DNA of 64,000 nt from Halichondria panicea (lineage: Eukaryota; Porifera; Demospongiae; Suberitida; Halichondriidae), in NCBI RefSeq assembly GCF_963675165.1, contig NC_087388.1, forward strand, positions 6,233,651 to 6,297,650, in the 5' to 3' direction. Positions 1 through 64,000 of this stretch are shown one piece after another. Numbering within the stretch: the stretch's first letter is position 1; every line of letters begins with the position of its first letter. The position numbers were made by a program, and so were the translations under genes. The notes under the pieces are model-generated. The model had not been told where the DNA came from and made no database searches. It saw only the letters and a program-made list of their open reading frames with translations.

Positions 1-2236
1 CCAACTACCAATCATCTACTCCCCTGACTACAACATCAGCTTCTGGGGACTTCAGAACATACATCCATTCGATAGTGGGAAATGGGGCAAGGTCTACAAC
101 TATCTGATTGGTCAGTGGGTACCGTGATAATTATTGCCGTCTTTTTACATACGTACTTGTTTGCAGTAGATCTATAATTATACATTTTGTAGTCATTAGC
201 AAATTAAACTGCAGTCTACTATATTAGCCATGCCCCTTCCATGTACTTAGACATCCAGTGTTATTAAATTTCAAGCTACCATAGTTACGCTAGCAGTCCT
301 CTTTCATGGTTTAACTAGTAAGGATGCAACGTGTACCATTTCAACCTCCACAACCCACACTCCCACCCACACACCATCCACCACACACCCACACAGAGGG
401 CGGTATGATAAAGGACGGGTCTTCAATCGTGACCCCTCACGAAGTCAACGAGTCTGAGCTATTGGTAGTGCACACTGACAAGTATCTCAAGAGCCTCACT
501 GTAAGTCATATGACAGTCATGTGATCCACCACGTACCCTATTGTATATAATCAGGAGAGCATGAATAAGGCATCTCTAATTGTTAGCATTAAAAACCAAT
601 CCTTTTTTGGTGGAGACATTAGCATTGTCTGCATTGTTTAGTTGATGTCTGTTATTCTTTACCTCCACACCTCACACATACCACACCTCACACATACCAC
701 CCCCTCACACCTCACACACAGTCCAGTACCAACGTCGCCATGGTAGTGGAGGTCCCACCAGTCGCCATTCTTCCAAACTCTATAGTACAGAACCGTCTAC
801 TGCGACCGTTTAGAATGGCCACCGGAGGAACGATAATGGCGGGTAAACTGGCCATGGAGAGAGGATGGGCCATCAATATTGGTGAGATTTTTTTCTCTGT
901 TTTTAGCGTGCTAATTTTGGCGGATTTGCAGCAAATTCATTAACACAATAATATTAATTTTTTCGTAAGGTTGAATGGAAAGTTTGGAGTCAGATACAGA
1001 TGAAAAAAGGCTATCTTGCCTATCATACTCTCAAAAATACATTTTCATTTAAAAAATTATTTAAGCACAGACATAATTTTGCGTTAATAATTACAGTACC
1101 TGTTTAATAGTAACATAAGGTACCTGCATGCTCACTGAGACGTACCCCCCACTGAGACGTACCTATGCAGGGGGCGGGTTCCACCATTGCTCCAGCACTG
1201 AGGGGGGTGGTTTCTGTGCCTACGCTGACATCACTCTCTCCATCAAGGTGAGCTCCTGGTGACCCAATGTCAACGATTTTGTGGTTTTCTGAAAGCTTAG
1301 AAGAAGCTCTTTCATAAGTTTTAATCGGGAATTAATCGATTACCGTAGTACTAGAATATTTTGCTGGTGAAAAACCTTTGCGAATGAGCCAAATCAGCAT
1401 AAAATTTAACCTTTTGCTATCTAACTATTGCGTTCTGTCAATGGATCGTGTGTATTTACTAGTAATAATTTAGGTTTTGCGGATTTTATTGCTGCGAATT
1501 GATCAACCCTCGCAAAGTTTGCATATGTTGAATGCTCGCAAAACATTCTATAATACGGTACACTGTGCAAAAGTTATGGCCTTTCAAAGATTTCACACCC
1601 TCCCACCCCCGACGCACACACACAGTTTATGTTCAACCATATGGAGAACGTAGCCAAGGTGATGATCATAGACCTGGACGCTCACCAAGGCAACGGACAC
1701 GAGAGAGACTTTCTTGGCGATGAGCGAGTGTACATTCTGGACATGTATAACAAGTGGATCTATCCTAACGACAGATACGCCAAAGGTCAGAGGTCAAAGG
1801 GCATTTGCTTCAGTTAATTAAAATTGTTTGTCTATAGATGGTATTTCTTCTATGATTGAATTGGACGTACACACAAGAGACGAAGAATATCTTGACCTCC
1901 TGAACAGGTGTGTGTGGGTATGGCTTGGTGTGTGTGGAGGGGGCGGGTGGGGCAAGAGCTTGCCTTCAAATGCAACTGTGTTTTTAGTCTATAGAACTGT
2001 TCTTTAATTAATTGCAGGGGTTTCCCCAAATCACTGGACACGTTTCAACCGGACATTGTGGTGTACAACGCGGGCACAGATGTTCTGATAGGGGACAGCC
2101 TCGGGCGACTAGACATCACCCCTGAGGTACATATGAGGGGAGGGTCTTGTAATGAGGCCGGGAATGAGGCTGTGTGCACACTGTACCTACTGTAGAGACA
2201 GAATCCCTTTAACACACACACACACACACACACACA

Positions 2237-2274
<38 letters not shown>

Positions 2275-3394
2275 CACAGGGAGTTATACAGAGAGATCAG
2301 ATTGTCTTTGAAGAGGTCCAGAAAAGAAATATCCCCATCTTCATGGTAACCGCCGGAGGCTATCAGGTGAGCTCATGGAAACACTGCATGTACAGTACAA
2401 CAACTAATGTAAAGAAGTGTATACCGTATAGCGGGTAATTTTCGTGGGGTAAAAAATTCGTTTATCTGGATAACAGTGGTTTTCGTGAGTAAAATTTCGT
2501 TTAGTCTCGTTGCCTGCACTGCATTCATACGTTCCGGTAAGCCATGCCTACGTTGAAATTTCGTGGAGGTCAGCTTGCCCACGAAAATAACCAATTTTTT
2601 ACCCCACGAAAATTTCCTGCTATACAGTATATATGTTAATTTCATTCGGTATCTATGCTTGAACTTTTACCAGCTGTACAGTGGATGAAACGGATACCTT
2701 TGAGGAATAAACTTTAGTACACAGAGGTGGCCTTTGTTGAGGGGTTGTTTTGTACAAACTGTTCGTTTATTATCGCAGTTGACCTTCTTCAGTAGTGGCC
2801 ATGCATTATGGTGGGTTCACTGTGATTAATGATAAAATATTTTAGTGGCTGCATGTACTAAAACTATTTGTATGAACTTTGCACTCTCTCCCCTCAGAAA
2901 AATAATGCTCGTGTGATTGCCGACTCCATTCTCAATCTGAGTGAGAAAAAACTGATCTCGAATCCGAAAAAAGACACCCATGTGACCTCTGAACTTCGAA
3001 CCCAGGGTGCGCCACTGGAGTCCAATGTAGACGTCACAATAGAAGGTGGGTTGCACCTATATGTACTTTACATAATTATACTATAATTATAGCAAGACAT
3101 TTTAGTGAAGTGCAAATTTCGCGTTTTTCGAGGACAGAGAGTTAACGCGAAACTTAAACTAGGAGAAACTCTCACCGGTATAATTCACATGCAAAAGCTC
3201 TTAGTGGGTGTGGTTTCCTGGCATTGAAATGCACATGTTACAACTGCGAACATTTCTTCTGAGGGCTCTCAACAAATTGTGAAAATGTCCCGCTATACAT
3301 TACTGTATTATATATAGCACTACAATTATTAAGAAGCAAGTCCATGCAGCGTACTCGTTGTATTTATGATAATTGAAATTCCAGTAACAAAGTG

Positions 3395-3426
<32 letters not shown>

Positions 3427-4030
3427 ACACACACAAGCAGACTCTGTTGGTATTGAACCATCTGGCAGTATGGAGCAATCAGTCAGAGAGGGCAGTGTTG
3501 ATGAACCTAACCTAGATACTGTACACGAAGCAAGCTCTGGCGGCAATACAATGGATCATCCACCTCAAGAAATAAAAGCTGTGTCTGGCAAGGAGGAGGC
3601 AACAAAGGAAACAGCAGCTGTCTCTAGCGAGGAGGAGGCAACAAAGAAAACAACAGCTTACTCCAGCATGGAGGAGGTAACAAAGGAAACAACAGCTTAC
3701 CCCAGCATGGAGGAGGCAACAAAGGAAACAACAGATGTCTCTAGCGAGGAGGAGGCAACAAAGGAAACAGCAGTTATCTCTAGCGAGGAGGAGGCAACAA
3801 AGGAAACAGCAGCTGACCCAAGCAAGGAGGAGGCAACAAACGAAGCAACAGCTGACCCCAGCGAGGAGGAGGCAGCAACAGCTGACCCCAGCGAGGAGGA
3901 GGCAACAACAGCTGACCCCAGCGAGGAGGAGGCAACAACAGCTGACCCACTAAAAGAAGAAAAGAAAGCACAAGAAAATGAGACAATTTTGCCCCAAGAG
4001 ACTGAACTAATGGAGCATGATACTTTATAG
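1..4030 (+). CDS. HDAC11: Histone deacetylase 11-like (class IV HDAC), 5'-partial, with acidic repeat tail
   Basis: Ten exons can be joined in phase: 1..110 (continues off the left edge), 397..500, 722..881, 1171..1247, 1626..1785, 1838..1907, 2018..2126, 2280..2366, 2898..3045 and 3441..4030, giving about 537 codons. Class IV deacetylases remove acetyl and long-chain fatty acyl groups from lysine. The zinc and catalytic motifs are all visible: GGGFHHCS (start of exon 4), IIDLDAHQGNGHERDF (exon 5), VVYNAGTDVL (exon 7) and the catalytic-tyrosine motif GGYQ (end of exon 8). The block NNARVIADSILNLSEKKLI in exon 9 is where the catalytic domain normally ends. Exon 10 then adds a 197-residue Glu/Ala/Thr/Ser-rich tail that is not usual for HDAC11. 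Several acceptors are the ends of CA repeats. The family call is firm. The exon 9/10 join is phase-consistent but needs transcript support. Confidence 0.93.
2422..2629. mobile_element. MITE of the TACCGTATAGCG family in HDAC11 intron 8
   Basis: A 208-bp element begins TACCGTATAGCGGGTAATTT and ends with the diverged complement (…AAATTTCCTGCTATACAGTA). The inverted arms are about 35 bp and include TTTCGTGGGGTAAAAAATT. It encodes no protein. Members with the same termini occur at 34148-34385, 36436-36616 and 52303-52483. Confidence 0.75.
3590..3953 (+). repeat. In-frame tandem repeat encoding the acidic tail of the HDAC11-like protein
   Basis: About ten copies of a 39-bp unit (later units 27 bp) encode variants of EEATKETAAVSSE, shortening to EEATTADPS. 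The frame is kept throughout, although copies differ by substitutions and 9- to 12-bp length changes. That argues for translation. Only the frame that continues from exon 9 makes sense as the tail. The other frames give arginine- or proline-rich shadows. Confidence 0.8.
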
Positions 4031-4149
4031 TCTTTATAGCTTAACTATTTGATTCATATTTTGTATAAACTTTGCCTTGTGAAGGTTTCAAACATGTTGT
4101 GTGTGGTGATGCATGTGTTCCTTCTATGTTACAGTATTACCATAGATAT

Positions 4150-4155
4150 AATAAA
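4150..4155 (+). terminator. Polyadenylation signal AATAAA of the HDAC11-like gene
   Basis: AATAAA lies 120 bp past the stop codon at 4028-4030 and is the first such hexamer downstream on this strand. Confidence 0.5.
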
Positions 4156-4189
4156 CAATCCAGCATGGAAAAGAACTGTTTGCTACTTG

Positions 4190-4510
4190 CCTAATGAAAG
4201 ACACTAGGAACTACTACCACTGCAGTAGGACTGTTGCCTAATGAAAGGCAGCAGGAGGCTGTTACCTAATTATGAAAGGCAGCAGACCAACGGACGACGA
4301 AAAGTAACGCTCATAATTATAGGAGTGTGCTAGTGAGGGTAACATTTTTTTTGGCCGCCATTATCATAGAGAAGATGCTTTTGCCAATTGTTTTTTAAGC
4401 AAACTGCACTGTGCTAACGTCTCTTGGCATGTAATATGTGTAGGCACGAAAGGCAGCAGGAGGGCTGTTGCCTATAATGAAAGGTCACTATTGTAACCCC
4501 CAACCATTTC
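4190..4510. repeat. Degenerate short direct repeats around TAATGAAAGGCAGCAGG
   Basis: The phrase CTAATGAAAG(GC)AGCAGGAGGCTGTTGCC recurs in varied form about five times, just past the HDAC11 polyadenylation signal. No coding potential is seen. Confidence 0.45.
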
Positions 4511-5430
4511 ATCCTTATAACACTACGAAAGGCAATGATCAGTGATATAATCATCACGAATGGTGTACAACAGCACGTAGTTTTGACGTAGGTTAGACAT
4601 AGCGCCTACTACCTGTACAGTTTTAGTTAAGTGGAGTTGCGTATACTCTTTCTAATAAACTCTTCTCTCTGATACAGCTAGGTGTGAGGACTCTATATTG
4701 ATTGAGCTAAGGCAGCCTCTGGACTTTGGCAATGATAGAACTCTGCTGATGTGCTAAATAATAGCATCTTGTCTCCAAGCACTTCAATAGCGGAGTCTAT
4801 ACTATATGAAGTGCTTAGGCAGTGCTGCCTATCTCAACCACAATGGCTAACTTGTGTAAGCTGTTGACTGTACACCCAGGGGCTGCAATGAAAAAAGAGC
4901 CGATAAGGAAATAATGGCAATGGGTTGTGAAGCCTGGCTGTTGTGGATGTGGACTGACTGCTCTCAGAGTCAAGAAGACAGCAGAACTGATTGATGTGCA
5001 TGTCTCAAGCAAGAGTGGGGTGAGATGTACCACAAGTATCATTATATTGCTACGAGTTTGGTGTCTTAATTGTGGCTATTGAATAATTGAACCATAAAAC
5101 GGGGCTGTTGTTATTTCAATATGGGGTTCTTCATTCGATTCAATAATGATTGGTTTCAGGCCCAAATACATGTACACAGAAATGGCCTCAAGTCTGATGT
5201 GAATAACTAGATGGTTATCACTCAACTTAATGAAAGTATGCGTGTATGTACTCTACATGGTATCGTTGTACTGTATATTCCCTCCTTGAACTGATTTAAG
5301 TAAAGGACCTCTGGATGAAGACAAAGAAACATGGCCAGCTGTTTCAATAGAGTGTCCCTATCCTACACACACACATGCACACACACACACACATTACACC
5401 ATCCTCCTACATTGTGTCTCTCTCTCTCAG

Positions 5431-5742
5431 GTGAACTAAAGAGGGATGGTCTTAACAAGCCAGCTGCTCGGACGAGGGTACAGTTCTCAGGATCTAGGTG
5501 CACCAATCAGGTTAGTCTCTATCCATTTTCCATTTTTCTAGCCATGCATATATATATAATAGTACAGAAGCATGTACTTGATTTAGTTCCTGTCATGCAC
5601 TGATTCCTCACAGCCAACAGGACCTATCCCACCAGCTCCAGCTATACTGTTTCTCATACATTCCTTGCCCCGGCATCAACTTAACCAGCTGCCACGGAGG
5701 TCTCAATGACCCTAGGCTTAGGGTTAAAAGATGCATGCAGGG
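5431..5742 (+). other. Two possible exons of an unrecognised + strand gene
   Basis: About 5431..5510 lies between a pyrimidine tract ending in CAG and a GTTAGT donor. It has one open frame (ELKRDGLNKPAARTRVQFSG…SRCTNQ). A second open block at about 5615..5742 runs from CACAG to GTGAGTGT. One of its frames is cysteine-bearing (…LYCFSYIPCPGINLTSC…). The phases of the two blocks do not join in that frame, and no start or domain was found. These could be remnants of a gene or chance open frames. Confidence 0.2.
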
Positions 5743-6349
5743 TGAGTGTCCTGTATTACATTCGTTATAATATATAGAGTGTGCTATGTTTTGGAATGGC
5801 TTGGCAATTGCCCCTATAATGATATAAGTATCTATCAGTGTCGTAGGATTTCTAGGCTATTTAAGTAGAGAGAAATTTTCAAGCTGCATGCACTATGAAC
5901 TTTTTCCACTCAAGCATTGAGAAATTGTTTCCTACGCCACTGGCTAAGATAACAGCTGCATAATTATTAACTCTTGTTTCACATCTACATTTAGCAGCCT
6001 ATTTGTTACGAATGATTGTATTATTACATGCAATTATGGAAGTTTTATTGCCCATGCATGCAATGGGTATATGTATGTATGCACTGCATTGGCTTATTGA
6101 GTTCATGTCATTGACCTCCACTCCCTCCCAGTGACCTCCTGCACTCCCTCCCAGTTTACTGTTAGCTTTGCCAGGACCAACAGTTCTAAACACTCATATA
6201 GAACACTCTCAAGATGGAACACGCTAAAACATTTGACACTCGTAGAATGGAGATGGAGAAGTAATTAATATTAGCTCTATATAGTTTCTGTGTACCTTTG
6301 CTCTATTATTTGCATAAACCAAAAAAAAAAAAAAAAACTACCACTGTAG

Positions 6350-6545
6350 CCGGGGCTGTTGACTATCACAATGAAAGACTACAGGCCGAGGGCTGTGATC
6401 TAATGAAAGACTACAGGAAGGGCTCCTGTTGACTATCACAATGAAAGACTACAGGAGGGGCTGTGATCTAATGAAAGACTGGGCTGTGATCTAATGAAAG
6501 ACTACAGGAGACCTGTTGACTATCACAATGAAAGACTACAGGAAA
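6350..6545. repeat. Short tandem/direct repeats around AATGAAAGACTACAGG
   Basis: About six copies of the block (GACTATCACAATGAAAGACTACAGG or GTGATCTAATGAAAGACT) lie close together. They resemble the 4190-4510 cluster (AATGAAAGGCAGCAGG). No coding potential. Confidence 0.5.
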
Positions 6546-6659
6546 GTGAGTGACCAGTTTCCCACCCACCTACAGCTCCGGAGCCCCGGTTTATAACCCA
6601 CACGCTATATACATGGGTGAACTGCAACAAGTCAATAACGTAGGAGGAAGGGAATCTTT

Positions 6660-6786
6660 TAGCCTCTATCCCAGGCCGCACTGAAGATAAAGGTTAGGAG
6701 AACACCTACATGCAGCTAGGCTGTCCTCCTAGGCTGGTATTAGCCTCCTTCAGTGAAGTGGGAAGTGCGGCCTGGGATCGAGGCTA
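6660..6786. mobile_element. Small foldback element
   Basis: Arms TAGCCTCTATCCCAGGCCGC and its near complement (GCGGCCTGGGATCGAGGCTA) lie 127 bp apart end to end. Related GGCCTGGGATCGAGGCTAG fragments occur near 42520 and 58505, so it belongs to a dispersed family. Confidence 0.5.
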
Positions 6787-7078
6787 GGCTGGTATGCATG
6801 CATGTAAAAACAAGTCAGTGAGTTATTCATGTCCCTCTACTATATTTAACACTCTATTACTTTTTGAGCGACAGTATAACATGGCGAGAGGGATCAGCAC
6901 AGCGCAGCTCATTTAATAGGGATTTACTGTGTCGAACAAGTACGTACATTAATTGCATGCACACTTCAGATTAATAATAACTATGGCTGAATGAACTATA
7001 ATAATTTTATATAAAAATAATTATACGCACTTAAAATGTAATTACAATCAGCACAATATTTAAATTACTTCAGCATAA

Positions 7079-7084
7079 TTTATT
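7079..7084 (-). terminator. Polyadenylation signal AATAAA for glypican-like gene A
   Basis: TTTATT on the plus strand reads AATAAA on the gene strand, 25 bp after the stop codon. Confidence 0.55.
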
Positions 7085-7108
7085 CGTTCAAATAGTTCAA
7101 TCTTTGCA

Positions 7109-9239
7109 TCAATTCATCATTCCCAGAGCGGCCATCACACTGACCAGTAGTAGGGAGACTGTTACGGTCAGAGCACCCCCTGAGCCGGCCACCCCCTCGG
7201 GTGCTGTGCCAATGAAGGTGGGGTCATTGATCAGAGTATCCACTGGACTACCAAGGGCGGCGGCCTGGGCCTGGAGGTCGGACGAGGGAATCACAATGGC
7301 TGGATTCTCGTCTGTGTGTGTGTGAGAAAGAGAAAAATAATACTGTGTATACAGTATAGCTATAATGAAGTACACATTACATACAGTCTAGCTGTACAGG
7401 AACTGATAGTATCACTATACACTGTCGATGTCACCGACCTTGTCCATCAATGCTGTCAGTCTCGAATGAAGGAATATCATTATCTCTCTCATTATCCCCG
7501 TCCCAGCAACGAGCGGATCTGGTGGTAATGCTAAACGACCGACAAAGTCGTGGTCCAGATCGATCTAGAAGAAAACACATGAACTGTAACATTACAAGAG
7601 CCTCTGCAGAAAGGACATGCCACTCCCTATAATTGTATATTTGTCTATAACCTCATGCAGTATATACATGCACATATATATACTCTACATGAACACAAGA
7701 CTCGATCTCTGAGCGACTTCTCATCCCATAGTGAAACTCTAATTGTAGGCATTTTCACAGCATACTAACCGTATTCAAATGCTCCTCCGGTGAGATCCCC
7801 CAAGTCAAAATTGGGAGTGGAGGGGAGAGTGGGAGTATTGTCACTACCATCGCTAGCTTGTCTCTTTCCCAGACCAGAGAGGAAGTCGTTGACAAGGTCT
7901 TCTGCACACTCACTAAGAGCGGACCTCTGTAGGAACAATGTCATACTGTGGTTATATTATCTCCTGCAAAGATGCATGCATGGCTATACACAGTGTACAA
8001 CAAGATAATTATAGAAGGGGGAGGTACAACATAAATACATACTATATGTGGCACAAAGATAGTGAGTGAATTGATTGCTAAAAAACTTACGAATTGTCCG
8101 AAGTTAATATCGATCACCCTGCGGTTGTCATTGAGTCTCCTCCACAACCCTGGCAGTGAATTAAATGTCCTCTGCACAATTGGCCAAAACCTTCTAAACT
8201 GATCATTAAACGTATCGTAGAATGGACTGTAACAGGCTTTAGCCAAAGCCCCACACCAGTTTGAGCAGAGGACCCTCGGCACAATGCAAGAATCACAGTC
8301 AGCTAGCTCAACCAAACGGTTCACACACACTGACAGTGGTTGAAAGCCACCCAGGGTCGTGTTTAATCCATCCAGGAAACCAGTCAGTTTATCCAGAGTT
8401 GTTCGAACCCGACGTACTTGCTCCACAGCAGCTGCAAAAGCCGTCATTCGTACCTCACTGACTTTTCCCTGATAAAGAAAATATAGGATGAGAATCTTAT
8501 GGAGGATAGTGGAAAAGCGGAAAGGAATGGGGAATAATCATAGTGGCCAGCGAAGAAAAGGGAGAGATATTGGGGGGAAAATGGGGAGACAGTGGGTGCA
8601 TCAGTGGATAGTACGTGGGAAGTTGATATAATTATGGACAGTATCGTACAGTTAATGTTCGATAATTACTGCAATTTGCGGACCTGGATGACATTCTTCA
8701 CGCATTCTTGTATGCTGCTTAGTTGCGTGGATGCAAACTCGGTAATTGCCTCATCCTCAATTCTCTGGATGAATCGTTCCAAGAACTCCATCACGTTAAA
8801 ATCCTGTCCCTCTAAGGCTTCTCTGGCTCTCTCAATGTCAAAGTTTTGTCTAAACTCATCCGCAGATTCTGCGACTACGTTTCCACGGCGTTGAAGGTAC
8901 GAGAGGTCAGCAAAACTTGCGAAAAGGCCATCGAGGAAGTCACCATCGAGAACTGAAAAATAAACAAGCGATGTGTTTAATTGTGTGAGAAAACATGTTA
9001 TATGTATATAGTCATGTTTTTTTAGCTAATTCATTAACTCCTGAAGTATACACACTTACACGTTGTTAGCCTGTCGGCCATATCCCTGAATCGTCTGAAC
9101 CGTGTTTGCAGCTCATCTCTCAAGGCTGCTCTGAAATCCTCCTCTGTTGTGTTGAGTCTCTGGAGGATGTAGTCTCTTGAGCAGCACTGAGGTGTGTCCC
9201 CTAGGTCAGCGGCAGAACATACCTCGGGGAGGTCTCCAA
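7109..9239 (-). CDS. Glypican-like GPI-anchored cell-surface protein A, first exon not found
   Basis: Six exons join in phase on the minus strand: 9239..9060, 8952..8684, 8468..8091, 7926..7770, 7564..7439 and 7311..7109, about 436 codons. Glypicans are GPI-linked heparan sulfate proteoglycans that shape Wnt, Hedgehog, FGF and BMP signalling. Evidence includes the N-terminal DLGDTPQCCSRDYI, the cysteine block LADCDSCIVPRVLC followed by SNWCGALAKAC, the dibasic spot LGKRQASD, the motif RCWDGDN near the C terminus, and a hydrophobic tail after a small-residue stretch (VAGSGGA) typical of a GPI signal. It is paralogous to the gene at 15183-17880. Differences are an extra intron in the helical region and loss of several C-terminal cysteines. 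No Ser-Gly-Asp site is evident, so glycosaminoglycan attachment is unproven. The signal-peptide exon should lie upstream of 9239 but was not identified. Confidence 0.82.
7643..7745. repeat. Direct duplication, copy 1 (intron of glypican-like gene A)
   Basis: The stretch from CTATAACCTCATGCAG through ACTCGATCTCTGAGCGACTT to ATAGTGAAACTCTA recurs at 9588-9675 with small indels only. Confidence 0.7.
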
Positions 9240-9587
9240 CTGTGTGCATGCATGGGTGTTGGTAAGTATATATTATTTGCATTAATATGCGTATATGTAC
9301 ATGCTTTCAACAAGCCTTGACTATAATTATACCAGACAACACTAGCTATTATATAGAGTGGTGTAGTTGCTGGCTGTGCAGTACGAGGGGCTCCACTGAC
9401 ACCTGGTTACACAGATTCATATGCAGATGTAATAGCCAACTGTTATTCTGAGCGAAGCGAGGCTATAATCATGCTGGTCTATCTTAGTGCATGGTATAAT
9501 AATTATAGTGGTGTTGAATGGTCAATCAATTAATCAAACTTGCTCCATGCAGCTGCTCTAGCTCCGGATCCACTTTAGCAGTTTTGC

Positions 9588-9675
9588 TCTATAACCTCAG
9601 TATATACACATATATACTCTACATGAACACAAGACTCGATCTCTGAGCGACTTCTCATCCCATAGTGAAACTCTA
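9588..9675. repeat. Direct duplication, copy 2 (upstream of glypican-like gene A)
   Basis: Near-identical to 7643-7745. It sits about 350 bp upstream of the first identified exon, on the gene's 5' side. Confidence 0.7.
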
Positions 9676-10486
9676 CACCGCCGTTCATAAAATTATTATT
9701 ACAGTGACGACTTGCAAACTTAGGTAGGTCTCCAGCTAGCTGCGTCTCGTTCACTGCTATAGCTTAATTCAATACGTATATAGTCTACATCAACACAATA
9801 CTTTTAATGATTTATAAGCCACGAAATGGACCAAATGAAATGCAAGCGAGGACTTGCACTTTGTGTATACCCTTATAGTTTTATACGGATTTAGATACTG
9901 TTGATCCACACCCCCTGTGGTATGAGGATATGACCAAACAAGTAGCATATTTGGACTGCTATACTTTAGCTATAAATAGACAGTTTATGTTAGCTTTTAG
10001 CGATGTCCATGCACAGGGGCGTAGCCAGACTTTTGAGACAGGGGTTTCTTCTGAAAAATCTGCGGCGCGATAGCGCTGCGAATTTTTAGTCACGCCCACT
10101 TCCGGTACCACACCCTCTTGATTGGGGCACACCTACTGCTTATTGACTATTGTTCATGACTTTTTTTAATACATGTTTGTGAGCTAGCTATAGACGTAAC
10201 ATACTAGGCATGCAGGTGCCAATTGTGTATTGCTAGTCTAGCTGAGCAACAATTAAATATCATTTACCTGAGAGGTTTCATGTGGCTGAGATTGTTCTAA
10301 ACTTGTACACTTCCTGAATAAAGTTGTGCTTAGAGCTAGCTGAGTCTGAGAATACTGGAGCATTCAGGATTGATACTAGATCTAGAACTTAAGTCTTGGT
10401 CTTCTTTGTTTGAGGTAGCTAGCTAGCTGAGACTAACTAGCTGAGACAAAGCCAAAGTGAAACGCTTCACGGTGCTGCTCTGATTA

Positions 10487-10878
10487 CAGGGTTTTGCAGA
10501 ATCTTTGAAATAGAGGGTGTAGAGCGTTCCTTATATGGATATCTAATGTTTACACATTGTGGTGTCATATACACATTGTGGTGAAATGCCAAGTCTGATT
10601 GGGAAGCAAAATTCAAAAACAAAATGGCTTTTTCTTGTGAAAAAAGCTGACCAAGGGGATATAAGGTGGAGAATAGTGCATCAGACAGAGCTGCTTGGAC
10701 TGTCTTATCAAAGTGTTGCTGAGAATCTTCAAGTTGATCCATCAACTGTTTGGAATAGTGCATTGTTGACATGCTGACTAAGATCTACAACTTTATGGTT
10801 GACCACAGATAACCTTATAAGGAACGCTCAACGCAAAACGCTTTTTTGTGGATATTGCAAAGATTCTGCAAAACCCTG
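10487..10878. mobile_element. Tc1/mariner-like remnant nested in the 10014-11012 element
   Basis: Inverted termini CAGGGTTTTGCAGAATCTTT match exactly at both ends. Each end is flanked by TA (10485-10486 and 10879-10880), the target duplication of the Tc1/mariner superfamily. A subterminal inverted segment (GAGCGTTCCTTATA) is also shared. An open frame at 10559..10777 (+) keeps the helix-turn-helix of such transposases, DIRWRIVHQTELLGLSYQSV followed by AENLQVDPSTVW. The catalytic DDE part is deleted. Confidence 0.8.
10559..10777 (+). pseudogene. Transposase N-terminal fragment (helix-turn-helix only)
   Basis: A 72-codon open frame holds a homeodomain-like helix-turn-helix of the IS630/Tc1/mariner kind, known from animals and bacteria. 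The sequence RWRIVHQTELLGLSYQSVAE is the usual family start. It stops before any catalytic region, within a 392-bp element, so it cannot encode an active transposase. It could at most make a DNA-binding peptide. Confidence 0.7.
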
Positions 10879-11098
10879 TATTGATTTGCAGCCACGTGTG
10901 AAAAGATGGGCAGGGCTGCATGATTTCAATTATAGGGAGCCCTGCCCAATTTTCTCAGCAGCTCCTGGGGGGGTTTCTGGGCAACCAGGAAACAATGGTA
11001 GCTACGCCCCTGATGCATGCATAACACCCAGTCTGTTGTTTACCCAGACCCTACACTAGCGATAGGTCATGTGCTTGTGGGTGTAAGTACTTAATATT

Positions 11099-11349
11099 AT
11101 GGCCAAATTAGGGGAGTGTCAAGTTCCAAGTTGGTTGCATAAGTGCCTTAACGAGATAAAGTGGAACTATGGAAGTGCTGAATATGGCAATGTGTTATTG
11201 TTAGATATAGGTCATGGGTATGAGCATATACATGTATAGCTATAAATATAATCAGTATATGGCCAAATTAGGGGAGTGTCAAAGTTGCAAGCACTTGCAT
11301 ATGTGCCTTAATGAGATCAAGTGGAATTATAGAAGTGCTGATATGGGCA
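11099..11349. repeat. Two-copy direct repeat, about 90-bp unit
   Basis: ATGGCCAAATTAGGGGAGTG through TTAACGAGATAAAGTGGAAC to AAGTGCTGA(A)TATGG occurs at 11099-11189 and, diverged, at 11258-11349. Each copy is followed by TTATTG. No coding sense. Confidence 0.6.
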
Positions 11350-11981
11350 TTATTGGCTAGGACTCTTAACAATACTGGCCATAATTGGTGATTGTAATTG
11401 CATTGTTTGCAGTATAGTGTTACAGTTTCACAGGCTTCGTCTCTATACATAGGATGTGATCCCAACACTGAATACTGACTATAAGTTAGGGGTAGTCTGT
11501 ATACAAGTTAGCTAGATGCTGCCAATCTAGCCACTGGGCTAAAATGCTACAACTTGTTATTGGTTTCTACTCCAATAGGGCATCATCTGTATCAATCTTA
11601 TAGTTCACAAACAGCCATCCTCACCAATGGCAGGGATGAGATTCCCCAATCCTCTTCCTCCGCATCTAGGTTCAGTTGGGTCATCAGTTGTTTGAGCCCA
11701 TGTCGCCTGAATCCAGCAAGCTGAGCACACTAAAACCAAGATGGAGGATGTAAGCTTCATTTTCCGACTTAGTATATCAAATTCTAGTTTGTTCTGCTAG
11801 TTTTCTTGCTATAAATACGGAGCTCTGCCTAGAAAATTTCTATTGCACATGCGCTAACTGGGCCCAGAGCTATGACATAATCTAAAAATGGCCACGTAAG
11901 ATTGTTGCCCTGACAACAAATCAACAACTTACTAATGTGATACAGAACTATTAATTTTCTCTCTTTTTACTAAGCTTAAAG

Positions 11982-12245
11982 ATGTACAAGTTGGATATTC
12001 GTGTGGACACTAAAGAGTCGGCCGCCGTTGAGCGGAGGAGGATCACGGAGCAGCAGAGACAGAGCAGGATCTTCAATGCCAGAGAAAGGACTATTGGGGT
12101 GGGCGCTAAATAGAGATAATTGCCTTGAAATTCTACTCTCTCTCTCTCATAAAACAATTGCTACGTCACATCACACAAAGAATTATAGGCCAATTCTTTT
12201 CTGCGTACCACACACACACCACACACACACACACACACACAGTTA

Positions 12246-12286
<41 letters not shown>

Positions 12287-14390
12287 AGACACTAACGTCC
12301 TCTCAGAGCAAATGGCTAAGAGGAAGCAAGACGAGGATATAGAGAAGCAGAGAACAGAAGCTCACGGTATTAAAGCGAAAGCACACACACAAACAATTAG
12401 CACTGCCAACTATTATACGCTAACTAGGACGAGTATAGCTCTGAATTATACTAGAATATCAGCAGAATGGCATCTACTGCACAGGTACTTTTATTCATTA
12501 TTGCTTGTAGCTGCTGAGATGACCCGAGCTGATAGAGTCACCGTGCTGTTACAGGAGAGGCAAGACAAAGACATTAGGAAAATCAATGAGGTACATTGAG
12601 TGAAATCAGCCTCATAGCATCATAGTACCGTATCCATGGATACTAGTAGTAACAGCCTGCATGATCATTCTATCACTCTTACTGTATACATGTATTTAGT
12701 ATCATCACGGTTACTGTATCAGCAGGCTGTGATAATAGTTATGGCAAATTACTATAATTATATTATGCGTATTTCTGATTTTCTCCTATGCAGGGTGTGA
12801 TTGAGTATCGCAAGGAGCATCAACGAGTGCGGGACAGACGAGAGTTTGACCTCTACGACCCCGACTCCCTGAAGAAGGACCTCCCAGCACGAGTATCTGA
12901 TGAGGACCCTCGCCTCACTATATCAGGTATGGTTGGTGGTTGATCAGGAATGTGCCTAGAACGCCTCAATCCTTAATTATTTATAATTATAGCCTAATTA
13001 AGTCTTCCCTGTGTAAGGATATTATAGTGTAGCATTTCAATGCTTTTGCTTATTCGTAGCTAAAAGCGTTACGTACGCACGTATATCTATGAAGACCCCA
13101 CCCCCCGCCCACACACACAGGAGTGCAGGTCTTGAGTGGAGAGGATCTCATGAGTGAGAAGAGGAAGAAACTGCAGCAAGAGCAAACCAGGTTAGTCAGC
13201 ACACAACATATCCTATACAATATCCACCTAACATGTGTACCTTTATTAAAGAGAGCTATGTTCTGTTTAATTTCATTAAAGACTGCTTTGAATTGAAGCT
13301 AAATTTAAGTATGTGGAGCTACTCAATATCCATAAATAATGTTGATAAGACTTTGTGGCTCTAGCTAGCTCAAAGAGAGATGCATCACATGATGTGTTTA
13401 CATCAGATTTCTGCTCAGCTTAATTGTCTTTAACTGCCCCTCAGAGAATGGACGTCTCAACAGAAGGCTGAGAAGGAGAGGCTAGCTATGGAGGAGAGGG
13501 AGGCCAACCGACTGTACGAGCTCAAGGCCTGTGAGATGGATCAGAGGGCAGTCAAGTTAGCCATGGCTGAAGAGGAGGCTAGGAAGGCTCTCAATACGGC
13601 ACAGAGAGACTACAACCTAGCATTGGTATGTAAGGGAGGGGTGGGGATACAGTGTACAGAGGTCTGCCCAGAATTGTCAAGTAATGCGCATGGCTATTCT
13701 TGTTTTGAATCTGTACCTGAAAGGTGATTATTCATTTTGTCTAGAGGTGGTTAGTACTGACCAGTACAGTAGGTAGCCAAGCTATACTATCCGGTGGAAT
13801 TTTTCTCTAAGCTTATAAAATTAAATACCTTCTTACTGACGTACATGATACCCTAAATCCCCCCCTCCACACACACACGCACACACAAACACTCCACACA
13901 CACCCACCCACACAGGCTAAAGAGAAGGCTGCCCTCCAGCAACAAGAGAGAGCACAGGAGGAAGACGATAACTTCACTGAGATGTGTAACAATGTCCACG
14001 GTGATATACTCACTGAGAATCCTGACGTGGCTCAGAGTGCCTTCGGGTCTCATCGTGTTATCCCCGATCGCTGGAAGGGGATGAGCCCCTCACAAATAGA
14101 GGAGATTAGGATGACCCAGGAGGCACAGAAACAGGAGAGGGCTGTAAGCAATCACTCTGACTGTGTACTGTCTGTGTAGTGTGTATGAATGTACTGACTG
14201 TGTATGCGTAGCTGTGATAGCTATATAGAGTACATGTACATTAAGTCCTGTATGTACTGAACAAGCACTATTTTTAACTGCTTTTTATCCTGTGCAATCT
14301 ATTGTGCTTTAAATTCACCTATTATAATACATGTATGGAGCAACCCCACACAATGGCTGATAATTTCCTTCAAATTTCCCCCCCCCCCCC

Positions 14391-14458
<68 letters not shown>

Positions 14459-14841
14459 CGCAGGCAGAACAAGAGAGAGTCCTGGCTGAGGAGTGGGACA
14501 GACGTCGCGTGGTGGAGGCCAAGGCCAGGCTAATACTAGAGTCACAGGAGAAAAGACGCCAGAAAGAGCTGGCTCTCAAACTAGCAGAGGAGAACAGACA
14601 ATTGGCAGCTTCTCAGAGAGCAAGGCACGTCCTAATATTAGATTACATGTTGATACATGTAGCAGATGTTCCAATTAAGTGATGGCTGGCTACTAAATAC
14701 GTTAATTTTGAATTATGTAGCCTATTAATAGTTATCTCCCTCTCCCTCTCTCTCTACAGCCGGGAGTACCTGAGCAAGCACGTCTATGTCAACAGCCCCA
14801 CCAAGGACTACTTTGCCCAATTCAATACCTCAAGTCGATGA
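11982..14841 (+). CDS. RIBC2: RIB43A-like with coiled-coils protein (RIBC2 type), complete
   Basis: Nine exons in phase: 11982..12098, 12285..12366, 12511..12590, 12794..12926, 13121..13190, 13445..13625, 13916..14143, 14458..14624 and 14760..14841. They give 379 residues, matching the usual RIBC2 length of about 380. RIB43A proteins are filamentous microtubule inner proteins of ciliary and flagellar doublets. Diagnostic blocks are the start MYKLDIRVDTKESAAVERRR, then QQRQSRIFNARERTIG, the central EEDDNFTEM-like segment, SAFGSHRVIPDRWKGMSPSQ, and the C-terminal TKDYFAQFNTSSR. Long Glu/Lys/Arg-rich helices predict coiled coil for most of the length. The ATG at 11982 is the conserved family start. 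Intron 8 appears to use a GC donor (CAAG|GCACGT), needed to keep the frame into exon 9. The gene is convergent with glypican-like gene B, with 341 bp between the stop codons. Confidence 0.95.
14379..14457. repeat. Poly-C plus (CA)n tract at the RIB43A-like exon 8 acceptor
   Basis: Fourteen C residues are followed by about 32 CA dinucleotides that end directly in the acceptor CACACAG|GCGCAG. Length variation here would change the distance to the branch point. Confidence 0.85.
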
Positions 14842-15182
14842 ACTCTCATAGGCAGATCTAGACTGACTGTATGAAAGACTATTATATTATACATGTACGT
14901 GATGTGTTTCCACATGTTTTAAACCATGCATTTCAGATCAATGATTATTAGTTGACATTAATTTTACCGAGAATATACTGGTTCATTAATATAATTATTA
15001 TTATTATTGTAAATTGCGCATGCAATCCACTGACTTGTATATAATTAATTATTTATATTATGTATAACAGCAGTCTATATCTAATAAACAGAACACAAGA
15101 CTGTATACTAAAAAGGAGTGTTATAATTATAGTTCGAAGTCAAGTTCTACAACACTCAGTATATAATAGTTTCATCAGCTCG
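14842..15182. other. Convergent intergenic gap
   Basis: AT-rich 3' flanks of two convergent genes. Only the RIB43A-like AATAAA was recognised. No clear polyadenylation hexamer for the minus-strand gene was found close to its stop. Confidence 0.6.
15083..15088 (+). terminator. Polyadenylation signal AATAAA of the RIB43A-like gene
   Basis: Lies 242 bp past the stop codon, within the short convergent gap before the end of glypican-like gene B. Confidence 0.5.
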
Positions 15183-16047
15183 TCAGATTATTAGCCCGAC
15201 GATGACGGCCAGCATCATGGTTGCCATGGAGACAACTACCATAGCTCCGGAGCCAGGAATAGTGACACCCTCAGGGTTCACAGAGGTCACCTCCTCGCTG
15301 GCTAGGAACTCAGATACCTGAGAGTTGGATTGCAGTTGCACGTATTGGCTCCTGAGTTCTTCTGTGAGTCCCTGAACATCAGGGTTGAGTGCTGTGTGTA
15401 TAGTGTGTGGTGGGTGGAGTGTGTGTGTGGTGGGTGGGGAAGGTGGAGTGTGTGTGTGTGGTGGAGTGTGTGTGTGGTGGGTAGGGAAGGTGGAGTGTGT
15501 GTGTGTGTGTGTGGTGGAGTGTGAGTGTGTGTGTGTGGTGGGTGGGGAAGGTGGAGTGTGTGTGTGTGTGTTAATTAACGAACATCTGTACATCTGGTAA
15601 AGAATAGCACTGTGATAGCACTATAGAAGCCTTTGTACTATACAAGGGTAAGTCCACACAGCTGTTACATGAGAAATCACCTGAATTCCAAAATACAAAG
15701 CGTGTACAAGCTATAATTATCAGTAGGTTGCATGTACATAGAATTGGCAGTGCTATTGTGTGTACGTTATTGCTTGTACACATTTTCACATCACAACCTT
15801 GCAGTCATGGTGCCACCCAGGGAAACTTGTACTACCTAACTCCAGCTCACCCTGATCGTCCACGTTGTTGCCACCCTGGAATGTGTCAGTGTTGGTAGCT
15901 CTAGTGGCAGTACCGTCCCAGCAGTTACACTCTGACACACAGATGCTGTTCACTCCACATGATCTGGTAGCGGTAGAGTCGCGATTCTCGTTGCTACAGT
16001 AGTCCTTTTCGGAAGATGTTGGCTCACAGAAATCAGGGCCATCAGAA

Positions 16048-16105
<58 letters not shown>

Positions 16106-17880
16106 GGGTGTACAGTTAAGCCAACGTGTCATTGGGTTCAGACTATTCCAAATATTAACCGTTTAATTTACATAAGATATTGCTCACACACTAAGTAATC
16201 ACATGCACATTTAACCGCTGGCATTTTAGCTGTTCATGCAAAAATTAAGCCTCTCAAGAAGTATAAGAAAACACTATTTACCAAAGTTGAAAAATCCATT
16301 AAGGTCGCCCAAATCTCCCAATAGCCCATCAAAAACTCCGTCCCTCTCCATTTCTTCATCGCTAGCCGACCTCTTTCCAATCGGCAGATTAGGGATATTA
16401 ATACTGCACTCAGATGAAAGAGTGCTAGCCTGTCAGTGTCGTGTGGGTGTGTGCATGTGAGGATAAGGTAACTATTATTTTGAAAGATCACTATATATTA
16501 TGTAGATAGGTTTGTACATGTAAGAACATTTTAAGTCATGATTATACGTGCATAGACTAGCTGTCCTTGGGGACCCCATGGAAATAGAACACATTAGTAG
16601 ACTAAGATTATTTAGTCATGAAAAGAAACTCTAAATTCAGATAATTATCTGTAGAACGTAATTTTGTGTACATCTGAGGATTTATTACTATAAGAATAAT
16701 TTACTTACCAGGCTTTCAAGGTTGTTAATGATTCGTCCCTCTTCTGCGAAAAGCTCTGCGATGCTTGTCTTCAAATTGTTGATGATGTTTCTAGAATACT
16801 GCCAAATTCTGTTAAAATCGCTTTGATAAGCAGTGTATATGGGAGACAGGCAGCCTCTCACAACATTGTTGCAAGTTCCTCGACAAAGTGGTGGAATCTG
16901 TTGAGTGCAACGACCACAATAGCTCAAGCGAGCGAGTTCTTCTATACAGCCTTGAACGGGCCTGAAATCAGGATTCGCCAAGCGCAGCAGAAAGTCTCGA
17001 ATTCGAAGTAGAACTGTGTATGATTGTCGAACAATTAGAATGGACCTATCGACAAGAGCTTGAACATCGCTGTTAACTAGCCCAGTGAGTACTCCTTGTA
17101 TGCATTGTTGCACCCCTGGTACTATAGACAGAAAACTGGCGAAACCCTGCGACAGGGAATCAAGAATACCACTGACAAAATTATCAATATTAAAATCCGA
17201 GTTAGCCTGGATATCAAGATTTGTGATAAGAGATGCCGATATTTGGTTTTCGATCAATGATAGGACATCAAAAGGAAGTGGAGAAGCGGTAGCAAAACTC
17301 TCGGTTAGTCCTTCAACAAAACGACCACCAAGATCTATACAGGGAGATAACAAACAGATCACATTAATTCATTGCAAATTGCTGGTCAGCAAGAAGAGCT
17401 GATTTAATTTACTACGTACCTAAAAAAAACATGCAGACATGTAGAGAACTGTCAAGTTGCATTTAAATTGTACTAGATCTACTTGTGCCGTTAATGTCAG
17501 CTGTGATGTATATACACGTACAACTTACACCCAATGAGCCTGGTTAAAAACTGTTGATACTCTTCACGACTATCACTAAGCTCCTGTGTCAGTGCTGTAG
17601 TGAATGCGGCCAGGGCTCGAGTTTCTGCTGTGTTGTTAAGGAACTCAAGGGTGCAGCACTGGGCATCTCCCAGGTCTCCACATAGGGGGAAATTGCCTGC
17701 AGCCAACCATGATGTGTAAATGAATTAGCTATCATTTGTGTATTGATAGTTTATAGCTATACCTGAGAATGGAGGTCCAGTGCTCCCCAGCCTGAGTGGG
17801 GTACAGTCAGTGATTGGGGGGGCCTGCCCGTTAGTGTAGACACACAGGAGGGTGAGGGTGAGGGCAATCAAGAGCTTCAT
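15183..17880 (-). CDS. Glypican-like GPI-anchored cell-surface protein B, complete
   Basis: Six exons on the minus strand: 17880..17763, 17696..17529, 17334..16709, 16429..16282, 16048..15851 and 15391..15183, giving 488 residues, close to the usual glypican length of 550. The start MKLLIALTLTLLCVYTNGQA is a clear signal peptide. It continues with DLGDAQCCTLEFL and a long helical exon containing LSYCGRCTQQIPPLCRGTC and NNVVRGCLSPIY, the glypican signature region. Then come a dibasic site in an acidic stretch (IGKRSASDEEMERDG), a cysteine-rich C-terminal part with ECNCWDGTAT, and a hydrophobic GPI-type tail (MVVVSMATMMLAVIVGLII). Eighteen cysteines are present, versus 14 in the classical family. 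No acidic Ser-Gly cluster is obvious, so heparan sulfate attachment is uncertain. Paralogue of the gene at 7109-9239. Confidence 0.9.
15411..15580. repeat. GTGTG/GTGGGTGGGGAAGGTGGA tandem repeat in glypican B intron 5
   Basis: Alternating GT runs and GGTGGAGTGTG blocks repeat about four times in the intron, next to the last exon. Apparent long open frames here (HTHT- or VCVC-rich) are repeat artefacts. Confidence 0.7.
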
Positions 17881-18870
17881 TTCGCTAGTTACTTAGAGAG
17901 GAGAGAAGCACTACTGAAGTACACGGCTTTATAACAGCAATAGTAGCTAGCTAGCTAGACCTGAGAATCTATAGTAGGTACTAGGTACGTCTAGTCCTAT
18001 GGTCTAGTCTGTGTGGTATGTTTGTATCTATGGTAGACTGTATGTGTGGGTGTGTGCAACTTTGGTACTTTTTGGCACTGATTATTAATAAGTAGATTCA
18101 TAGTCAACATGTGCTAAATAAGTGGACCTGGCACACAAGTTATTGCTCATGGGGAAGTTACTGTGGCCAGAGTTTGTATACACAGTAGATATAGTCAGAG
18201 GAGGTCAGACAGGCGCAAGCAATTCAGAGGAGGCTGGAACCACTTAACCTTAGCTAATTAAGGTCACTAATTGGATTTATCCAAACTTCTTTTGCAGACT
18301 ACTTCAAGCCTAGTTTTTAGTGTGTATCAGTTTAAAACGTTATTTTTCAGGGGGGGGTCAAATTTTATTTTCGCCAATTTTGCTCAGAAGCAGAGATACA
18401 ATCAAAAGTCTTTCTCTTGTACTAGCCTCGATATCATGAGCGGCTTGTTCTCGAGGTCACTGCATTGCCTTTGAGACTTGTATCTCTGCTTCTGAGCAAA
18501 ATTGGCGAAAATAAAATTTGACCCCCCCTGAAAAATAACGTTTTAAACTGATAGACACTAAAAATTAGGCTTGAAGTAGTCTGCAAGAGAAGTTTGGATA
18601 AATCCAATTAGTGACCTTAATTAGCTAAGGTTAAGTGGTTCCAGCCTCCTCTGCAAGCAATTAGCCTCTAGATCTGATTACACTCGTGTGGGCGGATAAT
18701 TATAGTGCTAGAGCTGCACGCACCTGTAGTAGGTCTGTGTGTACTGTGTGTGTGGGTGTGTAGCACAACTCTGCTACATTAACTTTGGGGGACTCCATGA
18801 ATAGGTATAATTATTCACAACAAGTTGATAATAAGTGGTACACAGTTATTGTTTGTGGGCACATGGGAGA
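17881..18870. other. Intergenic region between glypican-like gene B and GASZ-like gene
   Basis: Contains the presumed promoter of glypican B (just above 17880), the foldback element at 18225-18653, and two diverged copies of a segment (about 18010-18190 and 18730-18910). The second of these copies runs into the last GASZ exon. No other gene seen. Confidence 0.6.
18225..18653. mobile_element. Long foldback (Mutator-like) non-autonomous element with 9-bp target duplication
   Basis: Two nearly perfect inverted arms of about 180 bp (from CAGAGGAGGCTGGAACCAC inward to AATTTTGCTCAGAAGCAGAG) enclose a loop of about 70 bp. Both ends are flanked by CAAGCAATT (18216-18224 and 18654-18662), a 9-bp target-site duplication. 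Long inverted termini with 9-bp duplications are typical of Mutator-type elements. No transposase is present. Confidence 0.85.
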
Positions 18871-21714
18871 TTACTGTGGCCAGAGTCTGTATCCACAGTA
18901 GGAAATGAATACAATAATGGCAGTAGTTCCAGCCAGCTTGATTGCAGCTGTCTTTCTACTGCGACCCTTGTTCTTGTTCCCCCCAGGGCGGGCAGTGCCA
19001 GGCACCAGCTGTGGAGAGCAAACAGTTCTAGTGTGCATGTACTTCATTATACACAAAACCATAATGTACTATTATTAAAAACTACTGAACAGGTGCATAA
19101 TATTGAGATTCCACACAATGAGTATGCACATTTTATAGTGGTGGCCCTGGGCAGACCAACACAGTGGCCTGCTAACACAGGTCTAAACACATGCTATGGA
19201 GACTTTGAGGCCCATTAACCTGGCTGTATTATAGAGGGTGGCCTGCCAGGTCTAAACACATGCTATGGAGACTTTGGGACCCATTAACCTGGCTGTATTA
19301 TATAGAGGGTGGCCTGCTAACACAGGTCCAAACACATGCTATGGAAACTTTGGAGTCCATTAACCTGGCTGTATTATAGAGGGTGGTCTGCTAACACAGG
19401 TCCAAACACATGCTATGGAAACTTTGGAGTCCATTAACCTGGCTGTATTATAGAGGGTGGTCTGCTAACACAGGTCCAAACACATGCTATGGAAACTTTG
19501 GGACCCATTAACCTGGCTGTATTATAGAGGGTGGTCTGCTAACACAGGTCCAAACACATGCTATGGAAACTTTGGAGTCCATTAACCTGGCTGTATTATA
19601 GAGGGTGGTCTGCTAACACAGGTCCAAACACATGCTATGGAAACTTTGGGACCCATTAACCTTGCTGTATTATAGAGGGTGGCCTGCTAATTAACACAGG
19701 TCCAAACACATGCTATGGAAACTTTGGAGTCCATTAACCTGGCTGTATTATAGAGGGGGCCTCACTGACTAGTTTAAAGGATGACCACAATAGACAGGAT
19801 TCACCGTTACAATAGCTCAAACCATTATTTCCTACCATAGGATATCACCCACAATAATGATATTTCAATTTCCATTGACTAATTGATACCATTGCTACTA
19901 ATTGCTGTCTTAAAATTCACATAATAATTATCTCAACTTACTTTGTTGATTTTGATTTCAATCGTTTTAACTTCTTCGCTGAAAGAGGTGACGGCCTCGA
20001 CAGCTGCTGCAAGCTCATTGGTCAGTTTTTTGACGTCCCTCGACTGCGTGTGGACGTCTAAAAGGTCAGGGTTTGCTTGGACCTGGTTGTCAAGGTAACG
20101 GACGGTAGCTTTGATGTAGTTGGTGTGTTTAGTGAGATGAGATAGGATCACTGAAGCCTCGGTACAACTGTGTGTGTGTGTGTGTGTGTGTGGGCGTGTG
20201 TGTGGGTGGGCTTAGATTTTGGTATAATAATACAATGTCAGCAGTAGGAGAATAGTAATGTACCCCCATACAAGGATACCCACTCTGATGGTGGTTGGTA
20301 CTAACCATCTCTTAGGCTAGACACATTTGTGTGCGCCACTATATATACTTCTAATATTCTGGCACATTACTGCAGTACACCAGATAATACAACTAATGAG
20401 GATGATCGATTATTTACTAACAATGGTAACAGAAGAGAGCTACTTTAGTTAGGAGTTCAAACACAAAATTAATGTATGTAGAATGCAACTATTACATTTG
20501 TATTTTGCATGTATTGCACATTCAAACACCCACACCGCCCACTCACACACCTGATGGTTCTCCCATACGGCAGGTTGGAGGTTTTGGGCATCTCCCATTG
20601 TCTCTGGTGTACCTCAGTAATGGCAGCCATTAGCTTCCTCCTGTAGCTGGGCTGAGTCACTCCCATCTGAGGGAGGGGGGTCTGAAGTATCTTTTATAGG
20701 AACAAAAAAGCTTTAGGGGAAAAAAACTGCCGATAGATAGAGGCTTGTACATTCATTAAGCTAGCATGCACACTTTGTATAAATCACTGACACACCAACA
20801 AAGTTAACGTAGCTAAAGATACTAAAACATGCACAGGCACAGACACACACATCCACCCACCCACATACGCCCACCACCCACACACACACACCATATTGAG
20901 GTCTGTCTCTGTTAAACTCATGAGGTCAGAGAACTGAACTTTGCACTGTCTAAAGAGTGGCAGTAGATCTCCGAGTTGTTGTCCTAATAGGAACAACTCC
21001 AACTCTCCGTACTGTACACACTGAGAGGGGAGGGGCTCCTGTGAGGGGGCGGGCTGGGGTCTGTGTGTATGTGAGGAGGCGGGTTGGAGTTTGTGTGTGT
21101 TGTTTTCTATAATAAGCACAAAGTAGCAAACATTAAAAAAGTTTTTTTAATATTTACGTTCGAGTTCCAATGAATTCCTTGGTCTTAGCGAGAGGTGCCT
21201 CGCTCCCTTGTGATAATGTAATTGAGTCCAACCAATCAGCTACCTCCGTGTGACTGCCGTCCAGTGCCAGGGAAAAGGGGGAATCCCCCATGTAGGTGAT
21301 GGCCTTAGGGTTAGCACCACGACTCACCAACAACTGTGCCACCTGGAGGTGACCTTTACTGGCCGCCAGACAGAGTGCCTGTGTGGGTGTGTGTGTGTGT
21401 GTGGGGGGGGAGCATTGAATTCAGGCAATCACAAAGTCAATGTATGCCTATAGTAGAGGATGACAACAACATTTGTTAGTGCACTTTTCAGTTGTTTATG
21501 GCTCAAAATAGATACTGAAACACATTTTGGAAGGCTATACATGACTGTAGTACTAAACCAAGTATTAGTTGACCTACACACTAGTTAGCTCTGCAACACT
21601 TACAGTCCACTCCCTGGAGTCTTGCTTGTGTATGTCAGCCTCGGCAGAGAGGAGCAGCTCCACTAGAGGCAGGTGGCCATTCTGACTGGCATAGAGTAGG
21701 GGAGACATCTGGTG

Positions 21715-21752
<38 letters not shown>

Positions 21753-24700
21753 GGAAGACCCTTTCAGCTGCCATAACTTAAGTACCGTTGATCCAATGTC
21801 AACAATTTTCTGATTTTCTGAAAGCTTAGAAAAAGACCTATCAAATGATGTCATCGAAGTTCATATTTGAGCGATAAAATTATTCGTCAATTTGGCTGTA
21901 CCATGGATAATAGCCCATGGTCCGAGGCCAAAAAATAACAGATTATACCTCCAATGAAATTTTAAGTCTAAAATTTCATTGATTGCTTAGAAAGAGACGT
22001 TTCAAATGATATTATCATTTGAAACGTCTCTTTCTAAGCAATCAAGTACGGCTGTTGAAATAATTATTACACACTGTTAGGGGAAATTGTATAGTAAAAA
22101 ACTTATTCTCTCACCTGTCGTAGGTGTTGACTTTTGCCCCCTTGTTGAGCAGGAGTCTGGCACAGGAGACGAGGCCTTCCCTCCAAGTCACACTTTTGTG
22201 AGCACACACCGCCATCAGAGCCGTGTAGTAGTCTGTGTGTGTGTGTGTGTGTGTGTGTGGGGGGGGGGTAACATTTTCGTCGAGGTTAGCTTGCCCACGA
22301 AAATAATTGCATATTTTCGCGAGTATTAAATTGGGTACTCGCAGATAATTGGAAATTGCAATGAATCTCATTAAAACCACTAATTATGAATTTCACAAGT
22401 TGAGTTTAAAACATAATGAGCTGAACAGTCAATCTGTGAAAATATGTCACCTTAAGGTACCCGCTATAAGGTAGTAGCAACCACAAAGCATTTATATACC
22501 ACCCACACATCACATGCACCATTGTCTAGTCACATGATGTTTATTTTGATTGTTTATACAAGTAAAGTGTAGTTTGAACAGTTAACTAAACATGTTTGGC
22601 CAATTTTCTAGACCATCACTCAGTGAGGGAGGTTACGACTACAAGTTCATAGAAGAACCTGCAGACTCTCTCAAGTGTCTCATCTGTCTGCTAGTAGTTA
22701 GGGAGCCACAACAACATGGCGGCTGTGGGAAGCTATTCTGTAAAGTGTATATTGACAATCACAAGGTCTTCAGCAATAACTGTCCACACTGTAGAAGATC
22801 ACTCTTGCAAATGGGGCAATCTACCATTTTCCCCGACCTTAAAAGTTAGTAAATCATTACGTGAGAGTGCATTTAATTAGCTATTTAATATAAAATTTAT
22901 ACTGTTTGTAGGTGAGCGGGAGGTGAAGTCTCTGTTGGTTCGATGTCCAACGTCCTGTGAATGGAATGGAGAGCTTCGATCACTAAAAGATCACATGCAG
23001 AAAGTCTGTGAGAACACTTTAGTTCCTTGCCCAAACAGTTGTCAGAATGGCAAAACAACACTCGTTCGGAGAAATCTTGATTATCACCTAGCCGATAGAT
23101 GTCCGAATAGACTACACACATGTACAAAATGTCAGAAAAATATTGTGTTTAAGAATACTAATAACCATAAAATGGTGTGCCCCAAGAGACAGTACACATG
23201 CCCACACTGCAGGGAAGCTGGTGTGTATGATGAGAGAACTACTACACATCTAAGAGTCTGTCCTAAACTAGAGATAACATACAAAAAATGCTCACTACCA
23301 ACATTTCGTTGTGATGAATCTGACCATCCTTTGTTCTGCCCGAATGAACCAGTTCGCTGCACATACTACAATATTGGCTGTGGGGAGAAACCTCTCAGAA
23401 AAGATCTGACTAAACACGAGGAGAATGCTCAACTTCACCTTTCACTAGCAACTAAAGAGGTATTGAGGCTAAAGAAAATACAGCTCCGGAAAGATGCACT
23501 GACATTCAGAATGAAAAATTTTGAAGAACATAACTTTGAAAAAAAAAGATTTTATAGCCCTCCCTTCCACACGTCAGGAGCAGGCTACAAGATGTGTATC
23601 ATTGTGTATGTTAATGGTCTTGGTGATGGTAAGGGCACTCATGTTTCAGTGTCTGCCTATCTCATGAAGGGAGACAATGATGACTCCCTGTCCTGGCCGT
23701 TCACTGGGACAGTCACAATCGAGCTACTCAACCAATTGGAGGACGATAACCATCACAAGGAGCTAGCCGCCCCATTCTCAGCAGACGGTGAGTACAGTCA
23801 GAGAGTGGTGGACGGTGAGAGAGCAGCAAATGGATGGGGCTGGCGTAAGTTCATCTCCCACGCTGACCTCGCTCACAAGCCTCTTAGAAACACTCAGTAC
23901 CTCAAAGACGACATTCTAATATTTCGAGTATCTGCAGAAGCTCACAAGCCATGGCTAGAGTGTGCCAACTGATTGCAGGACAGTTAAAGTTTTGTCAAAT
24001 TTGTGTCATAATTATTGCCTATCATTTATATTGAACCTCTACACATGTACCAGTACTTTCCTACATTATGGGCTATAAACATGAAACAAGATCACTACCT
24101 ACTCAGAGCCTACAAACAATGACATGCTATTGCTCAACGAACACAGTCAGCATATACTGAGATGAGTGCCATTAAGAGTTAAGTACTCCCACAGCAGTAT
24201 ATACCTCTTACAATAATTATAGCCTAAATAAACCTTAAAAGGCGGTTTTATTACAGTGGTAGCTAGAGGTAACCGCTTATAATACAGTACCACCAACTAG
24301 TGTGCACATCCCGTGTAAGAATCCCCACCCACCCACTCACTCACCTTTATGAGTGTTAGGGTCGGCCCCTCTCTCCAGCAACAGCTCCACCATCTCCTCA
24401 CGACCTGTGTCACACGCGTGCAATAATGCAGTCCATCCACTGCTCAGTTGCTCATTCACATTAAAACCTGTACAAATAGCAGATATTGAAACTTTAAATG
24501 ACCGAAACTTAAGTTCTGTTAGTCCAATTTCAGATATTTTACAATTTTCTGGCAGCTCAAAGCGAGCTCTTTCAAATGGTGTATTAAAATGAGAGTTTAT
24601 TTTTGAGGCTGATTTTGACAAAAAAGCGTGGGCTATACTATAGGTGGGGGAAAAGTGCAAATTTGGGTCCAGCCAAAAATATTGAGCTGAATATACCATC

Positions 24701-25293
24701 TGATAGAGTTTTTTCTCATCTTTCAGAAAATCACAACGTCATTGCGATACGACTAACAGAACTAAAGTTATGGGCCCAAACAGTTTAACACTGTACAAAT
24801 GAAAGCACTGCGGGTGCTGATGCCTCGGTGGAGGTGCCAAAGCTACATAACATAATAATAGCACACATACTAATAGCACACTGTCACAGTCACATTGATT
24901 ATAATTATCATGATGAACATCTTTAATTTTGCTGCATGCAAATAGTGGGTAATGATCAACCATGATTGTTGTTAAAAACGATCGATGCCAAAAGTTCAAG
25001 TCTAAAATTAATGGCTGCAAGTCAGCAGAGCCTTTCACTCTTGCAGCTACCAATAGCTAGCGTTCTAGTGCAGAGCAAACTACTAAGTAGAGTAGTAACA
25101 CTCGGTGAACAAGTTTTGCTACGGACTCTTCTGAAAAGGCTGCAATGGTATTCCAAGTAAGCAAAACTAGGCATAACTCGAGAACGAAGCATTATTTTGC
25201 AAATCCACGGATTAAAATCCAAGTAAACATGACTAGAAGCCAATAGAAACTCTTACTTGCACTTAATTCATCCTTGAGCAGCTGTAGCGGTCT

Positions 25294-25324
<31 letters not shown>

Positions 25325-25331
25325 CACACAC

Positions 25332-25379
<48 letters not shown>

Positions 25380-26052
25380 CCGTATACCTCGCTTGCGCAT
25401 GCGCACCGAGGCATAATTACAAAAATAGCTCACCTGAATCTAGTATTGTATGGACTCTTTCCAGGTTACCCCTAGTGACAGCCAATCGAAGCTCCTCCCC
25501 TTGTTCCATCAGTCTGCTCTGTTCCTGTGGATCCGTATCAAACAAAACACACCCTTTTCTGTACTTTGACCTCGGGTCGTCTCCTCCTGTAGGGTTTCTG
25601 CTTCGAGGGTTATTCATCTTCGGTTTGTGTGGGAGATTTGGAGAGAATCTGCTCTGCTTGTACTTGATGGTCGTCGGCTGTGTTGCAGCTGATGATTTGA
25701 TAGCATCAATCTCGAAATTGAGCAGCTTGCTTTCGACTTGATCACTAGGTGGGGGGGAGTCCCCTCCGACAATAAATCCATTTTGTTTAGGCTCGGTATC
25801 ATCGTCTGTAATAATCGTACCAACATTGCTAACAGGGGGAGGTGCATCCATCGCTGCCGCGTCTTTATCAGTAGCCAGATCACTGGTGGCTGCTCCATTG
25901 TTAATGTTGTTATTGTTAGTCGGCTTCTTGGTTATTGTTAGCACAGGTTCATAGTCCAAGTCTCCAGGTGATTGACAATCTCCAAAGTCAAATCCATCAT
26001 CATCTTCAAAATTACTGTATAGACCATATCCTCCCTCTGGTAGGTAGCTCAT
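18871..26052 (-). CDS. ASZ1: GASZ/ASZ1-like ankyrin-SAM protein with C-terminal membrane anchor, complete
   Basis: Nine exons in phase on the minus strand: 26052..25434, 24467..24345, 22232..22115, 21715..21604, 21378..21158, 21060..20892, 20666..20551, 20167..19942 and 19008..18871, giving 613 residues. The order matches GASZ. An acidic, low-complexity N terminus (MSYLPEGGYGLYSNFEDDDG) is followed by ankyrin repeats at about 175-375 (SGWTALLHACDTGREEMVEL, SPLLYASQNGHLPLVELLLS). A SAM domain lies at about 408-485 (LFLLGQQLGDLLPLFRQCKV), then a coiled coil at about 495-568. The C terminus is a single membrane segment (IKLAGTTAIIVFISYCGYRL). In vertebrates and flies GASZ is a mitochondrial outer-membrane scaffold for piRNA factors in germ cells. 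A germline role here is inferred. Intron 2 contains a complete TRAF-like gene on the opposite strand. This is the only intact copy of five in the window. Confidence 0.9.
19166..19759. repeat. 74-bp tandem repeat, about 8 copies, in GASZ intron 8
   Basis: The unit begins GGTCCAAACACATGCTATGG and contains CATTAACCTGGCTGTATTAT. Adjacent copies are 74 bp apart. Two sub-variants alternate (GGAGTCC versus GGGACCC). No coding sense. Confidence 0.9.
21979..22045. repeat. 67-bp perfect palindrome in GASZ intron 3
   Basis: Arms of 32 bp (TTGATTGCTTAGAAAGAGAC onward to CAAATGAT) are separated by 3 bases, so either strand can form a perfect hairpin. The sister introns of the other GASZ copies carry only one arm, so the second arm is a local inverted duplication. 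Confidence 0.85.
22525..22536 (+). promoter_or_regulatory. Shared upstream motif TCTAGTCACATG of the TRAF-like genes
   Basis: TCTAGTCACATG occurs once upstream of every TRAF-like start codon: 22525, 32254, 34444, 36859, 42621, 45333, 50542, 52730, 58603 and 61303. The distance to ATG is 51-75 bp in eight genes and 142 bp in the genes at 45475 and 61445. The core TCACATG is an E-box-like site of the bHLH-zip type. Conservation partly reflects recent duplication, so function is inferred. Confidence 0.6.
22592..23972 (+). CDS. TRAF-like protein 1 (RING, TRAF zinc fingers, MATH), nested in GASZ intron 2
   Basis: Two exons, 22592..22844 and 22912..23972, encode 437 residues. TRAF proteins are cytoplasmic adaptors and ubiquitin ligases below TNF, IL-1 and Toll-type receptors. 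Domains are a RING-like finger at 29-67, several Cys/His TRAF-type zinc fingers at about 90-245 (including CPKRQYTCPHCREAG), a short helix (ATKEVLRLKK), and a C-terminal MATH/TRAF-C domain at about 270-437 with LMKGDNDDSLSWPFTG. Two changes are unique to this copy. A RING cysteine present in all others is Tyr53 (CKVYID versus CKVCID or CKSCIT), and a finger cysteine is Tyr in EITYKKC. Both would remove zinc ligands. The intron is 67 bp. The gene lies wholly within GASZ intron 2 on the opposite strand. AATAAA occurs at 24237. Confidence 0.9.
25294..25377. repeat. (CA)n microsatellite in GASZ intron 1
   Basis: About 42 dinucleotides, almost pure CA with two CG interruptions. It underlies spurious HTHT/VCVC reading frames. 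Confidence 0.9.
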
Positions 26053-27027
26053 CCTGATGTTCTGTACTGTGGAAGGCTTCTAATCTTGCTTAGCTTTTTG
26101 CATGCACTTTTGCAGTCCAGCCACGCCCCTCTCTAATTTGTCAACCACGTGGGTGTGGTATTTCTAAATGGAGCCCATTTATTCTATCCAGAGCCCACCA
26201 TACAAAATGTACAAACATTTTTCTGTCTTCCTAACCCTAACCTACAGTACTATGAGTATACTTTACTGCTTTACATTCTGTCCATTGTATATATCACCAT
26301 GCTTATACTTGCATAGTTAAAATAACACTGATGCTTTATGTGTAAATCACTGATACTGAAACTGAACAGTCTAGATTGAATTGGTGCCGAAAACTAATAT
26401 CTACCAAAACACAGTTACACCATTATGGTTCCAGTACTGCAATTGTTACTCAAAGTGTTTTCATTCGCTGCCGTGTCCAATAGTACATTGTCCAAACTCA
26501 GTGATGCCTTCCTTTCCATGAGGACGGTGAGGCTGACTACCAGAACACAGGGAGTAGTAACTTGACACACATCTCATTGCCATATTCTCTCGGCCATTTT
26601 GTATTTTTATCTCCTCCAGTTTTTAGTTCTTATTCAGATCGTAAGCTTCGTCTTTTGAAGAACAGTTTTTTTGTTGACTGGTAGAACAGAGCATCAGTCG
26701 TGGAACTGACAGCAGCTTGTTTGTTTCGTTTCTTCGTGGTAATCAATCCAGGAAAAAAGGGGATTTCACAGACTCACTAACAACTGTGCCACCTGGAGGT
26801 GACCTTTACTGGCTGCCAGACAAAGTGCCTGTGTGTGGGTGGGAGGGTGTGCGTGGTGTGTGTGGTGTGAGGGTGTGCGTGTGTGGGGGGCCCGGGGAGC
26901 ATTGAATTCAGGCAATCACATAATTATCTTTAACTACATTTGTGCAGCAATAGTCTCCCTACAGCTAGAGAATGAATATTGTTTGTGCACCTTCTGAAGT
27001 AAGTTGCTTATTGGTCTCTTAAATAGA
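26053..27027. other. GASZ 5' flank joined to a truncated duplicate of GASZ exon 5/intron 4
   Basis: The first 750 bp is the GASZ upstream region (TTCTATCCAGAGCCCACCAT), also found upstream of the copies starting at 40637, 48969 and 56626. At about 26775-26832 it runs into the first third of GASZ exon 5 (minus strand). Intron 4 sequence then continues to 27027 and abuts a broken exon 8. The junctions record the end of one duplication unit. Confidence 0.7.
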
Positions 27028-27222
27028 CCTGGTTGTCAAGGTAACGGACGGTAGCTTTGATGTAGTTGGTGTGTTTAGTGAGATGAGACAGGATCACTGA
27101 AGCCTCGGCACAACTGTGTGTGTGCGTGTGTGTGTGTGTGGGGGGGGGGGCTTAGATTTGGTATAATAATGCAATGTCAGCAGTAGAACAATAATAATGT
27201 GTAATAATTATATGTAATGTAC

Positions 27223-30079
27223 ATGCACCCACAGTGATGGTGGTTGGTACCCCCATACAGGGATGCACCCACAGTGATGGTGGTTGGTACCCCCATACAG
27301 GGATGCACCCACAGTGATGGTGGTTGGTACCCCCATACAGGGATGCACCCACGTACAGTGATGGTGGTTGGTACCCCCATACAGGGATGCACCCACAGTG
27401 ATGGTGGTTGGTACCCCCATGCAGGGATGCACCCACAGTGATGGTGGTTGGTACCCCCATACAGGGATGCACCCACAGTGATGGTGGTTGGTACCCCCAT
27501 ACAGGGATGCACCCACAGTGATGGTGGTTGGTACCCCCATACAGGGATGCACCCACAGTGATGGTGGTTGGTACCCCCATACAGGGATGCACCCACAGTG
27601 ATGGTGGTTGGTACCCCCATACAGGGATGCACCCACAGTGATGGTGGTTGGTACCCCCATACAGGGATGCACCCACAGTGATGGTGGTTGGTACCCCCAT
27701 ACAGGGATGCACCCACAGTGATGGTGGTTGGTACCCCCATACAGGGATGCACCCACAGTGATGGTGGTTGGTACCCCCATACAGGGATGCACCCACAGTG
27801 ATGGTGGTTGGTACCCCCATACAGGGATGCACCCACAGTGATGGTGGTTGGTACCCCCATACAGGGATGCACCCACAGTGATGGTGGTTGGTACCCCCAT
27901 ACAGGGATGCACCCACAGTGATGGTGGTTGGTACCCCCATACAGGGATGCACCCACAGTGATGGTGGTTGGTACCCCCATACAGGGATGCACCCACAGTG
28001 ATGGTGGTTGGTACCCCCATACAGGGATGCACCCACAGTGATGGTGGTTGGTACCCCCATACAGGGATGCACCCACAGTGATGGTGGTTGGTACCCCATA
28101 CAGGGATGCACCCACAGTGATGGTGGTTGGTACCCCCATACAGGGATGCACCCACAGTGATGGTGGTTGGTACCCCCATACAGGGATGCACCCACAGTGA
28201 TGGTGGTTGGTACCCCCATACAGGGATGCACCCACAGTGATGGTGGTTGGTACCCCATACAGGGATGCACCCACAGTGATGGTGGTTGGTACCCCCATAC
28301 AGGGATGCACCCACAGTGATGGTGGTTGGTACCCCCATACAGGGATGCACCCACAGTGATGGTGGTTGGTACCCCCATACAGGGATGCACCCACAGTGAT
28401 GGTGGTTGGTACCCCATACAGGGATGCACCCACAGTGATGGTGGTTGGTACCCCCATACAGGGATGCACCCACAGTGATGGTGGTTGGTACCCCCATACA
28501 GGGATGCACCCACAGTGATGGTGGTTGGTACCCCCATACAGGGATGCACCCACAGTGATGGTGGTTGGTACCCCCATACAGGGATGCACCCACAGTGATG
28601 GTGGTTGGTACCCCCATACAGGGATGCACCCACAGTGATGGTGGTTGGTACCCCCATACAGGGATGCACCCACAGTGATGGTGGTTGGTACCCCCATACA
28701 GGGATGCACCCACAGTGATGGTGGTTGGTACCCCCATACAGGGATGCACCCACAGTGATGGTGGTTGGTACCCCCATACAGGGATGCACCCACAGTGATG
28801 GTGGTTGGTACCCCCATACAGGGATGCACCCACAGTGATGGTGGTTGGTACCCCCATACAGGGATGCACCCACAGTGATGGTGGTTGGTACCCCCATACA
28901 GGGATGCACCCACAGTGATGGTGGTTGGTACCCCCATACAGGGATGCACCCACGTACAGTGATGGTGGTTGGTACCCCCATACAGGGATGCACCCACGTA
29001 CAGTGATGGTGGTTGGTACCCCCATACAGGGATGCACCCACAGTGATGGTGGTTGGTACCCCCATACAGGGATGCACCCACAGTGATGGTGGTTGGTACC
29101 CCCATACAGGGATGCACCCACAGTGATGGTGGTTGGTACCCCCATACAGGGATGCACCCACAGTGATGGTGGTTGGTACCCCCATACAGGGATGCACCCA
29201 CAGTGATGGTGGTTGGTACCCCCATACAGGGATGCACCCACGTACAGTGATGGTGGTTGGTACCCCCATACAGGGATGCACCCACGTACAGTGATGGTGG
29301 TTGGTACCCCCATACAGGGATGCACCCACGTACAGTGATGGTGGTTGGTACCCCCATACAGGGATGCACCCACGTACAGTGATGGTGGTTGGTACCCCCA
29401 TACAGGGATGCACCCACGTACAGTGATGGTGGTTGGTACCCCCATACAGGGATACACCCACAGTGATGGTGGTTGGTACCCCCATACAGGGATGCACCCA
29501 TGTACAGTGATGGTGGTTGGTACCCCCATACAGGGATGCACCCACGTACAGTGATGGTGGTTGGTACCCCCATACAGGGATGCACCCACGTACAGTGATG
29601 GTGGTTGGTACCCCCATACAGGGATGCACCCACGTACAGTGATGGTGGTTGGTACCCCCATACAGGGATGCACCCACGTACAGTGATGGTGGTTGGTACC
29701 CCCATACAGGGATACACCCACAGTGATGGTGGTTGGTACCCCCATACAGGGATGCACCCACAGTGATGGTGGTTGGTACCCCCATACAGGGATACACCCA
29801 CAGTACTAGTGATGGTGGTTGGTACCCCCATACAGGGATACACCCACAGTGATGGTGGTTGGTACCCCCATACAGGGATGCACCCACAGTGATGGTGGTT
29901 GGTACCCCCATACAGGGATACACCCACGTACAGTGATGGTGGTTGGTACCCCCATACAGGGATGCACCCACGTACAGTGATGGTGGTTGGTACCCCCATA
30001 CAGGGATGCACCCACAGTGATGGTGGTTGGTACCCCCATACAGGGATACACCCACAGTACTAGTGATGGTGGTTGGTAC
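27223..30079. repeat. 40-bp minisatellite, about 70 units, in intron 7 of GASZ-like copy 2
   Basis: The unit contains GATGGTGGTTGGTACCCCCA followed by TACAGGGATGCACCCACAGT. Most units are 40 bp. Some carry an extra GTAC (44 bp), mostly near the right end. Three are 39 bp and lie exactly 159 bp apart (at 28091, 28250 and 28409), which shows a four-unit higher-order duplication. Intron 7 of the intact GASZ gene has a single diverged unit near 20262-20306, the likely ancestor. Because 40 is not a multiple of 3, very long open frames of 850-970 codons appear on the minus strand in all three frames. They are artefacts. Confidence 0.95.
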
Positions 30080-31488
30080 TAACCATCTCTTAGGGTAGAC
30101 ACATTTGTGTGCTTGAAAGTAGCCTACTTCTAATATTCTGGCACATCACTGCAGTACACCAGATAACACGAGAATGATCGATTATTTACTAACAATGGTA
30201 ACAGAAAAACTAGTTAGGAGTTCAAATACAAAATTAATGTATGTAGAATGCAACTATTACATGTATTGCACACACCCACACCCACACCACCCACACATCC
30301 ACCCACACCCACACACACCCACACCACCCATTCCACCCACTCACACACCTGATGGTTCTCCCGTACGGCAGGTTGGAGGTTTTGGGCATCTCCCAGTGTC
30401 TCTGGTGTACCTCAGTGATGGCAGCCATTAGCTTCCTCCTGTAGCTGGGCTGAGTCACTCCCATCTGAGGGAGGGGGTCTGAAGTATCTTTTATGTAGGA
30501 ACACAAAAAACTGCCGATAGATAGAGGCTTGTGCATGCAGTCTTAACGCAATCAGACAATGCACACTTGTAAATCACAGACACACCAACAAATTTAACGT
30601 AGCTATAGATATTAAAACATACACAGACACATCCACTCCCACACACACCATATCGAGCTCTGTCTCTGTTAAACTCATGAGGTCAGAGAACTGAACTTTG
30701 CGCTGTCTAAAGAGTGGCAGTAGGTCCACGAGTTGTTGCCCTATTAGGAACAACTCCAACTCTCCGTACTGTACACACTGAGAGGGGAGGGGCTCCTGTG
30801 AGGGGGCGGGCTGGGGTCTGTGTGTGTGTTGTTTTCTATAACAAGCACAAAGTAGCAAACATTAAAAAAGAATTTTTTTTAATATTTACGTTCGAGTTCC
30901 AATGAATTCCTTGGTCTTAGCGAGAGGTGCCTCGCTCCCTTGCAATGATGTAATTGAGTCCAACCAATCAGCTACCTCCGTGTGACTGCCGTCCAGTGCC
31001 AGGGAAAAAGGGGAATCCCCCATGTAGGTGATGGCCTTAGGGTTAGCACCACGACTCACCAACAACTGTGCCACCTGGAGGTGACCTTTACTGGCCGCCA
31101 GACAGAGTGCCTGCGTGTGTGTGTGTGTGTGTGTGTGTGTGGGGGGGGAAGCATTGAATCACAAAGTCACTGCCTACATATACAGTAGAGAATGACAATA
31201 TAAATACAAAATTGTTAGTGCACCTTTCAGTTGTTTATGGCTCAAAATAGATACTGAAACACATTTTGGAAGGCTATACATGACTGTAGTACTAAACCAA
31301 GTATTAGTTGACCTACACACTAGTTAGCTCTGCATACACTCACAGTACACTCCCTGGAGTCTTGCTTGTGTATGTCAGCCTCGGCAGAGAGGAGCAGCTC
31401 CACTAGAGGCAGGTGGCCATTCTGACTGGCATAGAGCAGGGGGACATCTGGTGCCTGTGTGTGTGTGCATGAATAACCGAGCGGATAT

Positions 31489-31553
<65 letters not shown>

Positions 31554-32328
31554 GGACGACCCTTTCAGCTGCCATAACTTAAGTACTGTTGATCCAATGT
31601 CAACAATTTTCTGATTTTCTGAAAGCTTAGAAAAAGACCTACCAAATGATGTCATCAAAGTTCATATTTGAGCGATAAAATTATTCGTTAATTTGGCTGT
31701 ACCATGGATAATAGCCCATGGTCCGAGGCCGAAAAATGACAAATTATGCCTCCAATGAAATTTTAGACATAATAATATGTAAAATATACGGCTGTTGAAA
31801 TAATTATTACACACTGTTAGAGGAAATTGCATAGCACTTATTCTCTCACCTGTCATAGGTGTTGACCTTTGCCCCCTTGTTGAGCAGGAGTCTGGCACAG
31901 GAGATGAGGCCCTCTCTCCGAGTCACACTTTTGTGAGCACACACCGCCATCAGAGCCGTGTAGTAGTCTGTGTGTGTGTGTGTGTGGGGGGGGGGTAACA
32001 TTTTTCGTCGAGGTTAGCTTGCCCACGAAAATAATTGCATATTTTCACGAGTATTAAATTGGGTACTCGCAGATAATTGGAAATTGCAATGAATCTCATT
32101 AAAACCACTAATTATGAATTTCACAACTCGAATTTAAAACATAATGAGTTGAACAGTCAATCTGTGGAAATATGTCACCTTAAAGTACCCGCTATAAGGT
32201 AGTAGCAACCACAAAGCATTCCTAGGGCCACCCACACATCACATGCACCATTGTCTAGTCACATGATGTTTATTTTGATTGTTTATACAAGTCAAGTAGT
32301 AAAGTGTAGTTTGAACTGTTAACTAAAC

Positions 32329-33730
32329 ATGAATGGCCAATTTTCTAGATCATCACTCAGTGAGGGAGGCTATGACTACAAGTTCATAGAAGAACCTGCA
32401 GACTCTCTCAAGTGTCTCATCTGTCTGCTAGTAGTTAGGGAGCCACAACAACATGGCGGCTGTGGGAAGCTATTCTGTAAAGTGTGTATTGACAATCACA
32501 AGGTCTTCAGCAATAACTGTCCACACTGTAGAAGACCACTCTTGCAAAGGAGGCTATCTACCATTTTCCCTGACCTTAAAAGTTAGTAAATCATTACTAA
32601 TGTGCTTATATAATATAGCTGTCATTACATGTATAGAAATTTTTTATTGACTACTGTTTTGTACATTGTATATAGGTGAGCGGGAAGTGAAGTCTCTGCT
32701 GGTTCATTGTCCAACAGCCTGTGAATGGAACGGAGAGCTTCGATCACTAAAAGATCACATACAGAAAGTCTGTGAGAATGCTATAGTTACCTGCCCAAAT
32801 GGTTGTAGCAATGGCAAAGCAACGATGATGCGAAAAAACGTTAATTTTCATATCCTAACTAAATGCCCGAATCGACCATATTTGTGTACAAAATGTCGGA
32901 ATGTAATGGAGTTTAGGAATGTCAAAAGCCATGAACTAAACGAGTGCCCCAAGAGACAGTACACATGCCCACACTGCAATGAAGCTGGTGTGTATGATGA
33001 GAGAACTACTACACATCTAGAAGTCTGTCCTAGAGTAGAAATAAAATGCAGAAAATGCTCACTACAAATCTCTCGTTGTGATAAATCTGACCATCCTTTG
33101 TTCTGCCTGAATGAACCAGTTCGCTGCACATACTACAATATTGGCTGTGCAGAGAAGCCTCTAAGAAAAGATGTAACTAAACACGAGATGAATGCTCAGC
33201 TTCACCTGTCACTAGCAACTAAAGAGGTCTTGAGGCTAAATAAAATACAACTTCGGAAAGATGCATTGACATTCAGAATGAGAAAGTTTGAACAAAACTT
33301 GGAAAAAAAAAGATTTTATAGCCCTCCCTTCCACACGTCAGGAGCAGGCTACAAGATGTGTATCCTAGTGTATGCTAATGGTCTTGGCGATGGTGAGGGC
33401 ACTCATGTCACAGTTGCTGCCCATCTCATGAAGGGAGACAATGATGACTCCCTGTCCTGGCCGTTCACTGGGAGGGTCACAGTCGAGCTACTCAACCAAC
33501 TGGAGGACAAGAACCATTATAAGGACACAACTACATTCCCAGCAGACGGTGTGTACAGTCAGAGAGTGGTGGATGGTGAGAGAGGGGAAGGATGGGGCTG
33601 GCGTAAATTCATCTCCCACGCTGACCTCGCTCACAAGCCTCTTACAAACACTCAGTACCTCAAAGACGACACTCTAATATTTCGAGTATCTGCAGAAGCT
33701 CACAAGCCATGGCTGGAGTGTACCAACTGA
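32329..33730 (+). CDS. TRAF-like protein 2
   Basis: Exons 32329..32581 and 32676..33730, 435 residues, same architecture as the gene at 22592. The RING has its cysteine pairs (CLIC, CKVCID, CPHC), with Lys where the usual zinc-binding His sits (CGKLFC). It is closest to TRAF-like 1 in the first exon and to TRAF-like 3 in the fingers (HCPTACEWNGEL, KCPNRPYLCTKC). It ends PWLECTN without the APDY insertion found in copies 3-10. It lies in intron 2 of GASZ-like copy 2, in the same position as TRAF-like 1. The upstream motif is at 32254. Confidence 0.9.
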
Positions 33731-34147
33731 TCGTAGGACAGTTAAAGTTTTGGCAATTTAATGATGTTATATAATAATAATTATTGCCTATAATTTATCA
33801 CACATGTACCAGTACATTATTACACTTCATTCATACATTATGGGCTATAACTTGAACATCACTACCTGCTCTGACAACACCTAGCCTATACAAACAATGA
33901 CATGCTATTGCTCAACCATAGATAGAGTAGAGAGGGATTGGAAACAAAAGTACCATCTGTGTATCTCCGCGGTTTTAATCGAGGCTTATTTTGAACACGA
34001 TCGAGTCTACCCTGAGTAATTCATGAGAATTGTTTTGTTGGCTGTAAAAAGTCCAAGAGCAGTTCTGCTGCTAAACATCGATTTTCATCTCATACTTGAG
34101 GCCATTAATTTGGGACACAGAACACTATACTTAGTTACAGCCTTAGC

Positions 34148-34385
34148 TACCGTATAGCGCGAAATTTTCGAGGCACTTATATTTCGTGGATTGGCCTCTA
34201 AAAACCATTTCGTTGCACAATGTTCGCGGAATGACTGCTTACCGGAAGCCACGCCTTTAAATATTTGCACGATAGCAGGTAATTCTAATTAAAGAACAAT
34301 TTTCGTGGACTTAATTTTCGTATAGAATTCTAACCCACGAAATCCGCGAAAATTAAGCCCCTCGAACATTTCGCGCTATACGGTA
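34148..34385. mobile_element. MITE of the TACCGTATAGCG family
   Basis: Inverted termini TACCGTATAGCGCGAAATTT and its complement (…TTTCGCGCTATACGGTA) bound 238 bp of non-coding sequence rich in TTCGCGG/CCGCGAA words, just upstream of TRAF-like gene 3. Confidence 0.85.
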
Positions 34386-34513
34386 TATCATATAGTAACT
34401 GGCCACAAAATATTCATACTATATGAGAGGGACACCCCCATTGTCTAGTCACATGATGTCCATTTTGTTTGTCTAAGTAGCTAGCTAGCTGTACAGTTAG
34501 TTTGGAACTAAAC

Positions 34514-36181
34514 ATGTTTGGCCAGTTTTCTAGCCTATCACTCAATGAGGGAGGTTATGACTACAAGTTCATAGAAGAACCTGCAGACTCTCTCAAGTGT
34601 CTCATCTGTCTGCTAGTAGTTAGGGAGCCACAACAACATGGCGGCTGTGGGAAGCTATTCTGTAAAGTGTGTATTGATAAGCACAAGACCATCAGAAATG
34701 ACTGTCCATGCTGTAGAAGACCACTCTTGCAAAGGGGGCTTTTCCCTGATCTTAGAAGTGAGTAAATCTTTACATAAAAAATTAATGTGCTAAATGTGTA
34801 GCCTCGAGACCAGCCGTTCGTTATCTGAAAGAACGCCTGGTGAAGTTCCAATGTAGCACTCGTCCAGCTGAGTCAGCGTTTTATAGCATCATAATGATAT
34901 TCATGGGTAATACACCTTGGGCGGACCTTTGTGGGCAATTACCGGTCCAAGAAATTCCTGGACCGCTGGACAAGTGCTACATTGGAACTCAGATAACGAA
35001 CGGCTGGTCTCGAGGCTACTAAATGTGCTACACGTACGTGAGAGTACATGTAGCTATTATACTAAACTAGCTGCCATTACATGTATACATTGAATATAAC
35101 ATTGTTTTGTTTTGTAGGTGAGCAGGAAGTGAAGTCTCTGCTGGTTCATTGTCCAACAGCCTGTGAATGGAATGGAGAGCTTCGATCACTAGAAGATCAC
35201 ATGCAGAAAGTCTGTGAGAATGCTATAGTTCCTTGCCCAAATGGTTGTAGCAATGGCAAAACAAAGATGATGCGAAAAAACGTTGATTTTCATATCCTAA
35301 CTAACTGCCCGAATCGATCACATTCGTGTACAAAATGTCAGAATGTGATGGAGTTTAGGAATGCCATAAGCCATGAACTAAACGAGTGCCCCAAGAGACG
35401 GTACACATGCCCACACTGCAATGAAGCTGGTGTGTATGATGAGAGAACTACTACACATCTGGAAGTCTGTCCTAGAGTAGAGATAACATGCAAAAAATGC
35501 TCACTACAAATCATTCGCTGTGACGAATCATGTCATCCTTTGTTCTGCCTGAATGAACCAGTTCGCTGCACATACTACAACATTGGCTGTAAAGAGAAGC
35601 CTCTAAGAAAAGATGTAACTAAACACGAGGAGAATGCTCAGCTTCACCTTTCACTAGCAACTAAAGAAGTCTTGAGGCTAAATAAAATACAATTCCGGAA
35701 AGATGCACTGACATTCAGAATGAATAAGTTTGAAAAACATAACTTAAAAAAAAACAAATTTTATAGCCCTCCTTTCCACACCTCAGAAGCAGGTTACAAG
35801 ATGTGTATCCGTGTATATGCCAATGGTCTTGGTGATGGTAAGGGCACTCATGTTACAGCGAGTGCCCATCTCATGAAAGGAGACAATGATGACTCTCTGT
35901 CCTGGCCGTTTACTGGGACAGTCACAGTCGAGCTACTCAACCAACTGGAGGACAAGAACCATCGCAAGGAGACACTCACATTCCCAGCAAACGATGATGT
36001 CAGTGAGAGAGTGGTGAATAATGAGAGAGGGGAAGGATGGGGCTACCCTGACTTCATCTCCCACGCTGACCTCGTTCACAAGCCTCTTACAAACACCCAG
36101 TACCTCAAAGACGACACTCTAATATTTCGAGTATCTGCAGAAGCTCCTGACTACAAGCCATGGCTGGAGTGTACTAATTGA
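34514..36181 (+). CDS. TRAF-like protein 3
   Basis: Exons 34514..34757 and 35118..36181, 435 residues. The start MFGQFSSLSLNEGG aligns with the other family members. An in-frame ATG 12 bp upstream is unlikely because it is not shared. The RING is CLIC…CGKLFCKVC…CPCC, with Lys for His as in all copies. The intron is enlarged to 360 bp by a 9-bp-duplicating MITE (34793-35021). From the start of exon 2 through about 600 bp of 3' flank the DNA is essentially identical to the gene at 50612, while the introns differ. The upstream motif is at 34444. Confidence 0.9.
34793..35021. mobile_element. MITE in the intron of TRAF-like gene 3
   Basis: Inverted arms TAGCCTCGAGACCAGCCGTT and the complement (…AACGGCTGGTCTCGAGGCTA), with further matching CCAATGTAGCACT blocks. 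The element is flanked by AATGTGCTA on both sides (34784-34792 and 35022-35030). The corresponding intron of the gene at 50612 has one AATGTGCTA and no element, an empty site. Confidence 0.85.
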
Positions 36182-36435
36182 CTATATATTATAGTTACAG
36201 TACCACGTACGTGTAAGTAATTACCTGTGTACCAACTGATTGTAGGACAGTTAAGTTTTGTGTCATATATATATTGCCAATAATTTATCTATAATAATAC
36301 ACATATTATTATAACAGTAATTATTATCATTCCTACATTATGGACTATAAACATGACATAAGATCACTATACCTGCTAATGCAGACAACACCTGGTCTAT
36401 ACAAACAACGACATGCTCAACTAACAAAGTCTGCA

Positions 36436-36616
36436 TACCGTATAGCGGGTATATATTTTTGCGGAAATGCCTTTAGAAAGGTTTCGCGGATTTAATTTTC
36501 GTGGAAAAGCGCCTTTTTGCAGCATGCATGCGGTATTAAATTCGCGGTTATAAATGTTCGCGGTACACGCCTAATCCACGACATTTATACCCTCGAAATA
36601 TACCCGCTATACGGTA
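36436..36616. mobile_element. MITE of the TACCGTATAGCG family, copy shared with 52303-52483
   Basis: 181 bp with termini TACCGTATAGCGGGTATAT and the complement. The same element at the same place in block B shows that it predates the duplication or conversion. Confidence 0.85.
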
Positions 36617-36915
36617 TACTGAGATGAGTACCATGCATTAATTAAGACTCCCATAGCAGTATGGTATTATAATTACAGCCACTTCAGAGACGCACAGCAC
36701 ATTCTAACAGTCAAAGTACTATTTTACATGTACGTTTTTATACACCAAATATATGTCAGATGTCAAGTACATTTTAAGTGATACAAAATGAATACATGCA
36801 TTTTTAGAATTAGTGTCGGGCTCCACAAAATATTCATGAGGGGGAAACCCACATATTCTCTAGTCACATGATGTCTATTTTGTTTTTCTATAGCTATATC
36901 AGTTTGGAACTAAAC

Positions 36916-38343
36916 ATGAATGGTCAATTTTCTAGCCTATCAATCAATGAGGCCGAGGGAGGTTACGACTACAAGTTCATAGAAGAACCTGCAGACTCTC
37001 TCAAGTGTCTCATCTGTCTGCTAGTAGTTAGGGAGCCACAACAACATGGCGGCTGTGGGAAGCTATTCTGTAAAGTGTGTATTGACAAGTACAAGGTCTT
37101 CAGAAATGACTGTCCACACTGTAGAAGACCACTCTTGCAAATGGGGCTTTTCCCCGACCTTAGAAGTGAGTAAATCATTACATGAAAAATTAATGTGCTT
37201 ACACGTGAGAGTACATGTAGCTATTACTGAATATAGCTACCATTACTGTAATGATGACATGGAATATGCTGTTTTGTACTTATAGGTGAGCAGGAGGTGA
37301 AGTCTCTGCTGGTTCATTGTCCAACAGCCTGTGAATGGAACGGAGAGCTTCGATCACTAGAAGATCACATGCAGAAAGTCTGTGAGAATGCTATAGTTCC
37401 CTGCCCAAATGGTTGTAGCAATGGCAAAACAACGATGATGCGAAAAAACATTGATTTTCACCTCCTTACTAAATGCCCGAATCGACCACATTCGTGTACA
37501 AAATGTCAGAAGAAAATGGAGTTTAGGAATGTTGAAAGCCATGAACTAAACGAGTGCCCCAAGAGACAGTACACATGCCCACACTGCAGGGAAGCTGGTG
37601 CGTATGATGAGAGAACTACTACACATCTGGAAGTCTGTCCTAAAGTAGAGATAACATGCAAAAAATGCTCACTACAAATCTTTCGCTGTGACGAGTCTGA
37701 TCATCCTTTGGATTGCCCGAATGAACCAGTTCGCTGCACATACTACAACATTGGCTGTGAAGAGAAGCCTCTAAGAAAAGATGTAACTAAACACGAAGAA
37801 AATGCTCAGCTTCACTTTTCACTAGCAACTAAAGAGGTCTTGAGGCTAAAGAAAACACAACTTCAGAAAAATGCACTAACATTCAGAATGAACAATTTTG
37901 ATGTACAAAACGCAGGAAAAAAAGAATTTTATAGCTCTCATTTCTACACCGCAGGCTACAAGATGTGCATGAGAGTTGATGCTAATGGCAACGGTGCTGG
38001 TAAGGGCACTCATGTTTCAGTGTTTGCCTGTCTCATGAAGGGAGACAATGATGACTCCCTGTCCTGGCCGTTCACTGGGAGAGTCACATTTGAACTACTC
38101 AATCAACTGGAGGATGATAACCATCACAGAGAGACAACCACATTCACAGCAGACAATGTGGCCAGCCAGAAAGCGGTGGATGATGAGAGAGGGGTAGGAT
38201 GGGGCTGGCAAAGGTTCATCTCCCACGCTGACCTCGCTCACAAGCCTCGTAAAAACACTCAGTACCTCAAAGACGATACTCTAATATTTCGAGTATCTGC
38301 AGAAGCTCCTGACTACAAGCCATGGCTGGAGTGTACTAATTGA
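36916..38343 (+). CDS. TRAF-like protein 4
   Basis: Exons 36916..37165 and 37286..38343, 435 residues, starting MNGQFSSLSINEAEGG (three extra residues, EAE, before the common GGYDYKFIEE). The RING is CLIC…CGKLFCKVC…CPHC. In the MATH domain the segment before the core differs from its neighbours (NNFDVQNAGKKEFYSSHFYT, MRVDANGNGAGKGTH). Its 3' flank, with an inverted-repeat-rich non-coding stretch up to GASZ exon 2 at 39598, is nearly the same as that of TRAF-like 8. The upstream motif is at 36859. Confidence 0.9.
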
Positions 38344-41300
38344 CTGTAGTTACAGTATCATAATTATACATGTAGGAAAGTTGAACTAATTAGTGGACCT
38401 GACTGTACATGTACTTTCTTTCAAATATCCATTGTATATAGAAGTGTCTTCATAGATTATAATAATTATAAAACGGCATAATAAACTATCATAACGAGTG
38501 TTGCAAGCGTGCGCTTGCTAATGCCTCTCACCATGTTATGCTTTCAATTCGCTCTAAAAGTATTAGTGTTATAGTAGTTTCTATAATGAATTTTATATTA
38601 AAGTTAGCTTATCTATATTAACTCACTGAGAAGAAAAGACTTATTTAAATGCATCTATTGTTGTTATTTAAGAAAATTGATTCTTGTAGTTCAGTGTATA
38701 TAATATCTAAGAAGAAAAGACCTGTGTACATGCATATTGTTATCTATATTGTTATATGGTAGTGTTTTGTGGCTTACCAGGCCTTCAAGACAAAGATGAT
38801 TCTGCCAGGAGGATCTGGATCTTGGATATTATTTTCTCACACGTGGGGAATGAGCGCGCATACGCATTACATCCACAGGAATAATTAAAGGGTATGTCCA
38901 AAGAGATTATTTTCACAAATGACTACTGCTAGCTAGCTGTTTTAACAGATATTTTCTGAGTCTTGTAGCTAACAAAAAGCTAGCGCTTTAGTACAAGGCT
39001 AACTCATATGTTGAATAGAAGGTTTGTGCGAACAAATGATGCTATGAAAGATTCTAAAGAGGCTACAACAACAGCCTTCAATATGAGTCAAACTAGCCAT
39101 AACTCGAGAAAGAAGCTTTAGTTTACTATTCCACGAATCAAAATCCAAGAGAACGTGGCTAGAAGTCTATAGAAACTGCTAGCTTTCGTCGCATTGCAAC
39201 CGTTGAGCAGTTACAGCTGGAACAGACACACACACACACACACACACACAGTCAGCTTTACCGTATCCCTCGTGCGGCTACGCCTCGAGGCATAATTATT
39301 AACAATGACATTGCTCATGCTGCATAATGAGAAAAATAAGTTACTTGCTATTTATGGTACATTAGTAACACATGCATGCATACTAGTGTGTATGCAGTGA
39401 TATGCCCAGAACAGAACTTTCAAAGTGGTGGCTTTAAATCCTCAATCTCAAAATCCAACAACAAAGTTGCCTCTTACAATAATTATAGCCTAAGAGGCGG
39501 TTTTATACAGTGATGGTTATTTTTGTCTATAGAGGTAACTGGTTATACAGCACCGACCAGTGTGGGAACATCCTTGTAAGAATCCCCACCCACTCACCTT
39601 TATGAGTGTTAGGGTTGGCCCCTCTCTCCAGCAACATCTCCACCATCTCCTCACGACCTGTGTCACACGCGTGCAATAATGCAGTCCATCCACTGCTCAG
39701 TTGCTCATTCACATTAAAACCTGTACAAATAGCAGATTTTGACGCTTTGAATGACCATAACTTAAGTGCTGTTGGTCCAATTTCAGATATTTTACAATTT
39801 TCTGGCAGCTCAAAGCGAGCTCTTTCAAATGGTGTATTAAAATGAGAGTTTATTTTCGAGGCTGATTTTAACAAAAAAGCGTGGGCTATAGGTGGCAAAT
39901 TGGGTCCCACTAAAAATATTGAGTTGAATATACCATCTGATAGTGTTTTTTCTCAGCTTTCAGAAAATCACAACGTCATTGCGATAGGACTAACAGAACT
40001 AAAGTTATGGGCCCAAACAGTGTACTAAGTAGCTCACCTGAATCTTTTCAGGTTACCCTTAGTGACAGCCAATCGAAGCTCCTCCCCTTGTTCCATCAGT
40101 CTGCTCTGTTCCTGTGGATCTGTATCAAATAAGACACACCCTTTTCTGTACTTTGACCTCGGGTCGTCTCCTCCTGTAGGGTTTCGCTTCGAGGGTTATT
40201 CATCTTCAATTTGTGTGGGAGATTTGGAGAGAATCTGCTCTGCTTGTACTTGATGGTCGTCGGCTGTGTTGCAGCTGAAGATTTGATAGCATTAATCTCA
40301 GAATTAAGTGGCTTGCTTTCGACTTGATCACTAGGTGGGGGGGAATCCCCTCCGACAATAAACCCATTTTGTTTAGGCTCGGTATCATCGTCTGTAATAA
40401 TCGTACTAGCATTGCTGACAGGGGACGGTGCATCCATCGCCACCCCATCTTTATCAGTAGCCAGATCACTGGTGGCTGCTCCATTGTTGATGTTGTTATT
40501 GTTAGTCGGCTTCTTGGTCATTGTCATCACAGGTTCATAGTCAAGTCTCCTGGTGATTGACAATCTCCAAAGTCAAATCCATCATCATCTTCAAAATTAC
40601 TGTACAGACCATATCCTCCTTCTGGTAGGTAGCTCATACTGATGTTCTGTACTGTGGAAGGCTTCTAATCTGCTTAGCTTTGTGCATGCACTTTTGCAGT
40701 CCGGCCACGCCCCTCTCCAATTTTGTCCAACACATGGTTGTGGTATTTCTAAATGGTGCCCATTTATTCTATCCAGAGCCCACCATACAAAATGTACACA
40801 CATTCCTAACCTACAGTACTATGATATAGTATATACTTCACTGCTTTACATTCTGTCCATTGTATCGCCATGCTTACAATACACTGATGCTTTGTGTGTA
40901 AATCACTGATACTGAAACTGAACAGTCTGGATACTGAAACTGAACAGTCTGGTGCCGAAAACCCGCAATATCTACCAAAACACAGTTACATTCCAGTAGA
41001 ATTGTTACTCGAAATGTTTTCATTCGCTGCCGTGTCCAACAGTACATTGACCAAACTCAATGATGCCTTCCTTTCCATGAGGTGAGGCTGACTATCAGAG
41101 CACAGGGAGGAGTAACTTAACACACATCTCATAGCCATATTCTCTCGGTCATTTTGAGATTATTATCTCCTACAGTTTTTAGTTCTTATTCAGATTGTCA
41201 GCTTCGTCTTGTTTGAAGAACAGTTTCTTTGTTGAGTGGTAGAACATCGATTTAGAGCATCAGTTGTGAAACTGACAGCAGCTTGTTTGTTTCGTTTCTT

Positions 41301-42671
41301 CGTGATAATCAATCCAGGAAAAAGGGGATTTCACGGACTCACTAACAACTGTGCCACCTGGAGGTGACCTTTACTGGCAGCCAGACAAAGTGCCTGTGGG
41401 TGGGTGGGAGGGTGTGTGTGTGTGTGCGTGTGTGTGGGTGTGTATGTGTGTGTGTGTGTGTGTGTGTGGGGAGCATTGAATTCAGGCATCACATAATTAG
41501 CTTTAACTACATTTGTGCAGCAATAGTCTCCCTACAGCTAGAATGAATTCTATAAAATTGTTCGTGCACCTTCTGAAGTAAGTCGCTTATGGTCTCTTAA
41601 ATAGATTACTGAAACACTTTTTGGAAGAAAGGCTATATATATATAAACTATTGTTTTTGCAACAAACTAAGCCATGCATTGACATAATAATTGCACTCAC
41701 AGTCCACTCCCTGGAGTCTTGCTTGTGTATGTCAGCCTCGGCAGAGAGGAGGAGCTCCACTAGAGGCAGGTGGCCATTCTGACTGGCATAGAGCAAGGGA
41801 GACATCTGGTGCCTGTGTGTGTGCATGAATAACCGAGCGGATCTAAATGTGTGTGTGTGTTTGGGGACGACCCTTTCAACTTTAGTACCGTTGATCCAAT
41901 GTAATACAATTTTCTGATTTTCTGAAATCTTAGAAAGAGACCTCTCAAACGTTGTCGAACCTCAGAGTATATATATTTGAGAGAATAAATTAGAGCTGTC
42001 CATGGATATACATTTAGCCTATGATCCAAGGACGAAAAATACAAATTATGCACTCGATGAAATTTTGAATTTTTACACATCATTTGAAATGTCTCTTTCT
42101 AAGCTTTCACGTTATATGGCTATTAAAATATTACGCACTCTTAGGGGAAATTGCATAATGGTATAATTAATATATTCTCTCATTTGTCGTATGTGTTGAC
42201 CTTTGCACCCTTGTTGAGTAGGAGTCTGGCACACAAGACAAGGCCCTCCCTCCGAGTCACACTCTTGTGAGCACACACCGCCATCAGAGTGGTGTAGTAG
42301 TCTGTGTGGGTATGTGTGTGGGGGGGGGGGGAATCAGCAGAAGCCAGAATATACAGGTAGTATAGTTATGTATCAGAAGAGGTACGACACGAGTACCTTG
42401 ATTAGGTTTGGTCACTTGTAAAATTCATCATTGTTGCATGTGACTACTTAACTCAATTTGAGGGTACTCGTTTCAGACCTCCTATGTACTATATAGCCTC
42501 CTTCATAAGGCCTCAGAAAGGCCTGGGATCGAGGCTAGTCATGTACTAACGCGACAGCCACAAAGCATATTCATAAGGCCACCCACACACCACACCACAC
42601 CACATTACACCACACCATTGTCTAGTCACATGATGTTTATTTTAAGTAAAGTGTAGCTAAACAGTTAACTA

Positions 42672-44131
42672 ATGAATGACCAATTTTCTAGACCATCACT
42701 CAATGAGGGAGGTTACGACTACAAGTTCATAGAAGAACCTGCAGACTCTCTCAAGTGTCTCATCTGTCTGCTAGTAGTTAGGGAGCCACAACAACATGGC
42801 GGCTGTGGGAAGCTATTCTGTAAGAGCTGTATAACAAAGTACAGGAGGAACGATTGTCCTCACTGCAGACAACCAATAAGGGCATCTGGATACCAGCAAT
42901 TCGGAGGAACTATCTTTAACGATTTTAGAAGTGAGTTAAAAGAGCTATACATGTAGAAATAGTACATAGACTATACACTATACATGCACGAGTTTCAATT
43001 CGTGTCTTTCCCTATATAGTGGCCTGGCTCTCAAAACATTTCCTGCACTTAAACAGAACGTTTCTATACCCCTATACTATAATTATTCTAGGTGACCAAG
43101 AGGTGAAGTCTCTGCTAGTATACTGCACGACCAGCTGTGGTTGGCAAGGGGAGCTGCGATCAGTCGAAGACCACAAGCAAAACAAGTGCGAAAATACTAA
43201 AATCCCATGCCCGAATAATTGCGGCATCACGCTTATAAGAAAAAATCTTCAGTTTCATCTTGCGACAGAATGCCTGAGGCGACTCACAAGCTGCCTAAAG
43301 TGTAAGCAAGAGATGGAGTATCGAGATCTGGACAACCACATGGCAAGAAAATGCCCCAAGAGACAGTACACATGCCCACACTGCAATGAAGCTGGTGTGT
43401 ATGATGAGAGAACTACTACACATCTGGAAGTTTGCCCTAAAGTCAAGATCCCGTGTTATAAATGCTCGGGTACATTTTCTCGCTGTGATGAATCAAGTCA
43501 TCCAGTATTTTGCCCTAATGAACCAGTTCAATGCAAGTACTACAGTATCGGCTGTGCAGAGAAGCCTCTAAGAAAGGATAAGAGTACGCACGAAAAAAAT
43601 GCTCAGCTTCACCTTTCACTAGCAACTGAAGAGGTCTTGAGGCTAAAGAAAGCACAGTTCTGGAAAAATGCTCTAACATTCAGAATTAAAAACTACAAGG
43701 TACTCGGAAATGATTATATTAGCCCTCCCTTCTTAACTTCAGCATCAGGCTACAAGATGTGTATACATGTTGATACTGGTAAAGGCACTCATGTTTCAGT
43801 GCATGCCTATCTCATGAAGGGAGACAATGATGACTCCCTGTCCTGGCCGTTCACTGGGACAGTCACATTCGAGCTACTCAACCAACTGGAGGATGATAAC
43901 CATCACAAGAAAACAGCCACATTCCCAGCAGACCGTGTTTCCAGTCAGAGGGTGGTGGATGGTGAGAGAGGGGGGACAGGACGGGGCCGGACTAAGTTCA
44001 TCTCCCACGCTAACCTCGATTACAATGCCGATAACAACACTCAGTACCTCAAAGACGACACTCTAATATTTCGAGTATCTGCAGAAGCTCCTGACTACAA
44101 ACCATGGCTAGAGTGCACCAACTGTGTGTAG
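42672..44131 (+). CDS. TRAF-like protein 5 (second subfamily)
   Basis: Exons 42672..42930 and 43092..44131, 432 residues. This defines a second subfamily. After the shared RING start, the second half changes to CKSCITKYRRNDCPHCRQPI followed by ASGYQQFGG. The second exon begins GDQEVKSLLVYCTTSCGWQG, and the fingers differ (LRRLTSCLKCKQEMEYRDL). The protein ends ECTNCV, two residues longer than usual. The RING again has CGKLFC. Its partner in block B is the gene at 58657. The upstream motif is at 42621. Confidence 0.9.
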
Positions 44132-44321
44132 TGGCGATATTACAGGACAGTTACTACATTGCCTATAATAGTATAGCTGAGCCAACGCATACAATAATTA
44201 TAGTACTTTCATACATTATGGGCAACATCTAGCAATGACATGTTATTTGAACGAATAACACAGGCTGCACACTGAGATGAGTAGCTACCAATTAATAAGC
44301 TAGATTTCAAATAGTACCAAT

Positions 44322-44658
44322 TACTGTACTTATTCAATTTAAAGCGACACTTTTAAATAATTACGAAGCCAGAGGTCATTTCTTTTGGAGGTTGAAAAAT
44401 TATGTTGAAGTCTTGGTGTCGCATATTTAGAGGGTCGCATCTAATTGGAGGTTACTCTACTATCCTCGATTATAGGCCACTTAAATTGCATTGTTTTTTG
44501 CAGCCTGGAATCGAGGCTGTGGTTTGACCTCTATTTAGGACGCGACATAAAAAAATAATTGTAAACGCTGCAGTCGCTACTTTTAGAGGTCAGAAAATTG
44601 GAAAAGATCGAGGGTGTCGCATATTTGGAGGGTCGCTTTAAATCGAATAAGTACGGTA
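44322..44658. mobile_element. Inverted-repeat element with TACCGTACTTATTCGATTTA termini
   Basis: The left end (TACTGTACTTATTCAATTTA then AAGCGACAC) and right end (GTCGCTTTAAATCGAATAAG then TACGGTA) are complementary over about 28 bp. The interior (CGAGGCTGTGGTTTGACCTC) is non-coding. It recurs at 60316-60659, and a half copy lies at about 46886-47100. Confidence 0.75.
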
Positions 44659-45474
44659 ATACTTAGTATAGCGAATATTTTGTCCCCTGAAAATTACCCG
44701 CTATACGGTATATAGCACCATGAACTTGCCTCATAAACAACGTACAATATACACCATAAACACATGTTGTACTGAGGGAGAAAACATATAGAATACTGTA
44801 TAATTGTTCAACCATGTTCTTCGAATTCAGTAATTATGGCTGTTGAAAAATCCGAACTTTCCTTGGGAAATTGTAGAAGCACGTAGCAAAAAATCTCTTT
44901 TCATATTCTCTCACCTGTCGTATGTGTTGACCTTTGCCCCTTTGTTGAGTAGGAGTCTGGCACAGGAGACGAGGCCTTCCCTCCGAGTCACACTCTTGTG
45001 AGCACACACCGCCATCAGAGCCGTGTAGTAGTCTGTATGTGTGTGTGTGGGGGGGGGTCGTGGGTAAAACTTTTGTCCCCACGAAAATAATGAATTTTTT
45101 TATTAAGTACTCGCAGATAATTGGAGATTGCAATGAATCTCATTAAAACTGCCATGAATAACATTAATTTCACAACTTGAGTAAAATTTTAATACCAGCA
45201 AAATGAGCTAACAGTGAAATCGCAAACAAATCTATCTGTGGAAATATGTCACCTTAAGGTACCCGCTATAAGGTAGTAGCAGCCACAAAGCATTCCTAGG
45301 GCCACCCACACATCACATGCACCACACCATTGTCTAGTCACATGATGTTTATTTTGATTGTTTATATAAGTACGTGTATAGCTGCACAGTTATTACAATC
45401 TCTTTATAAGCCTTTGACATTGTCTAGTGAAGTCACATGTAAGTAGCTAGCTGCACAGTTAGTTTGGACTAAAC

Positions 45475-46842
45475 ATGTTTGGCCAATTTTCTAGCCCATC
45501 ACTCAATGAGGGAGGTTACGACTACAAGTTCATAGAAGAACCTGCAGACTCTCTCAAGTGTCTCATCTGTCTGCTAGTAGTTAGGGAGCCACAACAACAT
45601 GGCGGCTGTGGGAAGCTATTCTGTAAAGTGTGTATTGACAAGCACAAGGTCTTTAGCAATGCTTGTCCATGCTGTAGAAGACCACTCTTGCAATTGGGGC
45701 AATCTACCCTTTTCCCTGACCTTAGAAGTGAGTAAACCATTAACGTGAGAGTACTAACTATTTAGTATGAAATATGCTGTTTTGTAGGTGAGCGGGAGGT
45801 GAAGTCCCTCTTTGTTCAATGTCCAACAGCCTGTGAATGGAATGGAGAGCTGCGGTCACTAAAAGACCATATACAGAAGGACTGTGGGAACACTTTAGTT
45901 CCTTGCCCAAATGGTTGCAACAATGGCTCAACAAAACTTAGACGGAACAACATAGATTTTCATCTACACCAAAAATGCCCAAATCGATTACTTTTGTGTA
46001 CAAATTGTTGGAAAGACGTCGAATTTAGGAATGCCAAAAATCATGAACTAAACGAGTGCCCCAAGAGACGGTACACATGCCCACACTGCAATGAAGCTGG
46101 TGCGTATGATGAGAGAACTACTACACATCTAGAAGTCTGTCCTAAAGTCAAGGTTGAGTGCTCCAAGTGCTTGGTTAAAATATTTCGCTGTGATAAGTCA
46201 CGTCATCCATTGGTTTGCCCGAAAGAACCAGTTTACTGTAAGTACTACAACATTGGTTGCAAAGAGAAGCCTCTAAGAAAAGACATAGACACACACGAGG
46301 AGAATGCTCAGCTTCACCTGTCACTAGCAACTGAAGAGGTATTGAGGCTAAAGAACGAGAAAAATAAACTAACATTCAGAATGAAAAAATTTGAATCCAA
46401 TAAAAATGATAGTAAAAATATTATTACCCCTTCCTTCCACACCTCAAGAGCAGGGTACAAAATGTGCTTGAGAGTTGATGCTAATGGCTGGGGTGATAGC
46501 AAGGGCACGCATGTTGCAGTGTATGCCTATCTCATGAAGGGAGACAATGATGACTCCCTGTCCTGGCCGTTCACTGGGAGGGTCATAATCGAGCTACTCA
46601 ACCAACTGGAGGACAAGAACCATCACAAGATGATGCTCCCATTTCCACCAGACGATGTGGCCAGCAAAAGAGTGGTGGGTAAAGAGACAGGGACAGGATA
46701 TGGCTCCCCTGACTTCATCTCCCACGCTGACCTCGCTCGCAAGTTTCTTACAAACACTCAGTACCTCAAAGACGACACTCTAATATTCCGAGTATCTGCA
46801 GAAGCTCCTGACTACAAACCGTGGCTGGAGTGCACTAATTGA
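45475..46842 (+). CDS. TRAF-like protein 6
   Basis: Exons 45475..45727 and 45788..46842, 435 residues. The first exon is of the common type (MFGQFSSPSLNEGG, CKVCIDKHK, CPCC). The second exon is among the most diverged (SLFVQCPTACEWNG, NNGSTKLRRNNIDFHLHQK, CTNCWKDVEF), and the MATH start is unusual (SNKNDSKNIITPSFHTS). It differs from its positional partner at 61445 in the fingers much more than in exon 1. The upstream motif is at 45333 (142 bp from ATG), with a related TCTAGTGAAGTCACATG at 45423. Confidence 0.9.
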
Positions 46843-47320
46843 CTATAGCTACACAGTATCATCATTATATGTGTAGAACTAACTTAATTTAGGTTACTCT
46901 ACTATCTTCGATTGTAGGTCGCATAAATTACATTGTTTCTTGCGGCCTGGAATCGAGGCTGTGGTTTGACCTCTATTTAAGACACAACATAAACAAATAA
47001 TTGTCAACGCAGCAGTTGCTACTTTTAGAGGTCATAAAATTGGAAAAGATCGAGGGTGTCAAATATTTGGAGGGTTGCTTTAAATCGAATAAGCACGGTA
47101 TTCCGTGAAAACCTTTCTAACGATCAATCCGCGAAAGTTTATACCCTCAAAATATACCCGCTATATGGTAGAATATACATGTATGTCATACAAGTATCAT
47201 CATAGATTATAACGACATAATAATTATAGACAATGACATTGCTCATGCTGCATACTGAGATGAGTACCAATATGTTACTCGCTATAATTATGGTACACCT
47301 GTAACATGCTGTACACTATT

Positions 47321-47738
47321 GCAGAGGTATAAATAACAGTCGGTCACCGGTCAATTTCTGAGCAATTAGCGTATTTAACCGGCCATTTAGCTACTTGCTC
47401 GGTCATAGTGTCCTAGCATGCAAAGATTGAAGGCCAAAGGTCATATTTATGATGCGCATGCGCACTAAAATAATGATCTCAAAACAGCCATGTGTCTTTG
47501 TTCATTGCACAAGAGGAGGCCTAGATATTTATATAGCTATGAAGCAGAGTGACAAGACGACTAGGTAAGCTTCTATTTTATGATCTAAGCATTACTTTAC
47601 CTTCCATAAACATAGAGATTACTAAGGACATTGCATGGGTAATTTAGTGTCCGACCAATATCACCTGATGGCAGAACAAAATGTATTATGTTAGGACAAC
47701 TTGTCAGGACAATCCAGATGTGCTATTTATACCTCTGC
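47321..47738. mobile_element. Inverted-repeat element between TRAF-like 6 and GASZ-like exon 2
   Basis: Ends GCAGAGGTATAAATAACAG and TGCTATTTATACCTCTGC are complementary with one mismatch, about 418 bp apart. Each is flanked by TATT. No coding capacity. The equivalent spot in other units lacks it. Confidence 0.65.
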
Positions 47739-50611
47739 TATTTGTGCATCCAGTGATATGCCCAAAACTTTGTTCAACAACAAAGTTGCCTCTTACAATA
47801 ATTATAGCCTAAGAGGCCGTTTTATATAATGGTAGTTATTTTTGTGTAGAGGTAACCGCTTATATAGCACCGACCAGTGTGGGCACATCCCGTGTAAGAA
47901 TCCCCACCCACCCACTCACTGTTAGAGTCGGCCCCTCTCTCCAGCAACAGCTCCACCATCTCCTCACCACCTGTGTCACACGCGTGCAATAATGCAGTCC
48001 ATCCACTGCTCAGTTGCTCATTCACATTAAAACCTGTACAAATAGCAGATTTTGACACTTTGAATGACCATAACTTAAGTGCTGTTGGTCCAATTTCAGA
48101 TATTTTACAATTTTCTGGCAGCTCAAAGCGAGCTCTTTCAAATGGTGTATTAAAATGAGAGTTTATTTTCGAGGCTGATTTTAACAAAAAAGCGTGGGCT
48201 ATAGGTGGGGGAAAAGTGCAAATTTGGGTCCGACTAAAAATATTGAGTTGAATATACCATCTGATAGTGTTTTTTCTCAGCTTTTAGAAAATCACAACGT
48301 CATTGCGATAAGACTAACGGAACTAAAGTTATGGGCCCAAACAGTGTACTAAGTAGCTCACCTGAATCTAGTATTGCATGGACCCTTTCCAGGTTACCCC
48401 TAGTGACAGCCAATCCCCTTGTTCCATCAGTCTGCTCTGTTCCTGCGGATCCGTATCAAACAAGACACATCCCTTTCTGTACTTTGACCTCGGGTTGTCT
48501 CCTCCTGTAGAGTTTCTGCTTCGAGGGTTGTTCATCTTTGGTTTATGTGGAAGATTTGGAGAGAATCTGCTCTGCTTGTACTTGATGGTCGTCGGCTGTG
48601 TTGCAGCTGATGATTTGATAGCATCAATCTCAGAACTGAGTGGCTTGCTTTCGACTTATCACTAGGTGGGGGGGAATCCCCTCCGACAATAAACCCATTT
48701 TGTTTAGGTTCGGTATCATTGTCTGTAATAATCGTACTAGCATTGCTGACAGGGGGAGGTGCATCCATCGCCACCACGTCTTTATCAGTAGCCAGATCAC
48801 TGGTGGCTGCTCCATTGTTGATGTTGTTATTGTTAGTCGGCTTCTTGGTTATTGTCATCACAGGTTCATAGTCCAAGTCTCCAGGTGATTGACAATCTCC
48901 AAAGTCAAACCCATCATCATCTTCAAAATTACTGTACAGACCATATCCTCCCTCTGGTAGGTAGCTCATACTGATGTTCTGTACTGTGGAAGGCTTCTAA
49001 TCTGCTTAGCTTAGCTTTGTGCATGCACATTTGCAGTCCGGCCACGCCCCTCTCCAATTTGTCCAACACGTGGGTTGTGGTATTTCTAAATGGTGCCCAT
49101 TTATTCTATCCAGAGCCCACCATACAAAATGTACATTGTACACACTCTTCCTAACCCTAACCTACAGTACTATGATATTATAGTATATACTTCACTGCTT
49201 TACATTCTGTCCATTGTATCGCCATGCTTACAATACACTGATGCTTTGTGTGTAAATCACTGATACTGAAACTGAACAGTCTAATTGAATTGGTGCCGAA
49301 AACCAATAGAATCTCCTCCAGTTTTAGTTCTTATTCAGATTGTCAGCTTCGTCTTCTTTGAAGAACAGTTTCCTTGTTGACTGGTAGAACATCGATTTAG
49401 AGCATCAGTCGTGGAACTGACAGCAGCTTGTTTGTTTCGTTTCTTCGTGGTAATCAATCCAGGAAAAAAGGGGATTTCAATGACTCACTAACAACTGTGC
49501 CGCCTGGAGGTGACCTTTACTGGCCGCCAGACAAAGTGCCTGTGTGTGGGTGGGTGGGTGTGTGTGTGGGGGGGAGCATTGAATTCAGGCAATCACATAA
49601 TTATCGTTAACTACATTTGTGCAGCAATAGTCTCCCTACAGCTAGAATGAATTCTATAAAATTGTTCGTGCACCTTCTGAAGTAAGTTGCTTATGGTCTC
49701 TTAAATAGATTACTGAAACACTTTTTGGAAGAAAGGCTAGTATACAAACTGTAGTATTATTGTTTTGCAACAAACTAAGCCAAGCATTGACATAATAATT
49801 GCACTCACTGTCCACTCCCTGGAGTCTTGCTTGTGTATGTCAGCCTCGGCAGAGAGGAGCAGCTCCACTAGAGGCAGGTGGCCATTCTGACTGGCATAGA
49901 GCAGGGGGGACATCTGGTGCCTGTGTGTGTGTTTCAATAACCAGGGCGGATCAAGGTGTGTGTGCTTGGAGACTCTTTCATCAGCCATAACTTCAGTACC
50001 CGTTGATCCAATGTCAACAATTTTCTGCTGAAAGCTTAGAAAGAGACCTTTCAAAGGATGTCATCAACATTATGAGATAAAAATAATTTGGCTATATCAT
50101 GGAATTGTCCCATGGTTCAAGGCTGAAAAATAACAAATTATTTCCTCAACAAAATTTGTCTTTCTAAGCTTTAATATTGGATCAGTATGGCTGTTGAGAA
50201 ATAATATTACGCACTTTTAGGGGAAATTGTATAACGGTATTTAGCAAAAATGAATCTATATGGAAAATATTCTCTCACCTGTCGGATAGGTACTGACCTT
50301 TGCCCCCTTGTTGAGTAGGCACAGGAGACGAGGCCCTCCCTCCGAGTCACACTCTTGTGAGCACACACCGCCATCAGAGCCGTGTAGTAGTCTGTGTGGG
50401 TGTGTCGGTGGGTGTGTGTGGAGGGGGAGGGATAATCAGCACAGATATTAGACTTAATAAATACATACGTGTCCGTTATATGAATACTATAAGGCCACAA
50501 AGCATATTTATATGCCACCCACACACCACACTAAGCCATTGTCTAGTCACATGATGTCCATTTGTTTGCTAAGTGTACGTGTATAGCTGCACAGTTAGTT
50601 TGGAACTAAAC

Positions 50612-52048
50612 ATGAATAAGCTATCACTGAATGAAGGAGGTTATGACTACAAGTTCATAGAAGAACCTGCAGACTCTCTCAAGTGTCTCATCTGTCTGCT
50701 AGTAGTTAGGGAGCCACAACAACATGGCGGCTGTGGGAAGCTATTCTGTAAAGTGTGTATTGACAAGCACAAGACCCTCAGAAATACCTGTCCACACTGT
50801 AGAAGACCACTCTTGCAAACGGGGCTTTTCCCTGATCTTAGAAGTGAGTAAATCTTTACATGAAAAATTAATGTGCTACACGTACGTGAGAGCTAGAGTA
50901 CATGTAGCTATTCTACTGAATATGGCTACCATTATACATGTATACATTGAATAAAATATGCTATAACATTGTTTTGTTTTGTAGGTGAGCAGGAAGTGAA
51001 GTCTCTGCTGGTTCATTGTCCAACAGCCTGTGAATGGAATGGAGAGCTTCGATCACTAGAAGATCACATGCAGAAAGTCTGTGAGAATGCTATAGTTCCT
51101 TGCCCAAATGGTTGTAGCAATGGCAAAACAAAGATGATGCGAAAAAACGTTGATTTTCATATCCTAACTAACTGCCCGAATCGATCACATTCGTGTACAA
51201 AATGTCAGAATGTGATGGAGTTTAGGAATGCCATAAGCCATGAACTAAACGAGTGCCCCAAGAGACGGTACACATGCCCACACTGCAATGAAGCTGGTGT
51301 GTATGATGAGAGAACTACTACACATCTGGAAGTCTGTCCTAGAGTAGAGATAACATGCAAAAAATGCTCACTACAAATCATTCGCTGTGACGAATCATGT
51401 CATCCTTTGTTCTGCCTGAATGAACCAGTTCGCTGCACATACTACAACATTGGCTGTAAAGAGAAGCCTCTAAGAAAAGATGTAACTAAACACGAGGAGA
51501 ATGCTCAGCTTCACCTTTCACTAGCAACTAAAGAAGTCTTGAGGCTAAATAAAATACAATTCCGGAAAGATGCACTGACATTCAGAATGAATAAGTTTGA
51601 AAAACATAACTTAAAAAAAAACAAATTTTATAGCCCTCCTTTCCACACCTCAGAAGCAGGTTACAAGATGTGTATCCGTGTATATGCCAATGGTCTTGGT
51701 GATGGTAAGGGCACTCATGTTACAGCGAGTGCCCATCTCATGAAAGGAGACAATGATGACTCTCTGTCCTGGCCGTTTACTGGGACAGTCACAGTCGAGC
51801 TACTCAACCAACTGGAGGACAAGAACCATCGCAAGGAGACACTCACATTCCCAGCAAACGATGATGTCAGTGAGAGAGTGGTGAATAATGAGAGAGGGGA
51901 AGGATGGGGCTACCCTGACTTCATCTCCCACGCTGACCTCGTTCACAAGCCTCTTACAAACACCCAGTACCTCAAAGACGACACTCTAATATTTCGAGTA
52001 TCTGCAGAAGCTCCTGACTACAAGCCATGGCTGGAGTGTACTAATTGA
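50612..52048 (+). CDS. TRAF-like protein 7 (second exon identical to TRAF-like 3)
   Basis: Exons 50612..50843 and 50985..52048, 431 residues. The N terminus is four residues shorter (MNKLSLNEGG). The second exon encodes the same residues as TRAF-like 3, and the nucleotides match throughout the stretches compared. This continues about 600 bp into the 3' flank. The first exon and intron differ and lack the MITE. The upstream motif is at 50542. Confidence 0.9.
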
Positions 52049-52302
52049 CTATATATTATAGTTACAGTACCACGTACGTGTAAGTAATTACCTGTGTACC
52101 AACTGATTGTAGGACAGTTAAGTTTTGTGTCATATATATATTGCCAATAATTTATCTATAATAATACACATATTATTATAACAGTAATTATTATCATTCC
52201 TACATTATGGACTATAAACATGACATAAGATCACTATACCTGCTAATGCAGACAACACCTGGTCTATACAAACAACGACATGCTCAACTAACAAAGTCTG
52301 CA

Positions 52303-52483
52303 TACCGTATAGCGGGTATATATTTTTGCGGAAATGCCTTTAGAAAGGTTTCGCGGATTTAATTTTCGTGGAAAAGCGCCTTTTTGCAGCATGCATGCGG
52401 TATTAAATTCGCGGTTATAAATGTTCGCGGTACACGCCTAATCCACGACATTTATACCCTCGAAATATACCCGCTATACGGTA
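52303..52483. mobile_element. MITE of the TACCGTATAGCG family, copy shared with 36436-36616
   Basis: 181 bp, same sequence as 36436-36616, within the near-identical tract downstream of TRAF-like 7. Confidence 0.85.
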
Positions 52484-52788
52484 TACTGAGATGAGTACCA
52501 TGCATTAATTAAGACTCCCATAGCAGTATAGTATTATAATTACAGCCACTTCAGAGACGCACAGCACATTCTAACAGTCAAAGTACTATTTTACATGTAC
52601 GTTTTTATACACCAAATATATGTCAGATGTCAAGTACATTTTAAGTGAAATATACAAAATGAATACATGTATTTTATGAATTATTGTCGGGCTCCACAAA
52701 ATATTCATGAGGGGGAAACCCACATATTCTCTAGTCACATGATGTCTATTTTTGTTTGTCTATAGCTATATACAGTTTGGAACTAAAC

Positions 52789-54257
52789 ATGAATGGTCAA
52801 TTTTCTAGCCTATCAATCAATGAGGCCGAGGGAGGTTACGACTACAAGTTCATAGAAGAACCTGCAGACTCTCTCAAGTGTCTCATCTGTCTGCTAGTAG
52901 TTAGGGAGCCACAACAACATGGCGGCTGTGGGAAGCTATTCTGTAAGAGCTGTATAACTAAGTACAGGAGGAACGATTGTCCTCACTGCAGACAACCAAT
53001 CAGGGCATCTGGATACCAGCAATTCGGAGGAACTATCTTTAACGATTTTAGAAGTGAGTTAAAAGAGCTATACATGTAGAAATAGTACATAGTATAGACA
53101 CACATACAAGAGTTTCGATTCGTGTCTTTCCCTATATATAGTGGCCTGGCTCTCAAAACTTCCTGCACTTAAACATGAGAACGTTTCTATACCCCTATAC
53201 TATAATTATTCTAGGTGACCAAGAGGTGAAGTCTCTGCTAGTATACTGCACGACCAGCTGTGGTTGGCAAGGGGAGCTGCGATCAGTCGAAGATCACAAG
53301 CAAAACAAGTGCGAAAATAATATAACCCCATGCCCAAATGATTGCGGCTTCGCGCTTATAAGAAAAAATCTTCAGTTTCATCTTGCAACAGACTGCCTGA
53401 GGCGACTCACAAGCTGCCTAAAGTGTAAGCAAGAGATACAGTATCGAGATCTGGACAACCACATGGCAAGAAAGTGCCCCAAGAGACAGTACACATGCCC
53501 ACACTGCAATGAAGCTGGTGTGTATGATGAGAGAACTACTACACATCTGGACGTCTGTCCTAAAGTCAAGATCCCGTGTTATAAATGCTCGGGTACATTT
53601 TCTCGCTGCGATGAATCAAGTCATCCAGTATTTTGCCCTAATGAACCAGTTCAATGCAAGTACTACAGTATCGGCTGTGCAGAGAAGCCTCTAAGAAAGG
53701 ATAAGAGTACGCACGAAAAAAATGCACAGCTTCACCTTTCACTAGCAACAGAAGAGGTATTGAGGCTAAAGAAAGCACAGTTCTGGAAAAATGCTCTAAC
53801 ATTCAGAATTAAAAACTACAAGGTACTCGAATTAGAAGGAAAAGATTTTTATAGCCCTCCCTTCTTAACTTCAGCATCAGGCTACAAGATGTGTATACGT
53901 GTTGATACTAGTAAAGGCACTCATGTTTCAGTGTATGCCTATCTCATGAAGGGAGACAATGATGACTCCCTGTCCTGGCCATTCACTGGGAGAGTTACAT
54001 TTGAGCTACTCAACCAACTGGAGGATGATAACCATCACAAGTGGACAACCAGATTCTCAGCAGATAGTGTTTCCAGTCAGAGAGTGGTGGATCATGAGAG
54101 AGGGGGGAAAGGATATGGCCGGCCTAAGTTCATCTCCCACACTGACCTCGCTCACAAGCCTCTTACAAACACTCAGTACCTCAAAGACGACACTCTAATA
54201 TTCCGAGTATCTGCAGAAGCTCCTGACTACAAGCCATGGCTGGAGTGTACTAATTGA
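52789..54257 (+). CDS. TRAF-like protein 8, chimera of two subfamilies
   Basis: Exons 52789..53053 and 53215..54257, 435 residues. The upstream DNA and first residues (MNGQFSSLSINEAEGG) match TRAF-like 4. From the middle of the RING onward (CKSCITKYRRNDCPHCRQPI) and throughout exon 2 it is of the TRAF-like 5/9 type (GDQEVKSLLVYCTTSCGWQG). The 3' end (HKPLTNTQY, ending ECTN) and 3' flank return to the TRAF-like 4 type. The switches lie inside regions common to all copies, as expected from gene conversion or unequal crossing-over. The frame is intact and zinc ligands match the parents. The upstream motif is at 52730. Confidence 0.9.
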
Positions 54258-55151
54258 CTGTATAAAAATTAATAGCTACATTATCATAATTATACGTGTA
54301 GGAAAGTTGAACTAATTAATGGACCTGACTGTACATGTAATTTCTTTCAAATATCCATTGTATATACAAGTATCTTCATAGATTAAAATAATTATAAAAC
54401 GACATAATAAACTATCATAACAAGTGTTGCAAGCGTGCGCTTGCTAATGCCTCCCGCCATGTTTTGCTTTCGCTCTAAAAGTATTAGTGTTATAGTAGTT
54501 TCTATAATGAATTTTATATTAAAGTTAGCTTATCTATATAAAGTCACTGAGAAGAAAAGACTTATTTAAATGCATCTATTGTTGTTATTTAAGAAAATTG
54601 ATTCTTCCAGGATTTGTAGTTCAGTGTATATAATGTCTAAGAAGAAAAGACCTGTGTACATGCATATTATTATCTATATTGTTATATGGTAGTGTTTTGT
54701 GGCTTACCAGGCCCTCAAGACAAAGATGACTCTGCCAGGAGGATCTGGATCTTGGATATTATTTTCTCACACGTGGGGAATGAGCGCGCATGCGCATTAC
54801 ATCCACAGGAATAATTAAAGGGTGTGTCCAAAGGGATCATTTTCACAAATGACTACTGCTAGCTAGCTGTTTTAACAGATATTTTCTGAGTCTTGTAGCT
54901 AACAAAAAGCTAGCGCTTTAGTACAAGGCTAACTCATATGTTGAATAGAAAGTTTGTGCGAACAAATGATGCTATGAAAGATTCTAAAGAGGCTACAACA
55001 GCCTTCAATATGAGTCAAACTAGCCATAACTCGAGAAAGAAGCTTTAGTTTACTATTCCACGAATCAAAATCCAAGAGAACGTGGCTAGAAGTCTATAGA
55101 AACTGCTAGCTTTCGTCGCATTGCAACCGTTGAGCAGTTACAGCTGGAACA

Positions 55152-55189
<38 letters not shown>

Positions 55190-58100
55190 CAGCTTTACCG
55201 TATCCCTCGTGCGGCTACGCCTCGAGGCATAATTATTAACAATGACATTGCTCATGCTGCATAATGAGAAAAATAAGTTACTTGCTATTTATGGTACATT
55301 AGTAACACATGCATGCACACTAGTGTGTGTCCAGTGATGTGCCCAGAACAGAACTTTCAAAGTGGTGGCTTTAAATCCTCAATCTCAAAATCCAACAACA
55401 AAGTTGCCTCTTACAATAATTATAGCCTAAGAGGCGGTTTTATACAGTGATGGTTATTTTTGTCTATAGAGGTAACTGGTTATACAGCACCGACCAGTGT
55501 GGGAACATCCCGTGTGGGAACATCCCGTGTAAGAATCCCCACCCACCCACTCACCTTTATGAGTGTTAGGGTCGGCCCCTCTCTCCAGCAACATCTCCAC
55601 CATCTCCTCACGACCTGTGTCACACGCGTGCAATAATGCAGTCCATCCACTGCTCAGTTGCTCATTCACATTAAAACCTGTATAAATAGCAGATTTTGAC
55701 ACTTTGAATGACCATAACTTAAGTGCTGTTGGTCCAATTTCAGATATTTTACAATTTTCTGGCAGCTCAAAGCGAGCTCTTTCAAATGGTGTATTAAAAT
55801 TAGAGTTTATTTTCGAGGCTGATTTTAACAAAAAAGCGTGGGCTATATATAGGTGGAGGAAAAGTGCAAATTTGGGTCCCACTAAAAATATTGAGTTGAA
55901 TATACCATCTGATAGTGTTTTTTCTCAGCTTTCAGAAAATCACAACGTCATTGCGATAGGACTAACGAAACTAAAGTTATGGGCCCAAACAGTGTATAAG
56001 TAGCTCACCTGAATCTAGTATTGCATGGACCCTTTTCAGGTTACCCTTAGTGACAGCCAATCGAAGCTCCTCCCCTTGTTCCATCAGTCTGCTCTGTTCC
56101 TGTGGATCTGTATCAAATAAGACACACCCTTTTCTGTACTTTGACCTCGGGTCGTCTCCTCCTGTAGGATTTCGCTTTGAGGGTTACTCATCTTCAATTT
56201 GTGTGGGAGATTTGGAGAGAATCTGCTCTGCTTGTACTTGATGGTCGTCGGCTGTGTTGCAGCTGAAGATTTGATAGCATTAATCTCAGAATTAAGTGGC
56301 TTGCTTTCGACTTGATCACTAGGTGGGGGGGAATCCCCTCCGACAAAAAAACCCATTTTGTTTAGGCTCGGTATCATCGTCTGTAATAATCGTACTAGCA
56401 TTGCTGACAGGGGGAGGTACATCCATCGCCACCGCGTCTTTATCAGTAGCCAGATCACTGGTGGCTGCTCCATTGTTGATGTTGTTATTGTTAGTCGGCT
56501 TCTTGGTCATTGTCATCACAGGTTCATAGTCAAGTCTCCTGGTGATTGACAATCTCCAAAGTCAAATCCATCATCATCTTCAAAATTACTGTACAGACCA
56601 TATCCTCCTTCTGGTAGGTAGCTCATACTGATGTTCTGTACTGTGGAAGGCTTCTAATCTGCTTAGCTTTGTGCATGCACTTTTGCAGTCCGGCCACGCC
56701 CCTCTCCAATTTTGTCCAACACATGGTTGTGGTATTTCTAAATGGTGCCCATTTATTCTATCCAGAGCCCACCATACAAAATGTACATTGTACACATTCC
56801 TAACCTACAGTACTATGATATAGTATATACTTCACTGCTTTACATTCTGTCCATTGTATCGCCATGCTTACAATACACTGATGCTTTGTGTGTAAATCAC
56901 TGATACTGAAACTGAACAGTCTGGATACTGAAACTGAACAGTCTGGTGCCGAAAACCCGCAATATCTACCAAAACACAGTTACATTCCAGTAGAATTGTT
57001 ACTCGAAATGTTTTCATTCGCTGCCGTGTCCAACAGTACATTGTCCAAACTCAATGATGCCTTCCTTTCCATGAGGTGAGGCTGACTATCAGAGCACAGG
57101 GAGGAGTAACTTAACACACATCTCATAGCCATATTCTCTCGGTCATTTTGAGATTATTATCTCCTACAGTTTTTAGTTCTTATTCAGATTGTCAGCTTCG
57201 TCTTCTTTGAAGAACAGTTTCCTTGTTGACTGGTAGAACATCGATTTAGAGCATCAGTCGTGGAACTGACAGCAGCTTGTTTGTTTCGTTTCTTCGTGGT
57301 AATCAATCCAGGGAAAAGGGGATTTCACGGACTCACTAACAACTGTGCCACCTGGAGGTGACCTTTACTGGCCGCCAGACAAAGTGCCTGTGGGTGGGTG
57401 GGAGGGTGTGTGTGTGTGTGCGTGTGTGTGGGTGTGTATGTGTGTGTGTGTGTGTGTGTGTGGGGAGCATTGAATTCAGGCATCACATAATTAGCTTTAA
57501 CTACATTTGTGCAGCAATAGTCTCCCTACAGCTAGAATGAATTCTATAAAATTATTCGTGCACCTTCTGAAGTAAGTCGCTTATGGTCTCTTAAATAGAT
57601 TACTGAAACACTTTTTGGAAGAAAGGCTATATATATATATAAACTGTTGTTTTTGCAACAAACTAAGCCATGCATTGACATAATAATTGCACTCACAGTC
57701 CACTCTCTGGAGTCTTGCTTGTGTATGTCCGCCTCGGCAGAGAGGAGGAGCTCCACTAGAGGCAGGTGGCCATTCTGACTGGCATAGAGTAGGGGGGACA
57801 TCTGGTGCCTGTGTGTGTGTGCATGAATAACCGGGCGGATCTAAGTGTGTGTGTGTGTTTGGGGACGACCGTTGATCCAATGTAATACAATTTTCTGATT
57901 TTCTGAAATCTTAGAAAGAGACCTCTCAAACGGTGTCGATCCTCAGAGTATATATATTTGAGAGAAAAAATTAGAGCTGTCCATGGATATACATTTAGCC
58001 CATGGTCCAAGGCCGAAAATACAAATTATGCATTCGATGAAATTTTGAATTTTTACACATCATTTGAAACGTCTCTTTCTAAGCTTTCACGTTATATGGC

Positions 58101-58656
58101 TATTAAAATATTACGCACTCTTAGGGGAAATTGTATAATGGTATAATAAATATATTCTCTCATCTGTCGTATGTGTTGACCTTTGCACCCTTGTTGAGTA
58201 GGAGTCTGGCACACAAGACAAGGCCCTCCCTCCGAGTCACACTCTTGTGAGCACACACCGCCATCAGAGTGGTGTAGTAGTCTGTGTGGGTATGTGTGTG
58301 GGTGGGTGGAGGGGGGAATCAGCAGAAGCCAGAATATACATGTAATATAGTTATGTATCAGAGGAGGTACGACATGAGTACCTTGATTAGGTTTGGTCAC
58401 TTGTAAAATTGATCATTGTTGCATGTGACTAATTAACTCAATTTGAGGGTACTTGTGTCAGACCTCCTCATGTACTAGCCTCCTTCATAAGGCCTCAGAA
58501 AGGCCTGGGATCGAGGCTAGTCATGTACTAACGCGACAGCCACAAAGCATATTCATAAGGCCACCCACACACCACACCACACCACATTACACCACACCAT
58601 TGTCTAGTCACATGATTTATTTTATAAGTAAAGTGTAGCTAAACAGTTAACTAATA

Positions 58657-60124
58657 ATGAATGATCAATTTTCTAGCCTATCACTCAATGAGGGAGGTTA
58701 TGACTACAAGTTCATAGAAGAACCTGCAGACTCTCTCAAGTGTCTCATCTGTCTGCTAGTAGTTAGGGAGCCACAACAACATGGCGGCTGTGGGAAGCTA
58801 TTCTGTAAGAGCTGTATAACTAAGTACAGGAGGAACGATTGTCCTCACTGCAGACAACCAATCAGGGCATCTGGTTACCAGCAATTCGGAGGAACTATCT
58901 TTAACGATTTTAGAAGTGAGTTAAAAGAGCTATACATGTAGAAATAGTACATAGTATAGACACACATACAAGAGTTTCGATTCGTGTCTTTCCCTATATA
59001 TAGTGGCCTGGCTCTAAAAACATTTCCTGCACTTAAACATGAGAACATTTCTATACCCTTATACTATAATTATTCTAGGTGACCAAGAGGTGAAGTCTCT
59101 GCTAGTATACTGCATGACCAGCTGTGGTTGGCAGGGGGAGCTGCGATCAGTCAAAGATCATGAGAAAAACAAGTGTGAAAATAATATAACCCCATGCCCA
59201 AATGATTGCGGCATCACGCTTATAAGAAAATATCTTCAGTTTCATCTTGCGACAGAATGCCTAAGGCGACTCACAAGCTGCCTAAAGTGTAAGCAAGAGA
59301 TACAGTATCGAGATCTGGACAACCACACGGTAAGAAAGTGCCCCAAGAGACGGTACACATGCCCACACTGCAATGAAGCTGGTGTGTATGATGAGAGAAC
59401 TACTACACACGTAAGAGTCTGTCCTAGAGTCAAGATCCCGTGTTATAAATGCTCGGGTACATTTTCTCGCTGCGATGAATCACGTCATCCAGTATTTTGC
59501 CCTAATGAACCAGTTCAATGCAAGTACTACAGTATCGGCTGTGCAGAGAAGCCTCTAAGAAAGGATAAGAGTACGCACGAAAAAAATGCACAGCTTCACC
59601 TTTCACTAGCAACAGAAGAGGTATTGAGGCTAAAGAAAGCACAGTTCTGGAAAAATGCTCTAACATTCAGAATTAAAAACTACAAGGTACTCGAATTAGA
59701 AGGAAATGATTATAGCCCTCCCTTCTTAACTTCAGCATCAGGCTACAAGATGTGTATACGTGTTGATACTGGTAAAGCCACTCATGTTTCAGTGTATGCC
59801 TATCTCATGAAGGGAGACAATGATGACTCCCTGTCCTGGCCGTTCACTGGGAGAGTTACATTCGAGCTACTCAACCAACTGGAGGATGATAACCATCACA
59901 AGGAGACAACCACATTCACAGCAGACAGTGTTTCCAGTCAGAGGGTGGTGGATGGTGAGAGAGGGGGGACAGGACGTGGCCGGACTAAGTTCATCTCCCA
60001 CGCTAACCTCGATTACAATGCCGATAACAACACTCAGTACCTCAAAGACGACACTCTAATATTCCGAGTATCTGCAGAAGCTCCTGACTACAAACCATGG
60101 CTGGAGTGTACTAACTGTGTGTAG
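58657..60124 (+). CDS. TRAF-like protein 9 (second subfamily)
   Basis: Exons 58657..58915 and 59079..60124, 434 residues. Positional and sequence partner of TRAF-like 5, with the same RING type, GDQEVKSLLVYC start of exon 2 and ECTNCV end. Differences lie mainly in the first finger (MTSCGWQGELRSVKDHEKNK), in THVRVCPRVKIPC, and at the MATH start (LELEGNDYSPPFLTS). The upstream motif is at 58603. Confidence 0.9.
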
Positions 60125-60315
60125 TGGCGTTATTACATAGGACATGCAGTTACTAATTTGTGTGACATTGCCTATAATAGTATAGCTGAGCCAACGCATA
60201 TAATAATTATATAGTACTTTCATAAGCAATGACATGTTATTTGAACAAATAACACAGGCTGCACACTGAGATGAGTAGCTACCAATTAATAAGCTAGATT
60301 TCAAATAGTACCAAT

Positions 60316-60659
60316 TACCGTACTTATTCGATTTAAAGCGACACTTTTAAATAATTACAAAGTCAGAGGTCGTTTCTTTTGGAGGTTGAAAAATTATGTT
60401 GAAGTCTTGGTGTCGCATATTTAGAGGGTCGCATCTAATTGGAGGTTACTCCACTATCCTCGATTATAGGCTGCTTAAATTACATTGTTTCTTGCAGCCT
60501 GGAATCGAGGCTGTGGTTTGACCTCTATTTAGGACGCGACATAAAAAAATAATTGTCAACGCTGCAGTCGCTACTTTTAGAGGTCAGAAAATTGGAAAAG
60601 ATCGAGGGTGTCGCATATTTGGAGGGTCGCTTTTCGCTTTAAATCGAATAAGTGCGGTA
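60316..60659. mobile_element. Inverted-repeat element, partner of 44322-44658
   Basis: Termini TACCGTACTTATTCGATTTA and AAATCGAATAAGTGCGGTA. Same location downstream of TRAF-like 9 as the block A copy downstream of TRAF-like 5. Confidence 0.75.
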
Positions 60660-61444
60660 TATAGCACCATGAACTTGCCTCATAAACAACGTACAATATA
60701 CAATACATGCGTGCCATAAACACATGTTGTACTGAGGGAGAAAACATATAGAATACCGTATAATTGTTCAACCATGTTCGAATTCAGTAATTATGGCTGT
60801 TGAAAAATCCGAACCCTCCTTGGGAAATTGTAGAAGCACGTAGCAAAAAAAAAATCTTTTCATATTCTCTCACCTGTCGTATGTGTTGACCTTTGCCCCT
60901 TTGTTGAGTAGGAGTCTGGCACAGGAGACGAGGCCTTCCCTCCGAGTCACACTCTTGTGAGCACACACCGCCATCAGAGCCGTGTAGTAGTCTGTATGTG
61001 TGTGTGTGTGGGGGGGTCGTGGGTAAAACTTTTGTCCCCACAAAAATAATAAATTTTTATATTAAATCGCAAAAGTACTCGCAGATAATTGGAGATCGCA
61101 ATGAATCTCATTAAAACCGCCATGAATAACATTAATTTCACAACTTGAGTAAAATTTTAATACCAGCAAAATGAGCTGAACAGTGAAATCGCAAACAAAT
61201 CTATCTGTGAAAATATGTCACCTTAAGATACCCGCTATAAGGTAGTAGCAGCCACAAAGCATTTTATATGCCATCCACACATCACACCACACCAAGCCAT
61301 TGTCTAGTCACATGGTATCTATCGTGTTTCTCTATATAAGTACGTGTATAGCTGCACAGTTATTACAATCTCTTTATAAGCCTTTGACATTGTCTAGTGA
61401 AGTCACATGTAAGTAGCTAGCTGCACAGTTAGTTTGGACTAAAC

Positions 61445-62874
61445 ATGTTTGGCCAATTTTCTAGCCCATCACTGAATGAGGGAGGTTATGACTACAAGTT
61501 CATAGAAGAACCTGCAGACTCTCTCAAGTGTCTCATCTGTCTGCTAGTAGTTAGGGAGCCACAACAACATGGCGGCTGTGGGAAGCTATTCTGTAAAGTG
61601 TGTATTGACAAGCACACGGTCTTTAATAGCACTGACTGTCCACACTGTAGAAGATCACTCTTGCAAATGGGGCTTTTTACTGACCTTAGAAGTGAGTAAA
61701 TCATTACATGAAAAAATTGCTAACACGTGAGAGTACATGTAACTATTATACTAAATATAGCTGCCATTATATGTATACATTGAATATAACATTGTTTTGT
61801 TTTGTAGGTGAGCAGGAAGTGAAGTCTCTGCTGGTTCATTGTCCAACAGCCTGTGAATGGAACGGAGAGCTTCGATCACTAGAAGACCACATGCAGAAAG
61901 TTTGTGAGAATGCTATAGTTCCCTGCCCAAATGGTTGTAGCAATGGCAAAACAACGATGCTGCGAAAAAACGTTGATTTTCATATCCTTACTAAGTGCCC
62001 GAATCGACCACACTCCTGTACAAAATGTCAGAATGTAATGGAGTTTAGGAATGTCAAAAGCCATGAACTAAACGAGTGCCCCAAGAGACAGTACACATGC
62101 CCACACTGCAATGAAGCTGGTGTGTATGATGAGAGAACTACTACACATCTAGAAGTCTGCCCTACAGTAGAGATCAAATGCAAAAAATGCTCACTACAGA
62201 TCATTCGCTGTGATGAATCTAATCATTCTTTGGATTGCCCAAATGAACCAGTTTGCTGCACATACTACAACATTGGCTGTGCAGAGAAGCCTCTAAGAAA
62301 GGATCAAAGTGCACACGAAGAAAACGCTCAGCTTCACCTGTCACTAGCAACTAAAGAAGTCTTGAGATTAAAGAACAAAATACTCGTGAAGAATACACTA
62401 ACATTTAAAATGAAAAAGTTTCAAGCACATCAATTGGATAACAAATACTTTTATTATAGCCCTCCTTTCTACACCTCAGGAGCAGGTTACAAGATGTGTA
62501 TCCGTGTATATGCCAATGGCTTTGGTGATGCTAAGGGCACTCATGTTACAGTGGGTCCCTTTCTCATGAAGGGGGACAATGATGACTCCTTGTCCTGGCC
62601 GTTCACTGGGATAGTCACAATCGAGCTACTCAACCAACTGGAGGATAAGAACCATCTCAAGATAAAAATCAAATTTCTACCAGATAATGTAGCCAGTCAG
62701 AGAGTGGTGGATGGTGAGAGAGCAGCAAATGGAAGGGGCTGGGGTAAGTTCATCTCCCACGGTGACCTTGCTCACAAGCCTCTTACAAACACTCAGTACC
62801 TCAAAGACGATACTCTAATATTTCAAGTATCTGCAGAAGCTCCTGACTACAAGCCATGGCTGGAGTGTAACTAA
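61445..62874 (+). CDS. TRAF-like protein 10
   Basis: Exons 61445..61691 and 61808..62874, 437 residues. The first exon and upstream DNA are of the TRAF-like 6 type (MFGQFSSPSLNEGG, motif at 61303, 142 bp upstream). The second exon is of the TRAF-like 3/4 type (HCPTACEWNGELRSLEDHMQ, GCSNGKTTMLRKNVDFH). It is therefore a second candidate recombinant, with the switch in or near the intron. A 1-bp insertion near the end changes ECTN to ECN before the stop, without wider effect. Confidence 0.9.
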
Positions 62875-63198
62875 TTGACTGTAGTTACATTATCATAATT
62901 ATACGTGTAGGAAAGTTGAACTAATTAGTGGACCTGACTGACTGTACATGTACTTTCTTTCTATAATTATATAGAATTATGTCATACAGTAGAACCTCGC
63001 TAATCCGAATAGAGCTGGACCAGACCCTATTCGAATACACGGATTAACGGGTGTCATTAATTGATTATGAATATTATTAACGAGGACACTTTTGTACATG
63101 TATTATGATGTTACTGTGGCCAGAAGGGAAGCTGCTAGCTAGAATAGTCAACTTTCTTTCCAATACAGTGAGTCTTGTGAGCTCTCTCTTTGCAGTGG

Positions 63199-63415
63199 CC
63201 ATTATCTAGATGGGCGTGCCCGTCTCCAGGCCATAAAAGGGGGGTCCTTCTGTGCATTTACTGTAGGAATCAGAGGTTACAAAGAAAATTAGAACCTTAA
63301 TTAACAATCGTGACCAACCTCCTCTGGTACGGGATACAGCAGAACGAATGCTAGATAGGGCTGAACCAGTCCCCCCTTTTTATGGCTGGGGACGGGCACG
63401 CCCATCTAGCCATTG
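63199..63415. mobile_element. Foldback element inside the pogo-like remnant
   Basis: Arms containing CTAGATGGGCGTGCCCGTCT and its complement (GACGGGCACGCCCATCTAG), each continuing with GGCCATAAAAGGGGGG or the complement, enclose about 110 bp of unique sequence. Confidence 0.65.
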
Positions 63416-63572
63416 TCTTGAGCGAGGTATTGAGCAGTTTATTATTTCTGATTCAGCAATGCAAGGTAGATTGCGCATGCGCAGTAGTCTATTCTACTGA
63501 TAGCCCCTCCTCTTTTTCAGTTTGTCATTTTGTCTGGATTTGTGAGGTTTCGGACTAATTAGAGAAGTTCTA

Positions 63573-63778
63573 CCAAGGGCGTATAAAAGAAGAGAGGGCA
63601 TGCAACTCCACTATTTGTACACGTAGCTAGCAGAGTTCAAACGTGGGCGGAGGAATGTGTGCATTTGCATGAAGTGCAGAAATTTCATTTCATGCACAGT
63701 CATGCACATTCATCCGCCCACGTTTGAACTCTGCTCATATAGGAGTTGCATGCCCTCTCTTCTTTTATACGCCCTTGG
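63573..63778. mobile_element. 206-bp foldback with TTCTA target duplication
   Basis: Arms CCAAGGGCGTATAAAAGAAG (then AGAGGGCATGCAACTCC) and GCAGAGTTCAAACGTGGGCG pair with complements on the other side. TTCTA flanks both ends (63568-63572 and 63779-63783). It interrupts the right terminus of the pogo-like element. Confidence 0.75.
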
Positions 63779-64000
63779 TTCTACTAAGTATCTTCATAGA
63801 TTATAATAAAATAATTATCATATAAACCATGACATTGCTCATGCTGCACACTGAGATGAGTACGAAATAAGTTACTAGCTATATACACATACATGTAATT
63901 ATCAATAATATTATGGCGCATGACTATATAATTAGTACATGCTTGTTACAGGTAATTAAAATGCATGTAATAGCCGCATGCAGGTAACATGCACACACAC

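Follow-up and report, generated by a model that had tools for sequence, protein, structure and literature searches.

TRAF-like genes at a sponge GASZ locus: a tandem array with host-exon scars and signs of exon exchange

The window analysed here is a stretch of 64,000 nucleotides from the sponge Halichondria panicea (NC_087388.1, positions 6,233,651 to 6,297,650); coordinates are counted from its first letter unless a contig position is given. It holds five copies, A to E, that resemble the germline gene GASZ, all on the minus strand and antisense to ten TRAF-like genes, all on the plus strand. Only copy A is complete, with nine exons and 613 aa in a spliced model; no second complete GASZ-like copy was found in the genome. 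The exons of this model are as follows.

25434..26052, minus: exon 1 (ATG, acidic N-terminus; GT donor)
24345..24467, minus: exon 2 (ankyrin; Pfam Ank)
22115..22232, minus: exon 3 (ankyrin), the array-wide scar, with 18 genome matches
21604..21715, minus: exon 4 (ankyrin; exon 3 of the first-pass annotation)
21158..21378, minus: exon 5 (ankyrin)
20892..21060, minus: exon 6 (SAM; Pfam SAM_1 on the spliced protein)
20551..20666, minus: exon 7
19942..20167, minus: exon 8 (helical by eye)
18871..19008, minus: exon 9 (hydrophobic tail by eye, stop)

The first-pass annotation had missed the ankyrin exon at 22115-22232, so that its exon 3 is exon 4 here. The predicted protein matches Pfam Ank_2 (3.2e-35), with Ank in four stretches; vertebrate GASZ (ASZ1) is described with four ankyrin repeats (PMC2727916). 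SAM_1 follows C-terminal to the ankyrins (residues 422-471; 31.6 bits, cut-off 23), and the best 60 matches in the PDB are ankyrin proteins, many of them designed. Read by eye, the translation of exons 8-9 has a helical-looking stretch and a hydrophobic tail; a leucine-zipper region and a C-terminal membrane tail are GASZ traits.

One TRAF-like gene, A1, lies wholly within intron 2 of GASZ A (22233-24344) on the opposite strand and is thus a nested antisense gene. Each of the ten lies, as first described, between what is now exon 4 and exon 2 of a GASZ-like copy, and each consists of a RING exon and a zf-TRAF/MATH exon (exon 2).

22592..23972, plus: TRAF-like A1, on the opposite strand within intron 2 of GASZ A; Tyr for Cys in the RING and in one zinc finger
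32329..33730, plus: TRAF-like B1
34514..36181, plus: TRAF-like B2 (exon 2 identical to that of D1)
36916..38343, plus: TRAF-like B3
42672..44131, plus: TRAF-like C1
45475..46842, plus: TRAF-like C2
50612..52048, plus: TRAF-like D1
52789..54257, plus: TRAF-like D2 (flanks and N-terminus of the B3 type; RING end and exon 2 of the C1/E1 type)
58657..60124, plus: TRAF-like E1
61445..62874, plus: TRAF-like E2

The earlier description of open frames with matching intron phase holds: all ten genes have an in-frame ATG and an open exon 2, and their introns, read by eye, are GT-AG in phase 1 in every case. A1 scores 47.1 bits against zf-TRAF (cut-off 27) and 102 bits against TRAF-C/MATH (PF21355). B3 matches the TRAF6 RING-zinc-finger chain 3hcs (9.5e-21) and the TRAF5 chain 4gjh (1.2e-25); its RING frame alone reaches 28.3 bits for zf-RING_2 (cut-off 27.3), with a Lys aligned at the RING His of TRAF6. 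A MATH match is present in nine of the ten among the 150 that were scored, C1 falling outside those 150. Judged by their domains, the proteins would act as ubiquitin ligases or as adaptors of the TRAF type, with a RING in common and binding ends that vary.

The TRAF-like frames in the window are kept under purifying selection. Median omega is 0.45 in 44 of the 45 pairs, the remaining pair being identical; exon 2 has no frame break in any of the ten genes, yet the flank compared between units A and B has 20 gap events per 81 substitutions. Open frames do not prove function: in A1, inside the intact GASZ, both the RING and one zinc finger carry Cys-to-Tyr changes. For the variable part of MATH (A1 exon-2 residues 277-319), positive selection is not shown: among 11 sister pairs, pN/pS there is 0.72 versus 0.43 in the rest (p 0.001 for the contrast), still below 1.

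The other four GASZ-like copies are broken, and their pieces are scattered between the TRAF-like genes.

27026..31110, minus: copy B 3' part, with partial exon 8 (27026-27118), intron 7 minisatellite (27223-30058) and exons 7, 6 and 5
31346..31967, minus: copy B exons 4 (1-bp deletion) and 3
39598..40637, minus: copy B exons 2 and 1 (two 1-bp deletions common to D; 22-bp deletion)
41336..42301, minus: copy C exon 5 fragment at the unit junction, exons 4 and 3
44915..45032, minus: extra exon 3 scar in unit C, upstream of C2
47921..48969, minus: copy C exons 2 (9-bp deletion) and 1 (1-bp and 10-bp deletions)
49482..50391, minus: copy D exon 5 fragment, exons 4 and 3
55555..56626, minus: copy D exons 2 and 1 (frameshifts)
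57330..58281, minus: copy E exon 5 fragment, exons 4 and 3
60874..60991, minus: extra exon 3 scar in unit E, upstream of E2

Exon 2 of copy E lies just beyond the window (C12:6297845), together with a partial exon 1 that lacks its ATG half.

The first-pass annotation saw in this an asymmetric decay, in which only the TRAF-like passengers were kept. Truncations and frameshifts are indeed present in four of the five copies, but the lost splice donors that were also claimed are not: at exons 1, 2 and 4 the donor is GT in all aligned copies A to E wherever the exon is retained, and copy C, after the 9-bp deletion in exon 2, still has GTGAGT. Nor was the decay asymmetric from the start. Codon maximum likelihood gives omega of 0.24-0.30 for A and 0.21-0.22 for C, where neutrality is rejected (p 0.009 for exon 1, 2.5e-4 for exons 1-4); neutral evolution fits B and D alone, from their split onwards. 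Copy C was as constrained as A or more, and host decay was therefore late. Two frameshifts are common to B and D; therefore a host copy that was already dead was duplicated again.

Alternatively, copies B to E might still function: as in clusters of the UGT1 type, each would supply a 5' cassette (exons 1-4) that is joined by splicing to the 3' exons of A. In favour of this, the spliced model has exon 4 ending in phase 0, the donors of exons 1, 2 and 4 are retained, and copy C has its omega of 0.21. However, exon 1 is frameshifted in B, C and D, E has lost the ATG half of that exon, and splicing would have to span tens of kilobases; the idea is scarcely credible.

The array extends over about 145 kb and comprises 45 exon-2 loci, 30 of them intact; what the window shows is its left end alone. 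Up to 6.400 Mb there are 35 further loci, fragments counted, and exon 2 is intact in 20 of these versus 10 of 10 within the window (Fisher p 0.019). The 18 genome matches of GASZ exon 3 all lie on this contig (C12), at 6.255-6.390 Mb, each upstream of a TRAF-like gene. A local search finds the exon 3 scar at 19 of the 45 loci (12 beyond the window), 211-941 bp upstream of the RING exon; one of the 19 is a 31-bp remnant, and at the other 26 loci no exon 3 scar was seen. Divergence of the scars from A is 7.0% for the twelve beyond the window and 7.3% for six within it. Scars of exon 1/2 adjoin three loci, arr63339, arr63942 and arr63975. At the unit junction, the 5' flank of A (26771-27027) is similar to exon 5/intron 4, and this joining of the GASZ 5' flank to mid exon 5 recurs between B and C, C and D, and D and E. 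Outside the array lie 111 of the 150 scored MATH matches (317 candidates in the genome); none of these 111 has a GASZ exon 3 match next to it, and the scar route is therefore local to the array.

The 30 intact array genes form one clade (100/99) with a gene on contig C8, and within it two lineages, I (99/99) and II (100/99), are recovered; the ten genes of the window all belong to lineage I. On C8, exon 3 has no match, only weak 19-23-bp similarities; lineage I thus includes a scarless gene, and the array may have been founded by another gene than the nested one. The idea that GASZ pieces are absent from lineage II was given up when exon 3 came to be seen as a scar. One could suppose instead that an independent TRAF array came first, and that recombination through the RING/promoter end, which the copies share, later carried GASZ pieces into it. 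The exon 2 lineages are older (pS 0.60 between I and II) than the exon 3 scars (7%), and there are TRAF-like clusters elsewhere without an exon 3 match; but the scars stand upstream of the RING exon throughout the array, and larger ones (exons 1-2) are also found far along it. This order of events is unlikely, though far from negligible.

The simplest account is that one GASZ-plus-TRAF unit was copied, with GASZ decaying from birth and TRAF kept. It suits B2 and D1, which share an identical exon 2 in units whose GASZ 5' flanks are 1% apart, and C1/E1, where exon 2 pS is 0.092 versus 0.076 between GASZ C and E. Elsewhere the divergences do not match. Between copies, divergence in the GASZ 5' flank and intron 1 is 1-9%; exon 2 silent divergence (dS) reaches 0.6 and is mostly above that of GASZ noncoding DNA. 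Simple co-duplication therefore does not explain most of the ten genes. In the positional pairs A1/B1, C2/E2 and B3/D2, exon 2 pS is 0.19-0.37 despite upstream flanks 2-7% apart; only C1/E1 agrees in exon 2 and both flanks (0.036-0.037 in the flanks, a gap from exon 2 that is perhaps partly an effect of the counting method). Moreover, GASZ C was constrained, and the array reaches far past the GASZ units. As a full account this model is refuted by the mismatch of exon 2 and flank divergences, and it is quite improbable overall. The earlier claim that duplication carried both genes thus survives in the exon 3 scars, within the window and beyond it, but most of the genes are not simple copies of a GASZ unit.

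Much of the excess divergence of exon 2 fits exchange of that exon between copies. The clearest case is D2, a two-sided internal replacement of exon 2 and the RING exon end, the one such case found: it differs from B3 by 1.9% upstream and 5.0% downstream but by 21% in exon 2, which is 5-6% from those of E1 and C1, whose flanks do not align with D2's. B2 and D1 are identical in exon 2 and downstream, 5.9% apart in the RING and not alignable upstream. One-sided cases (A1/B1, C2/E2 and the upstream side of B2/D1) could be crossovers or differential loss. In a permutation test of shared runs, each of the best four pairs was reached by 1 of 300 shuffles. The absence of differences between B2 and D1 across six successive 250-site windows might also suggest an assembly artefact, the units being collapsed or duplicated haplotypes; yet they are otherwise mostly 1-9% apart in their GASZ parts, differ in gene content and carry distinct lesions, all on one contig, which makes this very improbable.

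The two ends of the genes behave differently. In a comparison of 14 lineage-I and 16 lineage-II genes, RING-core pS is 0.099 in the window and 0.105 between lineages, exon 2 pS 0.287 and 0.598; in the RING tree, monophyly of lineage I is rejected (p-AU 0.026). RING-core pS is also near 0.1 against two genes on C8; therefore the RING likeness may partly be constraint rather than homogenisation. Taken further, this would do away with exchange altogether: RING silent sites would be under extreme constraint and exon 2 fast by relaxed or diversifying selection, a view that overlaps other readings of the array's origin. The flat RING-core value agrees with it, as do the raised amino-acid change in part of MATH and the 24 overlapping block rows (at least 900 bases, at least 93% identity), in which exon 2 pooled differs by 3.7% and noncoding DNA by 2.7%. 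On the other hand, silent sites are raised too, D2 is replaced from both sides, the shared runs stand out from the shuffles, and in the longest three of the recently copied blocks (99.3, 95.9 and 97.1% identical) exon 2 is less divergent than noncoding DNA. Growth without exchange is distinctly unlikely. The same three blocks make exon 2 unlikely as a mutation hotspot, though the pooled rows lean the other way.

The preferred reading, to which a probability of about 0.62 is given, is that the TRAF-like array arose by tandem amplification of a nested gene from the GASZ locus, with host-exon scars and exon exchange. The founder would have been a TRAF-like gene antisense in intron 2 of an intact GASZ; repeated tandem duplication from this locus would have built the array; many copies carry host pieces, from exon 3 alone to exons 1-8. 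Extra GASZ copies may have been constrained for a time, until redundancy permitted decay, and a broken copy was re-duplicated (B/D). Unequal exchange and gene conversion would then shift exon 2, the putative substrate- or receptor-binding part, between copies, while the promoter/RING end would remain alike.

Known processes here take a new form. Vertebrate LRRTM and alpha-catenin genes are nested on opposite strands and were duplicated as pairs, one partner being lost later in some lineages (PMC3933685). The likeness lies in the antisense gene in a host intron, the co-duplication of host and nested gene, and the later loss of a partner; but the account describes three pairs in most jawed vertebrates, whereas here 45 loci stand in tandem, host pieces are truncated and exons have been exchanged. 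The insect TipE cluster is likewise a gene family nested in the intron of another gene, with escape from nesting (PMC3240667). It is stable, ancient and small, and its abstract mentions no repeated host-exon scars, such as the TRAF-like array carries. Other parallels concern the array rather than the nest. In clusters of the UGT1 and protocadherin type, variable exons stand in tandem arrays, one part varied and another constant; the TRAF-like genes, in contrast, are separate two-exon units, and no shared spliced constant exon is proposed. MATH-domain expansions in plants, and the MATH/F-box families of nematodes, are also large families with a varied MATH end; here the architecture is RING-zf-MATH and growth is tied to one host gene. 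No published description of the TRAF-like/GASZ locus was found among the titles listed on sponge GASZ and TRAF, nested genes, MATH expansions and array conversion, most subscription journals being outside the scope.

A further implication is offered tentatively, and the odds are somewhat against it: the array may be a diversification machine, in which a common promoter and RING end is combined with a zinc-finger/MATH exon swapped as a cassette, giving fast-changing ubiquitin-ligase or adaptor specificities in an animal lineage, with the GASZ scars as a built-in tag of duplication. The scars tag many of the duplications in this young gene family and supply an independent clock for them, so that duplication, host decay and exon exchange can be separated at a single locus. 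Should exon 2 cassettes be exchanged in the proposed way, the array would offer a compact example of how TRAF-like proteins diversify by modules, and differences in copy number among individuals would be a direct test.

The genome (131 Mb, 39 contigs) was searched with pieces of GASZ, the putative host gene. Close matches (at least 64% identity) are confined to 6.2525-6.3995 Mb of C12, the contig on which the window spans 6233651-6297650; the rest, in a search with 113 of 1016 candidates scored, are ankyrin-type at 30-44% identity. The leftmost copy, A, is therefore the sole complete GASZ found among the matches scored. Its spliced model runs on the minus strand from w26052 to w18871 (w, position in the window), with nine exons, GT-AG borders, consistent phases and 613 aa; exon 3, an ankyrin exon at w22115-22232, is absent from the exon list of the first-pass annotation. 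Pfam locates ankyrin repeats and a SAM domain in the protein, and a hydrophobic tail and helical-looking stretch are visible by eye. PMC2727916 places GASZ in the germline nuage and gives it four ankyrins, a SAM domain and a zipper. Intron 8 contains a tandem repeat (w19164-19757, 74-bp unit, 8 copies); directly past the stop lies an inverted repeat of ~430 bp (w18225-18653, 89%), and a 31-bp piece of exon 9 is present again at w18158-18188. Elsewhere, two minus-strand frames bear cysteines: w16688-17368 matches Pfam Glypican (1.5e-7), and w7941-9025 looks related by eye. An open frame at w3377-4030, with EEATKET-like coding repeats, overlies a 117-bp tandem repeat.

The other four GASZ-like copies, all on the minus strand, are incomplete:

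GASZ B: exons 1-7 and part of exon 8 retained
GASZ C and D: exons 1-4 and ~60 bp of exon 5 retained
GASZ E: exons 2-4, part of exon 1 and an exon 5 piece retained; exons 1-2 lie beyond the window

Two 1-bp deletions in exon 1 are common to B and D, so an already broken host copy was duplicated again; B has an additional 22-bp deletion and D an additional 1-bp insertion. Exon 1 of C carries a 1-bp and a 10-bp deletion, and that of E lacks the ATG half and contains insertions. The decay reported earlier holds for truncations and indels in B-E; lost donors are not confirmed, as those of exons 1, 2 and 4 are present wherever the exon is. Intron 7 of copy B is filled by a minisatellite (w27223-30058, 40-bp unit, 69 copies, 97% matches), the source of the window's long minus-strand frames; about one related unit can be seen by eye in copy A, near w20270-20320.

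One way to understand these copies is that a single GASZ-plus-TRAF unit was copied, with GASZ decaying from birth and TRAF kept. By counting, pN/pS between A and B-E is 0.13-0.28. Codon likelihood on A-D, which rests on small numbers and ignores recombination, gives omega of 0.24-0.30 for A, 0.21-0.22 for C, ~0.3 for the B/D ancestor and 0.7-1.1 for the B and D tips. The test rejects neutral evolution of C but leaves it standing for B and D, and four omegas bring no significant gain over one (p 0.23). Still, constraint acted on the host copies through a large share of their history; the proposal that TRAF alone was kept therefore fits a late state, and decay from birth is improbable.

All ten plus-strand TRAF-like genes of the window have, by similarity, a RING exon (exon 1) and a zinc-finger/MATH exon (exon 2), joined, as first annotated, by introns of matching phase (phase 1). 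Pfam, run on A1 exon 2 and the B3 RING frame, finds zf-TRAF and MATH in the former and zf-RING_2 (28.3 bits) in the latter; B3 relatives of solved structure are TRAF5, TRAF6 and other TRAFs. Nine of the ten are among 150 scored MATH matches, 39 of which, by our count, lie inside the array. One of the 45 gene pairs is identical; the other 44 have omega values of 0.35-0.80, with a median of 0.45. In A1 (w22592-23972), the only TRAF in an intact GASZ, a RING cysteine and a cysteine of one zinc finger are replaced by Tyr.

The array extends well past the window: reading C12:6195001-6495000 gave 45 exon-2 loci between 6.2525 and 6.4004 Mb, 10 in the window (all intact) and 35 beyond (20 intact, with fragments among the rest). 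A tree of 37 intact rows unites the 30 intact array genes and one gene of contig C8 in one clade, excluding four TRAF-like neighbours that flank the array left and right. The clade splits in two: lineage I has 15 rows, namely the ten genes of the window, the C8 gene and four further array genes, and lineage II has 16 array genes. The C8 gene is one of three TRAF-like genes at C8:5875063-5882189, 68-72% identical to A1 and lacking a GASZ exon 3 match; the weak 19-23-bp matches beside two of them we take for chance.

Exon 3 supplies the host's mark. Its DNA has 18 genome matches, all within 6.2557-6.3902 Mb, and none anywhere outside the array, so the intron-borne growth is local. Local search gives 19 such scars (one of just 31 bp), each 211-941 bp upstream of a TRAF RING exon, at 7 of 10 window genes and 12 of 35 later loci; scars of exons 1-2 lie near 6.333, 6.396 and 6.399 Mb. 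The array thus carries host marks along its length, as co-duplication of TRAF with GASZ would have it, although at 26 of 45 loci local search found no own exon 3 scar. A second perspective supposes that the TRAF array arose independently and that GASZ pieces spread into it later, which we regard as unlikely, though less so than decay from birth. Exon 3 scars differ from A by 7.3% inside the window (6 copies) and 7.0% outside (12 copies).

Divergence is uneven. From unit to unit the GASZ 5' flank and intron 1 show 1-9% difference; for TRAF exon 2, silent divergence is 0.29 inside the window and 0.60 from one lineage to the other. With a dispersed repeat and a segment over the A1 end (11%) set aside, GASZ parts, DNA upstream of TRAF, the RING exon and the C1/E1 gene show 1-8% difference per 250 sites in collinear A/B and C/E, with 10% in a single stretch; the value rises to 8-23% in exon 2 of A1/B1 and C2/E2, so the jump is local. 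D2 is a clean case: against B3 it differs by 1.9% upstream, 5.0% downstream and 21% in exon 2, which is 5-6% from C1 and E1, whose flanks fail to align with those of D2; its RING exon starts B3-like and ends C1-like. Between B2 and D1, exon 2 and the 350 bp after it show no difference, the RING differs by 5.9%, and the upstream DNA does not align. Among recent block copies, the three longest have no exon 2 excess; all 24 block rows pooled give 3.7% in exon 2 vs 2.7% in noncoding DNA. Silent divergence in the RING core is ~0.1 in every comparison, including those with two of the three C8 genes, and the RING-core tree departs from the exon 2 grouping (p-AU 0.026). We read this pattern as probable exchange of exon 2; constraint on the RING is a partial alternative.

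The best explanation, at a probability of about 60%, is tandem amplification of a nested TRAF-like gene with host-exon scars and exon exchange; those odds reflect scars at 19 of 45 loci instead of at every copy, the pooled exon 2 excess and the non-aligning B2/D1 upstream DNA. Duplication of nested gene pairs with loss of one partner is described in PMC3933685, and intron-nested clusters escaping nesting in PMC3240667. Within the literature searched, then, the single elements are known; what is new is that a single tandem array combines them with scars of host exons and exchange of an exon.
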